In this document: positions 1 to 64,000 of the stretch, one piece after another
Layout of the letters: each line of letters begins with the position of its first letter
Numbering within the stretch: position 1 is the stretch's first letter
Assembly (NCBI GenBank): GCA_037200525.1
Contig: JBBCGG010000001.1
Coordinates: forward strand, 1,468,501-1,532,500
Origin: Methylocella sp.
GTDB lineage: Bacteria; Pseudomonadota; Alphaproteobacteria; Rhizobiales; Beijerinckiaceae
Length of the DNA stretch: 64,000 nucleotides
Direction: 5' to 3'
Notes under the pieces: generated by a model
Told to the model about the DNA's origin: nothing
The model's database searches: none
Seen by the model: the letters and a program-made list of their open reading frames with translations, nothing else
Translations under genes and position numbers: made by a program

Positions 1-832
1 GGTCGATCAGGTAGCGCAATGCCTTCGGGTCGAAGACAAGGCTATCGAAATAGATGCGCTTCAGGAGATCCTCCGGCGAAGATTTAGATTTGGCGTTGGT
101 TTCGCTCCGAATCTTGTGGCCATGTACAAGGCGACCGATTTGGTATGGCGCGAAGCCGCCGCCATGGGCGATGACCAATTTCAGTTCCGGTAGCTCGTCT
201 AAGGCTCCGGAAAACATGAGATGGGATAACATCACAGTGGTATCGAGCGGATTCCCGATGAGATTGGTCAGATAGTAATCCTCCAATCCGGCTTTCGATC
301 CGACGTAGTAGGGATGCGCGAAGACGAATGCGCCAAGTTCGGCAGCTCGGCGCAGCAGCGGACGAAATCGTTGTTCGGCAAGCTGCGCGCCCTCGATCGA
401 CGTGCCGATCTCCACCGCTTTAAAGCCGTACTCCCGGACCACGCGTTCCAGCTCCGCCACGGCCGCGTCGGGGTGCTGCATTGGAACGGTCGCCATGCCT
501 CGCAGCCGGCCGGGGCTTTCGGCAGCCATGTCGGCGACCCCGTCATTGACGAGGCGCGCCGCCTCGAGAGCTAGATCGGCGTCGGCCCAATAATAAAACA
601 TCGGAGGCGCTGGCGATATTACCGATCTGTCGATTCCCTTGCGATCCATGGACTCGAGCTTCGCCTCGGCCATGTGAAACTCCGGCGACAAGGAATAGAC
701 GTAGCCTTGATCATGCACCACTTTGCGGGCGGTCCCCGCGCTCTCGACGCGGGCTCGGAAGCGCCGTGGATCGGCGGCCATCGCATCGACAATGCGCTTC
801 GGGATGACGTGGCTGTGTATATCGATATTCAT
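1..832 (-). CDS. Amidohydrolase family 2 (ACMSD-like) enzyme, 3' end off window
   Basis: The minus-strand frame from ATG 832-830 stays open to the left edge, giving about 277 residues without a stop. It begins with an IDIHSH metal-binding motif (HxH), then has the PAPPMFYYW, MATVPMQHP, AHPYYVG and VIAHGGGFAP segments typical of amidohydrolase_2/aminocarboxymuconate-semialdehyde-decarboxylase-type TIM barrels. Such enzymes are zinc-dependent decarboxylases or hydrolases in aromatic and N-heteroaromatic ring-cleavage pathways. It starts one base after the aldehyde dehydrogenase stop, so it is the last visible gene of the long operon and probably translationally coupled. The substrate cannot be told from sequence. 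The C-terminus lies outside the window. Confidence 0.85.
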   Translation of the reverse strand, partial: MNIDIHSHVIPKRIVDAMAADPRRFRARVESAGTARKVVHDQGYVYSLSPEFHMAEAKLESMDRKGIDRSVISPAPPMFYYWADADLALEAARLVNDGVADMAAESPGRLRGMATVPMQHPDAAVAELERVVREYGFKAVEIGTSIEGAQLAEQRFRPLLRRAAELGAFVFAHPYYVGSKAGLEDYYLTNLIGNPLDTTVMLSHLMFSGALDELPELKLVIAHGGGFAPYQIGRLVHGHKIRSETNAKSKSSPEDLLKRIYFDSLVFDPKALRYLID

Positions 833-833
833 A

Positions 834-2339
834 TCAGCTATAGCGCTTTTCGGTTTGGTCGTCGGCATACCAGTCGAACGGCTCGTCCGAGAGATTTACG
901 ATGACGTTTTGGATCTGCGTGTATTCTTCGTAGGCGACGAGGCCGTTTTCGCGCCCGAGGCCGCTCATTTTAAAACCACCCCACGGCGAGCATGGATCGA
1001 TGCGGTGATGATCGTTGATCCAAGTGATGCCGCTCTGCAGACGGTGAGCTACGCGGTGAGCGCGGCTGATATCACGCGTCCAAATCGAGTTTGCTAGGCC
1101 GAATTCGGTGCCGTTGGCGTGCGCTATCGCCTCCTCTTCGGTATCGAAAGGGATCACGCAGACGAAAGGGCCAAAGATCTCCTCCTGGGCGATGCGCATC
1201 TCGTTTCGAACATCAGTGAATATGGTCGGGAGATAATAGTAGCCGCTTTCCAGAGAAGCGGCTTCTGGGCGACGGCCGCCCGCCGCGAGCGTCGCGCCTT
1301 CCTGCAAACCGATCGCGACGTAACGCTCGACGAGATCGCGTTGCTTCTCCGATACGAGCGGTCCTAGTTGCGTCGCGCGATCCTGCGGATCGCCGATGCG
1401 GATCGCATTCGTCCGGCGGACAAGTTCCGTCACCGTTTGGTCATGGATGGAGCGATGCACCAGGAGACGCGCGCCCTGTACGCAGGTTTGGCCCGTGGCG
1501 ATAAAGGAAGCAAAGAGAGTCGCAGCCACACAACGCTCGATCGGGACGTCAGGGAAAACGATCACAGATGCTTTCCCACCAAGTTCCGCAGCGATGCGGG
1601 TGAGGTTGCGTCCCGCCAGCGAGGCGACCGTCTTGCCAGTCTCGGTGCCCCCCGTAAGATCTATCTTCGCGATGCGTCGGCTTGAGCTGAGAGCAAGACC
1701 GGCTGTCGCGCCATAGCCCGGCACAACGTTGTACACGCCATCCGGCACTCCTGCTTCTTTAAAAATGTCGCCCAGCAGAAGCGAAGTGATCGGCGCAAGC
1801 TCGCTCGGCTTAACGACGATGGCGTTGCCAGCCGCCATCGCCGGCGCAACCTTCTTGGTCAGGATCAAAAGAGGATGGTTCCAAGGCGTGATATGCCCCA
1901 CAACGCCAAGCGGCACGCGACGAGTGTAGTTTAAGAAGTTGCCGCCGAAGGGAGGCGCCGTGTCCTCATGCGTTCGAGCCACAGCGCCAAAATAGCGGAA
2001 CCATTCCGGCAGACGGCTGAGCTGCGCTTCCATTTCCCGCCGCGGTCGACCGATTTGGTCAACTTCAATCGCCACGAGATCTGGAAGTCGCTTGGCAAGG
2101 AGGTCGGCCGCTCGGTGCATGATGTCGCCGCGCCCGGCCGCTTGCACCGAAGACCAAACCTTGAAAGCGCGCTCCGCCGCATCAAGCGCCTTGTCAATGT
2201 CTACCGCATCGCCCTCCGCGACTTCGGCGACAAGAGTGCGGTCCTTCGGATTCGTTACTGAAATTGTACGCCCGGTTGATGATGCCTGAAAATGGCCGTC
2301 GATATAAAGTCCGAGCGGTGTGCTGGTGTAGTTTTTCAT
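834..2339 (-). CDS. NAD(P)-dependent aldehyde dehydrogenase (muconic-semialdehyde dehydrogenase-like)
   Basis: This 501-residue protein has the ALDH fold markers ITPWNHPLL, the LGGKASVIV loop with the general-base Glu (IAAELGG), and GQTCVQGARL with the catalytic Cys. It most resembles 2-hydroxymuconic / 5-carboxymethyl-2-hydroxymuconic semialdehyde dehydrogenases (HpaE type), which oxidise ring-cleavage semialdehydes. A TTG four codons upstream (2351) is in frame, but ATG 2339 is preferred because AAGGAAG sits just upstream. It lies between the ABC transporter ATPase and the amidohydrolase, a usual pairing in meta-cleavage-type lower pathways, although no ring dioxygenase is visible in the window. 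The exact substrate is an inference. Confidence 0.85.
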   Translation of the reverse strand: MKNYTSTPLGLYIDGHFQASSTGRTISVTNPKDRTLVAEVAEGDAVDIDKALDAAERAFKVWSSVQAAGRGDIMHRAADLLAKRLPDLVAIEVDQIGRPRREMEAQLSRLPEWFRYFGAVARTHEDTAPPFGGNFLNYTRRVPLGVVGHITPWNHPLLILTKKVAPAMAAGNAIVVKPSELAPITSLLLGDIFKEAGVPDGVYNVVPGYGATAGLALSSSRRIAKIDLTGGTETGKTVASLAGRNLTRIAAELGGKASVIVFPDVPIERCVAATLFASFIATGQTCVQGARLLVHRSIHDQTVTELVRRTNAIRIGDPQDRATQLGPLVSEKQRDLVERYVAIGLQEGATLAAGGRRPEAASLESGYYYLPTIFTDVRNEMRIAQEEIFGPFVCVIPFDTEEEAIAHANGTEFGLANSIWTRDISRAHRVAHRLQSGITWINDHHRIDPCSPWGGFKMSGLGRENGLVAYEEYTQIQNVIVNLSDEPFDWYADDQTEKRYS

Positions 2340-2447
2340 ATCTTCCTTCAAGGCATTACAAAGCGGAGTCGCATGAACGAATTGAACGGCTGATATCGTA
2401 TTGCAACGATCAGCTGCGAGGGCTCGATAAATGTTGTGACCCTTGGT

Positions 2448-3152
2448 TCAGCCTACGCCGAGCAGATGGATGAGCGCTTCGGGCGCCTTCTTGATCGCCG
2501 AGGCTTCCGCCTCGCAGACCACCTTGCCGGTCTCGAGCACGTAGACCCGATCGGCTACGGCAAGCGCGCTATAGAAGTTTTGCTCCACTAGCAAAATGCC
2601 GAGGCCCTGCCTCTTCAATTCCGCGATAACGCTTTCAAGATGTTGAACCATGATGGGCGCGAGGCCTTCCGAAGGCTCGTCCATGAGGATCAACTCAGGA
2701 TCGAGCATGAGGGCGCGCCCGACGGCCAACATGCCGCGCTCGCCGCCAGAGAGCTGATTTCCACGGTTCGATCGGCGCTCGGCGAGGCGCGGAAAGAGAC
2801 CGAATACGCGATCGATGGTCCATCCTCCACGCGCCCTGACTGGCTTGAGCATCGTAAGGTGTTCGGTCACGGTCAGGGACGGAAACAGTCTACGGCCCTG
2901 CGGCACCAGCGCGATCTTCCGCTTTGCGATCTCATGGGCCTTGAGGCCCAGCAATTCCTCACCCTTCCAAGTGATGGCTCCTGCCTGAACCTTCGGAGCG
3001 GTCAGGCCCATGATCGATCGGACAAGGCTTGTCTTGCCCATGCCGTTACGCCCGAGAAGGGCGACGACTTCCCGCTTTCCGACTGTAAGGGAGGCGCCAT
3101 GCACGACGTAAGCATCGCCATAGACACAATGAAGGTCGCGGATCTCAAGCAT
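2448..3152 (-). CDS. Branched-chain-type ABC importer ATPase, LivF-like
   Basis: ATP-binding subunit of a hydrophobic amino acid/amide-type ABC importer. Walker A is GRNGMGKT, the signature is LSGGERGML, and Walker B is LILMDEPSEGLAP, followed by a VEQNF switch-His region. I chose ATG 3152, which overlaps the LivG-like stop by 8 bases and gives 234 residues, the normal LivF length starting MLEIRDLH. Longer starts up to 3239 would overlap the upstream gene by up to 95 bases. It works at the inner membrane face with the LivG-, LivH- and LivM-like neighbours. Confidence 0.9.
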   Translation of the reverse strand: MLEIRDLHCVYGDAYVVHGASLTVGKREVVALLGRNGMGKTSLVRSIMGLTAPKVQAGAITWKGEELLGLKAHEIAKRKIALVPQGRRLFPSLTVTEHLTMLKPVRARGGWTIDRVFGLFPRLAERRSNRGNQLSGGERGMLAVGRALMLDPELILMDEPSEGLAPIMVQHLESVIAELKRQGLGILLVEQNFYSALAVADRVYVLETGKVVCEAEASAIKKAPEALIHLLGVG

Positions 3153-3903
3153 CCCGCCGCGTCCGTCCGAGGTAGACATCTTGGATATGGGCATTCGCTC
3201 GAATCTCCGCCGGCGTTCCTTCCGCCAAAAAGCGCCCATTGTTGAGACAGGTTATCCAGTCGACGAGTGAGAAGACGAGATCCATGTCATGTTCGATCAA
3301 TACGATGGTGAGGGCGGATGGGAGCGCCTGGATTACGTCGGCTACGATCACGCGCTCTGAGGGCGATAAGCCCGCGGCAGGTTCGTCGAGGAGAAGCATC
3401 TTTGGCTTCGTCGCCAGGGTCATCGCCAGTTCAAGTTGACGCTGCTCTCCGTAGGACAGTGCGTTGACGACAACATCAGCTCGGGCTCCGAGGCGGGAAA
3501 GACCGAGAGCCCACTCCGCGCGCTCCCTCTCGGCGGCAGTGAGAGAACTTGATCTGAAGAATGAAAATTTAGAGGGCGCCAATCCCCAAATCGCGATTTC
3601 CATGTTTTGCCGCACTGTGAGGCTCTGGAACAGGTTGGTAATTTGAAAGGTGCGGCTCATGCCATATGCCGCGCGCCGGTGCGGCGGCGCGGATGTCACG
3701 TCACGACCCTCAAACGCAACGCGGCCGGAGGTCGGCAGGACGACGCCGCTGATGGCGTTGAACAGCGTCGTCTTGCCGGCCCCATTTGGACCAATGATGG
3801 CGCGCCGCTCGCCGCGCTTAGCAATCAGCGACACATTGTCGACGGCCTTCAGTCCGCCAAAGCGAACGCCGACGCCATCCAGTTTTAGTAGGATATCTGA
3901 CAT
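3145..3903 (-). CDS. Branched-chain-type ABC importer ATPase, LivG-like
   Basis: Second ATPase of the importer (252 residues): Walker A GPNGAGKT, signature LSYGEQRQLELA, Walker B MLLLDEPAAGLSP, and an IEHDMDLVF switch region, all LivG-like. ATG 3903 is preferred over the far upstream start at 3954 because a GGAGGGG ribosome site precedes it and the protein then begins MSDILLKLDGVG as LivG proteins do. It is in tandem with the LivF-like gene (overlapping) and downstream of the binding-protein gene. Confidence 0.9.
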   Translation of the reverse strand: MSDILLKLDGVGVRFGGLKAVDNVSLIAKRGERRAIIGPNGAGKTTLFNAISGVVLPTSGRVAFEGRDVTSAPPHRRAAYGMSRTFQITNLFQSLTVRQNMEIAIWGLAPSKFSFFRSSSLTAAERERAEWALGLSRLGARADVVVNALSYGEQRQLELAMTLATKPKMLLLDEPAAGLSPSERVIVADVIQALPSALTIVLIEHDMDLVFSLVDWITCLNNGRFLAEGTPAEIRANAHIQDVYLGRTRRDA

Positions 3904-3954
3904 AGGCGTCCCCTCCACGGCGATAGAATAGCGGCTCTTCCGCACAGGCCTCAA

Positions 3955-5226
3955 TCACCCCTTCTTGATGCCTTGGAAGTCGCGCGAATAAGAGGGCTGC
4001 TTCATGTACAGGCTCGGATCATATCTCCAAAACTGAGAGACTTGAGGATAGGTCTCAATTGGCACATTCCAATATTTGCCGTCACTGTTTTTGACGACCT
4101 TGCGAATGAAGACATCATAAACCGGATTGCCGAACGCGTCGAAATGAACGGGCTTGCCAAGCGGACTATCAGGTAGGTCCGTCGCCAACATCGTTTCAAG
4201 CAGCAGATTCCGATCCTCGACTTTGCCGGCTATGGCGTTGATCGCTTTTGCAGCCCACATGGCCCCGACATAATGGGAGAAGGCGTAGAGAGAGGGGATT
4301 TTGCCGAACTTTGTGCTGTAGGCAGCCACGAAGGCTTGCGTCGCCGAGATGTTGGCGCCTTCGGCAAACTGCGCTGACGTCACCACGCCCTCGCATTCAA
4401 CCCCCATGGTGCGAATGACCGATTGGTCTGTCGCGTTCTGGGCGCCTAAGAGGGGGATCTGCCCCTTCAGGCCGAAACTTGCATATTGTTGCAGAAGTCG
4501 CGCGGAATCTGCGCCGGTTTCCATTGCGAAAATCGCATCGGCTCCGAGATTCGAGACTCGACCGAGATAGGGACTAAAGTCCGATGTATTCAGCGGATGC
4601 CAGAGTTGCATCAGGATCTCTCCGCCGCCCTCCGTGAAGGTCTGTGCGAATCCGCCACATTGTTCGTGGCCAAACGTATAGTCCTGGCTGATTGTCGCAA
4701 CTTTCCTGTAACCCTGCTTGAGAGCCCAGTCAGCCAGAGGCCGCGAGAACTGGCTCGCTGTGTAGCCGCCAGCGCGGATCACGTTGTTTACACGGGCGCG
4801 CTGCGTGAGGTTATCAGCCGCAATAACGGGGATGAAATAGGGCTCGCCATTCCCCTTGACGTAGTTGGCGACGGCAAGACCGGTGTTCGCAAGCAAATTC
4901 CCGAAGAGCATGTCGGCTTTGCTCTGCTCGACCAGCCGTCGGGCCTTTTGAAGCGCAGTATCCGGGTTAGAGGCATCGTCCTCCACAATGATCTCGACCT
5001 TCCGGCCGCCAATCTGATTGTCAATGCTGTCCCAGAACATCGTGAAGCCGTTGACAATTTCTTTTCCTCCTGCCGCAACGACTCCTGTTAAGGGCGCCAT
5101 CAAACCAATGCGGATTGGCGCCGATTCCGCGCCCGCCGCTCGAGCAGTGGATAGGGCGCTTGCGCCACCCGCAAGCATAAGGCTGGTAATCTCGAGAAAG
5201 CGTCTGCGGTCCATCTGTTTCCCCAT
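3955..5226 (-). CDS. Branched-chain-type ABC substrate-binding protein, Tat-like signal
   Basis: Periplasmic binding protein of 423 residues (or 419 from the ATG five codons in). The N-terminus MDRRRFLEITSLMLAGG followed by an Ala-rich cleavage region looks like a twin-arginine (RR) signal. The mature part starts APIRIGLMAPLTGVVAAGG, the standard opening of Leu/Ile/Val-binding-protein-family (PBP type I) proteins. It sits between LivM-like and LivG-like genes. The ligand is not predictable, but the flanking hydrolases suggest an amide, amino acid or small N-containing carboxylate. Confidence 0.88.
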   Translation of the reverse strand: MGKQMDRRRFLEITSLMLAGGASALSTARAAGAESAPIRIGLMAPLTGVVAAGGKEIVNGFTMFWDSIDNQIGGRKVEIIVEDDASNPDTALQKARRLVEQSKADMLFGNLLANTGLAVANYVKGNGEPYFIPVIAADNLTQRARVNNVIRAGGYTASQFSRPLADWALKQGYRKVATISQDYTFGHEQCGGFAQTFTEGGGEILMQLWHPLNTSDFSPYLGRVSNLGADAIFAMETGADSARLLQQYASFGLKGQIPLLGAQNATDQSVIRTMGVECEGVVTSAQFAEGANISATQAFVAAYSTKFGKIPSLYAFSHYVGAMWAAKAINAIAGKVEDRNLLLETMLATDLPDSPLGKPVHFDAFGNPVYDVFIRKVVKNSDGKYWNVPIETYPQVSQFWRYDPSLYMKQPSYSRDFQGIKKG

Positions 5227-5232
5227 TTTTGA

Positions 5233-6207
5233 TTAACGACGCCGGCGCTTGGCAAGCAGGATCTGGGCGCGCCCAACGATGCCTTCAGGCGCGAAAATCA
5301 TGATCAGCACGAAGGTAAGGCCGAGAACGCTTGGCCAACGGGTTGTGAAGGTGCTGACGATGTTTTCAAGAAGGACAATCGCTGTCGCGCCGACGAAGGC
5401 GCCGAGCAACGTACCGACACCGCCAGCGATCGCCATGAGAAGTCCTGAGACGGATTGCGAGAGCTGCACGGTCGACGGACTGACGAAGTCGTTCAATACT
5501 GCGTATAGAGCTCCAGCGATGCCTGCGACAAAACCAGAAGCCACGAACGCCAGGAAAAGGTGCAGAGGGACGTTATAACCAAGACTTCGCATACGGCTTT
5601 CGCTGTCGCGTATTCCGCGGAGCGTCAGGCCGAAGGGCGAATGGACGAAACGCCAGACAATCCAAGTGACGGGCGCGACGACAAGCAGAATGCCATAGTA
5701 AAAATGAACGTGATCTGCGAGGAAGGGCGGCGGACCAACGCCTCGCAGCCCATTCTCACCGCCGGTTATGCTGGTGGAACGCAGGCACACGCCCCAAACG
5801 ATCATGCCTAGGGCAAGCGTCAGCAGCAAGAAATAAACGCCGGAGGTGCGGATCGCCAGGAGAGCAAAAACTGCGGCAAGCAGCGTCGCGGCCAAGATGC
5901 CAAGCACCATCCCGACCCATAGCGATCCTCCGAGCGATGCCGTCCAGTAGATCACCACATAGGTTGAAACGCCAAAGATCGCTCCATGGCCGAGCGGCGT
6001 GCGTCCAACGAAACCCGCGAGAATGTCGATCGACATAGCCAGCATACTAAAGATCAGAATCTCTGTGGCGAGTGAGACTTGGTAGCTTGGCAGAATGAAG
6101 GGGATCGCAACTAATGCGATCAGCGCGACCGCGAGCCAGGGCAAGGCGCGGGGGGATGTCAACTTGCGATCGAGTGAATGCAAGGCGGGCGCGAGCGGCG
6201 TCGACAT
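5233..6207 (-). CDS. Branched-chain-type ABC permease, LivM-like
   Basis: Integral membrane protein of 324 residues with about ten hydrophobic segments and the LivM signature region GENGLRGVGPP, followed by SPFGLTLRGIRDSESRM (the cytoplasmic loop contacting the ATPases). Its start overlaps the LivH-like stop by one base. It ends in an Arg-rich tail (AKRRRR) seven bases before the binding-protein start. Confidence 0.9.
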   Translation of the reverse strand: MSTPLAPALHSLDRKLTSPRALPWLAVALIALVAIPFILPSYQVSLATEILIFSMLAMSIDILAGFVGRTPLGHGAIFGVSTYVVIYWTASLGGSLWVGMVLGILAATLLAAVFALLAIRTSGVYFLLLTLALGMIVWGVCLRSTSITGGENGLRGVGPPPFLADHVHFYYGILLVVAPVTWIVWRFVHSPFGLTLRGIRDSESRMRSLGYNVPLHLFLAFVASGFVAGIAGALYAVLNDFVSPSTVQLSQSVSGLLMAIAGGVGTLLGAFVGATAIVLLENIVSTFTTRWPSVLGLTFVLIMIFAPEGIVGRAQILLAKRRRR

Positions 6208-7064
6208 TAGGCGGTCCTCCCGAATAGGCCCAGCGGGCGAAATGCGAGGATCAGGGCCATTGGACCAAAGATCACGAAATAGGAGAGTTCCGGAAAGAGC
6301 ACTTGCCCGAACGAATTCAGCAGCCCCACTAGAAGAGCGCCCACGGCTGCGCCGATGAGGCTGCCGCGTCCTCCGATAATGACGACAGCGAGCGACAAGA
6401 CGAGGATCTCTGAGTCCGCGCTCGGGTAGAGGGTGAGGAAGGCTCCGCCGACGACACCGCCAAGGCCGGCGAGCGCGGAGCCCAACATGAACGCGCCCAG
6501 AAAGACGCGGCGGATATTGATGCCCATGGCCTCGACCATCTCGGGATCATCCACGCCAGCTCTGATGAGCGCGCCGAAGCGCGTGCGATTAAGAAGAAGC
6601 CACAACAGGACGAAAATCACAACGCCCAGAAGCAACACGAAAAGCCGGTACTTGGGATACAGCACCGCGCCGATTTTTGTTGCGCCGCGGAGGAACTCAG
6701 GAACCGGCACCGCATAAGTATCGCCACCCCACAGGACGAGTGCGAGATCGTTCAAAATGAACGCGACGCCGAGCGTCAGCAGAACTTGCCGAAGCTCGTT
6801 TCCTCGGACGAAACGCAACAGACCCCGGTCGAGAAAGAAACCCAGCAAGGCGACAAAAAACATCGCTGCGACGATCCCCAGGACGAAGCTGCCTGTGGCG
6901 CTTGCCGCGCTGTAACCAACGAGGCCGCCAAACAGATAGAGCGCGCCATGCGCCAAGTTGACGATGCGCAAAAGGCCGAAGATGAGCGTGAAGCCCGACG
7001 CCACGATGAAAAGCAACGCCGCGAAGGTCAGGCCGTTAAGTAACTGGAAAAGGTTAACGCCCAT
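6207..7064 (-). CDS. Branched-chain-type ABC permease, LivH-like
   Basis: Membrane permease of 285 residues. It opens MGVNLFQLLNGLTFAALLF and contains FGLLRIVNLAHGALYLFGG, TRFGALIRAGVDDPEMVEAMGINIRRV and VIIGGRGSLIGAAVGALLVG, all standard LivH landmarks. ATG 7064 or the GTG immediately before it (7067) are both possible, and neither has a strong ribosome site. About 140 bases separate it from the deacetylase-family gene upstream, so a weak internal promoter is possible, though none is clear. Confidence 0.9.
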   Translation of the reverse strand: MGVNLFQLLNGLTFAALLFIVASGFTLIFGLLRIVNLAHGALYLFGGLVGYSAASATGSFVLGIVAAMFFVALLGFFLDRGLLRFVRGNELRQVLLTLGVAFILNDLALVLWGGDTYAVPVPEFLRGATKIGAVLYPKYRLFVLLLGVVIFVLLWLLLNRTRFGALIRAGVDDPEMVEAMGINIRRVFLGAFMLGSALAGLGGVVGGAFLTLYPSADSEILVLSLAVVIIGGRGSLIGAAVGALLVGLLNSFGQVLFPELSYFVIFGPMALILAFRPLGLFGRTA

Positions 7065-7207
7065 CACACATCATTTCTCGCATCAACTTGCAAAATCGCC
7101 CCGTCAAACAATCCTGCTCTCCCAGCGCGTTTGAATACCGCTTCGGCTGTTGGCGGCCTTGCGCGTCGCTTGCCGAGTGGCGACGAAATCAGCCGTTTGG
7201 GCGGTTG

Positions 7208-8101
7208 CTATGGCTGTGATCCCGCCAGCGCATCCGGGCGCTCGCCAAGGTACCAGTTATAAATTTGTTCGCCGGTCAAAAAGACGACGTCCTTGTGCTT
7301 GCCAATATGCTCAAACACGCGCGCAAAGTGCTTCAGGCGATGCGGAGCGCCCATGATATAGGGGTGGACCACAAGCGCAAGAACACGGGCCGAACTCTCG
7401 GAGTCCGAATAAATCTGATCGAACTGGTCCACCGCGCGGTCGCAATACTCGGAAGCTTTGTGATGCTGGATCAGCATCATGGCGACATCATTGCACTCCT
7501 GGGTGTAAGGTATGTTGACGATTGGACGCGAGCGCGTCTTCAGCACCACCGGCTCATCGTCGAGCACCCAGTCGCAGACGTAGTCGAAGCCCTCCTCGAC
7601 CAGTATGTCTGGCGTCTCCCAGGTCTCCGTCAATCCCGGCCCAAGCCACCCTCGCGGAGCTCGGCCGGTAAAAGCACGGATCGCCTCCTTTGTCTTGCGA
7701 ATATCCTCTCTTTCGTTCAGCACCTTTTGCATGTTCTTCTGGCCGAAGCCGTGGCCAACAAACTCCCAACCCCGTTCGTGCGCCGCCCTAGCGATCGGCT
7801 CATAAGTGGCGATCGCTTTTCCGTTAATCGCAAGGACCGCCTTTATGCCGTGCTCATCGAGAACTTTCAGCATGCGCCAGAAGCCGACGCGGTTTCCATA
7901 TTCATGCCAAGCCCAGTTTGGAACATCGGGCATTGGGGCGCCGCCGGCGGGCGGCGTCAGAACCGTGCGCGGCATGGTTTCCTTTGGATCCCATTCCTCA
8001 ATGTTCACAATAACCCACACCGCCATCCGGGTTTCGCCAGGCAATTTCAGTGCAGGCCGTTCCGTTATCGCCGAGTAGGACAAGCGTTCGGTTGGCAGCA
8101 T
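7208..8101 (-). CDS. Polysaccharide deacetylase (NodB/PuuE-like) family hydrolase
   Basis: This 297-residue protein is of the polysaccharide-deacetylase superfamily, closest in style to allantoinase/PuuE-like members: WDPKETMPRTVL, PNWAWHEYGNRVGFWRML, GWEFVGHGFGQKNM and WLGPGLTETWETPDILVEEGFDYVCDW. Members of this branch hydrolyse cyclic or linear amides rather than chitin. The neighbouring amidase-type gene and amide-type importer support a C-N hydrolase role, but that is inference. It starts two bases downstream of the stop of the fumarylacetoacetate-hydrolase-family gene, so the two are tightly coupled. Confidence 0.8.
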   Translation of the reverse strand: MLPTERLSYSAITERPALKLPGETRMAVWVIVNIEEWDPKETMPRTVLTPPAGGAPMPDVPNWAWHEYGNRVGFWRMLKVLDEHGIKAVLAINGKAIATYEPIARAAHERGWEFVGHGFGQKNMQKVLNEREDIRKTKEAIRAFTGRAPRGWLGPGLTETWETPDILVEEGFDYVCDWVLDDEPVVLKTRSRPIVNIPYTQECNDVAMMLIQHHKASEYCDRAVDQFDQIYSDSESSARVLALVVHPYIMGAPHRLKHFARVFEHIGKHKDVVFLTGEQIYNWYLGERPDALAGSQP

Positions 8102-8103
8102 GA

Positions 8104-8814
8104 TTAAACCTCAGGGGGGCCGATGGTGATTGTGAGATCTCCGACGCCTTCGACGCGACCATGAAGGAGTGCGCCAGGGTTGACCGGGCCAACGCCGGCC
8201 GGGGTTCCAGTCATAATCAAGTCGCCTGGGGCCAGCGCGTACGACATGGAGAGATTTGTGATGATTTCCTGTACGCTCCAGATCATGTGAGCGAGATCGC
8301 CGCGCTGGCGCTGCGTCCCATCGACGTCGAGCGTGATTAAGCCTCGCGATGGATGGCCGATCTCGCTCACACGATGGATTGGACCGCACGGGGCGGACGC
8401 ATCGAACGATTTGCCGCGTTCCCACGGCAGCATCTTAGTGCGCATGTCGCGTTGTTGGTCACGGCGGGTTAAATCAATGCCGACGGCATAGCCGAACACT
8501 ATGTCAAGCGCTTGATATTGTGACAAACGACGGCCCCCTCCGCCCAGCGCTACGACAAGTTCAATCTCGTACTGAAAATCTTCGGTGTCGGCCGGAAAGG
8601 GGACCGTGCCGCCATCTTCGACCGCCGCATCGCTCGGCTTCTGGAAAAAGAAAGGCGGGTCGCGCTCGTCGCCCTCTTTCATTTCGCGGATGTGGTCAGC
8701 GTAATTGCGGCCGACGCAATAAATGCGGCGCACTGAAAAACGCTCGACGGACCCAGCGATCGGGAGGGTAGGGGGCGAAACAAAGGGAATTGAATGAGGC
8801 AGTGACGAGATCAA
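8104..8814 (-). CDS. Fumarylacetoacetate hydrolase family protein
   Basis: A 236-residue FAH-fold protein: YCVGRNYADHIREM, PFFFQKPSDAAV, the metal-binding YEIELVVALG, a GIDLTRRDQQ stretch and GDLIMTGTPAGVGPV. Such enzymes hydrolyse C-C bonds of acylpyruvates or decarboxylate/hydrate 2-oxo acids late in aromatic degradation. The start is uncertain: TTG 8814 is used because no ATG or GTG lies between it and the conserved region, and the frame continues upstream towards the preceding gene. Role in the pathway: likely cleavage of the ring-derived acyl chain (inference). Confidence 0.82.
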   Translation of the reverse strand: MISSLPHSIPFVSPPTLPIAGSVERFSVRRIYCVGRNYADHIREMKEGDERDPPFFFQKPSDAAVEDGGTVPFPADTEDFQYEIELVVALGGGGRRLSQYQALDIVFGYAVGIDLTRRDQQRDMRTKMLPWERGKSFDASAPCGPIHRVSEIGHPSRGLITLDVDGTQRQRGDLAHMIWSVQEIITNLSMSYALAPGDLIMTGTPAGVGPVNPGALLHGRVEGVGDLTITIGPPEV

Positions 8815-8837
8815 GACAAGCTCAAGAGTTTGACGGA

Positions 8838-9497
8838 TTAAGCGAAAGCGGCCGGTTGAGGTTCACGCGCGAAAGCCGCGAGGTTCATGATCGCGTTTGT
8901 GTCGGCGACGAGACCGAAGGCTGTAGAAATGCAGAGCAACCCCGCTTCGTGTAGATCGGAACCGTCCATTGTCTCCACGCAATCCTTCGCGACGATCACG
9001 CAATAATCGCGCACATTCGCTGCGGCCGCGGTCGCTAGAATACAGGAGTTGGTATTTACGCCAGTTACGATCAACACGTTGATGCCGCGGGCGCGCAACA
9101 GGAAATCAAGATCGGTGCCGAGGAAACAATCATAGCGCTTCTTGGTGTCTACAAGAAGATCGCGACTGCGATCGTAAAGCTCGGAGATGACGTTAACGCC
9201 CGGCATACCCCTTATGTTGTGGCGCAGTACATTTTTGCGTGTTGCCGTCGGGTCCTCGGCTCGCGTGCGCCAGAAGGGATTGCAGACAATCTCTGTCGCA
9301 TCTCGGTACTGCGTCATTACGTGGATCACAGGAACGCCAACATTTCGAGCCCAATCGAACAGGTGATTGTTTGCCTTGATGACTTGCCGCGCGATGGCCG
9401 GGGTGGTTGGCATCGTCGCCACCTCCATGTCGAGGTGGCCGCGATGTAAATCGATTGCGACTATTGCGGCTTTAGGTTGATTGACGCCGAGCTGCAA
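8838..9497 (-). CDS. Isochorismatase-family cysteine hydrolase (amidase-like)
   Basis: A 219-residue cysteine hydrolase of the isochorismatase superfamily. The catalytic triad is visible: Asp16 (AIVAIDLHRG), Lys119/120 (DTKKRYDCF) and Cys152 (NTNSCILAT). Relatives include maleamate amidase, nicotinamidase, biuret and ureidoacrylate hydrolases. In this operon, with an amide-type importer and other hydrolases, an amidase acting on a ring-opened amide is the most reasonable guess. It follows the alpha/beta hydrolase by 13 bases. Confidence 0.85.
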   Translation of the reverse strand: MQLGVNQPKAAIVAIDLHRGHLDMEVATMPTTPAIARQVIKANNHLFDWARNVGVPVIHVMTQYRDATEIVCNPFWRTRAEDPTATRKNVLRHNIRGMPGVNVISELYDRSRDLLVDTKKRYDCFLGTDLDFLLRARGINVLIVTGVNTNSCILATAAAANVRDYCVIVAKDCVETMDGSDLHEAGLLCISTAFGLVADTNAIMNLAAFAREPQPAAFA

Positions 9498-9510
9498 AAT
9501 ATTCTCCCAC

Positions 9511-10800
9511 TCAGATCAAAGTGTTCCAGCTTGTCCTGAGTTGCGCCCGCTGATCTATCTGAAAGGTGTCCGCCAACCAGTCGGCGATGAGTTCTTGACC
9601 AATCGTCGGATGGTCGTGCTGACAGTGCTCAGCACCGGTCTCCTCGGGATCCACGATTCGGAGCGTTACGTCGACGCCCTTTGACGCCGCGTAATTATAA
9701 GCACGGCTCGCTTGAGCAACGGTCAGCACGTCGTGACCACCATGTACGATCAAAAAAGGGCATTTCATATTCTCAAGATGCCCTTCAAGCGTGAAACTCT
9801 TCATGATGCTATGAGCTTTATCCATGGATGTGGCCCCCAGCACCCATTTGATGTGGATCGCGAGACCGAAGTCTTCGCCTTTCTGGCCCCACATCTCATG
9901 CAGATCGTAAATCGCGCCATGCGAAATCGCGGCAGCGAGGCGACCTTCATAGCAGCCTGCGCGAGCGGCGTAATAGCCACCCATCGACGAACCGCAGACA
10001 GCGATGCGATCCGGGTCGACGTCGTTTCGAGAAACTAGCCAATCAATGCAGGCGCCAATGGGCACTTCAGTGTCAGGCCGGCTGACGATCCCGTGGCGGC
10101 GCAGCGTGCCGCCCTGGCCCGGTCCGTCTATCATCAATACCGAAATGCCGCGCTGCAAGCATCCATGCGCCTGCATGAACCACATCTCGTCCTTGATCGA
10201 ATCCAGTCCACCCATACAAATCAGGACTGGCAATCTGTCGCCGGGAAAGGGGGCGCGGACGAAGTACCCGCAAATGGGTTTGCCGCTCTCGTAAGGAATT
10301 TCTATTATCTCCCCTGGCGGATCGAGACTCGCCAGGAAGCGATGACTGCATGCCTCCATCTTTTCAAAAGTAATTAGCCGCCGCGGATCGGTTGGCTCAA
10401 GAAAAAACTCAGCCTGTCGATAGTGATTGGCCGCGCGAAGAAAACAGTTCATCGAAGTGCGGACGTGGCCAACGTCGTATTCTGATATTCCGCGCTCCCA
10501 ATTCCTGTTGGCCGCAGCTAGCCATTCACAATGCCAGCTTTCGAGGTCTCCAGGTATGATTCGCGACGCCGTCCTGAAAACTTCACTGACGCCGCCGCCT
10601 CCTTCCTCTGTCTCGCCGAGACTACGGCGTAGCTGATAGGAGAACCATGGATGCTGAGGCCAGTGATGCCAGCCGTACGGTTCGTAGTGCGACGAACTAT
10701 CCACCGTAGGCTGCTCGATTGTGTCGTCGGCGATCGCCATGCGGCGCAACTCTTTTGATGATGATCCAAGGATACCAGCCTTAACCAAGGTGGGATACAT
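9511..10800 (-). CDS. Alpha/beta hydrolase (dihydroxypseudooxynicotine-hydrolase-like)
   Basis: A 429-residue alpha/beta hydrolase with a long N-terminal helical region (residues 1-170) and a catalytic core: oxyanion region CMGGLDSIKDEMWF, nucleophile elbow CGSSMGGYYAARAG (Ser), and HGGHDVLT near the acid. Length and layout resemble C-C hydrolases such as 2,6-dihydroxypseudooxynicotine hydrolase. ATG 10800 is used; ATG 10740 (MAIADD) is an alternative. It is the first gene of the operon, with two palindromes just upstream. Confidence 0.8.
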   Translation of the reverse strand: MYPTLVKAGILGSSSKELRRMAIADDTIEQPTVDSSSHYEPYGWHHWPQHPWFSYQLRRSLGETEEGGGGVSEVFRTASRIIPGDLESWHCEWLAAANRNWERGISEYDVGHVRTSMNCFLRAANHYRQAEFFLEPTDPRRLITFEKMEACSHRFLASLDPPGEIIEIPYESGKPICGYFVRAPFPGDRLPVLICMGGLDSIKDEMWFMQAHGCLQRGISVLMIDGPGQGGTLRRHGIVSRPDTEVPIGACIDWLVSRNDVDPDRIAVCGSSMGGYYAARAGCYEGRLAAAISHGAIYDLHEMWGQKGEDFGLAIHIKWVLGATSMDKAHSIMKSFTLEGHLENMKCPFLIVHGGHDVLTVAQASRAYNYAASKGVDVTLRIVDPEETGAEHCQHDHPTIGQELIADWLADTFQIDQRAQLRTSWNTLI

Positions 10801-10802
10801 TG

Positions 10803-10830
10803 TGACTCAAGTCAAACGTAATTGTATACA
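10803..10830. promoter_or_regulatory. Candidate operator region of the left operon
   Basis: Immediately upstream of the alpha/beta hydrolase start lie a perfect palindrome TGACT-CA-AGTCA (10803-10814) and TTGTATACA (10822-10830), the latter of the half-palindromic type bound by GntR/FCD regulators. No regulator gene for this operon is visible. Function is inferred from position and symmetry only. Confidence 0.4.
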
Positions 10831-11005
10831 CTTTTGCTGATAAAATGTGCCGGTTCGCCGCACAAAGAGGCAGTGTGGCTATTCGACTTAGAAATAACCT
10901 GCAGTTGTCATCTGACCGCATAGGCTCAATCTCGTGCGGGAAGAGACCTCTCGTCTTCCCCCTGAAAAGTGATCCTCCCTGACGTATGGCTTTTAGAGCG
11001 AAGGG

Positions 11006-11107
11006 AGCAAACCTACGGAGATTGTCGCGAAGCTCCGGCAGGTGGAAGTGCTGACCGCACAGGGGAAACCCGTGTCGGCCAGAGCGACGAAAATCGTATC
11101 CATGTGA
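11006..11107 (+). pseudogene. IS3-family orfA remnant
   Basis: A 33-codon stretch reads SKPTEIVAKLRQVEVLTAQGKPV, the hallmark N-terminus of IS3-family OrfA (helix-turn-helix) proteins, then loses homology and stops at 11107. The preceding bases (about 10960-10980) also resemble an IS3 terminal region. The rest of the element is absent, so this is a truncated fossil. From here to 11300 I recognise nothing else. Confidence 0.6.
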
Positions 11108-11363
11108 ACATCAACGCCGACGTGGGTGATAAGCTCGTTTATGACCCGCGTCTCCAATGCATGAGGCTCGGCGCTGGCCTATCCAGCGCAATCCTCGATC
11201 AACCTGCATATTGTGAGACGGTCGCTCTCTATCGTAGGCGTGGACATCGTGGCAGGCTGGATGGCCAACCACCTCTGAACCGATCTCGCCGAGCCGCCCT
11301 AGGCTCAGGACCTATTAAATTTGCCTGAGATGTGATTCCTGGTCTCCGCATGGGGAGGCTGGG

Positions 11364-11732
11364 ATGAGTGATTTGTTTTTGTTGGGCGAGCGGCAGATGG
11401 CGCGGCTTGCGCCGCATTTTCCTCTGTCGCATGGCGTTCCGCGGGTTGACGACCGTCGGGTGGTCAGCGGAATCGTCTATGTGATCCGCAACGGCCTGCA
11501 ATGGAAAGATGCGCCCAAGGATTACGGGCCGCACAAGACGCTTTACAATCGCTTCATCCGCTGGAGCCGGCTCGGCGTCTTCGACCGCATATTCGCCGCG
11601 CTCGCTGGCGAAGGTCCAAAGCCCGAGCGCATCATGATCGACGCCACGCATCTGAAGGCGCATCGCACAGCGGCGAGCCTGCTCAAAAAGGGGCTCTTCC
11701 CCGCCGTATCGGGCGCACGAAAGGCGGACTGA
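11364..11732 (+). CDS. IS5-family transposase, first frame (orfA)
   Basis: A 122-residue product carrying the N-terminal DNA-binding part and the first catalytic Asp (IMIDATHLKAH). The preceding context WKDAPKDYGPHKTLYNRF is typical of IS427-group transposases. It ends at 11732 while the downstream frame (-1) continues with the remaining catalytic residues, so a full transposase needs a -1 frameshift near the AAAAAGGGG run at about 11688-11696. Confidence 0.85.
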   Translation: MSDLFLLGERQMARLAPHFPLSHGVPRVDDRRVVSGIVYVIRNGLQWKDAPKDYGPHKTLYNRFIRWSRLGVFDRIFAALAGEGPKPERIMIDATHLKAHRTAASLLKKGLFPAVSGARKAD

Positions 11733-12124
11733 ACTCGAAGCTCCACGTCGTTTGCGACGGCGCCGGCAAGCCCCTCGTCATGTTGCTCTCGGAGGGCCAG
11801 ATGAGCGACCACAAGGGCGCGCGGCTGATGCTCAAGGCTTTACCGCCCGCTTCAATGTTGATCGCCGACAGGGGCTACGACAGCAACTGGTTCCGCGCCG
11901 CGCTGAAGGCCAGGGGCGTCGAGCCCTGCATCCCGCCAACCAGAAGCCGCAAGCTTCCCATTGCCTATGACAAGACGCTCTACCGCCAGCGTCACAAAAT
12001 CGAGAACATGTTCGCCAAGCTCAAGGACTGGCGGCGCATCGCAACCCGCTATGATCGATGCGCCCACACCTTCTTCTCCGCCATCTGCATCGCAGCCGCC
12101 GTCCTCTTCTATCTCAATCAATGA
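11690..12124 (+). CDS. IS5-family transposase, second frame (orfB, made by -1 frameshift)
   Basis: The -1 frame continues the transposase: GGLNSKLHVVCDG, LIADRGYDSNW (second catalytic Asp) and HKIENMFAKLKDWRRIATRYDR (catalytic Glu with the K/R signature). It closes with a hydrophobic C-terminus. The coding start shown is the approximate frameshift point, not an independent initiation site. Both frames look intact, so the element may still be active. Confidence 0.8.
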   Translation, partial: GALPRRIGRTKGGLNSKLHVVCDGAGKPLVMLLSEGQMSDHKGARLMLKALPPASMLIADRGYDSNWFRAALKARGVEPCIPPTRSRKLPIAYDKTLYRQRHKIENMFAKLKDWRRIATRYDRCAHTFFSAICIAAAVLFYLNQ

Positions 12125-12136
12125 GTCCTGAGCCTA

Positions 12137-12481
12137 GACCTCGATGCCGTGCCCTTGCGCAATTCAGCGCGCGGAAAGCACGAAGATGGAGTGGACGGCG
12201 GAGACTTTCCCCAAAACGTGAACTTTGACATCGTGTCTGGGGCGCTTGGTATGAGGGGGCGCATTCGTCTTATTTAAAGGCTCGCTACCTTTGGCGCTTG
12301 GTTTCATCTTCGCTGTCCCGTTCCTATAGATCGCAGCGAAGTTGGTCGAATAACGCGAGCCTGCTGCCGTCGAATTCATCGCTGACAGCGGCGGGCGGCT
12401 ACGGCATGAGGCCACGGTTACGACTCCCTGGTCATTGACCAAGCCCGGGGATACTGTCTGAAGACCGTCGATAGGAGCGAA
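12137..12481. other. Intergenic, no recognised gene
   Basis: The 345 bases between the IS right end and the alpha/beta hydrolase stop contain only short open frames without recognisable motifs or ribosome sites. They may be debris left by insertion events. Confidence 0.4.
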
Positions 12482-13549
12482 TCAAAGGTTCAGGTCCCGA
12501 AGCCATTTAACGACAGCATCGGCAAGCGGCTGTTCATTTCCTTCGAAGAAATGGCCCTTCTCGCTTGGCGATCTGCTATCCGGCAAAAGTACGTAGTCCA
12601 CACGTTGAACAAGCGAGCCATCGGTATGGGCTGCATCGAGCAGCATATATGACTCGAAGGGCTGAACAACACTGTCCGCCTGGTCGCGAAGGATCAGCAC
12701 GGGGAGTGGAATACGGCGGATCCAATAAGTTCCATCCGCAGCACTTGTTTTGTCCCAGCGATAGGTCAGAAAGTGCTGCGCGGTGACGCCGGCCACCTGA
12801 CCTGAAAAATATGGCATCTTCGACGGCAAAAAATGGTCCGCCGTCTTCTCGTGAAGTGACGCTAGAGCCTCGCCTGCCAATTGCCTGAACTTGTCCTCGT
12901 CCTGCACGAGCATCGTGCGCGTTTTCCAAGGGAGATTTCCGAAAGCGCCGAGCAAAATCACGGCTTTGATGTCTTGATCCCAATTCGTCGCAGCATAGAA
13001 TTGCACTTGTATGTTGCCTAGACTATGTCCTTGCACCACAATCTTTCGATAACCGAGTGCTTTGGCCGTCAGGACCGCAGCTTCGATATCCTTGCGAACA
13101 TCGTAGAAATTATCGGTATTGATCTTTTCGTCGTGCTGACGAGTGTCGATGGCGAGCGCAGCATAACCCGCCGCAGCCAAACGGCCGCCCAATGCACTTT
13201 GCGGCAGTTTTCGGAAGCTGGATCCGCTACCGTGGATCATAATGACGATCGTGGTCTCGGTGACCGGTTTTGACGTCGGCTGCCACAACGCTCCGTCGAT
13301 CGAGGAGTTGTCAATCGCTGTAATGTTCAAAAAACGGAGCGCTACCTCGTCAGGCGGTGTGAAGTCGTTCGAAAGCCCTGCAGGCCGAGAGACGAAGGAA
13401 TAGTCAATACCGGCTGCTTTCTCCGCTTTTGCGAGTTGGACATGTCCCGATAAGAGGATGGTCCCCAAAACGGCGGATAGACCCAAACGCTTTAAATGCC
13501 GGCGAGGCAAAGCTCCGATCGATTTGAAATTGACGGCAGAAAACTTCAT
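12482..13549 (-). CDS. Secreted alpha/beta hydrolase
   Basis: A 355-residue hydrolase with a cleavable-looking signal peptide (RHLKRLGLSAVLGTILLSGHVQLAKAE). The core has an oxyanion motif HGSGSS, the nucleophile elbow VVQGHSLGNIQ (Ser) and a late His (EKGHFFEGNE). It is likely a periplasmic esterase or amidase. It lies downstream of the asparaginase-like gene in the same direction (gap about 236 bases). The ATG at 13549 has AAGGGG upstream. The substrate is unknown. Confidence 0.75.
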   Translation of the reverse strand: MKFSAVNFKSIGALPRRHLKRLGLSAVLGTILLSGHVQLAKAEKAAGIDYSFVSRPAGLSNDFTPPDEVALRFLNITAIDNSSIDGALWQPTSKPVTETTIVIMIHGSGSSFRKLPQSALGGRLAAAGYAALAIDTRQHDEKINTDNFYDVRKDIEAAVLTAKALGYRKIVVQGHSLGNIQVQFYAATNWDQDIKAVILLGAFGNLPWKTRTMLVQDEDKFRQLAGEALASLHEKTADHFLPSKMPYFSGQVAGVTAQHFLTYRWDKTSAADGTYWIRRIPLPVLILRDQADSVVQPFESYMLLDAAHTDGSLVQRVDYVLLPDSRSPSEKGHFFEGNEQPLADAVVKWLRDLNL

Positions 13550-13785
13550 AGTCCGGACACCCCTTCAAGCGCTGGATTCGGTGATGCAAGTGCGAGCCCT
13601 CTTTGTCAGGCTCAAGTCATCCTAAGCGGTCCAACTGAGTAGCTCAGGCGCGGCACAAGTTCAGCCTATCGCCAGCTTGGCGATCTCGCGATGCCGTTTA
13701 GGAACCGAGCACGCGCCCCTGATTCACAGCAAGGTGGTCGTGACCGACCATATGACTGACCCGGTGATGATGACCGCCGCCTGGA

Positions 13786-15486
13786 TCAATGCGAATCGAA
13801 GACCGCCTGATACGCGGCGACGTTTGTGCGGATTGCCTCGGATTCGATCAATGTTGGGTTGAGCGGGTCGCGCGCGGGCGGAAGACTGCCGAATTTCATA
13901 AGACAGGCCATGAGCAGAAGTCTCGCCTTCGTGGCCGTCAGATTGGACGCGGCAATTTGAAACGGGTGAGGATCGGCAAAGCCTTCCGTCGCGCCTCGAC
14001 CAACCTTGCATACCGGCAAACCGCTGAACGTTGCTTGCAGAAGGAGCATGTCGCGGGCGGTCGAGGCGCTGTGGCCATACGGCGCGAGGCCCTCTACAAC
14101 GAAACCGGCAAGCCGATTTATCCCGAGCTTATGGTCGATCGAGGCCCGCAGATCGACTTCAAGCTCGGCGGCGTCGCCGAAATCGAGGGTCGAATACGCA
14201 CCATCCTTGCTAATCGTGACAACTGGGATTGCGTCTGGAAGCAATTTGTTGTCGTCATCCTTGATTGCCACCTCGATGCGTTCGACGTAGCCGCTCGCGC
14301 TTTTGCGGACGGCGCTTGTCGTTCGAGGTAGCTGGTTGATGTTAACATCGGACAGGTGGGTGTGCTTATAGGCCGGCAGGTAGGTAAGCGCGAGCGCTCC
14401 CGTGCGACTGACCTGACCGAGGATGCCGCCGTGGCCGCCGGTCGCCACGTAACCGCCGGGTCTCGCATCAACCTTAGCGACTTCGCGTGCGGCGAAGAAC
14501 TGCTGCTCTTGGATGACCACAGTCGCGCATTTGTTTCGGCCTTCGGCATCTGCCCAGATCCGCGACGCGATGAAATGGACGGAATCCACGATGTTTTTCG
14601 GTCCATCGTTGCTGATTTGACCTTGCGGCCGCTGCGCTGCGTTCCCACAAATCGGCAGCGTCGTGTCGATGAGGAGATTAAACCAGTAGGCGGTCTCCTC
14701 GATCTGCGGGCTGCCCTGGGTCCAGATGATACCGTCATATTTCCCGCTCGACGCCACGGCTTGCATGTCGTTGGTGATGGTGGCCAACATCGGCCGGGGC
14801 GGCTGGGAAGCCAGATGATGCGGCTTGTAAGGAAAAAAGTTTTTGCCTCGAATTTCCACAGGGATGTCGCCCTGGCCGACATCGCTGCGCCGATGCGCGG
14901 GAACGCCCTTGGTGAAGCCGCCCGGCGGCGACGAACGGTAAAAGTCGATGTTCGCCATGGACGAAATCAGGTTTACGAGTCCCTCAGCGCCGATCGATAA
15001 ACGATCGATTTCTTCGAACGCTCGCGACCCGTCTGGAAAAAATCCCTGTCGCGCCTGACTTGCAGGGGCGCCCGGCGCGGCGCACTCCTCCTCCCAAGGT
15101 TGCCCGTTGGCTTGTGTCGCCATGTAGGGGAGAGGGTAGAGCCCATCTTCCGGACGCAGCTCGATCTCGTAAACGGGTCTGTCGCTCTCGCTTTGCCGCG
15201 CGTGACGAAATACGCCATCCGCTCCGATGAACCCGTCAGGCTCGCCGTATAATTCGCCCGCGTCGGATTCAAGCGGGTGGGCAGAAAATTGCTCTACATA
15301 TACGATCGCGGGAGCGGCGACCCGCTGCGCTCGCAGGGCGTCGAAAGCCGGACGCGAACCGTCATCATTGAGACGCAGAGGCAAGCCCAGTTTCTCCCGC
15401 GCTTTGTTGGAGGTCACAAGGGGCGGCGTGTTCTGGATAGTTGCAGTTGGTCCGGAGATATGTGCGATGCGGGCCTTCTCGGCCAT
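13786..15486 (-). CDS. Large asparaginase-like protein with altered active-site motif
   Basis: A 566-residue protein containing a type I/II L-asparaginase-like domain. It has an N-terminal HISGPTATIQNTPP segment in place of the GGTIA motif, then IWTQGSPQIEETAYWFN around residue 258, which aligns with the canonical GTDTMEETAY block, and VVIQEQQFFAAREVAKVDA, which aligns with the Lys-containing ARDVTK block. The catalytic Thr-Asp pair is replaced by Ser-Pro, while the Lys is kept. It is also far longer than the usual 330 residues. ATG 15486 follows a strong GAGGGAAG site, so the upstream extension to 15564 is rejected. It is probably co-transcribed with the porin gene. Confidence 0.72.
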   Translation of the reverse strand: MAEKARIAHISGPTATIQNTPPLVTSNKAREKLGLPLRLNDDGSRPAFDALRAQRVAAPAIVYVEQFSAHPLESDAGELYGEPDGFIGADGVFRHARQSESDRPVYEIELRPEDGLYPLPYMATQANGQPWEEECAAPGAPASQARQGFFPDGSRAFEEIDRLSIGAEGLVNLISSMANIDFYRSSPPGGFTKGVPAHRRSDVGQGDIPVEIRGKNFFPYKPHHLASQPPRPMLATITNDMQAVASSGKYDGIIWTQGSPQIEETAYWFNLLIDTTLPICGNAAQRPQGQISNDGPKNIVDSVHFIASRIWADAEGRNKCATVVIQEQQFFAAREVAKVDARPGGYVATGGHGGILGQVSRTGALALTYLPAYKHTHLSDVNINQLPRTTSAVRKSASGYVERIEVAIKDDDNKLLPDAIPVVTISKDGAYSTLDFGDAAELEVDLRASIDHKLGINRLAGFVVEGLAPYGHSASTARDMLLLQATFSGLPVCKVGRGATEGFADPHPFQIAASNLTATKARLLLMACLMKFGSLPPARDPLNPTLIESEAIRTNVAAYQAVFDSH

Positions 15487-15602
15487 GCTTCTTCCCTCAT
15501 AATGCGACTGCTTCACGTCGCCACGACCCGAGTCAGCGCTTCGCCTCGATAGCTGAAGCGTCAATATTAAGCCGCAGAAGACGCGCCATGGCTAGTTTAC
15601 GT

Positions 15603-17045
15603 TCACAACCCGCCGAGTTTCGGCAAGCCGAATGCATCGGCCCAGAAGACCGAAACCGCGGCCCCGACGAAAAAAGTATGCGTGAGCGACGGCGAGGGCT
15701 TTGCGAGCCCGCTCTGATCAGGATTCCAGATGTACTGCAAAAACGGCTTGAAGTTGATGCCTGGCGCAAGCTGGAGTCCGTAGTTAACTTCGATGAACTC
15801 TTCCGAGCTGCTGACCGTCTGGTTGGTGTGCTGGAGGCGCAGGCTGCTGTCGATGGCGGTGGTCAAGAGAGGATTTAGGTTGATCCACTGGGCCTCGAAA
15901 TTGATTGAGTCGTTGGGTCGGGACGCCAGTAGTCCTTTCATGGACAAACCGACGAAGAAGGCGCTGGCGATTGAAGGCTCGCCGCTTGTTGTGAAGTTGG
16001 CGCCCCCGAATAGGTATAGCGCGCGCTCATTCGTCATGTCCGGGCGCCATACGACTTGCTGACCCTGAAGCCAGAGTCCGCTCCTGCCTTGATCAACCCT
16101 GGCGGCGCCTCCGGACACTATGCGATTTTTGCCAGCCGCGTTGAGCAACGGATCACTGTATGTGCCGGTATCGATAAATCCGCCGATGTCGAAAGCCCTC
16201 GGATACGGATCATTTTTGAAAGTGGTGCGATAACCGAACTGCATTGGAATCGTAACGCCCGTCCCCTTGTTGAAATCCCAGTCTTCTCCGGGCCAATCGT
16301 CATGATGAATTGAGTTGAGGAGCGGCTCATCCTCATAGACGCCGACGTTGAAGTAAAAGGAATATGGCAGTCTCACCTTCGTGACTGCGGCCCAGGACGC
16401 CGTGAGATAGGAAGGAGATCCTTTGTCGAAGGCGTATGCTCCGGGAAGCGCGCAAAGGCCATTGATAAATTGGCAATAGAGGTCAGAGTAATCGAAATCA
16501 AAACCCACTGGGATGCGGCCGACCCGGACATCCAAATTATCATTAAACAGGCTTTGCTCGTAGGAAAACTCGTTTAGCCTGAGCGCGGCATTCAGCGAGA
16601 AGACGCGATTGAACGCAAATGCGCTACCTGAAAATGGCTCGGTTGGGACGCCGTTCAGATCATCGACGAGGATGTGAACCGAACCGCCCGGAATGCCGAC
16701 GATTCTATTCATATCGAGATCGACTCCAAGCGATGTGTACCCTTGATAAAGCCAGCCTCTCTGTAGGCCGCCGGAGATGTTCGCGTATCCCTCATTGATC
16801 GTGCGGCCGGTAATATAGATTCCCTGGTCCGCCAAAGTCTTGCCAAGATCTCTCCCCCACGGCCGAAGGTTGAAAAGGTAGCCCTCGGACACTCCCTCCG
16901 CCGGGTATGGCTCGACCGGAGGAAGAGCGGGCTGCGCGGTCGGCGAGGCCGCCGTCCCCTCGTCGCTCTGGGCCTCGGCCTGGGCAATGAAGGAAACCGA
17001 TAACATTAAGATCGTGAATAGCCGGTGGAATGTCTTTGTACGCAT
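15603..17045 (-). CDS. OprB-family outer-membrane porin
   Basis: A 480-residue outer-membrane beta-barrel with a signal peptide (LFTILMLSVSFIAQAEAQ). It has OprB/carbohydrate-selective-porin features: INEGYANISGG, GVDLDMNRIVGIPGGSVHILVDDLNG, VRVGRIPVGFDFDYSDLYCQFINGLC, and a C-terminal aromatic strand region. ATG 17045 is preceded by a G-rich ribosome site. It is likely the entry channel for the compound degraded by the cluster. A GntR-type palindrome lies about 93 bases upstream. Confidence 0.82.
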   Translation of the reverse strand: MRTKTFHRLFTILMLSVSFIAQAEAQSDEGTAASPTAQPALPPVEPYPAEGVSEGYLFNLRPWGRDLGKTLADQGIYITGRTINEGYANISGGLQRGWLYQGYTSLGVDLDMNRIVGIPGGSVHILVDDLNGVPTEPFSGSAFAFNRVFSLNAALRLNEFSYEQSLFNDNLDVRVGRIPVGFDFDYSDLYCQFINGLCALPGAYAFDKGSPSYLTASWAAVTKVRLPYSFYFNVGVYEDEPLLNSIHHDDWPGEDWDFNKGTGVTIPMQFGYRTTFKNDPYPRAFDIGGFIDTGTYSDPLLNAAGKNRIVSGGAARVDQGRSGLWLQGQQVVWRPDMTNERALYLFGGANFTTSGEPSIASAFFVGLSMKGLLASRPNDSINFEAQWINLNPLLTTAIDSSLRLQHTNQTVSSSEEFIEVNYGLQLAPGINFKPFLQYIWNPDQSGLAKPSPSLTHTFFVGAAVSVFWADAFGLPKLGGL

Positions 17046-17137
17046 GACAGGCCCCCCTGTACAATACAAGCCTTGCACACCTCGATGTGATCGGCGGCTT
17101 CACAACGCCTTTGCATCATCCGTGCCATATCGTCTGT

Positions 17138-17148
17138 TTGTCAGACAT
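17138..17148. promoter_or_regulatory. GntR/FCD-type operator copy 1 (porin promoter)
   Basis: TTGTCAGACAT, one mismatch from the shared palindrome TTGTCNGACAA found upstream of five transcription units here. It lies upstream of the minus-strand porin gene. Confidence 0.5.
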
Positions 17149-17646
17149 TATGACTGGATCGGGGGAGGCGGCGTTGAAAAGAGATAGCTTCAGGCAGGAA
17201 CGGTGCGCCGGATGGCGCCGATTACGCTGGCGGCCGTCCGTCGCGACAAAGGCAGTTCGCGACCATCAGACGCCAGCGGACCACCACTCAATGGGTAACG
17301 CAGCGGCAAATTGGCTGAAATTCGCTCATGGCGCGATGCCTCATCCGGCGCCGCCGATCTCTTTTCGAGGCGATGCAAAAGCCCGCGGATATTGCAAATT
17401 TCCGGCGCAGCCATCGCGCTACTTGAAAAGGCCATCGATCAACCTGGGCGCCGCGGTCAGCAAGATACCGGCGGCTCGGGCGGGCGCGTCGGCTCAGATC
17501 TGCGAGCGTACTCTCTAGGGAGTTAAGCGCTTCGCTTGGGTGAACGCATCCCTGTTCCGCGTCTTGCCAAGACGTCGTTATCGACGCTAGCTTCCCATCC
17601 GCCGCGAGATGATATCTGCGCCAGACCAAGCAGCTCCGCCACTTCT
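17149..17646. other. Intergenic, no recognised gene
   Basis: About 500 bases between the porin promoter and the stop of the TauC-like permease gene. Open frames occur in several phases but none has a plausible ribosome site, a family motif or neighbour coupling. No clear terminator was seen. Confidence 0.4.
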
Positions 17647-18489
17647 TCAAGCCCCTCTGCCGCCTATCTCAGCCTGCCACGGCATAAGACGCCGCTCAAT
17701 CCAAGCAATCAGCGCGTCCAAACCGCAGGCGAATATCATCAGGAAAATGATCGGGACGAACATTGTTGCTGTATCAAAGTTGTTGGCCGAGTTGATGATG
17801 ATGGCGCCAAGCCCCGATATCGCCGTAAAAAATTCAGCGATAATCATGGCGACAACAGCCTTCCCAATAGCGAGGCGAACGCCTGCGGCGATGTATGGGA
17901 GCGCGGCGGGAAGAATTATCCGTCGGAGAATGACGAAGTCACTGGCGACAAACGATTTTCCGACCTCTATCAGGCTTTTGGGAACGGCTTGGACGCCAGC
18001 CCATGTGTTTATGCAAACCGGAAAGACCGACATCAGGAAAACTACCGCAACCTTTACGGCGAGCCCCAGGCCGAGCCACAATACAAGAAGCGGCACAAGA
18101 GCAACCAGGGGCATCGCGTAACCGGCGATAACGTAAATCCCGAAGGCTGCCTCGATAACGCGGAAGCGGCCAATCACCAGCCCGAGAGGAATGCCGACAA
18201 CAATCGATAGGATATAGCCTAGAGAAAGGGTCTCCGCGCTCTGAAGAGCCGCAGGAACGAACTGGCCTGACCTGAGAAGCTTGATGAATGCAATTGCGAT
18301 TGCGCTCGGATATGAGCCGAAGACAGGATTGACATCGCGCCCAAAGAATTCCCAAAGCGCGAGCATTGAACACACGGACAAAACCGTGATGAGCCAACTT
18401 GATGCTCGCGACAGCTTTCCCCCGGCTACGCCTGAGTCCATCAAGAGCGGTTCGGAGGTGTAAGGTTTGTCTGCGCTACCCGACAGCAT
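17647..18489 (-). CDS. TauC/SsuC-type ABC permease
   Basis: Inner-membrane permease of 280 residues with about six hydrophobic segments. It carries the EAA-like loop SLIEVGKSFVASDFVILRRIILPAALPYIAAGVR typical of sulfonate/nitrate/taurine-type importers. ATG 18489 is chosen because AGGA lies 8 bases upstream and the overlap with the ATPase stop is only 14 bases; ATG 18498 is an alternative. It forms a three-gene importer with the next two genes, in an operon headed by a UbiD decarboxylase. Confidence 0.85.
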   Translation of the reverse strand: MLSGSADKPYTSEPLLMDSGVAGGKLSRASSWLITVLSVCSMLALWEFFGRDVNPVFGSYPSAIAIAFIKLLRSGQFVPAALQSAETLSLGYILSIVVGIPLGLVIGRFRVIEAAFGIYVIAGYAMPLVALVPLLVLWLGLGLAVKVAVVFLMSVFPVCINTWAGVQAVPKSLIEVGKSFVASDFVILRRIILPAALPYIAAGVRLAIGKAVVAMIIAEFFTAISGLGAIIINSANNFDTATMFVPIIFLMIFACGLDALIAWIERRLMPWQAEIGGRGA

Positions 18490-19288
18490 TTGCATCATCC
18501 TGGCCAACTTGATTCGTCGCCGCCGCCCGATGAAGAGCCTCCCATAAACGATGCCGCGTTTCTGTGAATTCGGGAGTTGCGCGCAAGGCCGCCGCGCCGC
18601 GATGCGCGCGCGACAGCGGAACATCGATCACTTCCTGCAGGCGTCCGCCGCGGAGAACGACAACGCGGCTGGCGAGCACGACCGCCTCATCAAGATCGTG
18701 TGTGACGATCAGGATTGTCTTGCCAGTCTTGGCGTGGATCGCCAGCAATTCATCATGAAGCGCCTCTCGCGATTGCGCATCGAGGGCGCCGAACGGTTCA
18801 TCCATGAGCAGCACACCGGGATCGATCGCCAGCGCGCGCGCGATCCCAACGCGTTGCTTCATGCCGCCTGAGAGCTGGTGTGGCCGACGTGCGGCTGAGT
18901 CTTTTAGACCTACAAGGTCGAGATAGGATATGGCGATCTCGGCTGCGGCGCTGCCACGTATGCCCTTCATCTCCAGCCCAAACATGACGTTGTCCCGCGC
19001 CGTGAGCCAAGGCAGAAGTTCTGCATGTTGAAAGATAATGCCGCGGTCATAGCCGCACCCGGTGACTTTCCGGCCACCCACAGTTACATAGCCGCGAGTG
19101 GGCGCCTCCAATCCCATTGCGATCCGGAGTGCGGTCGTCTTACCGCAACCGCTCGGCCCGCAAAGTGCGACGATCTCGCCGTCAGGTACGAGGAAGCTTA
19201 AGTTGTCCAACGCCCGCACGGCGCTGTTGCGAGTCGCTCCTTGGTAGGAGAACGATTTTTCGATGTTAACGAAAGCAATGTCCGCCAC
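18476..19288 (-). CDS. TauB/SsuB-type ABC ATPase
   Basis: ATP-binding subunit of 270 residues: Walker [10 protein letters not shown], signature [15 protein letters not shown], Walker [15 protein letters not shown], and the switch-His region [10 protein letters not shown], all typical of the nitrate/sulfonate/taurine family. It works with the permease and the NMT1-like binding protein next to it. The gene order binding protein, ATPase, permease is standard. Confidence 0.9.
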
Positions 19289-19312
19289 GGTTGTACCTCT
19301 TCGCAGGCCTTA

Positions 19313-20407
19313 TTATTTCACCGTGGTTCGCGCGAAGGCATCAGCCCGTATCGTAGTATCCACCATCTTGCTGACGTCGAAGGACTCGCTGAGGTTGCCG
19401 GTCTTCAACAACAACTGTTCCATCCAAATCAAATTTTCTACAGGTAACGGCATGGATGGATCGATTAGCTTGTTGTTCACAGCCTGATCATAAACGTAAA
19501 CGGGTCTCGCGTCGTCGCCGCTGAGAGTCAGCGTTGTCCGGGCGAGCGCGACTGTTTCCGAACGATGCTGCTCCGCATAGCGGATTCCATCCATCTGTGC
19601 GGCGACAAAGTTGACGGCCGCATCTCGATGGCGCTTTAAAGCCGCGCCGCTCATATAAGTGCAAAGCCTCAGATAAGAAGGCAGTTCCTTGTGGCCGTCG
19701 ACCAGCATCTTTAGGCCGTTTTTCGCTGCTAGCGGAGCAAACTCCGTCGAGAGCGCGGCAGCCCCTATAATTCCGGCCGTCAAAGCGCGGTAGCGGTCTG
19801 CGTCGCCTCCCATCGCGGCGAAGCGCACCTCCGTAACGGGAATGCCTCTTTCCTCGAGAATTGATCTGACCAATAGATCCGGAAGGGAGCCGGGACTCGA
19901 AATAGCGAATACTGCCCCCTTCAGTTGCTCAACGTCAGTGATTTTGTCTGACGTAAACAATCCATAGGAAAGTCCCGGCCAGTAACAGCCAACGACCTTC
20001 ACGTCAGCGCCTCGCGCAGCGGCTATGATCGCCCCGCCCGGGCTTCCTTCAAAGCTATCGACATCGCCGGCTAGCAGCGCCTTCAGGGCGAGTGCGTCGC
20101 CCTTCATCTGAACATATTCGACCCTCAGCCCGTGTTTCGACGCGACCTCGGGCTGACCAGGCATCAGGACGAATCCTGCATCCGCCTTGGCCTCAACGAT
20201 AGCGTGCCGCCAAACCTGAAGTTCTTCCGCGGCAATTGGATGCGCATACGCCAAACCCGCGATAAAGCCTATTGTTGCGAGGATCGCGTCGAGGCGGCAG
20301 AGGATCCACTTTCTACCCGCCGATCCGGTTATTCCCGTCTCCCCTTCTGAGGTCTTGGGAGGAAGAACGAGCCGTGCGGCGAACGCCAATGAGTTTTTGT
20401 GGGTCAC
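19313..20407 (-). CDS. NMT1/TauA-like ABC substrate-binding protein
   Basis: Periplasmic binding protein of about 364 residues. The GTG at 20407 overlaps the UbiD stop (GTGA) and has AGGA about 9 bases upstream, so it is preferred over the upstream start at 20530, which would lie inside UbiD. A signal-like hydrophobic segment (LDAILATIGFIAGLAYAHPIAAEE) precedes the mature domain, with LLAGDVDSFEGSPGGAIIAAARGADVK and ISSPGSLPDLLVRSILEERGI typical of NMT1/SsuA-like proteins. The ligand is unknown; the UbiD neighbour suggests an aromatic or heteroaromatic carboxylate. Confidence 0.8.
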   Translation of the reverse strand: MTHKNSLAFAARLVLPPKTSEGETGITGSAGRKWILCRLDAILATIGFIAGLAYAHPIAAEELQVWRHAIVEAKADAGFVLMPGQPEVASKHGLRVEYVQMKGDALALKALLAGDVDSFEGSPGGAIIAAARGADVKVVGCYWPGLSYGLFTSDKITDVEQLKGAVFAISSPGSLPDLLVRSILEERGIPVTEVRFAAMGGDADRYRALTAGIIGAAALSTEFAPLAAKNGLKMLVDGHKELPSYLRLCTYMSGAALKRHRDAAVNFVAAQMDGIRYAEQHRSETVALARTTLTLSGDDARPVYVYDQAVNNKLIDPSMPLPVENLIWMEQLLLKTGNLSESFDVSKMVDTTIRADAFARTTVK

Positions 20408-22083
20408 GCTGCTGGATCCTGCAAGATTGGTGTATTCATGGCTACGTCGCTGCGTCGTTGCCGAGCAATCTTCTCGCCGGTCGCAAAATATTCGCCACGC
20501 GTCGCAAGAGCGGCCTGCTCCGCAAGCCACTTCGGCCAGTGGCCAAGATCATATCCGTACCAGGGAGACTCCGGCTTCAGCGTCTGCAGACCGAGACGAT
20601 TCCAGAGCTGCTGCGCTTCTTCCATGAACTCGCGTCGTGGGAGGGCAATCGGTGGGAAGCTGCCGCGCATTGTTGCATTGATCAATACCGATCCGCTATC
20701 GCCACTTTGCAGTGAGCTCCGAGGACCATGTCCCGGATCCTTCTTATCCAGGACCTTCAGATCATTTTGCGGTTGACTACGATAGCACATCGCCCAGAAC
20801 AGCGCATCCGCGTTCTCCGGGTCAATATCTTCGTCGACGGCGATAATCCACTTTCCCGCGTAACGGTGCATGGACGATGCGCCATATAGGGCGCGCCAAA
20901 TTTCCGTTTCAAGAGTGCCTTTTGCGAACTGGATTGCGATTAGAGCGATCACGCTCGTCAGGGGCTCGTGCATGTGTACGCGACGAACTCCCGATATTCC
21001 CATGGCGGACCGCAGATGATTAAGCATCACCGGCTCCATGGCCGCGCGACGGATCACGCTCGACTCGCTCGGTGTGACCTGACTAATGAAGGATGTCAGA
21101 ATAGGATGTTGGCGGCGGGTGATTGCCGTGACTTCCATGAACGCATTATATTCCTGAAGATTTACGTAGCCGTGAGACTCTCCAAAGGGAGCCTCAGGCT
21201 CGAGAAATGCAGTTTCAATATAACCCTCGATGACGATCTCGGCCTGAGCGGGCACAAGCAGATCAACCGTCTTGGCGCGAACGACTTCAATCGCGCTACC
21301 GGTCAGCCCACCCGCAACCCACAGCTCGTCGAGACTCTCGGGCATCTTCTGCACCGCGGTATAGGAAACGGCGGGAGGACAGCCAACAATCACCGCGCAG
21401 GGAAGCCGTTCTCCGCGAGCCTTGCGCTTCTCCCAGTGAACCAGAATTCCGGGTCGGATCTCGACAGATGGATTCATGCCAAGCTGGCGCGGTCCTTTTA
21501 TCTGCCCTCGGTAATTACCGAGATTCTGAATCCCGGTATCCGGGTCCATCGTTATGTAGTGCCCGGCGGTAAGATACGGAGCGTTGTCCCATCCTGGCGT
21601 AGAAATCGGAACCGGTAAGCTATCGAGACCGAAACCGGGCCTATCAAGGTCATCGCCGATGAGCACGATGTCGTGGCAGGGAGCTCGTTCCACCAAACTT
21701 GGCGGGATTGGCGCATTTAGGGCTTTCAACCATATTGAGCCGATGGCTCCCGGGTCCGCGCCAAAGCCGATGCGGTAAATATCGCGGCTTCCGGCCAAGC
21801 CCGCCACGAGCACGGCGCCGTCATAGGCCTTGCCTTTCCCGTCGGTCGGGCGCGTGAAAAGGAAAGCGCGTCGATCCACCTCCGGAATGCCGCCGCGATA
21901 TTGCCACCGGACCAGAGGATGCATCACGGTGTCCTTGTTGACGGGCTCATCAACAACGACAAGCAGTCCCGCGTCTGCAAGGTTACGGATGTGATCGCGT
22001 AGATCCGGATATCTGTGTGTCGCCTCCGGATCGCGCTGGAAGCGCGAGAGGGCCGGATGTCTGTCGTTAAAGGAATCAGTCAT
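20404..22083 (-). CDS. UbiD-family (de)carboxylase, long form
   Basis: A 559-residue UbiD-family enzyme, dependent on prenylated FMN supplied by UbiX. Landmarks are the NLGNYRGQIKGPRQLGMNPS Arg-containing cofactor region, PFGESHGYVN with the catalytic Glu, and MHEPLTSVIALIAIQFAKGT. It is longer than the usual 450-500 residues, with extra N- and C-terminal segments, and differs clearly from the second UbiD at 31182. It heads an operon with a TauABC-type importer, so import and decarboxylation of one aromatic acid may be coupled. Two GntR-type palindromes lie upstream. Confidence 0.85.
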   Translation of the reverse strand: MTDSFNDRHPALSRFQRDPEATHRYPDLRDHIRNLADAGLLVVVDEPVNKDTVMHPLVRWQYRGGIPEVDRRAFLFTRPTDGKGKAYDGAVLVAGLAGSRDIYRIGFGADPGAIGSIWLKALNAPIPPSLVERAPCHDIVLIGDDLDRPGFGLDSLPVPISTPGWDNAPYLTAGHYITMDPDTGIQNLGNYRGQIKGPRQLGMNPSVEIRPGILVHWEKRKARGERLPCAVIVGCPPAVSYTAVQKMPESLDELWVAGGLTGSAIEVVRAKTVDLLVPAQAEIVIEGYIETAFLEPEAPFGESHGYVNLQEYNAFMEVTAITRRQHPILTSFISQVTPSESSVIRRAAMEPVMLNHLRSAMGISGVRRVHMHEPLTSVIALIAIQFAKGTLETEIWRALYGASSMHRYAGKWIIAVDEDIDPENADALFWAMCYRSQPQNDLKVLDKKDPGHGPRSSLQSGDSGSVLINATMRGSFPPIALPRREFMEEAQQLWNRLGLQTLKPESPWYGYDLGHWPKWLAEQAALATRGEYFATGEKIARQRRSDVAMNTPILQDPAA

Positions 22084-22245
22084 CTACGATCTTTACTCTC
22101 GCAAACGCCAGCAAAACGGCCGCCCGGTAAAAAGCGCTGCGGAAGCTCCGCGCGTGATCGGAATTCCGCAACTGTCAGGACGTTGGGGATTATAGATCGC
22201 ACACTTCGATCCCACGAAGATGATCTACATGAACGCTGGGTTTCA

Positions 22246-22275
22246 TATGTAAGATTGTCATACGATATGAGTCAA
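22246..22275 (-). promoter_or_regulatory. Promoter with operator copy 2 (UbiD-importer operon)
   Basis: On the minus strand a -35-like TTGACT (22275-22270) is followed after four bases by the palindrome TCGTATGACAA (22265-22255, a variant of the shared operator), then a weak -10 (TTACAT or TACATA) at 17-18 bases spacing. An operator inside the -35/-10 spacer suggests repression. Confidence 0.5.
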
Positions 22276-22334
22276 TGGAAATGCCCGGACGCGGTTAAGA
22301 TAGCCTCAGCATGATCCGTGCCAGCAATTAGCTT

Positions 22335-22345
22335 TTGTCAGACAG
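22335..22345. promoter_or_regulatory. GntR/FCD-type operator copy 3
   Basis: TTGTCAGACAG, second copy of the shared palindrome in the gap between the EthD-like stop and the UbiD start. It is about 80 bases upstream of copy 2 and could allow looping or cooperative binding. Confidence 0.45.
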
Positions 22346-22448
22346 AAGGAGAATTGGGTCGGAGCCAATCGTCCCAGCGTTCTTCGTACAGCGGGTCGTG
22401 AAAAGTACATCCTTCGATTGCAGAACAGAGCGGTTTTTGCATTAGTCC

Positions 22449-23126
22449 CTAGCGTAAGCAGCCAATCTGGCGGGCGCCGTGCTTCTCAAACAGGCTGTAG
22501 CGGCCGACGAACCAGGGCAGCGCGGCCATTCGATCCCTCCATGGTGTCTGCCGGGCAGCGGCGCGTTCAGGCGACGCAAGAGCGGAGCGGTCAGCCAGAT
22601 AGTGCAAGGCGAGCCGATTCGCGCGCGTCGGCTCACCGTCTACGACGCGGAAGCGCCGCACCATCAGCCAGTCCTTGCAGCCCATGAGATGGGGCACATG
22701 GTCGATTTCGTACCAGGCGTCGAAGTCGGATAAAGCAGTCTCGGGCACCTCGAACCACACGGCATAGACCAGCGCGGCGTCGATTGCCGCAGCGCCGCGC
22801 TCGTTTGGCTGCCGGCGAGCGCTGGTCTCGGCCGCTATATAGCGCGTAAAGCCGGAGACGCTGCTGAGCATCTGGTGCGTTGTCTCGCTCGGTTTGGTCT
22901 TGAGCTCTTGGTAGGCTGGCGATTTCATTACGCCTGCATCGGCCACTTCGTAAATCGCAAGGAAACCGCGCGCGTCATCCGCCAGATCGCGGTAACGCTG
23001 CGCCGAGACGAAGCCTGGGACGGCCATGCGCAGCGGTATGTGCTCCTCATCATACCATTTATGGAAGCGCGATTCTTCGCCGATGGGCGGCGTCATTTCG
23101 GAAAACAGGATGGATGTGCCTTGCAT
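22449..23126 (-). CDS. Tandem EthD/dimeric alpha-beta barrel protein
   Basis: A 225-residue protein with two related halves. The first (residues 1-100) has SEMTPPIGEESRFHKWYDEEHIPLRM and RFLAIYEV-like strands; the second (about 115-215) has WFEVPETALSDFDAWYEIDHVPHLM. The repeated F/DxWYxxxHxP motif is typical of EthD-like dimeric alpha-beta barrel proteins, here fused in tandem. ATG 23126 has AAGGAG six bases upstream; the long upstream extension to 23516 overlaps the MFS gene and is rejected. It ends the AA_synth-enamidase operon. A small isomerase, lactonase or ligand-binding role is possible. Confidence 0.72.
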   Translation of the reverse strand: MQGTSILFSEMTPPIGEESRFHKWYDEEHIPLRMAVPGFVSAQRYRDLADDARGFLAIYEVADAGVMKSPAYQELKTKPSETTHQMLSSVSGFTRYIAAETSARRQPNERGAAAIDAALVYAVWFEVPETALSDFDAWYEIDHVPHLMGCKDWLMVRRFRVVDGEPTRANRLALHYLADRSALASPERAAARQTPWRDRMAALPWFVGRYSLFEKHGARQIGCLR

Positions 23127-23164
23127 GAGAACTCCTTGTTGGGCGCTGGCCTGCATCGGCCATT

Positions 23165-24463
23165 TTAATAGGATCGGACCAGCGGTAGCAGCGTGAGCGA
23201 GCCGAGCACGCTTGCAACCACAACGACCAGCAGACCTGTCTGAAAAGTTCCGGTCGTCGCCACGACCCATCCGATCAGCGCAGGCGCGAAGGCTCCGACG
23301 AGATTGCCGATCCCGTTGATCACTCCGATGCCTGTCGACGTCGCAGAGGCAGGAAGCACCCTCATCGCGAGTGCGTAATGGGTTGGCAGGCCGAAACCCC
23401 AAGCGCCCGCGCTGCAGGCGATTACGATCGCGGCGAGATGCGGATCCTGGACGCGAGTGCCAGCGAACAGCAGCAAGCCAGCGGCAAGCAATCCGACAAC
23501 GCTCAGTAGCGCGCAACGGCCTGTTCGGTCAGAGATATAGCCGGAGGACATCTCGGCAATAAACATCAGGATGAAGGGCAATGACGAGTAAATGCCCATT
23601 TGATGTAAATTGAAATGCCGCTCCCGCTCCAAATAAGTGGGCAGCCAGCTGTTGAGACCCCACAGATATGTCAGCAGCCCGGCGCCATAGGCGGAGAGCA
23701 ACCAGACCCGCCGATCGGCGAGCACGACGCGCACATCCACGAGACGGAGCGACGAAGGGGCGGTTGCCGCCGCCACCCTCTCGGCTGTTGCGGGCGGCTG
23801 GTCGCGCACCACAGCGAACACCAATGGCATCACGATCGCAAAGCTTAACAGCCCGAGGACGTAAAATGAGGCGCGCCAGCCGAAGCTCGCAACAAGCCAG
23901 ATTGTGAGCGGGAAGCCTATCGCCGAGCCGAGCGGACTGCCGATCATCCATATCGCGTTGGCGCGCGCCCGTTCGTGCGGCGGAAACCAGCGCTGCACCG
24001 TCTTGGAAATGAGCGAGAATTGCGGTCCCTCGCTGAGGCCGAGGACGATGCGATATGCCAGCATGGCGGCGTAGGAACTGGTGCTCCCCATCAGCGCCAT
24101 CATCATACCCCAGAGTGCGGCGGCGTAACCAAGGGCGCGGCGTGGTCCAAGCACATCGCCGACGAAGCTCAGCAAAAGTGCGGAGATCGCGTAGGCGAGC
24201 AGGAACGCAGTCATGAGCAAGCCGAGCGCTTCGGGGCGAAAGGCGGTGCCTAGCGCGGCGTTGAAGCCGCTATCGGTGAACAGAACTGCAATGCTGATGC
24301 GGTCGAAAAATCCCGTCACGACCGTCGCGAGCATGACAACGGCGATAACCCATCGCCAGGGGGAGCGCGCCGCATCGCGTTTCGGTTGCAGTGGTCCTCC
24401 GCTGTCAGCTAAGGTTTCATCGGACGCTTCGTCGCTGCAGGCAAGGGAGAAAAACTCTGACAT
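23165..24463 (-). CDS. MFS transporter, anion:cation symporter-like (copy 1)
   Basis: A 432-residue, 12-helix major facilitator. It contains FFDRISIAVLFTD after helix 1, GDVLGPRRALG in the loop 2-3 signature position, EGPQFSL and RWFPPHERARANAIWMIGSPLGSAIGFP, all shared with the MFS protein at 35145. This layout is typical of the ACS family that imports organic anions such as aromatic acids. ATG 24463 is preferred over 24478 because AGGGA lies upstream at suitable distance. It sits between the FAD monooxygenase and EthD-like genes. Confidence 0.85.
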   Translation of the reverse strand: MSEFFSLACSDEASDETLADSGGPLQPKRDAARSPWRWVIAVVMLATVVTGFFDRISIAVLFTDSGFNAALGTAFRPEALGLLMTAFLLAYAISALLLSFVGDVLGPRRALGYAAALWGMMMALMGSTSSYAAMLAYRIVLGLSEGPQFSLISKTVQRWFPPHERARANAIWMIGSPLGSAIGFPLTIWLVASFGWRASFYVLGLLSFAIVMPLVFAVVRDQPPATAERVAAATAPSSLRLVDVRVVLADRRVWLLSAYGAGLLTYLWGLNSWLPTYLERERHFNLHQMGIYSSLPFILMFIAEMSSGYISDRTGRCALLSVVGLLAAGLLLFAGTRVQDPHLAAIVIACSAGAWGFGLPTHYALAMRVLPASATSTGIGVINGIGNLVGAFAPALIGWVVATTGTFQTGLLVVVVASVLGSLTLLPLVRSY

Positions 24464-24583
24464 CGAACCATCCCTCATATTATTCCAGCTCTGGGCAACA
24501 AGCAGAGTGATGCAATCGGTATTGCAGCGGAGCGAAGCGGTTTCGGCGGCATTCGCGCCCGTACGCTGGCGGATGGACCACTG

Positions 24584-25792
24584 TCAAATCCGGGTCGCCT
24601 CTCGCACGCTTTCGATCAGCGATGATCGTAGCAAGAAGGCGCGGGCCCGCGCCGGATCAGCGGCCGTCGCCCGGAGACCATCAAGATTGGCTTGGCGCAC
24701 CGTCAGGTCTTTTTCTTCGAGTCGCTTCTTGTTGGCGACTGTCTGATCCTGAACGAACTTTACATTCAATGACCGGCGCCGATGCGCGTACCCGTCTAGA
24801 ACCGCATCGTCCTCGCCCTGTAGCGCCACGGCCGACAGGGAGTCGACAGCATCGATCGCGTCGTGAATGCCGAAGTTAAGTCCGAGACCGCCAATCGGAT
24901 TATTAACGTGCGCAGCATCGCCAGCAAGGAGCACGCGGCCGATGCGAAATGTCTCCGCCACTCGCTGGTGCACAGCATAGAGATTGCGATGCACCAGCTG
25001 ATAGGGATGTCCCAGCGGATAAATTCCTTCAAGACGAGTCGCGACTGCCACGTCGGACAGGGCCTCCTCGTCCGTTTCGTCGGAACGAGTTGGGAAAACG
25101 GCGCGCCAACGCCCTTTCCCGTCATCGCCGGCGACTTTAAACAGATTGGCCCATTCGGAGACGCCGGCAAGATAGTTGCGGAAGCAGCACCCCATCAGCG
25201 CCTTCACATCGTCGAGCACGGTCAACACCACGAAGCGCTCCGGCCAAGTGTAACCCTCAAAGGGAACGCCGAGCGCCTTGCGTATCGTACTGCGACCACC
25301 GTCGGTTGCGATCATCCAGTCAGCGGAAACTGCTTCCTGACCCGCGCTGGACTCAATCTGCACGCTGACCCGGTCGGCGTCCTGCGCACATCCTATGACG
25401 CGGGTTCCAAGTCGCGCTAACATGCCATATTGCTGCAGTTTTTCCAAACCCATGCGCACAAGCTTGTGCTGCTCGGTCTGCACGACAAAAGGAAACGGCG
25501 TCTCATCGCGCAGCAGATCATGATCAAAAGTGGCGACGCGCGCGCGGCTCTCGCGATCCCAAAACTGAAACTCGCGCGCTACAAGTCCCTCGGCAATAAA
25601 TCGATCGAGGAGTCCGATGCGATGGATCATCTCGAGCGTTGAGGGATGCGTCGTCGCGGCGCGTGGATTGGTATCTATTTCAGTAGCCGCCTCGATAAGC
25701 TGAACATCGAAGCCGGACTGCGTTGCAGCGAGCGCGGCGACAACCCCAACGGGACCGGCCCCTACAATGAGAAGTTGTGGTGAGCGACTCAA
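24584..25792 (-). CDS. FAD-dependent aromatic monooxygenase (MhpA/PHBH type)
   Basis: A 402-residue class A flavoprotein monooxygenase. It starts with the Rossmann motif LLIVGAGPVGVVAAL and has a DG-like region IATDGGRSTIRKALG, then VLLAGDAAHVNNPIGGLGLNFGIHDA, the FAD ribityl-binding block. It probably hydroxylates an aromatic or heteroaromatic ring using NAD(P)H and oxygen. The start is a TTG (25792) whose bases overlap the enamidase TGA stop and which follows GGAGGAGG; this removes a spurious 96-residue upstream extension. It shares the operon with the enamidase homologue, suggesting consecutive steps. Confidence 0.83.
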   Translation of the reverse strand: MSRSPQLLIVGAGPVGVVAALAATQSGFDVQLIEAATEIDTNPRAATTHPSTLEMIHRIGLLDRFIAEGLVAREFQFWDRESRARVATFDHDLLRDETPFPFVVQTEQHKLVRMGLEKLQQYGMLARLGTRVIGCAQDADRVSVQIESSAGQEAVSADWMIATDGGRSTIRKALGVPFEGYTWPERFVVLTVLDDVKALMGCCFRNYLAGVSEWANLFKVAGDDGKGRWRAVFPTRSDETDEEALSDVAVATRLEGIYPLGHPYQLVHRNLYAVHQRVAETFRIGRVLLAGDAAHVNNPIGGLGLNFGIHDAIDAVDSLSAVALQGEDDAVLDGYAHRRRSLNVKFVQDQTVANKKRLEEKDLTVRQANLDGLRATAADPARARAFLLRSSLIESVREATRI

Positions 25793-26985
25793 TGTCCTCC
25801 TCCGGAAAAGTCCATCAGCAATCGGCATTCGGCGACGCGGACGCGACGATTGGTTGCCGGCGTGTTGCGACTGCGACCGACGAAACGCGGCGCCCCATTG
25901 GCGACGACTGCGCCCACTGCCGCGATATCGCCGTTGCGCAGAGCGGACAGCGCGTCGTTCTGCGAGCCGCCCGCACATGCGTCTATTAAGACAATGTCGG
26001 CATCGCGGCCGACGCGCAGGAATCCTGAATTCAGTCGATAGATCTGTGCGTTGTTCCCGGTCGCGGCGGCAATCGCCCACTCGACCGGAAGATCCGTCAG
26101 ACTCGCAAGATGCGAAATTGTGTAGAGCATGCCAAGAGGCATGATTCCGCTACCCGTCGGCGTATCCGTCGCTATCAGCAGCCGGTCGAAAGCGTTGGCC
26201 TTGCGTGCAAGCTCAGTTACGAGGAGCGTTGTGCGCAGATTGCCCGCAGTGCATAGCTGCAAGGCGATCTCGGTTTCCTCCACTAGGCGCGGAAAGTCGG
26301 CGTCCGGCATCGCAACCGGGCCGCCATTTACGTGGAATGATACGTCTGGCCGGACGGCGAGAAGATGATCGGCCCAGATCCCTGAAGAGCCAGGGATCGA
26401 GGAGCCGCCGGTATGCATCGTGGTGATCATTCCGGCGCGTCGGGCCCAGGCGACCTGCTCCGCGTAACCGAACGGCGTGTCGAAGCCGCCAAAACCAGCC
26501 TTTGCAAGCCATACGCCCTGCGCAGCAAGTTCGGCGAAGTCGCTTTCGACTAGCCCGGGCTCAAGAATGACAGAGCCGGCGTGCACGCGCATTCCGCCTG
26601 GCCGGTAATGTTGAAAGCAACGTGAAGCCGCAATAGCGAGCGCCTTGACGCCGGCCGGGTCGGTCGGGCGGCCGGGCACATGCACCTCAGACGCGGAAAT
26701 GGCTGTCGTAACGCCGCCGTGAACATAGCTCTCAAGATAGCCGACTGTCTTTTGACGCGGCGTGTAGTCCCCGAAGGTGATGTGGACGTGGCTGTCGATC
26801 AGGCCAGGAATAGCGACGACGCCGTCGGCATCAATTACTACGTCAGCGGCGGCAATGTCTTGCGAAGACAACGGGCCCACTGCCGTTATGATTCCGTCCT
26901 CGCATAGAAGCGCCTCAGCGGAATGAAACGGATCCCGCCAGTCGCCGGTGACGATTCGCCCAATATTGACGATCGCCGTCCTCAT
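25789..26985 (-). CDS. Enamidase-like cyclic amidohydrolase
   Basis: A 398-residue metal-dependent amidohydrolase resembling Eubacterium barkeri enamidase, which opens 6-oxo-tetrahydronicotinate. Shared-looking blocks are PRQKTVGYLESYVHGGVTT, MHTGGSSIPGSS, HVNGGP, ATDTPTGSGIMPLGML, and a late SRNTP. Candidate metal ligands are His66, His68, His191, His218 and Asp274. Lys162 falls where, from memory, the clostridial enzyme has a bridging Glu, and Lys is the usual carboxylated bridge in hydantoinases. It likely hydrolyses a cyclic enamide (lactam) made after ring hydroxylation, releasing ammonia and a semialdehyde. It overlaps the FAD monooxygenase start by four bases. Confidence 0.78.
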   Translation of the reverse strand: MRTAIVNIGRIVTGDWRDPFHSAEALLCEDGIITAVGPLSSQDIAAADVVIDADGVVAIPGLIDSHVHITFGDYTPRQKTVGYLESYVHGGVTTAISASEVHVPGRPTDPAGVKALAIAASRCFQHYRPGGMRVHAGSVILEPGLVESDFAELAAQGVWLAKAGFGGFDTPFGYAEQVAWARRAGMITTMHTGGSSIPGSSGIWADHLLAVRPDVSFHVNGGPVAMPDADFPRLVEETEIALQLCTAGNLRTTLLVTELARKANAFDRLLIATDTPTGSGIMPLGMLYTISHLASLTDLPVEWAIAAATGNNAQIYRLNSGFLRVGRDADIVLIDACAGGSQNDALSALRNGDIAAVGAVVANGAPRFVGRSRNTPATNRRVRVAECRLLMDFSGGGH

Positions 26986-27004
26986 TTCATCGCCTCACAA
27001 AACG

Positions 27005-27580
27005 TCACCGGAGACCGTCCTTTCCCTCGATTTGGTCGGCCCGGAGTCCGCCGACGCGATCGTCAATCCGGCCTCGATTTGCCACGCAGATGATCACGGC
27101 GATCTCGTCTGCTTGCGGCCCATCGGGAACGGTGATCGTCATGCCATCATAGTGTGAGCGGACATAGAGCGCATCTTTGTGAGCGAGTGGGACATCAATC
27201 GAACTGCCGGGCGCGGCGCGCTTAGTGAAGGACGAAATCCAGGCGGCGGCGCCGCCAATCGCCTCGCGTAGCGGAGCCGCGAAGGTTGAAGTGACCAGCG
27301 CGTTAATGTGTTCCTGCTTGCCGTCAAGACCGACAATACCACCTTTGCCATAGCTGCAAACTTCATAAGGCGCCATTGCGGCGACGGCGTGTTGCGAAAG
27401 AAATCGTCCGAGCTCCGCGCTGGCGGCGATCATGTCGGTGAGATCATCGCCGTGCTGATCGGCTAGCGGATTACGTACGATTCCCACCACCGCGACCTTA
27501 CGGAGCGGATCGCCGCTGTCCCTTTCATTCGGCAACGTCTCGTCTATAAAGAGGAGGCTGCGAAGGATGGGAAGCTGCAT
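27005..27580 (-). CDS. AA_synth (DUF1185) family protein, copy 1
   Basis: A 191-residue member of the 'amino acid synthesis' (AA_synth/DUF1185) family, whose biochemical role is not established. Markers are VVGIVRNPLA, CSYGKGGIVGLDGKQEH, PLREAIGGAAAWISSFTKRAAPG and the C-terminal ANRGRIDDRVGGL. ATG 27580 follows AGGA by eight bases. It heads the operon leading to enamidase, FAD monooxygenase, MFS carrier and EthD-like protein. Its recurrence beside a second MFS gene at 34453 argues for a real metabolic role in this pathway, possibly on a cyclic amide or imine intermediate (inference). Confidence 0.82.
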   Translation of the reverse strand: MQLPILRSLLFIDETLPNERDSGDPLRKVAVVGIVRNPLADQHGDDLTDMIAASAELGRFLSQHAVAAMAPYEVCSYGKGGIVGLDGKQEHINALVTSTFAAPLREAIGGAAAWISSFTKRAAPGSSIDVPLAHKDALYVRSHYDGMTITVPDGPQADEIAVIICVANRGRIDDRVGGLRADQIEGKDGLR

Positions 27581-27695
27581 TTAGATATCCTGATATTGAC
27601 GACGATAAAGCGGCCACGAACCTTCGACGCAAAGCTCCAGCGAAGGGTGGCTACGCCTCCAAACCACTCAACGCGTGTTGTGGGTATCGATCATA

Positions 27696-27718
27696 TTGTC
27701 AGACGATTTTAAAGTCGT
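27696..27718. promoter_or_regulatory. Operator copy 4 plus second palindrome (AA_synth copy 1 promoter)
   Basis: TTGTCAGACGA (27696-27706) matches the shared GntR-type operator. It overlaps ACGATT-TTAA-AGTCGT (27703-27718), which is 14/16 identical to a palindrome in front of the GntR gene (34061-34076). On the minus strand a TATGAT -10-like hexamer follows. It lies about 120 bases upstream of the AA_synth start. Confidence 0.5.
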
Positions 27719-28166
27719 ATTTTTTCCACGCGTCAAGCCGGAATAATGCCCACTCGATCCGCCGATCGCACGCTTTTTAAGCAAAGTGTATCTTTGTCGA
27801 ATGTCATTCATCTCTAGATGCGCTTCGTCGGTTCTCCGCGTACGACGTTTTGCGAGCTGGATAGTAGGCACCGAAATCGGCGACATTCTAGGCGCCTTGG
27901 GCGCGAGAGCGCCGGACTGGCGAGGATGCAAACGCTGCGCGGCGCGGAAATAAAGCCCCGATGCCTGCGTTTCCTTGGGTTAGATTGATTCAGAAGCTAA
28001 GGCTTCTGTCTCAGTCGTGATTGAATCGCCGGCGTCGGCTATGCGCGCACGTCGCCGATCTTTCTCAAGGCTGGGACGTGGTCGAGATCGCCATTGGTCC
28101 TATCCGGACCTTGCGTAACCATATCATCGACGAGGCAGCTCGAGCCGGCGGCGCATAATCAATGTA
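27719..28166. other. Divergent intergenic region, no recognised gene
   Basis: About 450 bases between the two divergent promoters. A short minus-strand frame (27668-27931) has no motif or ribosome site and is not called. I see no RNA gene. Confidence 0.4.
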
Positions 28167-28195
28167 TTGACATATTGTCTGACAAAAAAGAGGAT
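28167..28195 (+). promoter_or_regulatory. Promoter with operator copy 5 (dehydrogenase-UbiD2-UbiX operon)
   Basis: A perfect -35 TTGACA (28167-28172) is followed two bases later by the perfect operator TTGTCTGACAA (28175-28185), placing it inside the spacer before a weak -10. The position is 108 bases upstream of the dehydrogenase ATG and strongly suggests repression by a FadR/GntR-type regulator. Confidence 0.55.
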
Positions 28196-28302
28196 GAGTG
28201 TAGCGACCGTTTTGCGGTCGCGTCCGAGATTGGTCTGGCCGTGACGACCTAACGGGTTATAAGGCAGACGTCGTCTTTGGCGCAGCAGGGAGCCGACGAG
28301 CA

Positions 28303-29688
28303 ATGACTGCGAATGACCCGGCAGCGATTTCGATTAACCCGTTTACCGGGAGGACAATTGCGACGTTCCCCAACCAGACCGACGCGGAGGTTGAACAGAC
28401 GCTGTCCGCTACGGCCGCTGCATTCCGTGTTTGGCGGCAGACGCCAATCGCGGATCGCGCGGCTATCGTCCGCCAGATGGGGTTAACCCTGCGGACCCGC
28501 TCCGACGAATTCGCCGAAGATATAACTCGTGAGATGGGAAAGACCCTCGCCGAAGCAAGAGCCGAGGTGCAAAAGTGCGCCGATCAATGCGAGTGGTATG
28601 CAGCCAACGGACCGTCCATGTTGGCTGACAAAGCGGTCAGCGTGGAAAAAGGCGACGCCTATATTTCCTATTTGCCTCTCGGTCCGGTCCTGGGCGTGAT
28701 GCCGTGGAATTTTCCGATTTGGCAAGTGTTGCGCGCCGCGGTCCCTATCATCCTTTCCGGCAACTGCTTCGTTCTGAAACATTCTCGGAATGTCATGCGT
28801 TCGGCGTTCAATATCGAAGATGCGTGGGATCAAAGCGGACTCCCAAAAGGCCTCTTCTCAATCCTCAACATACCGCAGGACAAAGTTGCCGCGGTGCTCG
28901 CCGATCGCCGCATCGCGGCGGTCACAGTGACAGCCGGCACAAAAGCGGGCTCGGCGGTAGCCTCGCAAGCAGGCTCCCTCCTGAAGAAATCCGTTCTTGA
29001 ACTAGGAGGCTCGGATGCCTTCATTGTCTTGAAAGACGCCGACGTGGAACAGGCCGTCGCGGCCGGGATTCGGGCGCGATTTCAAAACAACGGTCAGGTC
29101 TGCATCGCGGCGAAGCGATTCATTCTAGAGAAACCGATTGCCAAGGAGTTTACCGATCGCCTCGTTGAAGGCGTGCGCGCGCTCAGGCTGGGAGACCCGA
29201 CGGAGAGCGAGACGCAGCTGGGACCGATGGCGCGCGTTGATCTTCGGACGGAGCTCCATAACCAGATCGAGTCTTCGAAAAGAGCCGGCGCGGAGATTCT
29301 TACCGGAGGGGGCTTCACGAGCGATGCCGGCTATTTTTATCGGCCGACCGTGCTTAATCATGTCGCGCCTGGGATGGCGGCGTTCGATCAGGAGACATTT
29401 GGTCCGTGCGCGGCTCTAACGGTGGTCGGCGACCTGGACCAAGCCGTTGCTCTCGCCAACCACAGCCAATACGGTCTCAGCGGCAACCTCTGGACCAAGG
29501 ATCTTGATTTGGCCGGGAAGGCTGCGCGGCGCCTCGAGACCGGAGGCGTATTCATAAACGGCTTCTCGGCATCCGATCCGCGCGTCCCGATCGGTGGCGT
29601 CAAGATGAGCGGCTACGGACGCGAACTCTCCTATTTCGGCGCCACGGAGTTCGTGAACATCCAGACCGTTTGGCGCAATCGATCCTGA
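28303..29688 (+). CDS. Succinate-semialdehyde-type aldehyde dehydrogenase
   Basis: A 461-residue ALDH: PWNFPIWQVLRAAVPIILSGNCFVLKH, the LELGGSDAFIVL loop with general-base Glu, and NNGQVCIAAKRFIL with the catalytic Cys. The N-terminus NPFTGRTIATFPNQTDAEVE and the overall length match the succinate-semialdehyde dehydrogenase (GabD/Sad) group. In this cluster it could oxidise succinic semialdehyde or a similar semialdehyde released by the enamidase step, feeding the TCA cycle (inference). It is first in a plus-strand operon with an MFS carrier, UbiD and UbiX. Confidence 0.85.
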   Translation: MTANDPAAISINPFTGRTIATFPNQTDAEVEQTLSATAAAFRVWRQTPIADRAAIVRQMGLTLRTRSDEFAEDITREMGKTLAEARAEVQKCADQCEWYAANGPSMLADKAVSVEKGDAYISYLPLGPVLGVMPWNFPIWQVLRAAVPIILSGNCFVLKHSRNVMRSAFNIEDAWDQSGLPKGLFSILNIPQDKVAAVLADRRIAAVTVTAGTKAGSAVASQAGSLLKKSVLELGGSDAFIVLKDADVEQAVAAGIRARFQNNGQVCIAAKRFILEKPIAKEFTDRLVEGVRALRLGDPTESETQLGPMARVDLRTELHNQIESSKRAGAEILTGGGFTSDAGYFYRPTVLNHVAPGMAAFDQETFGPCAALTVVGDLDQAVALANHSQYGLSGNLWTKDLDLAGKAARRLETGGVFINGFSASDPRVPIGGVKMSGYGRELSYFGATEFVNIQTVWRNRS

Positions 29689-29828
29689 CAAAACCATCTT
29701 CCGCTAGGCCGGGCGTGTCGCGCTTTGCTTGGACGGATGCTGTTGTGCCCAAAGTGGAACGCCTTTTGCTGGAGATCTGCCTCCTGTCAAGCCGATCGAA
29801 GCGGGAGCACACACCCACGGAGGGCGCG

Positions 29829-31139
29829 ATGTCTGATGGCACAAAATGGGTTTGGTTATCGCAGTTCGCCATGGAGGCGGCCCCGCGGGGCTTATGGGTC
29901 GTGTTCGCCGCCGCTCTCGGAGTCGGGATTGGTCTTTTGGGACTTCCCTTTTTAACGATCGGGCTTTTTATGGGCCCGCTTCATGCAGACTTTGGCTGGT
30001 CCAGGGTGCAAGTATCCGGAGCATCCGTTTGCATAAATGTCGCAACCCTTTTTGCCTCTCCTTTCATCGGCCGTCTATGCGACCGGGTCGGCGTTCGTCC
30101 TGTGGCGATCGGATCGCTCATCGCCTTATGCCTTGGCTTTCTTGCGCTGGCCGCCATGAATGGATCTATCATCGTTTACTACGCCTTGTGGTTGGCGCTC
30201 TCAGTGGGTTCGGTCGGAACCAGCGGGATTGTCTGGACGCGCGCAATCGGGACGCTGTTCGATAAGAATCGCGGGTTTGCTTTGGGCTTGACTCTGACTG
30301 GGACGGCTTTCGCGGCTTTGCTAGGGCCGTTGGCGCTCGGACCCGTCATCGGTTCTTTTGGCTGGCGCGGAGGTTACCTCGGGTTGGCTGCAATTACGGC
30401 CATCGCTATCCCAGTCACTCATTTCTTCTTTTTTGAGAGGCGACCTAAAGAAGAGACTGCCGGCAAGGGCGACGGGCTGACCGAAGTTGGTTCGCTCCTC
30501 GGCCTTACCAGACAAGAGGCGTTTAAAACTGCAAGCTTCTGGAAGATGGGCGCAGGCCTCTTCCTCGTTGTGCTAGGCATGGGCTCGTTCCTTGTTCATT
30601 TCGTCCCATTAGCGGTGGATGCAGGCGTTAAAATCCAGACAGCGACGCGCTTCTTTTCCATTATAGGCCTGTCGATGCTTGTAGGCCGACTATTTATTGG
30701 CAGGTTGCTTGACCGCTTCCACGCGGCGTATGTTGCCGCCGCCGCCCTTTGCTTTCCGGCGCTGGCGTGCTGGATGCTTATCGGAGCGGGTCCCAGCTGG
30801 ACGCTCTTTGCCCTCGCCGCCGCAATCATCGGGTTCTGCGCGGGAGCGGAAATCGATCTGATCGCCTATCTCGTATCACGCTATTTTGGCATGCGGGCCT
30901 ATGGCGAAATATACGGCTGTCAAATGGCCTTCTTCGCTGCCGGCAGCGGTATCGGCGGAATGCTCACAGGATACATACACGACACCTGCGGCTCGTACGA
31001 TCCTGCTTTACGCGGCGGCATATTCGTCTTCATCGCTGGAGCGTGCATCATCGGATCGATGGGGTCTTTGCCGGTGTTCGGTCACAAGACGCCGGATCCG
31101 ATCTCAGAGTCGCTCTCCTTATCACGATCGACCACTTAA
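29829..31139 (+). CDS. MFS transporter (oxalate/monocarboxylate-like)
   Basis: A 436-residue, 12-helix MFS protein starting MSDGTKWVWLSQFAMEAAPRGLW. It has GRLCDRVGVRPV between helices 2 and 3 and a repeated GRLLDRF in the second half, as in monocarboxylate/oxalate-type carriers. It is only distantly similar to the other two MFS carriers here. ATG 29829 follows GGAGGG; the extension upstream to 29670 overlaps the dehydrogenase gene and is rejected. It probably moves the aromatic acid or a product. Confidence 0.82.
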   Translation: MSDGTKWVWLSQFAMEAAPRGLWVVFAAALGVGIGLLGLPFLTIGLFMGPLHADFGWSRVQVSGASVCINVATLFASPFIGRLCDRVGVRPVAIGSLIALCLGFLALAAMNGSIIVYYALWLALSVGSVGTSGIVWTRAIGTLFDKNRGFALGLTLTGTAFAALLGPLALGPVIGSFGWRGGYLGLAAITAIAIPVTHFFFFERRPKEETAGKGDGLTEVGSLLGLTRQEAFKTASFWKMGAGLFLVVLGMGSFLVHFVPLAVDAGVKIQTATRFFSIIGLSMLVGRLFIGRLLDRFHAAYVAAAALCFPALACWMLIGAGPSWTLFALAAAIIGFCAGAEIDLIAYLVSRYFGMRAYGEIYGCQMAFFAAGSGIGGMLTGYIHDTCGSYDPALRGGIFVFIAGACIIGSMGSLPVFGHKTPDPISESLSLSRSTT

Positions 31140-31181
31140 AAGGGGCGCCGCACCGTTGACGAATGGCATTGTCGAGGAAAA

Positions 31182-32606
31182 ATGAAGGTAAATTATCGAG
31201 ACCTCCGCGAATTTATCGACCTCGTCGACAGCATCGGCGGATTGCGGCGCATCTCGGGCGCAGGAGCCGCACGCGAGATCGGCGGCATAACAGAGGTAGC
31301 GGCGGGTCTCCCGCAATGTCCTGCACTCCTTTTCGACGATATCCCTGGCTTCGCGAGCGGCTTTCGCGTGTTCTCAAACGCGACGGTGAACGCACAAAGG
31401 GCAGCCTTGGCCTTGGGGTTTGATCCGGATACGCCCGCGCTTGAGGCCTTAAAACTCTGGAAGGAGAGGCGGGCAGGCCTAAAGGCGATCCCGCCTGTGT
31501 TCGTGACCGATGCCGCCTTCATGGAAAACAGCCTTTCCGGCTCCGATGTCGATCTTGGCAGGTTTCCCGCGCCGCATTGGCACAAAGAGGATGGAGGTCC
31601 GTACATCGGTTCTGGCAGCCTTGTGATCACGCGCGACCCAGATGAGGATTGGGTCAACGCCTCCATTTACCGCGTGCAGGTCCACTCAAAGAATCGCGTT
31701 ACGATCCAATTCGATCATTCGGGGCGTCATGGGTCGATGATCGCCAAAAAATACTGGGACAAGGGCGTGCCGTGCCCCGTGGCGATCGTTAACGGAGAAG
31801 ACCCCGCTCTTTTTATCGCAGGATTCGAATACCTTCCCGTCGGCCATAGCGAATATGATTTCGCTGGAGCCATTAAAGGCTTTCCTGTCGAGGTCGTTAA
31901 AGGATCTGTGACAGGGCTGCCGATTCCCTCACGCGCGGAAATCATCCTTGAAGGCTACCTGCTGCCCTTCCCGGCAACGAATCTTCCCGAGGGCCCCTTT
32001 GGCGAATTTACCGGCTACTATGCCGCCGACCAAAGGCCGGCTCCGGTGATGGAGGTAACGGCGGTCCATTACCGGAGCAACCCAATCCTTTTCGGCTCGC
32101 CGCCTATGAAGCCGCCTCGGTTCCATTTCGGATTACCCTTTCGCGCCGCGAGCATGTGGCGCGACCTGGAGTCGCTTGGCGTAACAGACGTGACAGGTGT
32201 CTGGCAGCATGTATCTCAGCTCATGACAGTCGTTGCGCTTAAGCAACGTTACGCCGGACATGCAAAACGCGCGGCCTTGATTGCGACCGCCAACAATTAT
32301 ATGGCTCGGATTGTCGTAGTAGTCGACGATGACATTGATCCGTCGAACCTGGCTGACGTCATGTGGGCGGTAACGACGCGGTCCGAACCTTCGGAATCAG
32401 TCGACATCATTCGTAATGGTTGGAGTTCTGCTTTAGATCCTCGCCTCACTCCTGAGGCGAGGCAGTTGGGGGCAACTTCGAACTCGAAGATGATCATCGA
32501 CGCGTGTAAGCCGTTTCACGCCGCCGCGGATTATCCCCGCACTACTGCCCTGTCTCACGCAGAGGCGCGCGCGATAGAGGCAAAATGGGGAGCCGCGCTG
32601 ATATAA
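31182..32606 (+). CDS. UbiD-family decarboxylase
   Basis: A 474-residue UbiD enzyme of standard length. NASIYRVQVHSKNRVTIQFD forms the prenyl-FMN/metal site region, LPEGPFGEFTGYYA carries the catalytic Glu, and VVVDDDIDPSNLADVMWAV is the conserved acidic loop. GAGGAAAA precedes ATG 31182. The class includes decarboxylases of hydroxybenzoates, pyrrole-2-carboxylate and furoate. UbiX, which makes its cofactor, is 60 bases downstream. It is likely the entry decarboxylation of the catabolic pathway. Confidence 0.9.
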   Translation: MKVNYRDLREFIDLVDSIGGLRRISGAGAAREIGGITEVAAGLPQCPALLFDDIPGFASGFRVFSNATVNAQRAALALGFDPDTPALEALKLWKERRAGLKAIPPVFVTDAAFMENSLSGSDVDLGRFPAPHWHKEDGGPYIGSGSLVITRDPDEDWVNASIYRVQVHSKNRVTIQFDHSGRHGSMIAKKYWDKGVPCPVAIVNGEDPALFIAGFEYLPVGHSEYDFAGAIKGFPVEVVKGSVTGLPIPSRAEIILEGYLLPFPATNLPEGPFGEFTGYYAADQRPAPVMEVTAVHYRSNPILFGSPPMKPPRFHFGLPFRAASMWRDLESLGVTDVTGVWQHVSQLMTVVALKQRYAGHAKRAALIATANNYMARIVVVVDDDIDPSNLADVMWAVTTRSEPSESVDIIRNGWSSALDPRLTPEARQLGATSNSKMIIDACKPFHAAADYPRTTALSHAEARAIEAKWGAALI

Positions 32607-32666
32607 TTGGCCCTTAGCGGCGCCTCCTTTTTAAATATTCACGGTCACGCACATGAATGAACGCTG

Positions 32667-33275
32667 ATGAACATCGAACCAAAGTCTGCGAACCTTATCG
32701 TCGCGCTTACGGGAGCTAGCGGATCGATCTTCTGCGTCCGCCTCTTACAGGCTTTGAAGGAGACCGAAGTCCGTACGCACTTGGTGATGAGCAAGTGGGG
32801 CATCCAAACGCTTAAATACGAGACCTCATTCTCCGCCGCATCACTGCGGCGGCTCGCTGATGAGAACTATTCCGACACCGACCTTGGCGCGCCCATCTCA
32901 AGCGGGTCATTTCTAACGATGGGGATGGTTGTCGTGCCATGCTCCGCAAAAAGTCTCGGCTCTATCGCTTACGGACATGGGAGCGGCTTGATCCAGCGCG
33001 CCGCCGACGTTGTCTTGAAAGAGCGACGCAGGCTAGTTCTGGCGGTTCGCGAAACTCCGCTGAGCGACATACATCTGGAGAACATGTTGAAGCTCTCCCG
33101 CATGGGCGCCGTGATCTGCCCGCCTGTTCCGGCTTTCTACACTATGCCTAAGACAATCGATGACATCATCGACCAGACTGTAGGAAGGATCATCGATCAA
33201 TTCGGCATTCACCTTCCTTCAGCAACCCGATGGGCAGGCGTGCCGCCGAAAGTTCTCGATAATTGCGAAAGCTGA
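32667..33275 (+). CDS. ubiX: UbiX flavin prenyltransferase
   Basis: A 202-residue UbiX/Pad1-type protein: LIVALTGASGSIFCVRLLQAL (FMN phosphate loop), PCSAKSLGSIAYGHGSGLIQRAADVVLKERRRLVLAVRETPLSDIHLENMLKLSRMGA and PAFYTMPKTIDDIIDQTVGRI, all diagnostic. It makes prenylated FMN from FMN and dimethylallyl phosphate for the two UbiD enzymes of the cluster. The family is usually called UbiX or Pad1; here it is probably dedicated to catabolism rather than ubiquinone synthesis. Confidence 0.92.
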   Translation: MNIEPKSANLIVALTGASGSIFCVRLLQALKETEVRTHLVMSKWGIQTLKYETSFSAASLRRLADENYSDTDLGAPISSGSFLTMGMVVVPCSAKSLGSIAYGHGSGLIQRAADVVLKERRRLVLAVRETPLSDIHLENMLKLSRMGAVICPPVPAFYTMPKTIDDIIDQTVGRIIDQFGIHLPSATRWAGVPPKVLDNCES

Positions 33276-33320
33276 CGTCGTTCCCTTCTAGCTGACGGCA
33301 GATGTCTGGCGTTTGAAGCA

Positions 33321-34007
33321 TCAGGCGGCGGGAGGCCTTTTAGTTCGCTCTTCAGTCGAATAGGCTTTGGTCGCCGCTTCGCTGGCGCAGCGAACGTGCG
33401 CGATAGCCGCCGCTCTAGCGGCTTCGGCGTCATGCGCCGAGACGGCCTTCAATATTGCGCGCATCTCCTTACTGCTCTTTTGCGCTCGACCCGGCAGAGA
33501 CATGGATTTGAAGCGTAAGAAGGTTATTCGCGCGAGAAGCACGTCCAGCATTTCATGTATGATCAGGTTCCCGCAACCTGACAGCATCTGCTCGTAGAAT
33601 TGCCGCGTAGCCTCGAGCTGCTGGGTTCGATCGCCGTCCTTGACCGCGGCGTCAAACGCCTCCAGCGCGTGACGCATATGAGCGATGGCGGACGTCGGGG
33701 CGCACTCAGCGAATAAAGCCGCCGCCTCGCCTTCAAGCAGAGCCCGGACGCCATAGATCTCTCGCGCTTGTTCGATCGTCAAAACCGGGATCACCGGCCC
33801 CTTGTTGGGTACGATCGTCACGAGCCGCTCCGCCTCAAGACTTCGCAAGGCCTCACGAACCGAAGGGCGGCTGATCCCAAGGCGGTTGCACAGCTCCGAC
33901 TCCACGAGGCGATCCCCAGGCTGGAACACTCCCGAGATAATCGCTTCCCGTAGCTTACGAACAGCCAGCCCCTGCACGCTCTGGGGCGAGACCTTGAGAT
34001 CCATCAT
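33321..34007 (-). CDS. GntR family (FadR/FCD) transcriptional regulator
   Basis: A 228-residue regulator with an N-terminal winged helix (LREAIISGVFQPGDRLVESELCNRLGISRPSVREALRSLEAERLV, roughly residues 18-62) and a C-terminal all-helical FCD ligand-binding domain. This subfamily binds short palindromes of the form TNGTNNNACNA and usually senses small carboxylates. TTGTCNGACAA sites around it fit that rule. It is encoded between the UbiX and AA_synth copy 2 genes, so it is the obvious candidate for control of the whole cluster. Confidence 0.88.
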   Translation of the reverse strand: MMDLKVSPQSVQGLAVRKLREAIISGVFQPGDRLVESELCNRLGISRPSVREALRSLEAERLVTIVPNKGPVIPVLTIEQAREIYGVRALLEGEAAALFAECAPTSAIAHMRHALEAFDAAVKDGDRTQQLEATRQFYEQMLSGCGNLIIHEMLDVLLARITFLRFKSMSLPGRAQKSSKEMRAILKAVSAHDAEAARAAAIAHVRCASEAATKAYSTEERTKRPPAA

Positions 34008-34060
34008 AGCTCCGGATTCGGCTCAATTGACGCTTTTTAATGATTCGGGTCCACCGAACA

Positions 34061-34076
34061 ACGATTCTAAAATCGT
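34061..34076. promoter_or_regulatory. Palindrome upstream of GntR gene
   Basis: ACGATT-CTAA-AATCGT is a perfect 6-bp inverted repeat 54 bases upstream of the GntR start, 14/16 identical to the palindrome at 27703-27718. It could be an autoregulatory site or the site of a second factor. Confidence 0.4.
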
Positions 34077-34214
34077 GATTGCTCGGAAAGCCGCTTTCGG
34101 CGACGCATTTTACACGCAGTCGTGCGCTTCGGCGAGTCGAAAGCCTCCTTCCGCACAAGATAGCCTACGGACGGAGTCCTTTGCAGCGCCGGATTGAGCA
34201 GGTCGCCCCCTGAG

Positions 34215-34248
34215 CCTCGCTCACTGGCATAGCTGCTGGTGAGCGAGG
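34215..34248. repeat. Hairpin with 10-bp perfect arms
   Basis: CCTCGCTCAC (34215-34224) and GTGAGCGAGG (34239-34248) are exact inverted repeats with a 14-base loop in the gap between the GntR gene and AA_synth copy 2. No T-run follows, so it is not a classic terminator. Confidence 0.45.
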
Positions 34249-34383
34249 GCGCTTCGCGTTTCCGGCTCACGAGGCGTGCGCTTATCCGCGACGCCAACCG
34301 TTAGAAATGTCCACCGACATTCCCGCGAGAGACCGTTTTGGCAAGCAGGATCGCGTTTTCACGAATTTGAATGGCTCTTACCA

Positions 34384-34402
34384 TTGACGGAATGTCTTAC
34401 AA
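34384..34402 (+). promoter_or_regulatory. -35 and operator copy 6 (AA_synth copy 2 promoter)
   Basis: TTGACG (34384-34389) is followed two bases later by ATGTCTTACAA (34392-34402), a variant of the shared operator in the same -35-adjacent position as at 28167-28185. It lies 50 bases upstream of the AA_synth copy 2 start. Confidence 0.5.
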
Positions 34403-34452
34403 TATGAAAGTTTGATCTATCGACCAACGTCTTCATGTGAGTGGTTTTTGGG

Positions 34453-35028
34453 ATGGATATCAAAATTCGCAGGGTTACGACGCTCGTGGAGGAGCATTTT
34501 TTTGAAGCCGGCCGGAAGGCTGATACGCCGATTCGAAAGGTTGCGGCGGTTATCGTCATCGAGAACCCGTATGCAGGTCGTTATGTGGAAGATCTTTCCC
34601 CTTTGACGGAAGCAAGCGCGCAACTTGGCCGTCAAATGGCTGCGCAGGCTGTGGCGCCCCTCAATGGGGCCTCCGTGGAAAGCTATGGAAAAGCCGGACT
34701 CGTCGGAATGTCTGGGGAGACCGAGCACGCAAATGCCTTGCTTACCACTATCTTTGCTATCCCTTTTCGCGAAGCCATTGGCGGCGGGGACGCATGGATC
34801 TCCTCGGTGACAAAAGTGGCCGCGCCGGGCGCGCTCATCGACGTGCCAATGAACTCCAAGGACGAAATTTACATCCGCTCGCACTATAATACGATGAGCC
34901 TTGTGTTGCCTGATGCGCCGATGCCCGATGAAATCGCCCTCATCTTCTGCTTGGCGACCCGGGGGCGTCTGAATGCGCGCGTCGGCGGCCTAACCCTTGC
35001 AGAAGTAAAGAAGCGGCAGGCTCAATAG
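34453..35028 (+). CDS. AA_synth (DUF1185) family protein, copy 2
   Basis: A 191-residue paralogue of the protein at 27005-27580. It has RRVTTLVEEHFFEAG, VIENPYAGRYVEDL, ESYGKAGLVGMSGETEH, PFREAIGGGDAWISSVTKVAAPGALIDVP and ATRGRLNARVGGL. The start at ATG 34453 matches the usual family N-terminus; a GTG at 34441 is also in frame. It is followed by an MFS paralogue, mirroring the AA_synth plus MFS content of the other operon. The function of the family is not established. Confidence 0.82.
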   Translation: MDIKIRRVTTLVEEHFFEAGRKADTPIRKVAAVIVIENPYAGRYVEDLSPLTEASAQLGRQMAAQAVAPLNGASVESYGKAGLVGMSGETEHANALLTTIFAIPFREAIGGGDAWISSVTKVAAPGALIDVPMNSKDEIYIRSHYNTMSLVLPDAPMPDEIALIFCLATRGRLNARVGGLTLAEVKKRQAQ

Positions 35029-35144
35029 ATTCGGGAACTTGGGGCGAGCCCAAATCGCAACGGCGAGGATGCGGAACACGAGGCTCGCCCAAGGTAATGC
35101 CAGCGTTTCCCAAACAGATCCACTGAGCAGAGGCGCTATGTCCA

Positions 35145-36410
35145 TTGTCTGACCCCAATATCGCTTTGGATCTGCCGGTCAAGCCTGCTGACCCGGTGCA
35201 GGCCTATAGCCGTCGACGGTGGCTTGTCGTCGCCGTCCTATTTTTGGCGGTTATCGCGGCCTTCTTCGACCGCATCAGCGTGGCGGTCCTTTTCACTGAC
35301 GTTGATTTTCAGAATGCGGCCGGAACCGGGTTCGATCCAACCCGCCTCAGCCTTTTGATGACGGTCTTCATCTTTGCATATGGCGTCTCGGGCGTCCTAC
35401 TCAGTTTCATGGGCGACCTTTATGGCCCCCGGCGTTGCCTGGCGGTTGGAACCGTCGTCTGGGGAGTTTCTGTGGCGTTGATGGGGGCCGCTACCGGCCT
35501 CGCCAATATGCTTATCTGCCGCTTGCTGCTGGGCATTGCCGAAGGGCCGCAGTTCTCCCTCACCAACTCGGTCGTCAAGCGTTGGTTTCCGCCCAAGGAG
35601 CAAGCGCGAGCCAACTCCATCTGGATGATGGGTAGTCCGCTCGGCTCCGCCATCGGATTTCCGGTTATTATATGCATCGTTTCCAACTTCGGCTGGCGCA
35701 TCGCCTTCTACGTCCTGGCCGCTTTCAACCTTCTTGTCGTGCTGCCTGCAATCCTATTGATCATTCGCGATCGTCCGCCGGGATTGCATCGCGCCGAGCC
35801 TCAAGCCTTCCCTTCCAAATCAGGCTCCTACTTGGCGAACGTCGGCAGCTTTTTGCGCGACAAGCGCTTCTGGCTCCTTGTCATCTTTAACTCGGCCGCG
35901 CTGATTTATTTGTGGGGACTGAACAGCTGGCTGCCGAGCTACCTCGTGAAGGCGCGCCATCTAAACCCCTACCAGACGGGTATATTCTCGTCGTTGCCTT
36001 TCCTCTTCATGTTTCTCGGCGAGGTGACTGGGGCAACAGTCTCTGACATGATTGGACGCCGCGCGATTGTTTGTTTCCTTGCGCTGCTCTTGGCGGGCGT
36101 CGGCATGTACCTGGTCTCCATTATCCCGAACGCAGAGGGGGCCGGATGGATGATAGCCGCGAGCGCGTTCTGTTGGGGATGCGGATTGCCGCCGCTCTTC
36201 GCTCTTGGCGCGCAGATCATCCCGGCGCGGTCGCTGCACGCTGGCGTCGGCGCTTACAACGGAATCGGGAACATCGTCGGCGCCTTTTCCCCTTTGATCA
36301 TGGGGCTGCTCATTTCCCGAACCGGAGCCTTCGACGCCGGAATCATGTTTCTTGTCGGCGCCGCCGCGCTGGGTTCGTTGGCGATGCTCCCCCTCTTGCG
36401 GCGATATTGA
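35145..36410 (+). CDS. MFS transporter, anion:cation symporter-like (copy 2)
   Basis: A 421-residue MFS carrier clearly paralogous to that at 23165-24463: FFDRISVAVLFTD, GPRRCLAVGT, EGPQFSLTNSVVKRWFPPKEQARANSIWMMGSPLGSAIGFP. It is likely an importer of an organic anion. The start appears to be TTG 35145 (MSDPNIALDLPVKP); an ATG at 35138 is out of frame and meets a stop after four codons. Ribosome-site support is weak, so initiation may depend on the upstream AA_synth message. Confidence 0.82.
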   Translation: MSDPNIALDLPVKPADPVQAYSRRRWLVVAVLFLAVIAAFFDRISVAVLFTDVDFQNAAGTGFDPTRLSLLMTVFIFAYGVSGVLLSFMGDLYGPRRCLAVGTVVWGVSVALMGAATGLANMLICRLLLGIAEGPQFSLTNSVVKRWFPPKEQARANSIWMMGSPLGSAIGFPVIICIVSNFGWRIAFYVLAAFNLLVVLPAILLIIRDRPPGLHRAEPQAFPSKSGSYLANVGSFLRDKRFWLLVIFNSAALIYLWGLNSWLPSYLVKARHLNPYQTGIFSSLPFLFMFLGEVTGATVSDMIGRRAIVCFLALLLAGVGMYLVSIIPNAEGAGWMIAASAFCWGCGLPPLFALGAQIIPARSLHAGVGAYNGIGNIVGAFSPLIMGLLISRTGAFDAGIMFLVGAAALGSLAMLPLLRRY

Positions 36411-36502
36411 GGGATATAGAAACGCAAGCGGCGAAGCGTTGCTCTTAGAGAAACGTTCACGGTCGCTCTCGTTCAACGGCCGCATGGTTGGGCGGCTGCT
36501 CG

Positions 36503-37168
36503 TCAGGACGGTCTCGACGAGCTGGCCCGCTTGCCAGCTTTGTTGCGCCGGATCTCCACCAACGCGAACTCGCTATTAAGCGCAAAGCGAGTGAAAAACT
36601 CCTGAACGTGCTGAAGGTCGTCGCGCGTCATATTGGCGAAGAGCCTATCATTGACGGATCGCACCAACGGGGTCACATCGCGCACGATCTCTTCGCCTTG
36701 CGACGACAAACTCACGAGTACGCCGCGTCGATCTTCACAGTTCGGACGTTTGTCCAGCAGACCGAGCCTGATCAAGCGTCCGACCTCCGTTGTCACATGC
36801 GTAGGCGCCAGATGCACATGCGTGGCGAGCTTCCCGATGCTGACGCCCAGCGTTCCCTGCGTGTAAGCGGTGCCCATCAGAACTGCGAATTGGGGACTTG
36901 TCAGTCCCATTGCGCGTCCGAAGGCCTCGCGGCAAGCCTGAAGCCGGCCAAGGACGAGCACCATCAGGTAGAGCGTCTCGCGCAGCGAGTCGTCGCGCCC
37001 ATTCGCCAGGAGGGACTCGTTGGATATCGTCAGCGGCGGCGCAAATGGCGTAGGCGCGCCGCCGCTGCGCGCCCGTGATTCTGAGGGAGGGACCGTTTTT
37101 TGCTTGCGACTACCCAAGTCGTCACCATGGCTTTTCGTATAGCTTCCTCGCCGCTTTGAAGGCGGCAT
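36503..37168 (-). CDS. MarR family transcriptional regulator
   Basis: A 221-residue MarR-type protein with a basic N-terminal extension (about 60 residues) and the winged-helix core GLTSPQFAVLMGTAYTQ, SIGKLATHVHLAPTHVTTEVGRLIRLGLLDKRPNCEDRRGVLVSLS. ATG 37168 follows AAGGAA and is preferred to 37198. It is divergent from the two-component monooxygenase operon and a perfect palindrome lies in the shared promoter region, so it probably controls those genes in response to an aromatic ligand. Confidence 0.85.
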   Translation of the reverse strand: MPPSKRRGSYTKSHGDDLGSRKQKTVPPSESRARSGGAPTPFAPPLTISNESLLANGRDDSLRETLYLMVLVLGRLQACREAFGRAMGLTSPQFAVLMGTAYTQGTLGVSIGKLATHVHLAPTHVTTEVGRLIRLGLLDKRPNCEDRRGVLVSLSSQGEEIVRDVTPLVRSVNDRLFANMTRDDLQHVQEFFTRFALNSEFALVEIRRNKAGKRASSSRPS

Positions 37169-37232
37169 CGTGCATTCCTTATAGTTCCGCGCGCTCAACG
37201 TCCAAGAGGCACCGTGCCGACGCCAGCTTTTT

Positions 37233-37251
37233 TATATGTACAATACATATA
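37233..37251. promoter_or_regulatory. MarR-type operator in the divergent promoter
   Basis: A perfect palindrome TATATGTA-CAA-TACATATA between the MarR gene (start 37168) and the monooxygenase gene (start 37317). Its AT-rich symmetry and position are as expected for a MarR site overlapping both promoters. Confidence 0.55.
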
Positions 37252-37316
37252 TAATTATTGTATCTAAATGCTAACTTTGACCGTTTTCGCCGTTGATCGC
37301 CTTCCCGGAGAACCAA

Positions 37317-38810
37317 ATGACAGCCGCCGCCTCCACGATGCCCGCTCAAGCGCCACGCCCGGCCAGTCTTCGAACAGGTGAAGAATATCTGAGAAGCCTG
37401 AATGATGGCCGCGCCGTGTTCTTTGACGGCGAAAGGGTGAAGAACGTTGCAACTCACCCTGCCTTCGCGGGAGCGGCGGCATCATCCGCTCGCCTCTTTG
37501 ACATAGCGGCCGACCCGGCCATGCGTGAACGCATGACTGTGACCTCGCCGACGGGAGCGCAGACTCTACGCGCTTATCAAATTCCGAGGACACCCGCAGA
37601 TCTTCGCGCCAAGCGGCTTGCGTCGGAAACATGGTCGGAAGCTTCATTTGGCCTCATCGGCCGTTCCCCCGATCATGTGGCCGGGTTTTTCGTCGGCTAC
37701 GCGGCCGTCCCAGAAGTGTTTGCAGCCGGAGGCAAGGGGTTCGCCGAAAACGTCGTCGCTTTCTATGAGCATCTACGCGACAACCATCTGTGGGCGACAT
37801 ATGCAATCGTCCCGCCGCAAATTGATCGATCGAAACCGGCGCACAAGCAAAGCGATCCAACCCTATATGCCGGCGTTGTGAAAGAGACGGACGGCGGCAT
37901 CGTAATTTCAGGCGCGCAGCAACTCGCAACTGCAGGTCTCTATTCCGACTTCCTTTATCTCAGCTGCATCCATCCGCTCCAAGCCGGCGACGAGAACTAT
38001 GCGATAGGCGTTGCAATTCCCATGAATGCGGAGGGCCTTCGTCTGTATCCGCGTCGGCCTTTCGCCGCGCAAGTCGACAATAGTTTCGATCATCCACTCT
38101 CGAGCCGGTTCGACGAGTCCGACTGCTTTGTCGTGTTGGAGAACGTTACAGTTCCTTGGGAGCGGGTCTTCATATACCGGAACATCGAGGTCTGCAGGGA
38201 TCAATGGTGGAAGACGCCATCCCATTCCTATGGAAACCTCCAGGCGCAGGCGCGCTACGCCACGAAACTCCGCTTCATGATCGGGCTTGCCAAGCGGATG
38301 AATGAAATGACTGGAAATGACGCTCTGCCTCCCGTCATGGTTCAGATGGGCGAGTTGGCGGCCTTGGTTTCGATTGTCGAGACGATGCTTGAGGCGCAGG
38401 AAACTAAAGCGACGATCGACGACAAGGGCGTCGTCTGGCCGTGCAAACAAGCTCTCTATGCGGTCATGTCCCTGCAATCGGAAATCAATCCGCGCATGGT
38501 GGAGATCGTCCGCGAATTGACAGGTGCAGCAATGCTCACGCTCCCGTCTTCTATCAAAGACCTCGATAGCGATCTGACATCACCGGATATCGAACGCTTT
38601 ATGGGGTCGGATTCGACAGGCGCCCGCGAAAGGATTGCGCTGATGCGAATGGCATGGGACTTTATTGGCTCCGAATTCGGCAGCCGTCACCAACAATATG
38701 AGAAATTCTATGGTGGAGCGTCCTTCCTCGTGAAGCAGAACATGTTTCGCAGCTTTGACTTTAAACGCGCCACGGCGCTCGTCGACAGGGCGCTTGCGCT
38801 TCCAGCGTAG
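37317..38810 (+). CDS. HpaB-type FADH2-dependent aromatic monooxygenase
   Basis: A 497-residue oxygenase component of the 4-hydroxyphenylacetate 3-monooxygenase (HpaB)/chlorophenol monooxygenase family (acyl-CoA-dehydrogenase fold). It has LRTGEEYLRSLNDGRAVFFDGERVKNVATHPAF, RDNHLWATYAIVPPQIDRSK, GAQQLATAGLYSDFLYLS, VPWERVFIYRN and an IVRELTGAAMLTLPSS C-terminal block. GGAG precedes ATG 37317. It needs reduced flavin from the reductase encoded next. The substrate is likely a phenolic or N-heterocyclic ring; regiospecificity cannot be judged. Confidence 0.87.
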   Translation: MTAAASTMPAQAPRPASLRTGEEYLRSLNDGRAVFFDGERVKNVATHPAFAGAAASSARLFDIAADPAMRERMTVTSPTGAQTLRAYQIPRTPADLRAKRLASETWSEASFGLIGRSPDHVAGFFVGYAAVPEVFAAGGKGFAENVVAFYEHLRDNHLWATYAIVPPQIDRSKPAHKQSDPTLYAGVVKETDGGIVISGAQQLATAGLYSDFLYLSCIHPLQAGDENYAIGVAIPMNAEGLRLYPRRPFAAQVDNSFDHPLSSRFDESDCFVVLENVTVPWERVFIYRNIEVCRDQWWKTPSHSYGNLQAQARYATKLRFMIGLAKRMNEMTGNDALPPVMVQMGELAALVSIVETMLEAQETKATIDDKGVVWPCKQALYAVMSLQSEINPRMVEIVRELTGAAMLTLPSSIKDLDSDLTSPDIERFMGSDSTGARERIALMRMAWDFIGSEFGSRHQQYEKFYGGASFLVKQNMFRSFDFKRATALVDRALALPA

Positions 38811-38851
38811 CTTTGTTCCCGCCGCCACAGCATTCTGGATTGAGCGAGACA

Positions 38852-39406
38852 ATGAGTTCATCGGATGCGCTCCCGCTAGTCTCAGCCCGCGATTTCCGCG
38901 ATGCTGTGGGCCTTTTCCCGACGGGCGTTGCGATCGTCACTGCGACTAGCGCTTCGGGCGATCGGCTTGGGGCGACCGTCAGCTCCTTCTCCTCCGTCTC
39001 GCTTGAGCCTCCCCTTGTCTCCTTTAACCTTTCAAAGGCGGCGAAGTCGTTCGACGAATGGGCGTCCGCAGCCTGCTTTGCAGTCAACCTTCTGTCGGAA
39101 AATCAAGACGACCTATCAACGAGATTCGCTCGCTCGATGACCGACAAGTGGGGTGGCATAACGCCGCTGCAAGGGAAGATGATTGAAGCGCCCCTCCTTG
39201 AGGGAGCCCTGGCGTGGCTTGAATGCAGCAAATTCGCGCAATATGAAGGAGGTGACCACCTCATAATATTAGGTCGCATTCTCATACTGACGCGCAATCA
39301 ACGGGCGAGCGAGAGGCCGCTCGTATTCTTCAAGAGTCGCTATCACCGCCTGGATGCCGACCGCGCAAGGCTTCAAGAAAACGCAATGTGGCTGCACGGC
39401 TGGTGA
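38852..39406 (+). CDS. HpaC-type flavin reductase
   Basis: A 184-residue flavin reductase of the DIM6/NTAB (HpaC) family: FRDAVGLFPTGVAIVTA, GATVSSFSSVSLEPPLVSFNLSK, FAVNLLSENQDDLSTRFA and WLECSKFAQYEGGDHLIILGRI. It supplies FADH2 or FMNH2 to the HpaB-type oxygenase upstream (gap 41 bases). ATG 38852 is used; the upstream TTG/ATG alternatives add a proline-rich stretch not seen in the family. Confidence 0.87.
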   Translation: MSSSDALPLVSARDFRDAVGLFPTGVAIVTATSASGDRLGATVSSFSSVSLEPPLVSFNLSKAAKSFDEWASAACFAVNLLSENQDDLSTRFARSMTDKWGGITPLQGKMIEAPLLEGALAWLECSKFAQYEGGDHLIILGRILILTRNQRASERPLVFFKSRYHRLDADRARLQENAMWLHGW

Positions 39407-40040
39407 CAATTCGGAGGAGCCTTTGACTCAGCCGGCTCCGCCCAGAGCGATGCGCGTCACCAGCCAAACCTCGTTGTTGAACCGCTCGTCCGGTGAAATC
39501 ACCTGACCAAATCTTCCCTCACAACGAGAAAATCATGCACTCAGTCGCTGTGCAGCGTCGGGGGTGGCCATGACCTCATCTGCGTTCATAGATCGGATAC
39601 TCGGCTGGCGCGCCGCGCCTCGGTTATCCTATTTTGCGGACGCAGCCGGTGCCCTCGCCGTAAAGCGTAGGAAACAGGTGTACATGGAACGATGCGCGTC
39701 ATGCCGTGGCGTATCTCCACGAAAAGCCGTCGTGGCCGCCAAACGCTTTCCTACGATACACTTTCCTACGATTTTACAGAGGCTCACCAACGAGATGCGA
39801 TTCTGCACGACGTAATCGTACGCCCCGGCATCAGGGGCTTGGCCCCTCGACGAAGGAAGCGTTTACATTCTCACAGGATTTCGGTTGTTTTACCGGATTT
39901 TGATTAAGTTGATTATTTGATTAAATCATTGGTTCTTTGGGGAAAAAATCTCTGCGTTAGGGAGTGTCCGGTCGATAGGTGATGCGCCGCGCCTCTAAAC
40001 AAACCCCCTACCCGCCGCACGCTGCGCCTGAGAATCGGGG
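39407..40040. other. Junction region with short repeats, no recognised gene
   Basis: About 630 bases between the catabolic cluster and the integrative-element primase. Short frames (for example 39564-39815) show no family. The 9-mer TTTCCTACG occurs at about 39747 and 39762 as near-tandem copies, with an inverted copy (CGTAGGAAA) at about 39666. This may include the left boundary of the element. Confidence 0.4.
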
Positions 40041-40147
40041 TGACGGCAGGTAACGGCAGGTCCTCCCGTTTGGGACGTATCGCGCGCCCGCGCATTCGCG
40101 CGCGCGTGAACGGCTGAAACAGAAACGCCTGCCGTTACCTGCCGTCA
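40041..40147. repeat. Long inverted repeat, possible replication origin
   Basis: Perfect 20-bp arms at 40041-40060 and 40128-40147, each made of two direct copies of ACGGCAGGT(A). The 67-base centre is GC-rich with CGCGCG runs. The right arm overlaps the primase stop codon. Iteron-like repeats beside a P4-type primase/helicase are what an element-encoded origin looks like, but the function is inferred. Confidence 0.55.
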
Positions 40148-41716
40148 ATACAGGTCGCAGTGTTCGCCCCGCTCGGTAAGCTTCAATCGCACCCCCAAGA
40201 AAGTGCGCGTGCCGTCACGGTCCTTGCTCGGCTGGAATCCTCGGTTTTCAAGTTTTTCAAACAGCTGTTTTTGGCTGCCGACGAACTCGCCGCCGCGTTC
40301 GGCCCACGCCTTCCAGCTGGCGAACAATTGCGCCCTGGGCGTTCGATAATTAGCGTTCAGCTCACAGCACTCGTCGAGCCATGTCGCCAAGGTATCCTCG
40401 GCCTCCAAATAGTCGTTGGTCGCGCCACTCACAGCCGCTGGCCGATCGAGGCCTTCCTCACACCATTTCCGCGCGCCTTCGATCGCCCATGCGAGAATTC
40501 CGCACCATTCTTCCTTGAGCTTTTCCGGCAAACGCCGGTCTTGTTCATCCTGAGGGATCGACACCGCGAAAGGAATCAAGTGAAACCGACGCCGGATGCT
40601 TTCGTCGACGCCGCGTAAGCCCGGCTTATGATTGCCCGTCACAAACAATTTGAATGTTGGCGCGAAGTCGAAAAAATCCTGGCGCATGAACCGCGCCGAA
40701 ATCGGATCGCCGCCAGTCAGCGCTTTCACCTTGGCTTCCGCCCACTTTCGGCCTTCCTCGGTTTCACTTGCCGAGACAAAGCGGGCGCCCGCAAACCCGG
40801 CGAGATCGGTCGGATGACCCGACTGATGCGTAGCGACAAAGGTTTCCATTGGGGCGATGCGTGCATAGCTCCCCAGAATTCCGTTCATCGCCCCGAGCAA
40901 AACGCCCTTGCCATTTCCGCCGGTTCCAAAGCCGAAGAAAAGCGCATGCTCGCGAATCGAGCCGGTCAGACAGTAGCCAAACATCTTTTGAATGTAGTCG
41001 ATCAATTCCTGATCTTTATCGAATATCTGATCGAGGAACGCCAAGAATTTGGGACAGTCTCCGCCGGGGCCCACGGCGGTCGTTTTCATGCAGAAGTCAT
41101 CCAGACGATGCGGCCGGATTGAGCCGCTCTTAAGATCCACGACTCCCTCCGGCGTGTTTAGCGCCCAAATGTCGGAATCCCACTGCTCGGTCGTCGCTGC
41201 GAGCCGGCGGTCCGATCGCGCCAGGGTCTCGATCGCTGCAATTGATCGTTTGGCGCATAAGCGCGTCCGAACCCCAGGCTTTGCGTTTTCAGTCGCCAGT
41301 CGGACCTGCTTGCGAATGCGGTCAAAAATCAACAGCGTTTTCTCAGGTTGCCACCGGCCGCCGCTGTAGACCATCCACCGGCTCCAGCTGGCCACGTAGC
41401 GAAAATGCGCGCCGTGCTCGGCGAAAAGCAAAGCCTGCCCATCCTCGGTCAGTGCGCCCGAACTCGCGACCTCGACGTTCACGTCGCGATGCGCCCTCCG
41501 CGCCGCGGCGTCTGCTTCGGGGGCGTCAGCGTCATCCAAGTCGGTTATTCCGACGATGGGCTGCGTCTTCTCCGCATTCATGCGGAAGGAAGACGCGTCA
41601 CCGTGGCCCTCCGGCGAAGTTCCGGGAAACGAGCGAATTGTTATGCCGTCCAGTCTCCCCGGAGCCGGAGCGCGATTATTGCCTGGAAGAAATTGTGGAA
41701 TTTCTGGATCGCTCAT
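40145..41716 (-). CDS. P4-family (D5-type) phage/plasmid primase-helicase
   Basis: A 523-residue protein with the D5/P4 helicase domain: HFRYVASWSRWMVYSGGRWQPEKT, Walker A GFGTGGNGKGVLLGAM, RFVSASETEEGRKWAEAKVKALTGGDPISARFM, and the sensor region FKLFVTGNHKPGLRGVDESIRRRFHLIPF. It is typical of satellite phages and integrative elements that replicate transiently. Its ATG overlaps the upstream small gene's TGA (ATGA). The N-terminal primase domain found in larger P4 alpha proteins is not evident. Confidence 0.88.
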   Translation of the reverse strand: MSDPEIPQFLPGNNRAPAPGRLDGITIRSFPGTSPEGHGDASSFRMNAEKTQPIVGITDLDDADAPEADAAARRAHRDVNVEVASSGALTEDGQALLFAEHGAHFRYVASWSRWMVYSGGRWQPEKTLLIFDRIRKQVRLATENAKPGVRTRLCAKRSIAAIETLARSDRRLAATTEQWDSDIWALNTPEGVVDLKSGSIRPHRLDDFCMKTTAVGPGGDCPKFLAFLDQIFDKDQELIDYIQKMFGYCLTGSIREHALFFGFGTGGNGKGVLLGAMNGILGSYARIAPMETFVATHQSGHPTDLAGFAGARFVSASETEEGRKWAEAKVKALTGGDPISARFMRQDFFDFAPTFKLFVTGNHKPGLRGVDESIRRRFHLIPFAVSIPQDEQDRRLPEKLKEEWCGILAWAIEGARKWCEEGLDRPAAVSGATNDYLEAEDTLATWLDECCELNANYRTPRAQLFASWKAWAERGGEFVGSQKQLFEKLENRGFQPSKDRDGTRTFLGVRLKLTERGEHCDLY

Positions 41717-42000
41717 CTGCCGCCTCCGCCGGGCTGAGCCGTTACGTGATGAAGGTCCATGATCTCGTTAATAAGGAGCGCCGTCGCTCTCATCCCTTCG
41801 ACGGCGTGGCTGGCGTGATGCGATGCCGCCTCGTCGTCGTTGATCTCGAGCGAGCCAAGCATCAGTTTTATGTGAGCCATGCAAAGGGAGCCGATCCGCC
41901 AGGCGCTGTCCCTTGACAGCGCGAGGCGTTGTTCCTCGGTTGGCGATCCCGGTTCGGCGCGGGGTACGGTTCTTTCAGTCAGATCCAAGGCGCACCTCAA
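41713..42000 (-). CDS. Small hypothetical element protein
   Basis: A 95-residue frame of unknown function: EQRLALSRDSAWRIGSLCMAHIKLMLGSLEI in the middle, then a short acidic/His stretch. It overlaps the primase start (ATGA) and the upstream gene's end, so it belongs to a tightly packed operon. The start is TTG 42000 or a TTG further in; an internal ATG at MAHIKL would give about 55 residues. No family is recognised. Confidence 0.55.
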   Translation of the reverse strand: MRCALDLTERTVPRAEPGSPTEEQRLALSRDSAWRIGSLCMAHIKLMLGSLEINDDEAASHHASHAVEGMRATALLINEIMDLHHVTAQPGGGGR

Positions 42001-42544
42001 GCCCCTGCGGCATCTCCGCGCTTTCGACGACTTGGAAAAGTGCGCGCGACGCTATCGGTTCTCCCGTCATTGCAGGGTACCGTTCTGTCCCAACTCTGCT
42101 CACCAAAAGGGGTAAGCTAGGGCGGCGTTTGCCGATCAAGTTGGTCCAATCAACCTCGAACCTTTCGCGCGTCTCGACGATGAGGACGTGCTGTCGCAGC
42201 ATCGCGGCGCCTGCCGCGGCGGCGGCGTAAAGCGCGACGGCCGGCGCTGACGATATGACGGCAGCCGCACCGATTTTGTCCAAAACAGCCTCGACAGATT
42301 TCCGATGAAACGCAGTCAAGCCAAGCGCCGCGTCGCGATCGTCGCCAAAAAGGACAACCGTCGGCCAATCGAATTTAGGAGCAAATGCTCCGGCGTTCTG
42401 GAGGACCGTCACAAATGAGATTTTCTCATCGCGGACGCCGGCGTAAATTGGGAGCAAATGCGGCGCGTGGGAACGGCAGAACTCGATCGCTGCATCAAGC
42501 TGTCGCCGCCAGCAACGATCACGGAGTGCGCTTGCATCGCTCAT
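41975..42544 (-). CDS. Hypothetical element protein
   Basis: A 189-residue protein with no recognised domain. It has alternating hydrophobic strands and an Ala-rich helix (SSAPAVALYAAAAAGAAMLRQHVLIVE), giving an alpha/beta impression. Its ATG overlaps the AlpA-like gene's stop (ATGA). The position between an AlpA-like protein and the primase is typical of element accessory genes. Confidence 0.6.
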   Translation of the reverse strand: MSDASALRDRCWRRQLDAAIEFCRSHAPHLLPIYAGVRDEKISFVTVLQNAGAFAPKFDWPTVVLFGDDRDAALGLTAFHRKSVEAVLDKIGAAAVISSAPAVALYAAAAAGAAMLRQHVLIVETRERFEVDWTNLIGKRRPSLPLLVSRVGTERYPAMTGEPIASRALFQVVESAEMPQGLEVRLGSD

Positions 42545-42753
42545 CGCGCATTCTCCGAAGTGCTGCGTCGCCGCGAGCTACTTATCCAAGCTTCGATGTC
42601 AGCCAAATCATAGCGAACCGAGCGTCCTAATTTTAAATAGGCTGGTCCCGTGCCGCTCAGGCGCATTTTATCGAGGGTGTTTTTCCTCAGCCCGCACATT
42701 TGCGCGGCCGCGATGGTGGTGAGTAATAGCCGCACGTGTTCCGTTGGTTTCAT
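42541..42753 (-). CDS. AlpA-like helix-turn-helix (excisionase-type) protein
   Basis: A 70-residue MerR/AlpA-type DNA-binding protein: LLTTIAAAQMCGLRKNTLDKMRLSGTGPAYLKLGRSVRYDLADIEAWISSSRR. Such proteins regulate integrase expression or act as recombination directionality factors in P4-like elements. First gene of the operon leading to the primase. Confidence 0.82.
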   Translation of the reverse strand: MKPTEHVRLLLTTIAAAQMCGLRKNTLDKMRLSGTGPAYLKLGRSVRYDLADIEAWISSSRRRSTSENAR

Positions 42754-42875
42754 TGTCGCCGCTCTTCTTCAAAGAGATCTCGCAATGCGAGAGCGGCTGT
42801 CAGATTGACGACGATTTCTGCGGGGTAAACAACCGGCGTTGCTTTTGATGGCGATACTGTACTGTGTCGCCAAAT

Positions 42876-43496
42876 TTAGCTGGAACGTTGTACGGTACCG
42901 CCAGTTTTCCCACGCGGCTTCCAGCCTTCTACAGTCGGCAATTGCTTGCGAATCGCCTCTCGCGCTTTCTCCAGCGATCCGTATGGGAGCCGTTGATCGA
43001 GCGCGGCAAGCGCGGCCTGCGTGCGCTCTGCGATTTCATTTGCGGTCCCGCAGGCATTTCCGTTGCGCTTCGGGTTTAGTTTCCACAATGCGTTTGCGTA
43101 AGTGGCAATGACGGGAAGGCGCTGCTTGGCGATCTTGTCTCTCGTGCTACGCCCGTTGGCCGTTTGTTGCCTTTTTGCCAGTTTTTGGCGGCGTTCCATG
43201 AAGGGGCTCGTCCGGCTTAAATTCCCAAGCATGTGGGCTGTAAGCATAACTGTTTCGAGATTCGAGAGAATGAGAGTTTGGGTATTAAGGTCAGGCCCCT
43301 GAGAAACATGATTGATGACCGCCAAGACAGCTTTGGAGAATTTTTCACAGCAATTCCTGAGTTTTTCTTTTTCATCTTCTGTCCCATTATTATCGGTGTA
43401 CCATTGCGCTGCCTCAGCAACCATATCATACTTTAGTCGCGCTAATTTACTTCCCGCCCGGTTGCGATCGCCAAGGGCGCTACGTCGTTCAATCAT
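42876..43496 (-). CDS. Hypothetical element protein, helical
   Basis: A 206-residue, mostly helical and basic protein starting MIERRSALGDRNRAGSKLARLKYDMVAEAAQWY. It contains NNGTEDEKEKLRNCCEKFSKAVLAVINHVSQ and a C-terminal Lys/Arg-rich end (PRGKTGGTVQRSS). No family is recognised. ATG 43496 is preferred because the longer frame runs into the decayed integrase. It could be an element regulator or DNA-binding protein. Confidence 0.55.
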   Translation of the reverse strand: MIERRSALGDRNRAGSKLARLKYDMVAEAAQWYTDNNGTEDEKEKLRNCCEKFSKAVLAVINHVSQGPDLNTQTLILSNLETVMLTAHMLGNLSRTSPFMERRQKLAKRQQTANGRSTRDKIAKQRLPVIATYANALWKLNPKRNGNACGTANEIAERTQAALAALDQRLPYGSLEKAREAIRKQLPTVEGWKPRGKTGGTVQRSS

Positions 43497-43559
43497 CTGC
43501 CGCCCCTTCCGCCCTTTGCGTCGTCGCGTTTCCCTCTCTGGTGGCCGCGATGGTTGCGT

Positions 43560-44020
43560 TGATCGAATCGGCTGCGCGACCAAGAGGAATTGGAGGCGAA
43601 GTGGCTAGATCGAACAGTGGTTTGCATTTCAGTGTGAGCGAGGAGCTTGCCTCTGACCGGAAGTCCGAAACGACGCGCGGCGGATGCGAATGCGTGCCGC
43701 AAATCAGGCAGCCTCGCGCAATTCAACTCCGCCCGCTCACGCACGCCGGTCCAAACCTTATCAATGGCGACAAAAGGCGCGTCAGCAAGCGGCACTGCGA
43801 TGACCTGGGGATTATCCGCAGGGCGCGGAAGTTCGCCCAGTATGGCCGTTGCCGGCCAGCTTATATAAATGATTTTCTCTCTGATTTTCTTGTCGAAAAG
43901 ATGGAGCGCTCGCCACTTGAAATCGGCGCTCGACCATCGCAGGCTCATGATTTCGCTGCGGCGGCAACCCGTGAGCGCTAGAAGCCGAATCGCGGCTACA
44001 TGTGAATAGTTCCCTCTGCG
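43560..44020 (-). pseudogene. Truncated tyrosine integrase remnant
   Basis: The minus strand encodes the catalytic-domain part of a second tyrosine recombinase: HVAAIRLLALTGCRRSEIMSLRW (with the first catalytic Arg), then ARLPDLRHAFASAARRFGLPVRGKLLAHTEMQTTV. The N-terminal half, a normal catalytic His before DLRH and the final Tyr box are missing, so it is decayed. It indicates an earlier integration event at this place. Confidence 0.65.
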
Positions 44021-44032
44021 AGCGCGGAGCCA

Positions 44033-44200
44033 TCACAGGACCTCGCCGGAGTCATAGGCGGAGGTAGACGAGTGCTTGCTGGCATTTATGAAGTCATTGA
44101 GATCGGCACGTCCATAGACAATTCGACCGGCGAATTTTACACATTTGGGCCTTTTCCCGTCAATCTATGCTTCCCAGCGAGGGTACACATAGGACGTACA
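44033..44200 (-). pseudogene. Frameshifted AlpA-like remnant
   Basis: On the minus strand KHRLTGKGPNV in one frame continues, after a frameshift near 44135, as VKFAGRIVYGRADLNDFINASKHSSTSAYDSGE in another. Together they spell the C-terminal half of an AlpA-type DNA-binding protein. It neighbours the integrase remnant and is likely from the same older element. Confidence 0.55.
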
Positions 44201-44345
44201 CATTGATATGTAACGCGCGGATAGCTAGCAGGTCGTTTGAAATTTGAGGCCATTGACACGCGCGCTCGCGCGGCCTCGACCTCTCTCCTATGCTTAGCGC
44301 AAAGCAGGGCTGCGATATCCACCCAGACGTTAAATTCTTCACGTC

Positions 44346-44729
44346 TGGACGGACCTGCTCTCCACGGAAAGTGTCGTCGCGATCTCGATGGCCTTATCGG
44401 CAGGGAAACCGGGTATAGCGCCTATATTTTATATCCGAGGGATGTGGGTAATGCCGGCCGGACCTAAAGACGACAAGCGTCCCGCCAGTGAAAATCGTCT
44501 TCAATGTCCGCGCGACCCGCTAGCGCTCGATCGCAACCGGTCAAGTCGAAGACAAGAACGAAGCCGGCAAACACGCCAGCGCCGCCAATCTGGGACGGCT
44601 AGGCGCGCTGCGCCAGCGAAGGGCGGTTCTTACAAAACCACCGCGCACTGACGGAAACTGTTGAATTTGCTAAGCCCCCGTACGACACCTACGCCCAGAT
44701 AGGCGCTTCCACCCAAGAAAATCGCGATT
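44346..44729. other. Intergenic, no recognised gene
   Basis: Between the older element remnants and the intact integrase stop I see no gene, RNA or repeat that can be supported. Short open frames are low-complexity Arg/Ser/Ala readings. Confidence 0.35.
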
Positions 44730-46013
44730 TTATTCACGCCGGAGGCGGACAACAACGTTTTCGGAGACGTTCTCCCCCATCGCGACACTAATCGTTGCCC
44801 CTATGGACTCAACGGCGCGACGCATTGGATCGGCGTCAAGGTGCGCATAACGAGCGGTGGTGGCTGGCTGGCTGTGCCCGAGCAACTTCCCGATGATCGG
44901 CAGGCCAAGCGACGCGCCGGCGCCGACCGAGGCGAACGAATGGCGCAGATCGTGGATGCGCAAGCCCCCAAGCCCTGCGGCCTTGATAACTGCAGCCCAC
45001 GGCCGCTTCAGGTCCGAGCGCGGCTCCCCCTCCCTATCGCCGGGGATGAGGTGCGGGTTTCCGGCGATCCGGGGCAGCGCGGCGAGCACGGCCAGCGCGG
45101 CGGCTGAGAGATAAATGGGCTTGGCCCCGGTCTTCGAGTCGGGCAGACGGATAACGCCTCGTTCGAAGTCGACGTATTCCCATCGAGCGTGCAAAATCTC
45201 GCGCAGCCGAGCGCCGGTCAAAATCAATAATCGGATTGCAGCGGCGGCAAACGGGTCGAGCACCGTGCGTCGGTTTTCAGACTTGGGGGCGTGGTTGGCC
45301 TTCGCCTTCGTCTCGTCGGGCGACCATTCGAGGCCGATCGTTTCGCCCTCCCGCAAGACGTCGCCTAGCCGAGCGAGCTCGGCGATGGACATGTACCGCT
45401 CTCGCGCACTCTCAGCATAGCGCTGCACGCGGATCGCGGGATTGAGATGGCCGTCCGGCAGCAGCTGTCGATCGACGCCCCAAGAAAAGCATTTCGAGAG
45501 GGTCGCAAGGAAGCGATTGGCGGTGAATGGTGTTTCAGCCAGATTCGCGTGCATTTTTGCGACCTGGGCCCGAGTCAGGCTTTCAGCTTTGGCCAAACCG
45601 TGCTGCCGCCGTAGTATTTCCAGCGATGCGACATATCCTTGTGCCGTCCGCGGCTTGCATTTGGTGGCGATGTGCTCGGCCGCGAATGCATCGATCAAGT
45701 CTGAGATCGTCAGCGCCCTGCGGCGTTCGTCCTTCTCCGCCTGCGGATCGCGTCCATGGCGCACGGTAGAGAGCGCTTCCGTTGCAGCCTTGCGCGCCTG
45801 GTCGGGCGTGAGCGGGCCATACGCGCCGATCGTGAGCCGCTTCTTCGCAATTGCGCGGCCGCCGCCGTGCGGCCGGTACTCGACGACGAAAGTTTTTATG
45901 CCGCTGGGCGCGACGCGCAGTCCAAATCCAGCCAGCTTTCCGTCAAAGACGATATAGGACTTTTCACGAGGGGCGAGGGCGTCGATCGTGCGCTTAGTAA
46001 GGCCTTTAGTCAT
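44730..46013 (-). CDS. Tyrosine integrase of the integrative element
   Basis: A 427-residue P4-type site-specific recombinase with the N-terminal DUF4102-like arm domain (LTKRTIDALAPREKSYIVFDGKLAGFGLRVAPSG). The catalytic residues are visible: Arg in LTGARLREILHARW, HDLRHSFAS (His-x-x-Arg), LLGHSQPATTARYAHL (Gly-His and the terminal Tyr). ATG 46013 follows GGTGGCGACA; extensions upstream to 46112 are unlikely. It lies about 130 bases from a tRNA-Lys 3' fragment, its probable attachment site. Confidence 0.9.
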   Translation of the reverse strand: MTKGLTKRTIDALAPREKSYIVFDGKLAGFGLRVAPSGIKTFVVEYRPHGGGRAIAKKRLTIGAYGPLTPDQARKAATEALSTVRHGRDPQAEKDERRRALTISDLIDAFAAEHIATKCKPRTAQGYVASLEILRRQHGLAKAESLTRAQVAKMHANLAETPFTANRFLATLSKCFSWGVDRQLLPDGHLNPAIRVQRYAESARERYMSIAELARLGDVLREGETIGLEWSPDETKAKANHAPKSENRRTVLDPFAAAAIRLLILTGARLREILHARWEYVDFERGVIRLPDSKTGAKPIYLSAAALAVLAALPRIAGNPHLIPGDREGEPRSDLKRPWAAVIKAAGLGGLRIHDLRHSFASVGAGASLGLPIIGKLLGHSQPATTARYAHLDADPMRRAVESIGATISVAMGENVSENVVVRLRRE

Positions 46014-46144
46014 TGTCGCCACCGTGTCGCCACCAGAAAAGAAACCGTGGGTAGCTATGCGAAACAATATCGCATATGAATCGCAGTAACTACAGGGAGA
46101 AGTGATACACAATGAAATAAAAAGAAACTGAAAGATATCGCGAC

Positions 46145-46196
46145 GGTCTGACTTTTAATCAGAGGGTCATGGGTTCGAGCCCCATCGCGCTCACCA
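46145..46196 (+). repeat. att site: 3' part of a tRNA-Lys(UUU) gene
   Basis: The sequence has an anticodon arm TCTGA-CTTTTAA-TCAGA (anticodon UUU), variable bases, the T-arm ATGGG-TTCGAGC-CCCAT, an acceptor strand CGCGCTC and the CCA end at 46196. The D-arm and the 5' acceptor GAGCGCG are absent, so it is a truncated copy. Such fragments are left at the end of an element that integrated into a tRNA 3' end. The intact tRNA-Lys gene should lie beyond the other (left) end of the element and was not found in this window. Confidence 0.75.
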
Positions 46197-46512
46197 AAGG
46201 AAATGAAGTAAAATCAATAGGTTACGGCTGGAAAAAAAGAGAACAAAATGAGATAAAGCCAGACGCGCTACGGTACTTTACAGCAGACTTTACATTTTGC
46301 TTTTTGCGCTTTCCGCTTTTTTTGCTCACTCGAAGAAATCCCCCGATAACAATCGCGACGTTCGCCGCAATAGGGTGACTTCTTTCCATCGACCATGCTG
46401 AATGGACGGTGAAGCGTGTGCCGCTATGGGTGAAGGCTTTTTCTCGTCCTCGGGCCCGCTGAGTCCGTTTGCCGCAAGGCTGGCGCAACGTCCGATCGAT
46501 AAGGCGACCACA
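46197..46512. other. Short flank between att site and IS, no recognised gene
   Basis: About 315 bases, AT-richer than the surroundings. A minus-strand frame (46222-46563) crosses the IS end and lacks motifs. It may be original chromosome downstream of the tRNA gene. Confidence 0.35.
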
Positions 46513-47804
46513 AAGCTGGACGCTTCTAAAAACCTCGCCAATTCCTGCGATTTTTGATTCCATCGTCTCCGTTGGGTCGGGGATGATTCGATGAGAAAGC
46601 AGCCGGGATTTTTCGACGTCGATGATCGTTTGCGGCGGCTGAGCGATCTTGGGGACCAGCTCGAGGCGTTCCGTGCGGCGGTGGATTTCGAGATGTTCCG
46701 CCCTGGCCTAGTCGCGGCGCTTTCTTATTCCGATGGTGCGCAAGGCGGGCGTCCGCCATTCGATCCGGTCATGATGTTCAAAATCCTCGTCATTCAGGCG
46801 ACGAACAATCTCTCGGACGAACGCGCCGAGTTCCTGATCAATGATCGCCTGTCGTTCATGCGTTTTCTCGGAGTTGGATTATCAGATCGCATCCCCGACG
46901 CGCGGACGATTTGGCTGTTCCGGGAGAAACTGACGAAAGCCGGCGCCATTGGGCCTTTGTTTGAGCGTTTCGATGCGACGCTTCGGCAATCCGGCTACAT
47001 CGCCATGTCGGGTCAGATCGTTGATGCGAGCCTGATCGCCGCGCCACGCAACGCAACACCATTGAAGAGAAGGCGGCGATCAAGGAAGGGCGGGTCCCGG
47101 ACGGACTGGAAGGACAAGCCCGCGAAACTGCGCCAGAAGGATCGCGAGGCGCGTTGGACGGTCAAGTTCACTAAGGCCAAGCTGCGCGAGGATGGCTCGA
47201 CGCCGCCGGTCGATCTGGCGATTCCTATCTTCGGCTATCAAAACCACATCTCGATTGATCGCGGCTTCGGCTTTATTCGCAAATGGAGCGCGACAGACGC
47301 CGCCGCCTATGAAGGCCGGCGCCTCCGTGAAGGACTTCTCGACAAGACCAACACGGCGAGCGCAGTCCGGGCGGACACAGCCTATCGCTCGAAAGCCAAC
47401 GAAGAGTTCATGGAAAAGAACGGCTTCGTCAGCCACGTTCATCGCAAGAAGCCGAAGGGCTGCGCCATGCCAGAGGCTCTCTCCCGGGCGAACAACGCCA
47501 AATCGAAAGTCCGATCCAAGGTCGAGCATGTCTTCGCCGAGCAAAAGGACCGGATGGACTTATTCATCCGCACCATCGGGATCGCCCGGGCGAAAGTGAA
47601 GATCGGAATGGCGAACCTCGTCTACAACATCAAAAGATTGCTGTTCCTGCGGCGCATCGCCCTGGCCTAGCGCCTTCAATGCCGCCGCTGACGGCACAAA
47701 ACAAAACGTCGGCCAGGAGCCTTTCTTCAGAGAAAGCCCACGTCGAATCCGATCAATCCCGTCCAATTAGGGCAACGGAGGCTGTTGATAGAAGCGTCCA
47801 GCTT
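46513..47804 (+). mobile_element. IS5-group insertion sequence
   Basis: Terminal inverted repeats AAGCTGGACGCTTCTA at 46513-46528 and its complement at 47789-47804 (16/16) enclose a single intact transposase gene. The element is about 1.29 kb. I could not identify a convincing target duplication, so the exact outer bases may differ slightly. Confidence 0.75.
46591..47670 (+). CDS. IS5-family transposase (DDE)
   Basis: An intact 359-residue transposase. The N-terminal domain GRPPFDPVMMFKILVIQATNNLSDERAEFLINDRLSFMRFLG is typical of the IS5 group. Catalytic residues are the Asp in IVDASLIAAPR, the Asp in VRADTAYRSKANEE and the Glu in KVEHVFAEQKDRM. A Lys/Arg-rich insert (KRRRRSRKGG) follows the first Asp. 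No frameshift is needed, so it is potentially active. Confidence 0.9.
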   Translation: MRKQPGFFDVDDRLRRLSDLGDQLEAFRAAVDFEMFRPGLVAALSYSDGAQGGRPPFDPVMMFKILVIQATNNLSDERAEFLINDRLSFMRFLGVGLSDRIPDARTIWLFREKLTKAGAIGPLFERFDATLRQSGYIAMSGQIVDASLIAAPRNATPLKRRRRSRKGGSRTDWKDKPAKLRQKDREARWTVKFTKAKLREDGSTPPVDLAIPIFGYQNHISIDRGFGFIRKWSATDAAAYEGRRLREGLLDKTNTASAVRADTAYRSKANEEFMEKNGFVSHVHRKKPKGCAMPEALSRANNAKSKVRSKVEHVFAEQKDRMDLFIRTIGIARAKVKIGMANLVYNIKRLLFLRRIALA

Positions 47805-47825
47805 ATTGGCGACTCGGTCGACAAC

Positions 47826-48260
47826 ATGCAAGCTCAAGCCACATTTCAAAACTGGCATTTGAGGGGCAATGTGGTTTTTATTTGTACAATCGCCGGGAGC
47901 GACGTTTCAGGGATTTTCTTCGATAGAGGCAATACTCACTTACTGATGTACTACATCGGATATGATGACTTCGACGACAAATCCTATTTTTTATTCGTGA
48001 GCTTAGCCCCAGTTATGGGGGATGACAGCCTTGAGCTTAATTTCTGGATTACAGAGCGTGAGGTCGACGGGGATCGCATAGTGCATTTGTGCACAGGCTT
48101 GGGCGGCGATCGCCTATTCGCTCAGCACGACTGCGTCGCAGTCCCCCGAAATCGTTACATCCCGGAGCGCGCGGTCGAGATATGCGGCGCAGCTCTTGCT
48201 TCGCCAATGTCAGAGCTCCTGGGCCAAGACCGCGTTGCGGTTCTTCCCCCGCTTCCCCAA
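47826..48260 (+). pseudogene. Hypothetical protein, probably truncated or frameshifted
   Basis: The frame reads MQAQATFQNWHLRGNVVFICTIAGSD, then hydrophobic strands (MYYIGYDDFDDKSYFLFVSLAPVMG) and a Cys-containing segment. It has no recognised family. It continues open beyond a strong terminator into the antisense of the next gene, which suggests the natural stop was lost by frameshift near 48250. The codon phase also extends upstream into the IS end, so the gene may have been interrupted by the insertion. Confidence 0.4.
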
Positions 48261-48263
48261 CTA

Positions 48264-48293
48264 AAAGCCCGGCTTAGCGCCGGGCTTTTTTCT
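48264..48293. terminator. Rho-independent terminator
   Basis: AAAGCCCGGC (48264-48273), loop TTAGC, GCCGGGCTTT (48279-48288), followed by further T residues. The T-run orients it for plus-strand transcripts, and A-residues on the left side could make it serve the convergent minus-strand cytochrome gene as well. Confidence 0.85.
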
Positions 48294-48382
48294 TTGTCTT
48301 TTGACTTCGATCATCCGCGACGGCTCGAACGAGGCCGGCCATCTCGGTTGAGCCACGCCCTTCGAGATCGCCTTTCCGCGTC

Positions 48383-49786
48383 CTACAGGGCGCGCAGGAA
48401 CTGCACTAGGTCCTGTTTTTCCGACGATGTCAGCTTTGCCCCCTCAACCAGGTTGAAGAACTCGACCGTGTCTTCCAAAGTTAACAGCCGTCCGTCGTGC
48501 AGGTATGGCGGCGTATCCTTGACGCCGCGCAACGGAAACGACTTGATCGGTCCATCGCCGCTGGCCATCATGTTATTGATCATCTCAGGCTTGTAGAAGC
48601 GCTCCGTTTGCAGATTGTGCATCAGGTTGTCGGTGTAATAGGGAGGAGCGTGACAAGTGGAACACTGCCCTTTGCCAAAAAAGACCTCTTGGCCGCGCAA
48701 TTCGGCCGGCGACGCTTTCGTCGGGTCAAGTTTTCCATAGATGTCGAGCTTGGGCGCCGGAGGAAAGTCTAGCAGCTCCTGAAATTCAGCCATGTCCTGG
48801 ATTTGACTGCCACGCTCCAGGATATTGACCCCCTTCTTGGTGGCGATGACCGGATCGCCGTCGAAATAGGCGCCGCGCTGCTCGAATTGGGTGAAATCCT
48901 CAACCGTTTTTAAGGCGCGCTGGGAGCCAAAGAGCCGCTGGATATTTACCCCGCGCAGCGTAGGCGTTTCGACGCGATGCCGGTACTCCTGCGGACGGGC
49001 CTCACCCGCAAGATGGGTCGCGCCGTTGGTGTTGCCGTTCTGGTGGCAATCGAAGCAGGTGACGCCGCGGCTTGCTTTCTCCGAACGGCGATCTTCCGTT
49101 TGATTAAACTGCTGCTGCGGAAACGGCGTCAGCAACAGGCGTAGCCCCTCGATCTGTTTGGGGTTCAGAATGCCGTTGAAGATCTCGTAATAGTTCTCGA
49201 TGGTAACCAGCTTGCCTTGCGAGACATCGCCGAGATCAGGACGGGAGGTCAAATAGATGGGCGCTGGAAACTCGGGCAGAAAAGGATCGGGAATATCGAA
49301 ATCCAAATCGAAGCGCGTAAGGTCGCGCCCCTCCTGCTTTTCAATTTCGTCGATCTCAAACTTCGGAAAGAGCATCCCGCCTTCCGGATGGTTCGGATGA
49401 GGCAGCGGATAGAAACCCCTCGGGAATAAACCCTGGTCGCGGATTTCGGTCGGGCTCATCGCCGCCAGTCGATCCCAACTTGTCCCGGCAGGCAACTTGA
49501 CGCGGACACCCTCCTGCAAGGGTTTTCCGCGCGACATCGTGGCGTCTTTGGAGGGTCGGTCGCTGAGGTCGTAGCGGGCGTCCAGAAGTTCCGAATGCGT
49601 CTTCTCGACGCCCGGTTTCGCCGCTTTCATGCGCCCCATGATCGACGTAAAGGCCTCCTTGATATCGACGGGCATGTAACTCGTTGCCCCGCGTTGCTCT
49701 TGCTGGGCGTGAGCGAGGCTTAGACTGCCAACGACACCGGTTGCCGCCAGCAAAGTCCAGATTTTTTTGTTTCGCGAAAATTTCAT
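48383..49786 (-). CDS. Di-haem cytochrome c peroxidase/MauG-like protein
   Basis: A 467-residue periplasmic protein with a signal peptide (IWTLLAATGVVGSLSLAHAQ) and two CxxCH haem sites (CFDCH around residue 245 and CSTCH around residue 375). The second half carries LRGQEVFFGKGQCSTCHAPPYYTDNLMHN and FPLRGVKDTPPYLHDGRLLTLEDTVEFFN, the classic C-terminal region of di-haem peroxidases. ATG 49786 follows GGAGG. Role: electron transfer or oxidation of a small substrate in the periplasm. No partner gene is adjacent. Confidence 0.85.
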   Translation of the reverse strand: MKFSRNKKIWTLLAATGVVGSLSLAHAQQEQRGATSYMPVDIKEAFTSIMGRMKAAKPGVEKTHSELLDARYDLSDRPSKDATMSRGKPLQEGVRVKLPAGTSWDRLAAMSPTEIRDQGLFPRGFYPLPHPNHPEGGMLFPKFEIDEIEKQEGRDLTRFDLDFDIPDPFLPEFPAPIYLTSRPDLGDVSQGKLVTIENYYEIFNGILNPKQIEGLRLLLTPFPQQQFNQTEDRRSEKASRGVTCFDCHQNGNTNGATHLAGEARPQEYRHRVETPTLRGVNIQRLFGSQRALKTVEDFTQFEQRGAYFDGDPVIATKKGVNILERGSQIQDMAEFQELLDFPPAPKLDIYGKLDPTKASPAELRGQEVFFGKGQCSTCHAPPYYTDNLMHNLQTERFYKPEMINNMMASGDGPIKSFPLRGVKDTPPYLHDGRLLTLEDTVEFFNLVEGAKLTSSEKQDLVQFLRAL

Positions 49787-49802
49787 GACGAGATACCTCC
49801 GA

Positions 49803-49816
49803 TAAGCTTAAGCTTA
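49803..49816. repeat. Perfect 14-bp palindrome upstream of the cytochrome gene
   Basis: TAAGCTTAAGCTTA lies 17 bases upstream of the cytochrome start codon, next to its ribosome site. It could be an operator or a chance palindrome. Confidence 0.35.
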
Positions 49817-50271
49817 CATCGTTGATGATCCATGAGGCAAACCTAATCGTGTCCCAAATGCTCCATCAAGTGAGCCGAGTTGGCCACTTGAATTCGATGC
49901 CGGGAAACGATGGGGTCACGCAGCGCTGCTTTATAAGCTCCCTTTCGCGCATTTGGCCCATACGAAAGATGTCGGCCTTGATAGCGCGAGCGCCGTCAGC
50001 GCCAATAACTCGGCCCACGAGGCTTCACCGTGCTTGGCGCCTGCTCCATATCTCCAGCGGCTTGAGATCGAAAAGCTGGTCGTTGATCCCAGTTACCAAC
50101 CTGAAATTGGCAGATGCGGCGTCACGAACGTCTACCAAATAGCAGAGAATTTTGACTCAAAATCGGATGTTTGTTCGGGACTTGGGAAATCCTTGACGTC
50201 CAAATCAAGCTTCCTCTGGGCCGCTCCATGGCGTATGGGCGTGAGGCATTTTCCTCGATCCCGTTGGACCC
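49817..50271. other. Divergent intergenic region, no recognised gene
   Basis: About 450 bases between the cytochrome gene and the ABC-F gene. Short frames lack motifs, and no clear promoter pair or RNA was identified. Confidence 0.35.
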
Positions 50272-51894
50272 ATGATACGCATTGAAAAAATCGGCAAGCA
50301 GAACGGCAGGCAGATCCTCTTCATCGAGGCGTCGGCTTCTCTTCAGAGAGGCGAGAAGATCGGGCTCGTAGGCCCAAATGGGGCCGGCAAGACGACGCTC
50401 TTCCGGATGATCACAGGGGAGGAGCAGCCCGACGAAGGCCAGATCTCCACGGATCGTCGCATCACCATCGGCTACTTCAGCCAGGACGTGGGTGAGATGT
50501 CCGGCCGCAGCGTCGTCGCCGAGGTGATGAACGGCGCCGGCCCGGTCAGCGCCGTCGCCGCTGAGTTGAAGGAGCTCGAGGCCGGGCTCGCCGATCCAGA
50601 CCGCGCGGCCGAGATGGAAGCCCTGATCGAGCGTTACGGCGAGACGCAGGCGCGCTTCGAGAGCCTGGACGGCTACGCTCTTGAGGGCCGAGCGCGGGAA
50701 GTCCTCGCCGGTCTCAGCTTCAGCCAAGAGATGATGGATGGCGACGTCGCCTCCCTTTCGGGCGGCTGGAAGATGCGGGTCGCGCTGGCTCGCATTCTCT
50801 TGATGGATCCGGACGTCATGCTGCTGGACGAGCCGAGCAACCATCTCGATCTTGAAAGCCTGATTTGGCTCGAAGCCTTTCTCAAAGGCTACGAGGGCGC
50901 GCTGCTAATGACCTCGCACGACCGCGAGTTCATGAATCGCATCGTCGGCAAAGTCGTGGAGATCGATGGCGGCGCGCTGACGACTTATTCGGGCGACTAT
51001 GCGTTCTACGAGCAGCAACGCGCTTTGAGCGAGACGCAGCAGCAAGCGCAGTTCGAACGTCAGCAGGCGATGCTTGCCAAAGAGATTAAGTTCATCGAAC
51101 GCTTCAAGGCGCGCGCATCGCACGCCGCTCAGGTGCAAAGCCGGGTCAAGAAACTCGACAAAATCGAACGCGTAGAGCCGCCGCGCCGCCGCTCGACCAT
51201 GGCGTTCGAATTCCAGCCCGCGCCGCGGTCGGGCGACGATGTCGTAAGCCTGGAGAACGTGCACAAGCGCTATGGCGGCCGGAGCATCTACGAAGGGCTC
51301 AATTTCTCCGCACGGCGCAAAGAGCGTTGGTGTGTGATGGGCGTTAACGGCGCCGGCAAGTCGACCTTGTTGAAGCTCGTGGCCAATGCGACCCAACCGG
51401 ATGCGGGCAAGGTGACGCTTGGCGGGGCAGTAAAGCTCGGCTATTTCGCGCAGCACGCCATGGACCTTCTCGATGGCGACGCGACGATTTTTCAGGAGCT
51501 CGAGACATCCTTCCCGCAGGCTGGACAGGGCTCGCTGCGTGCGCTCTCCGGCTGCTTTGGTTTTTCTGGCGACGACGTAGAGAAGCAGTGCCGGGTGCTC
51601 TCGGGTGGCGAGAAGGCCAGGTTGGTAATGGCCAAGATGCTGTTCGACCCGCCGAACTTCTTGGTCCTGGACGAGCCGACAAACCACCTCGACATCGACA
51701 CGAAAGAGATGCTGATTGCGGCGTTGTCGCAGTACGAAGGCACCATGCTCTTCGTCTCGCACGACCGGCATTTCCTCGCGGCGCTATCCAATCGCGTGCT
51801 TGAACTCACGCCCGACGGCGTCCACCAGTACGGCGGCGGTTACACAGAATATGTGGCGCGAACCGGCCAGGAAGCTCCCGGCTTGCGAAGTTGA
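50272..51894 (+). CDS. ABC-F family ATPase (YheS/Uup-like)
   Basis: A 540-residue protein with two ABC domains and no membrane segment: Walker A GPNGAGKTT and GVNGAGKSTL, signatures LSGGWKMRVALARIL and LSGGEKARLVMAKML, Walker B VMLLDEPSNHLD and FLVLDEPTNHLD. The linker (about 240-320) is charged and coiled (QQAMLAKEIKFIERFKARASHAAQVQSRVKKLDKIERVEPPRRR). This is the ABC-F translation-factor class that acts on ribosomes. Likely a housekeeping chromosomal gene. Confidence 0.92.
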   Translation: MIRIEKIGKQNGRQILFIEASASLQRGEKIGLVGPNGAGKTTLFRMITGEEQPDEGQISTDRRITIGYFSQDVGEMSGRSVVAEVMNGAGPVSAVAAELKELEAGLADPDRAAEMEALIERYGETQARFESLDGYALEGRAREVLAGLSFSQEMMDGDVASLSGGWKMRVALARILLMDPDVMLLDEPSNHLDLESLIWLEAFLKGYEGALLMTSHDREFMNRIVGKVVEIDGGALTTYSGDYAFYEQQRALSETQQQAQFERQQAMLAKEIKFIERFKARASHAAQVQSRVKKLDKIERVEPPRRRSTMAFEFQPAPRSGDDVVSLENVHKRYGGRSIYEGLNFSARRKERWCVMGVNGAGKSTLLKLVANATQPDAGKVTLGGAVKLGYFAQHAMDLLDGDATIFQELETSFPQAGQGSLRALSGCFGFSGDDVEKQCRVLSGGEKARLVMAKMLFDPPNFLVLDEPTNHLDIDTKEMLIAALSQYEGTMLFVSHDRHFLAALSNRVLELTPDGVHQYGGGYTEYVARTGQEAPGLRS

Positions 51895-52134
51895 TCGGAT
51901 AATGCGCGCCGAGCCATAGCGCTGAGCCCCCAACAGTCGTAGTATAATTTTATTCGTAGCCAAATAATTGCCCGCGGCTCGGAGGCATTGCAACTTCCAC
52001 GCGTGGATGTTTTGAAAACGACGTTTTCGAACCAAGCCGTCGCGATTTTCCTTTTTGCGATAGAGATGATTCAATGACGCGGGGACCATCGGCGTCATCC
52101 TGAAGCGGGCGGATTCACGGAAAGGGAGCGTCGC

Positions 52135-52776
52135 GTGACCAAGTTCGAAAGAGCGGATTCGTCCGGGGAGATATTGGAGACGGGTTCCAGCGCGCCGCGC
52201 AGCGCCGAGCGTACGCTTGAAGAAGCGATCGGCGCGCAAATTCGAACGCATCGCAAACGCCTGGACATTACAGGAGCCGAGCTTGCGGCGGCGGCGCGCC
52301 TGTCCACCGGCATGCTGTCCAAGATAGAAAATGGCCAGATCTCGCCATCGCTGTCGACGTTGCAATCCCTGGCGCGGGCGCTGAACCAGCCTCTTTCATC
52401 TTTTTTCACGCCATTCGAGGAGCATCATGATTGCTCCTTCGTGAAGGCGGGGCGAGGCGTCAGCATCGAGCGGCGCGGCACCAAGTCCGGCCATCATTAT
52501 CAATTGCTTGGACATTCGCTTGGCGACGACATCGTCGTCGAGCCTTTCCTCATCACCCTATCGGAGGAGGCGCAGCCGTATACATCGTTTCAGCATGGCG
52601 GAGTGGAGCTGATCTACATGCTCACAGGCAAGGTGCTGTATCGGCATGCCGACAGGAGCTATCTGCTCGAGCCCGGCGATACGCTGTTTTTCGATGCGGC
52701 CGCGCCACACGGACCGGAGGAGTTGATCGAGCTTCCGATGACCTATCTATCGATCATCATCTACCCGCATGAGTGA
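52135..52776 (+). CDS. XRE-cupin transcriptional regulator of the amide cluster
   Basis: A 213-residue regulator with an N-terminal XRE helix-turn-helix (IGAQIRTHRKRLDITGAELAAAARLSTGMLSKIENGQISPSLSTLQSLARAL, residues about 33-85) and a C-terminal cupin domain (GGVELIYMLTGKVLYRHADRSYLLEPGDTLFFDAAAPHGPEEL). GTG 52135 follows AAAGGGAG. Regulators of this class usually control transport and degradation of small amines, amides or amino acids. It is encoded directly upstream of the amide importer, whose promoter holds a matching palindrome. Confidence 0.87.
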   Translation: MTKFERADSSGEILETGSSAPRSAERTLEEAIGAQIRTHRKRLDITGAELAAAARLSTGMLSKIENGQISPSLSTLQSLARALNQPLSSFFTPFEEHHDCSFVKAGRGVSIERRGTKSGHHYQLLGHSLGDDIVVEPFLITLSEEAQPYTSFQHGGVELIYMLTGKVLYRHADRSYLLEPGDTLFFDAAAPHGPEELIELPMTYLSIIIYPHE

Positions 52777-53105
52777 ACGATAGAGAATCCGCGGGTAACG
52801 ATCCGAACGTTAGACGACTATAGGCCGAAACTCTCTCCTTCTTCAGGTCGAAAAATCCCCGCAATAAGCGCTGACGCTAGACGTTCGTAGATCTCAGCTA
52901 TTCCGGCCGTCCGGTTTCTTCGAACGCAATGTGCGGTTGCCTCGGTTATGGCGCGCGTACGGCAGTTGCCCATTCAAGACCATGCCCACAATGCCAGACG
53001 AAAAGCGCAGCATTTGCGATGAGCCGCCGCTGAACCGCGCCCGACAACATGGTCTGCGCGTCGGGTCTTTCCGATCATTTCGACCGTAAATAATGCAGAT
53101 TGCTT
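52777..53105. other. Upstream part of the importer control region
   Basis: About 330 bases with no recognised gene. The sequence becomes AT-richer towards the promoter at 53218. Confidence 0.35.
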
Positions 53106-53122
53106 AGTAATAGCTCATTACT
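53106..53122. promoter_or_regulatory. Inverted repeat upstream of the importer promoter
   Basis: AGTAAT-AGCTC-ATTACT, perfect 6-bp arms, about 95 bases upstream of the -35 element. An activator or second regulator site is possible. Confidence 0.4.
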
Positions 53123-53217
53123 GGGTAAAAGATAGGCGATTTACTGTCTAATCCGTTGATTTTAAGTCGCTACAAAATTTAACACTCAAAATGACAAGAA
53201 AAACTGATTCCCAAGTG

Positions 53218-53251
53218 TTGACGACGGGCTTTAAGTTTCTTATAAAGAAAC
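53218..53251 (+). promoter_or_regulatory. Sigma70-type promoter with overlapping palindrome
   Basis: -35 TTGACG (53218-53223), a 17-base spacer, and -10 TATAAA (53241-53246). A perfect inverted repeat GTTTCTT-ATA-AAGAAAC (53235-53251) overlaps the -10. It drives the importer/dimethylformamidase genes and is the likely operator for the XRE-cupin regulator. Confidence 0.65.
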
Positions 53252-53312
53252 TACGTTCATCGCCTGTGAAGAATTGGGCAGGCTGCCTATTTTGTCGCCA
53301 TTGGGGGTTTGC

Positions 53313-54623
53313 ATGGATTCGTCTCGTAGAAAGTTCCTCCAGACCGCCTCGGTCGCCGCCGCCGCCATCGCCGCCCCGCAGATATGGATCCCGATGGCGA
53401 GCGATGCCTGGGGCGCAACCCTGAAGAAGGGCGAGCCGATTAAGGTCGGGCTTCTCTTTTCGCTAACCGGCGCTCTTGCAGTCCCAGAAGAAGACTCAAC
53501 GCTCGTCATGCAATACGCGATTGACGAGATTAATAAGAATGGCGGCGTCGCCGGCCACCAGATCGAGCCAATTATTGTCGACGCAAAATCCGACTTCAAC
53601 GTCTACTCAGAGAAAGCCAAAGAGCTGATCCTGCGCGATAAGGTCATCTCGATTTTTGGCTGCTATACTTCGGCGAGCCGCAAGGCGATTTTGCCGACCG
53701 TAATGTCGCAAAACAGTCTCCTCTATTATCCAACTTGCTACGAAGGCGCCGAGTGCACTCAAAATACGATCTGCACCGGCCCGCTCGCCAATCAGCATTC
53801 GAAAGATCTGATTCCTTACATGGTTCAGAATTTCGGGAAAAAGGTCTTCTTCGTCGGCTCAAACTACGTATGGCCGAAAGAATCCAATAAGAACGCCAAG
53901 GTCTGGCTTTCAGCCGCGAACGGTGAATTGGTCGGCGAAGAGTATATTCCGCTGGGCAGTTCCGAATTCGGGCCGATTTTGAACAAAATCCGCGATGCGA
54001 AACCGGACTTCATTTTCTCGACGGTGGTAGGCGCATCCGATATCGCCTTCCACAAGCAGTTCAAGCAGGAAGGATTTAAAGTCGACTCGATGCCGATCGC
54101 TTCGCTGACGACGGGCGAGATCGAAACCCGCGCCATGGGCAATGAATTCGGGGCAGGTCACTTCCTCTCGGCTCCTTATTTTCAGGCGCTCGACAATCCG
54201 ACCAACCACAAATTCGTCGAAAGCTTCCTCAAGAGCAAATACGGGAAAAACGGCGCTACCCATTACAATATGGAGGAAACATATACCTCCGCCTATGTCT
54301 TCAAATATGGCCTCGAAGCCGCGATCAAAAAGGCGGGCAGCATCGATGGAATTACGCCGAAAATGATCCGCGACGCGAGCGGCGGGATCAAAGTCGAGGA
54401 CGAGATCTCGCCGGAAGGCCTGATTTGGATCGACGATCAGAATTTCAATACGTGGTTGAAGCCGAAGATCGGACAATGCCAGGCTGACGGCAGCTTCAAG
54501 ATCGTGAAGCAAGCCGAAAAGCAAGTCGCTCCGGACCCCTATTCGATCTATCCGGATGTCGGCGTATGCACATCGACAGGCCTTAAGGCTCCCGACGGCA
54601 AACTCCGCGTCAATGTGATTTGA
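53313..54623 (+). CDS. Urea/short-chain-amide ABC substrate-binding protein
   Basis: A 436-residue periplasmic binding protein with a twin-arginine-type leader (SSRRKFLQTASVAAAAIAAP). The mature domain belongs to the UrtA/AmiC/FmdD group: VGLLFSLTGALAVPEEDSTLVMQYAIDEINKNGG, GCYTSASRKAILPTVMSQNSLLYYPTCYEGAE, FVGSNYVWPKESNKNAK and ETYTSAYVFKYGLEAA. It most likely binds urea, formamide or dimethylformamide-like amides. ATG 53313 follows GGGGG; it is the first gene of the importer. Confidence 0.88.
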   Translation: MDSSRRKFLQTASVAAAAIAAPQIWIPMASDAWGATLKKGEPIKVGLLFSLTGALAVPEEDSTLVMQYAIDEINKNGGVAGHQIEPIIVDAKSDFNVYSEKAKELILRDKVISIFGCYTSASRKAILPTVMSQNSLLYYPTCYEGAECTQNTICTGPLANQHSKDLIPYMVQNFGKKVFFVGSNYVWPKESNKNAKVWLSAANGELVGEEYIPLGSSEFGPILNKIRDAKPDFIFSTVVGASDIAFHKQFKQEGFKVDSMPIASLTTGEIETRAMGNEFGAGHFLSAPYFQALDNPTNHKFVESFLKSKYGKNGATHYNMEETYTSAYVFKYGLEAAIKKAGSIDGITPKMIRDASGGIKVEDEISPEGLIWIDDQNFNTWLKPKIGQCQADGSFKIVKQAEKQVAPDPYSIYPDVGVCTSTGLKAPDGKLRVNVI

Positions 54624-54816
54624 TTTGGCGCCCGACGCCTGCGGCGGCGGGTTCCAGGACGACGCTATGCGTCGAATAAAGAGGGCCCGGGCGTGATCGT
54701 TTCGATCTTGAAACCGTCATGCTCGAATCTTCTCGATCGGGCTTCATAGAGCCCATCGCATTTTCGCCGGCAAACGATGCGCCGCCACGAACGGCGGGCG
54801 CGGTCGGAGATGACTG

Positions 54817-55713
54817 ATGACAGGGCATTCCTTATCCGCGGACGCGATCCCAATCCTGAACTCGCTGATACTCGGTCTCAGCATCGCGAGCATCTGGCTC
54901 ATCGCGGCGCTTGGTCTTGCTATCATCTACGGAACGATCGGCGTGATCAATATGGCGCATGGCGAATTCATCATGCTCGGCGCCTACACTTCATACGCTC
55001 TTCAATCCCTGGTCGGCCTTCCCTTTTTACTCTGCATCCCGGCTTCCTTCGTGGTCGTCGGCTTGATTGGACTTATTCTGGAGCGAGGGCTGATCCGCTA
55101 TCTTTATAAACGCCCTCTCGACACGCTTCTGGCGACATGGGGCGTTTCGCTCGTGTTGACCCAAGTGGTTCGCCTGATCTTCGGCAGCGATCCTAAATAC
55201 ATCGCCGTGCCGGAGATGTTTCAAAGCAACGTACAGCTTGGTTTCGTCAATCTTTCCGTGCTTCGCATCTTCATCTTCGCAATCACCATCGCGCTTGTCG
55301 TCGCGACAGTGCTTCTGTTCTATCGCACGCGGTTCGGCATGCAGGTCCGCGCCGTCATGCAGAATAAGGAAATGGCGGCGTCGTTCGGCATCAACGCTGA
55401 TCGCGTCTACATGGTCACCTTTGCAATCGGAGCGGGTCTTGCGGGTCTTGCCGGCTCGCTGTTCGGCGTGCTCGCCATCGTATTGCCGACAATGGGTACG
55501 GCCTATGTAGTTCAGGCTTTTCTCGTCGTCGTCGTCGGCGGCGGCACGATTGTCGGGAGCGTTGTCGCGTCGGGCCTCACGGGCGAATTGCAGTCCATTT
55601 TCGCCTACGCCACGAGCGATACGTTCGCACGCTTCATTCTCTACCTGATGATTGTCGTCTTTCTTCGCTTTCGTCCCGCGGGGTTGTTTGCACCGGCCAA
55701 GGCGCGCCGCTAG
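54817..55713 (+). CDS. Urea/amide ABC permease, UrtB/FmdE-like
   Basis: A 298-residue membrane permease: LGLAIIYGTIGVINMAHGEFIMLGAYTSY, TRFGMQVRAVMQNKEMAASFGINADRVYM and VVVGGGTIVGSVVASGLTGELQS, landmarks of UrtB-type permeases. GGAG precedes ATG 54817. About 190 bases separate it from the binding-protein gene, without a recognised gene in between. Confidence 0.9.
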   Translation: MTGHSLSADAIPILNSLILGLSIASIWLIAALGLAIIYGTIGVINMAHGEFIMLGAYTSYALQSLVGLPFLLCIPASFVVVGLIGLILERGLIRYLYKRPLDTLLATWGVSLVLTQVVRLIFGSDPKYIAVPEMFQSNVQLGFVNLSVLRIFIFAITIALVVATVLLFYRTRFGMQVRAVMQNKEMAASFGINADRVYMVTFAIGAGLAGLAGSLFGVLAIVLPTMGTAYVVQAFLVVVVGGGTIVGSVVASGLTGELQSIFAYATSDTFARFILYLMIVVFLRFRPAGLFAPAKARR

Positions 55714-55764
55714 CGGCGGCCAGCAAAACCAACAGCGCGCCAGCGTCGGTCAGGAAATCGCATT

Positions 55765-56886
55765 ATGCCAAACCTTTATCATAACAAGTTTGCGCAATGG
55801 TCCGTTTACGCCTTTCTGTTCATCGTCCTCGCCATCATCCCGATGACGATCGACGACTCGTTTCTGCTTAACCAGTTCGCGATGTACGGCGTGTTCGGCA
55901 TGCTCGCCGTTTCGATCAGCCTGTCCTGGGGTTTTGGCGGCATTCTCAATCTTGGACAGGGAATTGCGTTCGGACTCGCGGCCTATGGGATGGCGATGAC
56001 GATGCAAATGCAGTCACAGGATCCGATTTCGAATCCGATGCCGCCCTTCATGCTCAATAACAGCCTCGATCATCTGCCGGCGCTTTGGGTGCCTTTCCAG
56101 AATACGACCATCGGCATCATCCTCGCTCTTGTGGTTCCGACCCTTTTCTACGTCTTCTTCGGCAGCCTGATGTTTCGCGCTCGCGTGTCGGGTCCGTTCA
56201 TCGCGATCATGACCTTGGCGATGCTCAGCGCGCTTTACACGCTGATCCTGGATATCCAGCCCTATACCAATGGAGCCAATGGAATCACGCCGCCGGCGCC
56301 GCTCAAGATTTTCGGGGCCGAAGTCGATCCATATAGCGTCGCCAGCTATTGGATCGTATATGCGCTTTTGCTCCTCACGACCGTTGGCGGAAAACTGCTG
56401 ACGCAAAGCAAATTCGGGCTCGTGACGCAATCCTTGCGCAGCGATCCAGAACGCGTTCGCTTCCTTGGCTATAATGTGGCCTCCTACGAGACCATGATCT
56501 ATGCGCTGTCGGGCCTCATCGCGGCTATCGCCGGCTGTTGCTTCGTCATGCTCGGCCAATATGTTTCGCCGGCCCAGCTCGACGTTAATTTCAGCATCGG
56601 AATGGTCATCTGGGCCGGCATCGGCGGTCGCTTCTCGCTGATTGGCTCAATGCTTGGCGCTTTCCTCATCCAAGGCGGCCAAAGCTATCTCGGCGACCAC
56701 TTCCTCGCGACATGGCTGCTTATGCTCGGCGGATTCTTCATTCTTGTCGTGCGCTTCCTCCCCAAAGGCCTCGCCGGATTGCTGGAGCAGGCGCTTGGCG
56801 CGTTGAGCGCCCGCTTTCCCTCGCAACGCCAACGTGTCGCAACGCGCGTAACAGGGGCCGATGCTCCGAGCAAGGTGGAGGCCTGA
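55765..56886 (+). CDS. Urea/amide ABC permease, UrtC/FmdF-like
   Basis: A 373-residue permease with LSWGFGGILNLGQGIAFGLAAYGMAM, SKFGLVTQSLRSDPERVRFLGYNVASYETMIYALSGLIAAIAGCCF and WAGIGGRFSLIGSMLGAFLIQGGQSYLGDHF, typical of UrtC. AGGA lies nine bases upstream of ATG 55765. It pairs with the UrtB-like permease. Confidence 0.9.
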   Translation: MPNLYHNKFAQWSVYAFLFIVLAIIPMTIDDSFLLNQFAMYGVFGMLAVSISLSWGFGGILNLGQGIAFGLAAYGMAMTMQMQSQDPISNPMPPFMLNNSLDHLPALWVPFQNTTIGIILALVVPTLFYVFFGSLMFRARVSGPFIAIMTLAMLSALYTLILDIQPYTNGANGITPPAPLKIFGAEVDPYSVASYWIVYALLLLTTVGGKLLTQSKFGLVTQSLRSDPERVRFLGYNVASYETMIYALSGLIAAIAGCCFVMLGQYVSPAQLDVNFSIGMVIWAGIGGRFSLIGSMLGAFLIQGGQSYLGDHFLATWLLMLGGFFILVVRFLPKGLAGLLEQALGALSARFPSQRQRVATRVTGADAPSKVEA

Positions 56887-56887
56887 G

Positions 56888-57628
56888 ATGGGCGTTCTCG
56901 ATATCCATCACCTGCACAAGAGCTTTGGAGGCACAAAAGTCATCAACGATTTCAGCCTTGAGGTAACCGAACTCACGCTATGTTGCCTCGTTGGTCCAAA
57001 CGGCGCCGGCAAAACGACGACCATGGATCTGATCACTGGACGACAGAAGCCGACGTCGGGCCAGATTCTCCTGCGCAGGGACGACATCACGGGGCTCGGA
57101 GAGCACGAGATCGCGCGCCGCGGCGTTGGCCGTAAGTTCCAGGTTCCAGCCGTGTTTCGCGACCTGACGGTTCGCCAAAATCTGGAGGTTGCCTACAGTC
57201 GCGAGATCAATCCGTTCAAGAACTTGTTCAGCTTCAGGCCCTCCGGCCTTAAGCAAAAGCTCGACGAGATCTTGACCGTTACCGGCCTGGCGGGACGGAT
57301 TGAAACGGAGGCGGGCACGCTTTCTCACGGCGAGACGCAGTGGCTTGAGATCGGCATGGTTCTGATGCAGGACCCCGCGATTCTCCTTCTCGACGAACCG
57401 GTCGCCGGCATGACTGAAGCCGAGATCGGGAAAACCGTCGGCATTCTGAATGAGCTGAAGAAAACCAATACGCTCATCGTCGTTGAGCACGATATGGCTT
57501 TTGTGCGCGAGATCGCGGACGTCGTCACCGTCATGCACATGGGCAGCCTCCTGGCGCAAGGCTCAATCGGCGAAATGGAAGCCAATCCAAGGGTGCGCGA
57601 GGTCTATCTCGGCGACCCGGAGGACTAG
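56888..57628 (+). CDS. Urea/amide ABC ATPase, UrtD-like
   Basis: A 246-residue ATPase: Walker A GPNGAGKTT, RRGVGRKFQVPAVFRDLTVRQNLEVAY (UrtD-type), LSHGETQWLEIGMVL signature and Walker B AILLLDEPVAGMTEAE, with VVEHDMAFVREIA. ATG 56888 begins one base after the permease stop and GTGGAGG lies upstream. Works with the UrtE-like ATPase. Confidence 0.92.
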   Translation: MGVLDIHHLHKSFGGTKVINDFSLEVTELTLCCLVGPNGAGKTTTMDLITGRQKPTSGQILLRRDDITGLGEHEIARRGVGRKFQVPAVFRDLTVRQNLEVAYSREINPFKNLFSFRPSGLKQKLDEILTVTGLAGRIETEAGTLSHGETQWLEIGMVLMQDPAILLLDEPVAGMTEAEIGKTVGILNELKKTNTLIVVEHDMAFVREIADVVTVMHMGSLLAQGSIGEMEANPRVREVYLGDPED

Positions 57629-57630
57629 AC

Positions 57631-58329
57631 ATGCTTTTAGGACTCAATCAGGTCACGTCCTATTACGGTAAGACGCCGATTCTCAAGGATATTGGCTTCG
57701 ACCTTGAGGATGGTCAGTGTCTTTGCGTGCTGGGCCGCAACGGCGTCGGCAAGACGACGCTGCTTCGCACCATCATGGGCCTGACGGACAGGATGTCAGG
57801 CGACATCCATATTTCGGGCGACGACATCAGCAAGGCGCCGACGCATCAGCGCGCGAAATATGGACTAGGCTATATCCCACAGGGGCGGCAAATTCTTGCG
57901 AATTTCACGGTCAAGGAGAACATCCTCCTTGGAACCTTTGCGCGCAACGATGGGCTTTCCGAGGTGCCTCCGCTTTGCCTTAGCCTTTTTCCATATCTTG
58001 CCGAAAATCTCGACAAGCGCGCGGGGCTCCTTTCGGGTGGTCAGCAGCAGCAACTCGCGATTGCGCGCGCTTTGGCGACCAATCCAAAAATCTTGCTTCT
58101 CGATGAGCCGACAGAAGGGATTCAGCCCAACATCGTGCATGAAATCGGCCAGACCTTGCGCCGCCTCAACAAGGAGTTCGGCATCACGCTGATTCTAACT
58201 GAGCAGCACATCAAGGTGGCGCGCAAGCTCGGCGACGCGTTCGTGATGATGGAAAACGGACGCATCGTAGCGCGCGGCCCAATTGCGGATATGACCGACG
58301 AACTGGTCGAGCGACACATGACGATCTGA
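57631..58329 (+). CDS. Urea/amide ABC ATPase, UrtE-like
   Basis: A 232-residue ATPase: LNQVTSYYGKTPILKDIGFDLEDGQCLCVLGRNGVGKTTLLRTIMGL, GYIPQGRQILANFTVKENILLG, signature LSGGQQQQLAIARAL, Walker B ILLLDEPTEGIQPNIVHEIG. GGAGGAC precedes ATG 57631. The genes UrtA- to UrtE-like are contiguous and directly followed by the dimethylformamidase genes, so they probably import its substrate. Confidence 0.92.
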   Translation: MLLGLNQVTSYYGKTPILKDIGFDLEDGQCLCVLGRNGVGKTTLLRTIMGLTDRMSGDIHISGDDISKAPTHQRAKYGLGYIPQGRQILANFTVKENILLGTFARNDGLSEVPPLCLSLFPYLAENLDKRAGLLSGGQQQQLAIARALATNPKILLLDEPTEGIQPNIVHEIGQTLRRLNKEFGITLILTEQHIKVARKLGDAFVMMENGRIVARGPIADMTDELVERHMTI

Positions 58330-58362
58330 ACTCAACGATTCAAATCAATAGGAGGATTCACC

Positions 58363-58803
58363 ATGCAATCGATTCCAAAAAAAGGAACGCCGGAGCGCCA
58401 GCGTTTGATCGATGAACACAAGGCCTGCATTGATTCGATGAAGGGAGTCGCCGGCAATTCAGTGCTGAAGTGCGGCGCGCCGGGGGACACGACGGTGCTG
58501 ACCGGCGGCGTACACGAAGACCCCGTGCTAAAACGCATACTTCTGCGCATGCGCGGCGAGAGCCCAAAGGGCAAGCTGATCATCATCTGCACGAAGGTCG
58601 ATAAGGAGTGGCGCATCGGGCGGCTGACCGGCATCCGCGGCGTGCCGCCGCAATTCGTCGATGACGTGATTTATACGGACGAGCAGGAGATCCAGCACGC
58701 GATCTTCCTCATGCGCCTTGACGAACTGCCTGAAAGCTACGGCTTTCCGGAGGATTTCAACGAAGGCTGGAAGCGCAAGGATGATAATTGGCCGGTGACG
58801 TGA
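58363..58803 (+). CDS. dmfA1: N,N-dimethylformamidase small (alpha) subunit
   Basis: A 146-residue protein matching the small subunit of N,N-dimethylformamidase, which together with the large subunit hydrolyses dimethylformamide to dimethylamine and formate. Markers are ERQRLIDEHKACIDSMKGVAG, ILLRMRGESPKGKLIIICTKVDKEWRIGRLTGIRG and ELPESYGFPEDFNEGWKRKDDNWPV. Strong GGAGG before ATG 58363. Length is near that of known small subunits (about 130). The large subunit follows after 51 bases. Confidence 0.87.
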   Translation: MQSIPKKGTPERQRLIDEHKACIDSMKGVAGNSVLKCGAPGDTTVLTGGVHEDPVLKRILLRMRGESPKGKLIIICTKVDKEWRIGRLTGIRGVPPQFVDDVIYTDEQEIQHAIFLMRLDELPESYGFPEDFNEGWKRKDDNWPVT

Positions 58804-58854
58804 ACCGCCTCATTCCTTTCAAGCGCATATCGCCAAACATTTAGGGAGTAAACC

Positions 58855-61287
58855 ATGACGTTCATGAGGCTAACCGGCTATGCCGATAAATTCGGCGTGC
58901 ATCCCGGCGACACGATCAAATTTTACGTCAATTGCGACGGCCCTTCCGAATACATGGCCGAAATCGTGCAGATGATCAACGGCGACACGAATCCGCGCGG
59001 TCCAGGATATATTGAAAAGCCGATCGTCGCCAACATAAACAAATCCTATAAGGGCCGCAAGCAGGTCGTGCACAGCGGATCCTACGGCTTCGTCCCCGAC
59101 GCCAAGCCTTTTCAAGTCGAGAGCTTCACTCTCCAATGCTGGATTTGGCCAACGGCGCCGAAGACGCACCCACAATATTGGAAGCACGGCGCGCAAGGTC
59201 TCGTGACCAAATGGTGCGACGGTCGCGGGTACGGCCTTTTCATCAATGAAGAGGGTTGTCTCGAACTGCGCATCAACGAGCATAAGATTACGACAGGCGT
59301 TCAGATTCGCGACCACGCTTGGCACTTCGTTGCTGCGACCTTCGACGCCGCCACAGGGGCCGTGACGCTTTATCACGAGCCGCAAGTCGTCTATGCGCTC
59401 GATCCCGTCATAGAGCCAGTCGAGACCATAGTGGATGCGGCGATCAAACATACGCCCGCGCCGGTCGCGCTCGGAGCCTATGTCGAAGCGCTTGCGCCGG
59501 ATGATCCGATGGCGGCCTCATCGAAGCCCGCGGGCGTCATCTTCGCGGGCAAATATAACGGCAAGATCGATAGTCCGCGCATTTGCAACAAAGCCCTGTC
59601 TCGCCAGGACATCGAGACGATGAAGCTTGGCGCCCAACCGGGCCTCACGGAGCGGCGCAACAGCGGTCCAACCGGGCGCCTTTCCGAGACGATTGTCGCC
59701 GCCTGGAATTTCTCGAAAGGCATCGACACCATCGTCGCGACGGATGAGGGGGCGTATCGTCTCGACGCGCAGCTCGTCAATTGCCCCAACCGCGCCATGA
59801 CCGGCTACAACTGGTCGGGAACCAATTTCGACTGGAAACATGCGGCCCATGAATATGGAGCGATCAGCTTCCATGACGACGACGTTGACGACGCGCGATG
59901 GTCCTCCGACTTTGAATGGGCTGTTCCAACCACTGGAATCAAGAGCCGTTTCTATGCGGTGAAGTTGACGACGGTGGACGGCGATGAGGAGTTCATTCCA
60001 TTCTGGGTCGTGCCCCGCATCGGCGAGGAAACCTCAAAGATCGCCGTCATGGTGCCGACGATCAGCTACATGGCCTATGCCAACGAGCATGTGGCGTGCA
60101 ACGCAGGCGGCGCGGAGCTCTTCGTCTATCGCGTGCCGATCATGCAGCAGCAGAACATGTTCCTGTCCGAGCATCGCGAATATGGCGGCTCGATCTACGA
60201 CACGCATACCGACGGAACGGGCATTTCGATCTCGTCGCGGCTCCGACCTATCCTGAGCATCCGGCCGAAATATGATCACTTCCTCGCCCAGGCGCCATGG
60301 CAGTACCCCGCCGACCTCCACCTCATCTACTGGCTGGAGACGATGGGTTATGAATATGACGTGTTCACCGACGAGGACATCAGCTACGACGGCTTGGCTC
60401 GGATTGAAAACTACAATGTCATCATCACGGGCTCGCATCCGGAGCACAACAGCGGGCCGCAGCTCGACGCGCTGCACAATTATACGCAGCGCGGCGGTCG
60501 GCTCATGTATATGGGCGCCGACGCCTGGTACTGGGTGCATTCGTTCCACCCCGCCTACGATCATCTCGGCCGTGGGGTCGTGACGGAGATGAGGCGCTGC
60601 GAGTCCGGCATTCGCACATGGCGCGCGGAGCCAGGCGAATATTACCACCAAGGCACGGGCGAACTCGGCGGCATGTGGCGCTATCGGGGCCGTTATCTTC
60701 ATTCCGTCGCCGGCGTCGGAATGTCGTCCGAGGGATTTGACGTTTCGTCCTATTTCTCGCGGACGCCAGACAGCCTCGATCCGCGCGTCAGCTGGGCTTT
60801 CGACGGCATTGGATATGACGAAAAACTCGGCAACTTCGGTCTCGTCGGCGGCGGCGCCGCCGGTCTCGAACTTGATATCGTCGATACGATGCTTGGTTCG
60901 CCGCCGCATACGCTCGCGGTCGCGACATCGGCGGGGCGCCATACTGAAGCCTATCTTCTCGTCATGGAGGACCTCGGCTTCAATCAGCAAGGCCTCGACG
61001 GCACCACGCATCCGCGCGTGCGCGGGGACATCGCTTTCCACGAGACGCCGAACGGCGGCGGCTGCTTCGCCTTTTCGTCAATCGCCTTCTGCGGCTCATT
61101 GCCGTGGAACAATTGCGACAACAATATCTCGAAGCTGGTGAAGAACGTGCTCGATCGCTTCGCCGCCGATGGTCCGTTGCCAGCTCCTCCGGCCGACGCC
61201 ATCAGGCATCGCGGAAGGGCCGATTACGATGCAAAGGCGCCGGAACATCGCAGCCGTAAAGAGCGCGGGGAACCGCTGCCGGCCTAG
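58855..61287 (+). CDS. dmfA2: N,N-dimethylformamidase large (beta) subunit
   Basis: An 810-residue protein. Residues about 1-60 form an N-terminal strand domain, 85-250 a concanavalin/LamG-like domain (FTLQCWIWPTAP, GYGLFINEEGCLELRINEH), and the rest the catalytic domain. The putative mononuclear iron ligands described for the Paracoccus enzyme (a Tyr and His-x-Glu) correspond to Tyr448 and His528/Glu530 here (GSHPEHN). It cleaves the amide C-N bond of dimethylformamide and related amides without an organic cofactor. Slightly longer than the usual ~760 residues. It follows the small subunit by 51 bases in the same operon. Confidence 0.88.
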   Translation: MTFMRLTGYADKFGVHPGDTIKFYVNCDGPSEYMAEIVQMINGDTNPRGPGYIEKPIVANINKSYKGRKQVVHSGSYGFVPDAKPFQVESFTLQCWIWPTAPKTHPQYWKHGAQGLVTKWCDGRGYGLFINEEGCLELRINEHKITTGVQIRDHAWHFVAATFDAATGAVTLYHEPQVVYALDPVIEPVETIVDAAIKHTPAPVALGAYVEALAPDDPMAASSKPAGVIFAGKYNGKIDSPRICNKALSRQDIETMKLGAQPGLTERRNSGPTGRLSETIVAAWNFSKGIDTIVATDEGAYRLDAQLVNCPNRAMTGYNWSGTNFDWKHAAHEYGAISFHDDDVDDARWSSDFEWAVPTTGIKSRFYAVKLTTVDGDEEFIPFWVVPRIGEETSKIAVMVPTISYMAYANEHVACNAGGAELFVYRVPIMQQQNMFLSEHREYGGSIYDTHTDGTGISISSRLRPILSIRPKYDHFLAQAPWQYPADLHLIYWLETMGYEYDVFTDEDISYDGLARIENYNVIITGSHPEHNSGPQLDALHNYTQRGGRLMYMGADAWYWVHSFHPAYDHLGRGVVTEMRRCESGIRTWRAEPGEYYHQGTGELGGMWRYRGRYLHSVAGVGMSSEGFDVSSYFSRTPDSLDPRVSWAFDGIGYDEKLGNFGLVGGGAAGLELDIVDTMLGSPPHTLAVATSAGRHTEAYLLVMEDLGFNQQGLDGTTHPRVRGDIAFHETPNGGGCFAFSSIAFCGSLPWNNCDNNISKLVKNVLDRFAADGPLPAPPADAIRHRGRADYDAKAPEHRSRKERGEPLPA

Positions 61288-61313
61288 CGTAAGCGACAGT
61301 GGGAGGATGGCTT

Positions 61314-62426
61314 ATGCTGAATCACGTTGGCGCCGGCCGCGATGTCGAGGAGCCGGCTGTTGCATCGAAGCATACCTTTCGGGAGCGAGCAGCGCCGGAA
61401 GGCGCCGTCCGCTCGCTATCTCCGGCGGCGTTTGGTTCGATTGATTTCGCTGTCCTCGAAGACGATGCGATCTGGACGAGATCGTGGGTTTCGATCGGCT
61501 TCGAGGACGAAATCGCCGCGGCAGGCGATATTCTGCCATTTACGGTCGGATATCACGGCGTGCATGTCGAACGGCTGCGAGGCGGCGGACTTGCCGGGCG
61601 CTTCAACAAAGCGCAGCACGGGGGCTGTCGGGTCGTTCCCGTTCAATGCCAAACCGGCGCGAAGACGCGATGTTCCTTCACCGCCTGCGGATATAGTCAC
61701 GATCGTCGACCGATCGCGGCGAACGCCGCAGACGCTGAGCGCGCTCTCGATCAATATCTTGGCCTTCGACCCGAGCGCCTTTTGCCCGTCGCGGTCAGGA
61801 CGTTCGGCGGCCTAATCGCCGTCAACCTCGATCCTTCGAGCGTTGCGGCGCCTAGTTGGCCGGATGCGGCGGCGTCTGGCTTTGACTACAGCGGCCAAGA
61901 GTCGGCGGATAGGCTGGGGCCGGAAGCGACGCACTGGGTCGAATGCGATGCGGATTGGAAACTGATCGCGCATAATCTAGCCTTGGGCGTTCAACGGTCG
62001 AGCGCGCGTGATTTTATCCACACCTCCATAAAGCTCGAGAGCGACCGTTCGGCGACGGCGACGATCCTGTTCCCGAATGCGGTCATCCTTACGGCGCATC
62101 AGCAGCGTTGCATGGTGATCCTTCAGCCGGTCGCGCTCGGCCGCACGCTTTGCCGCATTCGCATTTTCGGAAGATTTCCGGCAGTGGAATCATACCGGTC
62201 CGCGCTGCGAGGATGGCTCGCGGACATCGTACCGCGCTTATCGGCGGCGGAGGCGTCGCAGGTCGCGCTTCGATTTGATCCGACCGAGATTGCTTTGAAT
62301 CATGACCGGCGCACACCCTTGAGAGACGCGGGCGCTCCGGCCCCATGGCTTGAGGCAAGAATAAGCGAGCTTACGCAATCGGCGCCGCGAGATGCTAACG
62401 AGACGTTCTACACAACTCGTAAATAA
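61314..62426 (+). CDS. Divergent Rieske-oxygenase-like protein
   Basis: A 370-residue protein laid out like a Rieske oxygenase alpha subunit: FGSIDFAVLEDDAIWTRSWVSIGFEDEIAAAGDILPFTV at the start and SFTACGYSHDRRP in the cluster region. The canonical CxH...CxxH pattern is altered (QHGGCR, CxFTACGYSH), and no clear iron-binding 2-His-1-Asp motif stands out in the second half. It could be a non-catalytic partner, a novel cluster type or a degenerate oxygenase. GGAGG precedes ATG 61314; it is 26 bases after the large subunit of dimethylformamidase. Confidence 0.55.
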   Translation: MLNHVGAGRDVEEPAVASKHTFRERAAPEGAVRSLSPAAFGSIDFAVLEDDAIWTRSWVSIGFEDEIAAAGDILPFTVGYHGVHVERLRGGGLAGRFNKAQHGGCRVVPVQCQTGAKTRCSFTACGYSHDRRPIAANAADAERALDQYLGLRPERLLPVAVRTFGGLIAVNLDPSSVAAPSWPDAAASGFDYSGQESADRLGPEATHWVECDADWKLIAHNLALGVQRSSARDFIHTSIKLESDRSATATILFPNAVILTAHQQRCMVILQPVALGRTLCRIRIFGRFPAVESYRSALRGWLADIVPRLSAAEASQVALRFDPTEIALNHDRRTPLRDAGAPAPWLEARISELTQSAPRDANETFYTTRK

Positions 62427-62436
62427 GGAGATGGGC

Positions 62437-63129
62437 ATGATCGCAAATGAAGCGGCGAGCAATAATGGCGTTGCCGACGCCATCGCAGCCTTCAAGGCCG
62501 GCGATTATGGTAGGGCGTTTTCGATCTTTGAGCCGGCGGCTCAAACGGGCGACATGGAGGCGCAAGCTTGGCTCGGTTCCCTATACGCCAATGGGACCGG
62601 CGTCGTCGCTTCCCTCCCAACGGCCTTTGCTTGGTATCGGCGCGCTGCGGAGCAGGGTCATGTCCAGGCCGCGACCAATGTCGGCGCGATGCTGGCAATG
62701 GGGCAGGGCGCGCCGCAAGATCGCATCGCCGGAGCCGAATGGCTGAGCCGCGCCGCTGATCAGGGAGATCAGATGGCGCAATATAATCTCGCGACCCTTC
62801 TTTCTAAGGGCGACGGCGTGCCTCTGGACAATAAGCGCGCTGTCGATCTTTATCGCCGCGGAGCGGAGACAGGACACTATCCCTCGCAAGCGCGCCTTGG
62901 TCACCTTTATGCCAATGGTCTCGGAGTCGAGAAGGATCGCGTCGCCGCTTTCGCTTGGTTGTATTTAGCCGGCCGGCATGGCGTTGGGACAGCGCTGACC
63001 GCACTCGAAGCGCTCATTGCAGAAATGTCAGGCGAGGAAAAGCAGCGCGGCCTTGCCTTCGCTCAAAAGTGGCGAGGCCGCACAGCGTCAGGCTCAGCGC
63101 CGGCGACCATCAATCCGATCCCAGCTTGA
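62437..63129 (+). CDS. Sel1-repeat (TPR-like) protein
   Basis: A 230-residue protein of about five Sel1-like repeats of 36 residues (AQAWLGSLYANGTGVVASLPTAFAWYRRAAEQGHVQAATNVGAMLAMGQGAPQ and similar). It is cytoplasmic, as no signal is seen. Such proteins act as scaffolds or signalling adaptors. AAGGAG precedes ATG 62437. It is directly downstream of the Rieske-like gene, so it may be a cluster-specific adaptor. Confidence 0.75.
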   Translation: MIANEAASNNGVADAIAAFKAGDYGRAFSIFEPAAQTGDMEAQAWLGSLYANGTGVVASLPTAFAWYRRAAEQGHVQAATNVGAMLAMGQGAPQDRIAGAEWLSRAADQGDQMAQYNLATLLSKGDGVPLDNKRAVDLYRRGAETGHYPSQARLGHLYANGLGVEKDRVAAFAWLYLAGRHGVGTALTALEALIAEMSGEEKQRGLAFAQKWRGRTASGSAPATINPIPA

Positions 63130-63134
63130 CGCAC

Positions 63135-63437
63135 ATGACCTATAGCGTGCAGCAAATCAAATTCGAACTGATCAGTTATGTGAAAGAATTTGGCGGTGAT
63201 TTCCGCGAGTGGTCGGTCGGTATCGCCGACGATGCGCCGAAGGCGCTCTTCGAACTCAACAAGGTCGACCCCGTAAGCGACGTCTGGCTTTGGAAGCCGG
63301 CCGCGTCGGCGTCGGGCGCCGCTATGGTTCATGCCTGGATGACGGAGCGACAGCATGCAAATGCCGTCGCGGGCGACTCTGCGTCCGGCGCTAGCGTCTT
63401 TATGTTCAAAAAGACGCCTAAAACTCCTCCGCTCTGA
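63135..63437 (+). CDS. Small conserved-looking protein of the amide cluster
   Basis: A 100-residue soluble protein: MTYSVQQIKFELISYVKEFGGDFREWSVGIADDAPKALFELNKVDPVSDVWLWKPA. It has no signal or membrane segment and no recognised family. ATG 63135 starts 5 bases after the Sel1 stop, so co-expression is likely. A short ORF with strong codon periodicity and gene coupling, but function unknown. Confidence 0.6.
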   Translation: MTYSVQQIKFELISYVKEFGGDFREWSVGIADDAPKALFELNKVDPVSDVWLWKPAASASGAAMVHAWMTERQHANAVAGDSASGASVFMFKKTPKTPPL

Positions 63438-63441
63438 CGGC

Positions 63442-64000
63442 TTACTTTCGGCGTCTGGCGGGCGCGACGCCGACCAACGCCGTGAACGCAAGTTCAAAGC
63501 CCGCGCGAAGACCATCACGCAATGCTCCGCCATCGGGGGCAAGATACCGGAGATTGAGGCCAATGCCGCCGGGGAGGGGACTGGCGCCCGCCAGACAGCC
63601 ATGACGGTCGAGTTCGCTCTGGAGTTCGCGCGCATCGGGCCATAGATCCCGCGGCGCGATGATGATCATGGACGCGTAAGCGCGATAGGTTCCAAGCGGC
63701 GAACCTTTTGAAAACGCTTCCTCGCCCGCGAGCGCGCCGCGCTCCTGCACGATTTTTCGCCCGTCTCCATCCGTAATCGTCAGCAGAAGCTCGAGACTTT
63801 GAAACGAGCGGCCCGTCGCCCCCGGATCAAAACATGCAAAGCCTTCCGTGACGATTGCGCGCGACGTTGAGGCGACCGACATCTCGATGGAACTCGTTAG
63901 AGATGCGCCGGGGAAAAGAATGAGCGGGTCGGGAGTCAGCGCAAGAAAGGCGCCTGGCGCGACGGTAACAGCAGTTTCCTGGCGCGCCGGCCGCAACCCG
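63442..64000 (-). CDS. ureD: Urease accessory protein UreD, C-terminal part (5' end off window)
   Basis: The minus frame is open through the right edge; about 184 residues are visible. VTVAPGAFLALTPDPLILFPGASLTSSIEMSVASTSRAIVTEGFACF and the following ITDGDGRKIVQERGALAGEEAF are the characteristic UreD/UreH block. UreD helps insert nickel into urease with UreF, UreG and UreE. It converges with the dimethylformamidase genes 4 bases from the small protein's stop. The first ~90 residues and the rest of the urease operon lie beyond the window. Confidence 0.8.
   Translation of the reverse strand, partial: GLRPARQETAVTVAPGAFLALTPDPLILFPGASLTSSIEMSVASTSRAIVTEGFACFDPGATGRSFQSLELLLTITDGDGRKIVQERGALAGEEAFSKGSPLGTYRAYASMIIIAPRDLWPDARELQSELDRHGCLAGASPLPGGIGLNLRYLAPDGGALRDGLRAGFELAFTALVGVAPARRRK

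What the first reader, a model, noticed from the sequence alone, without database searches (positions are those of the whole stretch)
20404..39406. Candidate new aerobic pathway for a (hetero)aromatic carboxylate built on UbiD, flavin monooxygenases and an enamidase
Seen: two UbiD enzymes, UbiX, a class A FAD monooxygenase, an HpaB/HpaC-type two-component monooxygenase, an enamidase-like hydrolase, two AA_synth proteins, a succinate-semialdehyde-type dehydrogenase and three MFS plus one ABC carrier packed in 19 kb. Known: UbiD decarboxylates pyrrole-2-carboxylate and hydroxyaromatic acids, enamidase opens cyclic enamides. Inferred route: import, decarboxylation, hydroxylation to a pyrrolinone- or pyridone-like lactam, enamidase cleavage to an enamine that loses ammonia, giving succinic semialdehyde, then succinate. 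I do not know a described pathway with this gene set.
Basis: partly seen in the sequence, partly recalled or inferred. Interest (0 to 1): 0.8.

Follow-up and report, generated by a model that had tools for sequence, protein, structure and literature searches.

The report
Oxygen-dependent enamidase pathway for N-heterocycles
This bacterial gene island looks like an undescribed aerobic route for eating a small nitrogen-containing aromatic acid, in which an oxygen-using enzyme and a distinct branch of the ring-opening enzyme enamidase work together; the exact food molecule is not yet known.

Summary
The pathway idea is partly supported, with a shift of emphasis. The enamidase belongs to a separate branch (40 of 102 sequences, 100% SH-aLRT) with Lys where nicotinate-type enamidases, PDB 2VUN included, have Glu. 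The close loci of that branch never show 6-hydroxynicotinate reductase (0 of 36, others 38 of 62), and a search of this genome with the Sulfitobacter enzyme found none. Instead the enamidase sits beside AA_synth and often EITHER a class A flavin monooxygenase with a DUF4286 protein OR an HpaB-type monooxygenase; this choice changes at least five times on the tree. UbiD is an optional front end: UbiD1-type in 5 of 36 loci, UbiD2-like in two more. Best reading: hydroxylation makes a lactam tautomer, the Lys-type enamidase opens it, AA_synth helps release ammonia, and a semialdehyde is oxidised. A pyrrole-type acid giving succinate fits the carbon count, but substrate, order and all activities are inferred. 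AA_synth as a RidA-like imine/enamine hydrolase is a lead with weak statistics.

The parts
25789..26985 (-). Lys-type enamidase-like amidohydrolase (core)
   Evidence: 2VUN 341 bits; H66, H68, K162, H191, H218, D274; 2VUN E164 aligns with K162; own clade
27005..27580 (-). AA_synth 1 (PF06684), proposed imine/enamine hydrolase or semialdehyde helper (core)
24584..25828 (-). class A FAD monooxygenase (start about 25828, chosen by eye)
   Evidence: PF01494 181.7 bits; best PDB PnpA 6AIN 185 bits and HspB 7DA9 157 bits
22449..23126 (-). DUF4286 protein, duplicated ferredoxin-like fold; possible isomerase or cofactor-free oxygenase
   Evidence: PF14114 29.7 bits; model from 6 sequences, pLDDT 91.1; Foldseek: putative monooxygenase 3MCS, anthrone oxidase-like 5F9P, chalcone isomerase; present in 9 of 9 Lys-branch FMO loci
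23165..24478 (-). MFS transporter 1
   Evidence: PF07690; 47% identical to MFS 3
20404..22083 (-). UbiD1 decarboxylase, optional front end
   Evidence: PF01977 176 bits; R192, E297, E302 invariant in 11 of 11 aligned family members; best PDB HmfF 128 bits (enzyme name from recall and PMC8988006)
28303..29688 (+). succinate-semialdehyde-type aldehyde dehydrogenase
   Evidence: PF00171; PRK13968 595.6 bits, below cut-off
29670..31139 (+). MFS transporter 2
   Evidence: PF07690
31182..32606 (+). UbiD2 decarboxylase
   Evidence: PF01977 208 bits; best PDB 7PDA 398 bits
32667..33275 (+). UbiX flavin prenyltransferase
   Evidence: TIGR00421 254 bits over cut-off 108.9
33321..34007 (-). GntR/FCD regulator
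   Evidence: PF07729, PF00392; GntR near the enamidase in 9 of 36 close loci, 0 of 62 others
34441..35028 (+). AA_synth 2
   Evidence: PF06684 224.5 bits
35145..36410 (+). MFS transporter 3
   Evidence: PF07690
36503..37198 (-). MarR regulator
   Evidence: PF01047
37293..38810 (+). HpaB-type oxygenase
   Evidence: PF11794, PF03241; Thermus HpaB 2YYK 289 bits
38813..39406 (+). HpaC-type flavin reductase with SxxPP and GDH motifs
   Evidence: PF01613 124 bits; motifs named in PMC13040415, read in the translation
17647..20530 (-). NMT1-type ABC transporter (permease, ATPase, binding protein), likely accessory
   Evidence: names read by eye translations; homologues beside enamidase and FMO in Rhodoplanes L054 and A. 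vitis L045
13786..15564 (-). asparaginase-like protein, possible accessory
   Evidence: PF00710 44.8 bits over part of the protein; 66% homologue in Caballeronia L058

Best explanation
A catabolic island for a small N-heteroaromatic acid, most likely of the pyrrole type. Proposed order: (1) uptake by MFS/ABC carriers; (2) optional removal of a ring carboxylate by UbiD1/UbiD2 with prFMN from UbiX; (3) hydroxylation next to the ring nitrogen by the class A monooxygenase or by HpaBC, so that the hydroxy-heteroarene becomes a cyclic enamide (lactam) tautomer, perhaps helped by the DUF4286 protein; (4) hydrolysis of the lactam by a Lys-type enamidase; (5) loss of ammonia from the resulting enamine/imine, assisted by AA_synth; (6) oxidation of the semialdehyde. 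For pyrrole-2-carboxylate the carbons balance: C5 acid, minus CO2 to C4 pyrrole, plus O to pyrrolinone, plus 2 H2O minus NH3 to succinic semialdehyde, then succinate. SHOWN here: gene content, a distinct enamidase branch, its recurring partners, exchangeable hydroxylases, no hit for the nicotinate reductase in this genome, conserved UbiD and enamidase catalytic residues. INFERRED: substrate, order of steps, every enzymatic activity, the roles of AA_synth and DUF4286.
For: Enamidase homology and conserved residues. Lys162 group monophyletic with 100% SH-aLRT support (quick method, midpoint root), 2VUN outside it with Bacillota and Syntrophorhabdaceae sequences. AA_synth within 300 bp of the enamidase in 28 of 36 close loci against 7 of 62 others; FMO or HpaB in 19 of 36 against 1 of 62; 6-hydroxynicotinate reductase 0 of 36 against 38 of 62. 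Both new close loci of the phylum survey (L151, L152; 2 of 2) have AA_synth next door plus HpaB or FMO. Hydroxylase type changes 6 times on a 22-row tree, at least 5 forced by strong branches, and is not clearly more clustered than shuffled labels (mean 7.2, 130 of 500 as low). UbiD1 occurs in 7 of 11 class genomes with a close-branch enamidase and 5 of 374 without. UbiD1 relatives lie beside molybdenum hydroxylase genes in L049 and in 3 of the 12 loci L139-L150 (L145, L146, L149), and Caballeronia L058 has an NCS2 nucleobase-type permease, which point to N-heterocycles. SSADH-like genes in Mariluticola L047, Mesorhizobium L046, Pigmentiphaga L051 and the window.
Against: No substrate or activity is known for any member. 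An SSADH-like dehydrogenase is near only 4 of 36 close loci (2 of 62 others, p 0.19), so succinic semialdehyde is weakly supported. 14 of 36 close loci show none of the three hydroxylase types tested, and L057, L060 and L062 show neither AA_synth nor a hydroxylase. AA_synth anywhere within 11 kb is as common in the other branches (46 of 62) as here (28 of 36, p 0.81); only the tight adjacency differs. In L027 the HpaB, AA_synth and enamidase genes sit in what reads by eye as a meta-cleavage pathway, so some members may serve other aromatics. 13 of 38 close rows have Gln instead of the first metal-ligand His. The other 9 of 12 UbiD1 loci show no molybdenum hydroxylase hit. In the 7 of 11 UbiD1 profile the two genes need not be adjacent (in G104 and G381 they are far apart), four of the seven genomes are one family and one is this genome. 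The authors of PMC7913881 could not show a stimulating effect for HcdD, an AA_synth homologue. Confidence lowered from 0.5 to 0.45 when these points were rechecked.
Confidence: 0.45

Rival explanations
1. Same enzymology but for a pyridine-type acid: hydroxylations give a di- or trihydroxypyridine whose lactam/imide tautomer is opened by the enamidase, giving a C5 semialdehyde, oxo acid or amide.
For: E. barkeri enamidase acts on a six-membered lactam (stated in PMC7356986); FMO relatives include HspB, a pyridine monooxygenase; some UbiD1 relatives lie beside molybdenum hydroxylase genes.
Against: The SSADH-like partner fits C4 better, though such enzymes are often loose (recalled); no 6-hydroxynicotinate reductase hit in the genome.
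Confidence: 0.25
2. The amidohydrolase is a ring-cleaving oxygenase like KpiC (3,4-dihydroxypyridine dioxygenase), following FMO as KpiC follows KpiA.
For: KpiC is an amidohydrolase-family protein, related to enamidase, acting after a flavin monooxygenase (PMC7356986 passages).
Against: KpiC is reported as 28% identical to E. barkeri enamidase, while the window protein aligns to it over residues 2-384 with 341 bits and the hydrolase residues are kept. No AA_synth appears in the part of the kpi gene table that I saw.
Confidence: 0.1
3. Two or three independent pathways lie side by side: UbiD/HpaBC for a phenolic acid, and FMO, enamidase and AA_synth for an N-heterocycle.
For: The plus-strand and minus-strand halves carry their own MFS, AA_synth and UbiD; UbiD2 and UbiX score best with the VdcC and VdcB (hydroxyarylic acid decarboxylase) models, below those models' cut-offs.
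Against: AA_synth is in both halves and the genome has only these two; HpaB lies in the same locus as the enamidase in 13 Lys-branch loci; only one enamidase was found for both halves.
Confidence: 0.25

Closest known systems
Enamidase (Ena) of the Eubacterium barkeri nicotinate pathway, PDB 2VUN
   Same: Same family over nearly the full length; hydrolysis of a cyclic enamide proposed; AA_synth is also a neighbour of nicotinate-type relatives
   Different: Lys instead of Glu at the position aligned with E164; no 6-hydroxynicotinate reductase; oxygenases would supply the lactam instead of ring reduction
Trigonelline (Tgn) pathway of Acinetobacter baylyi
   Same: TgnE succinic semialdehyde oxidation is stimulated by TgnF, an AA_synth homologue (passage in PMC7913881; the primary paper was not held); flavin monooxygenase start (recalled)
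   Different: No enamidase or UbiD there (recalled)
kpi pathway (4-hydroxypyridine, Arthrobacter IN13)
   Same: Flavin monooxygenase followed by an enamidase-related amidohydrolase
   Different: KpiC is reported as an oxygenase and is distant from enamidase
Pyrrole-2-carboxylate monooxygenase of Rhodococcus and HudA/PA0254 pyrrole-2-carboxylate decarboxylase
   Same: A two-component flavin hydroxylase and a UbiD decarboxylase are known for this substrate (the first seen only as a reference title in PMC6165268; the second from PMC7976604 passages)
   Different: Neither window UbiD is close to PA0254 by score; the Rhodococcus genes were not available for comparison
Rut pyrimidine pathway
   Same: Works alike in outline: flavin oxygenase, hydrolase, RidA-family RutC for the enamine, semialdehyde (all recalled)
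   Different: Different ring-opening chemistry; no homology claimed

Membership tests
Enamidase (2VUN type) | full-length homology to 2VUN | tested here: met
   341 bits, residues 2-384
Enamidase (2VUN type) | metal/catalytic residues H, H, H, H, D (roles recalled) | tested here: met
   H66, H68, H191, H218, D274 in the window; the first His is Gln in 13 of 38 close rows and a gap in 1
Enamidase (2VUN type) | Glu at the 164 position (bridging ligand, recalled) | tested here: not met
   Lys162 here and in 38 of 38 close rows; Glu in 67 of 70 others, Phe in 2, Lys in 1
Enamidase (2VUN type) | hydrolysis of a cyclic enamide | not testable with these tools
   needs an assay
Reductive nicotinate pathway | 6-hydroxynicotinate reductase in the cluster or genome | tested here: not met
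   0 of 36 close loci; no match in the own genome with the Sulfitobacter query at E <= 0.001, a query that matches in 38 of 62 other loci
UbiD prFMN decarboxylase | Arg-Glu-Glu residues (roles recalled) and a UbiX | tested here: met
   UbiD1 R192, E297, E302 in 11 of 11; UbiD2 aligned with 7PDA through EGPFGE; UbiX over cut-off
HudA/HmfF heteroaromatic UbiD clade | close sequence grouping | tested here: inconclusive
   UbiD1 best is 6H6X (HmfF) at only 128 bits, PA0254 about 84; UbiD2 best 7PDA. No tree with characterised UbiDs was made
HpaBC two-component monooxygenase | HpaB domains plus flavin reductase next door | tested here: met
   TIGR02309 334 bits is below its 480 cut-off, so the model does not call it a 4-hydroxyphenylacetate hydroxylase
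PHBH-type class A monooxygenase | FAD_binding_3 domain, PnpA/HspB relatives | tested here: met
AA_synth (PF06684) | family score and fold | tested here: met
RidA imine/enamine deaminases | shared fold with AA_synth | tested here: inconclusive

The most novel reading that the evidence does not exclude
An aerobic 'oxygenate-then-enamidase' pathway for pyrrole-type acids exists in Alpha- and Betaproteobacteria, Actinomycetota and Bacillota, built on a Lys-type enamidase with exchangeable flavin hydroxylases, and the orphan family AA_synth (PF06684) is its imine/enamine hydrolase, a functional counterpart of RidA, serving also the nicotinate and trigonelline routes.
Probability: 0.25. Interest if true: 0.78.

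Novelty: new variant of a known kind. Interest (0 to 1): 0.6.

Why it matters
If right, it adds an oxygen-dependent branch to enamidase chemistry known from nicotinate breakdown, gives a genetic handle on aerobic breakdown of pyrrole-type acids, and offers a first testable catalytic role for AA_synth, whose structures were published in 2010 with only a suggested link to amino-acid metabolism (PMC2954203 passages).

Tried and rejected
Filing it as a nicotinate pathway: rejected. UbiD as the defining enzyme: rejected, most close loci show none in reach. HudA or HmfF identity for the UbiDs: not supported. UbiD1 has Ser at the place aligned near the HmfF/HudA specificity residue, invariant in 11 of 11, but the alignment there is uncertain, so it is not used as evidence. 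HpaC as a PhdC-like prFMN maturase: unlikely, the SxxPP and GDH motifs that PhdC lacks are present. KpiC-like oxygenase: judged unlikely.

AA_synth replaced by RidA: in the first sample a Rid gene lies within 8.6 kb in 6 of 22 enamidase loci without AA_synth and 1 of 76 with it, p 4e-4; p 0.0016 to 0.006 after dropping near-copies. Second sample: 1 of 15 against 0 of 24, p 0.38, so not confirmed on its own. The pooled p of 4e-4 reuses the discovery set. The strongest single case is L071, where a PF01042 gene sits in the AA_synth place. Most loci lacking AA_synth have neither; the own genome has four PF01042 genes elsewhere. Foldseek alone listed no Rid protein in the 50 rows shown for the AA_synth model.

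Cut-offs: 'close' means at least 53% identity in tblastn; L072 (Alteribacillus) and L048 (Rhodococcus) fell outside but belong to the Lys group on the tree, so they count among the 62 'others'. 98 distinct enamidases remained of 107 rows after 97% grouping; the 38 and 70 rows were not grouped. UbiD2-like genes were not among the markers; L025 and L064 carry one. Flanks differ in length and short contigs lower all counts. Gene names in loci without annotation rest on tblastn with window genes or on reading by eye, except the proteins scanned.

Papers: PMC7356986, PMC2954203, PMC7913881, PMC8988006, PMC13040415, PMC6165268, PMC7976604 and PMC12746152 were seen as found passages only; others as search listings. 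What 7PDA acts on was not found.
Full report
Observation. The window lies in a 5.24 Mb single-contig genome. Every gene named in the finding is present with strong family support. Additions: a DUF4286 protein at 22449-~23126, a GntR and a MarR regulator, and an NMT1-type ABC transporter (by eye) mostly left of the stated start. The minus-strand half reads AA_synth, enamidase, FMO, MFS, DUF4286, UbiD1; the plus-strand half ALDH, MFS, UbiD2, UbiX, then AA_synth, MFS, HpaB, HpaC. The halves share paralogous parts (MFS1/MFS3 47% and the two AA_synth 48% identical).

Enamidase. Its only close solved relative is E. barkeri enamidase 2VUN (341 bits; the next hit has 35 bits). Where 2VUN has Glu164 (bridging ligand, recalled), the window has Lys162. 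In 38 of 38 close rows this is Lys; in the other 70 it is Glu in 67, Phe in 2, Lys in 1. On a tree of 102 sequences the 40 Lys rows form one group with 100% SH-aLRT support (quick method, midpoint root), spanning Alpha- and Betaproteobacteria, Acidimicrobiia, a Rhodococcus plasmid and Alteribacillus; 2VUN falls outside, with Bacillota and Syntrophorhabdaceae sequences (support 91). A Lys here recalls the carboxylated lysine of hydantoinase- and dihydroorotase-type enzymes (recalled); this was not tested.

Neighbours. I collected loci from 385 class genomes (37 with a match), plasmids (25 records; seven regions opened), named genomes (80 loci) and 398 phylum genomes (20 with a match, three of them seen before). 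Among 98 distinct enamidases in the first sets, the 36 close ones have AA_synth within 300 bp in 28, FMO in 8, HpaB in 11, FMO or HpaB in 19, DUF4286 in 9, GntR in 9, UbiD1 in 5, an SSADH-like ALDH in 4, and 6-hydroxynicotinate reductase in 0. The 62 others have 7, 0, 1, 1, 1, 0, 1, 2 and 38. AA_synth within 11 kb is common to both (28 of 36 and 46 of 62). 14 of the 36 show none of FMO, HpaB or a molybdenum hydroxylase. The Sulfitobacter plasmid shows what many of the others are: a nicotinate cluster with 6-hydroxynicotinate reductase and two AA_synth genes. Clean examples of the close type are Agrobacterium vitis (GntR, AA_synth, amidohydrolase, DUF4286, FAD monooxygenase, ABC), Mariluticola (GntR, DUF4286, AA_synth, amidohydrolase, FAD monooxygenase, TRAP, SSADH), Caballeronia L058 (UbiD1 70%, UbiX, FMO, DUF4286, AA_synth, enamidase, plus an NCS2 permease), Rhodoplanes L054 and, in the Lys group but below the 53% line, Alteribacillus L072 (HpaC, HpaB, enamidase, DUF4286, AA_synth). 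Two further close loci, L151 and L152, fit the pattern. Against this, Shinella L044 shows AA_synth and enamidase without any of these hydroxylases.

Hydroxylases. FMO and HpaB look like alternatives around the same enamidase: on a tree of the 22 loci with one of them, the label changes 6 times, at least 5 forced by strong branches, and is not clearly more clustered than shuffled labels. DUF4286 accompanies FMO in 9 of 9 loci (in L054 some 8 kb away) but HpaB in 2 of 13. FMO's nearest solved relatives, PnpA and HspB, hydroxylate at substituted positions (recalled), which would allow a decarboxylating hydroxylation without UbiD. Molybdenum hydroxylase genes replace or join them in L025, L046, L061 and L070.

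UbiD. UbiD1 keeps Arg192, Glu297 and Glu302 in 11 of 11 aligned family members but is not close to any solved UbiD (6H6X 128 bits). It is found in 7 of 11 class genomes with a close enamidase and 5 of 374 without; four of the seven are one family, one is this genome, and adjacency was not required. Relatives outside this context lie beside molybdenum hydroxylase genes in L049 and in 3 of 12 further loci. UbiD2 is nearest to 7PDA (398 bits), whose substrate I could not find.

Mechanism and substrate. An oxygenase that puts OH next to the ring nitrogen makes a lactam tautomer, which is what an enamidase needs when no ring reductase is present. For a pyrrole acid decarboxylated on the way, the product is succinic semialdehyde, matching the SSADH-like gene. 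A pyridine acid or a mixed cluster cannot be excluded; SSADH-like genes are too rarely linked (4 of 36) to decide.

Novelty. In the held open-access library 8 papers contain the word enamidase; two of them appeared in a more targeted search and I read passages of one; none of the titles or passages that I saw describes this gene set. Searches for UbiD plus pyrrole, amidohydrolase or hydroxypyrrole terms listed no description. Subscription papers were not searched. I rate it a new variant of a known kind: enamidase chemistry with an aerobic supply of the lactam.

Noticed in passing
834-10800 (-): A second catabolic set: ALDH, branched-chain-type ABC transporter (by eye), PuuE-like deacetylase, FAA hydrolase, RutB/BiuH-like isochorismatase-fold amidase and alpha/beta hydrolase; looks like amide or heterocycle breakdown.
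   Followed up: partly
53274-62426 (+): ABC transporter genes with a periplasmic-binding protein (PF13433; the rest by eye) followed by a DMFA2_C (N,N-dimethylformamidase beta-like) protein with a laminin-G-like domain (PF20254 284 bits) and a protein with weak Rieske-oxygenase hits.
   Followed up: partly
40145-47670: D5_N primase-like protein, phage-type integrase and a transposase just right of the island, suggesting an integrated element next door.
   Followed up: no
48383-49786 (-): Weakly MauG-like protein with two CxxCH motifs by eye.
   Followed up: no
L027 (G202), 1-18976: HpaB, AA_synth and enamidase embedded in genes that read by eye as a meta-cleavage pathway (Rieske, extradiol dioxygenase, hydrolase, aldolase) with an arylamine N-acetyltransferase-like gene.
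   Followed up: no
L071, 4358-15216: RidA-family gene, enamidase, HpaB, FAA hydrolase, flavin reductase fused to a LysR substrate domain, then hydantoinase A and B.
   Followed up: partly
G361 and G479 enamidase genes: Nicotinate-type enamidase matches with one in-frame TGA each.
   Followed up: no
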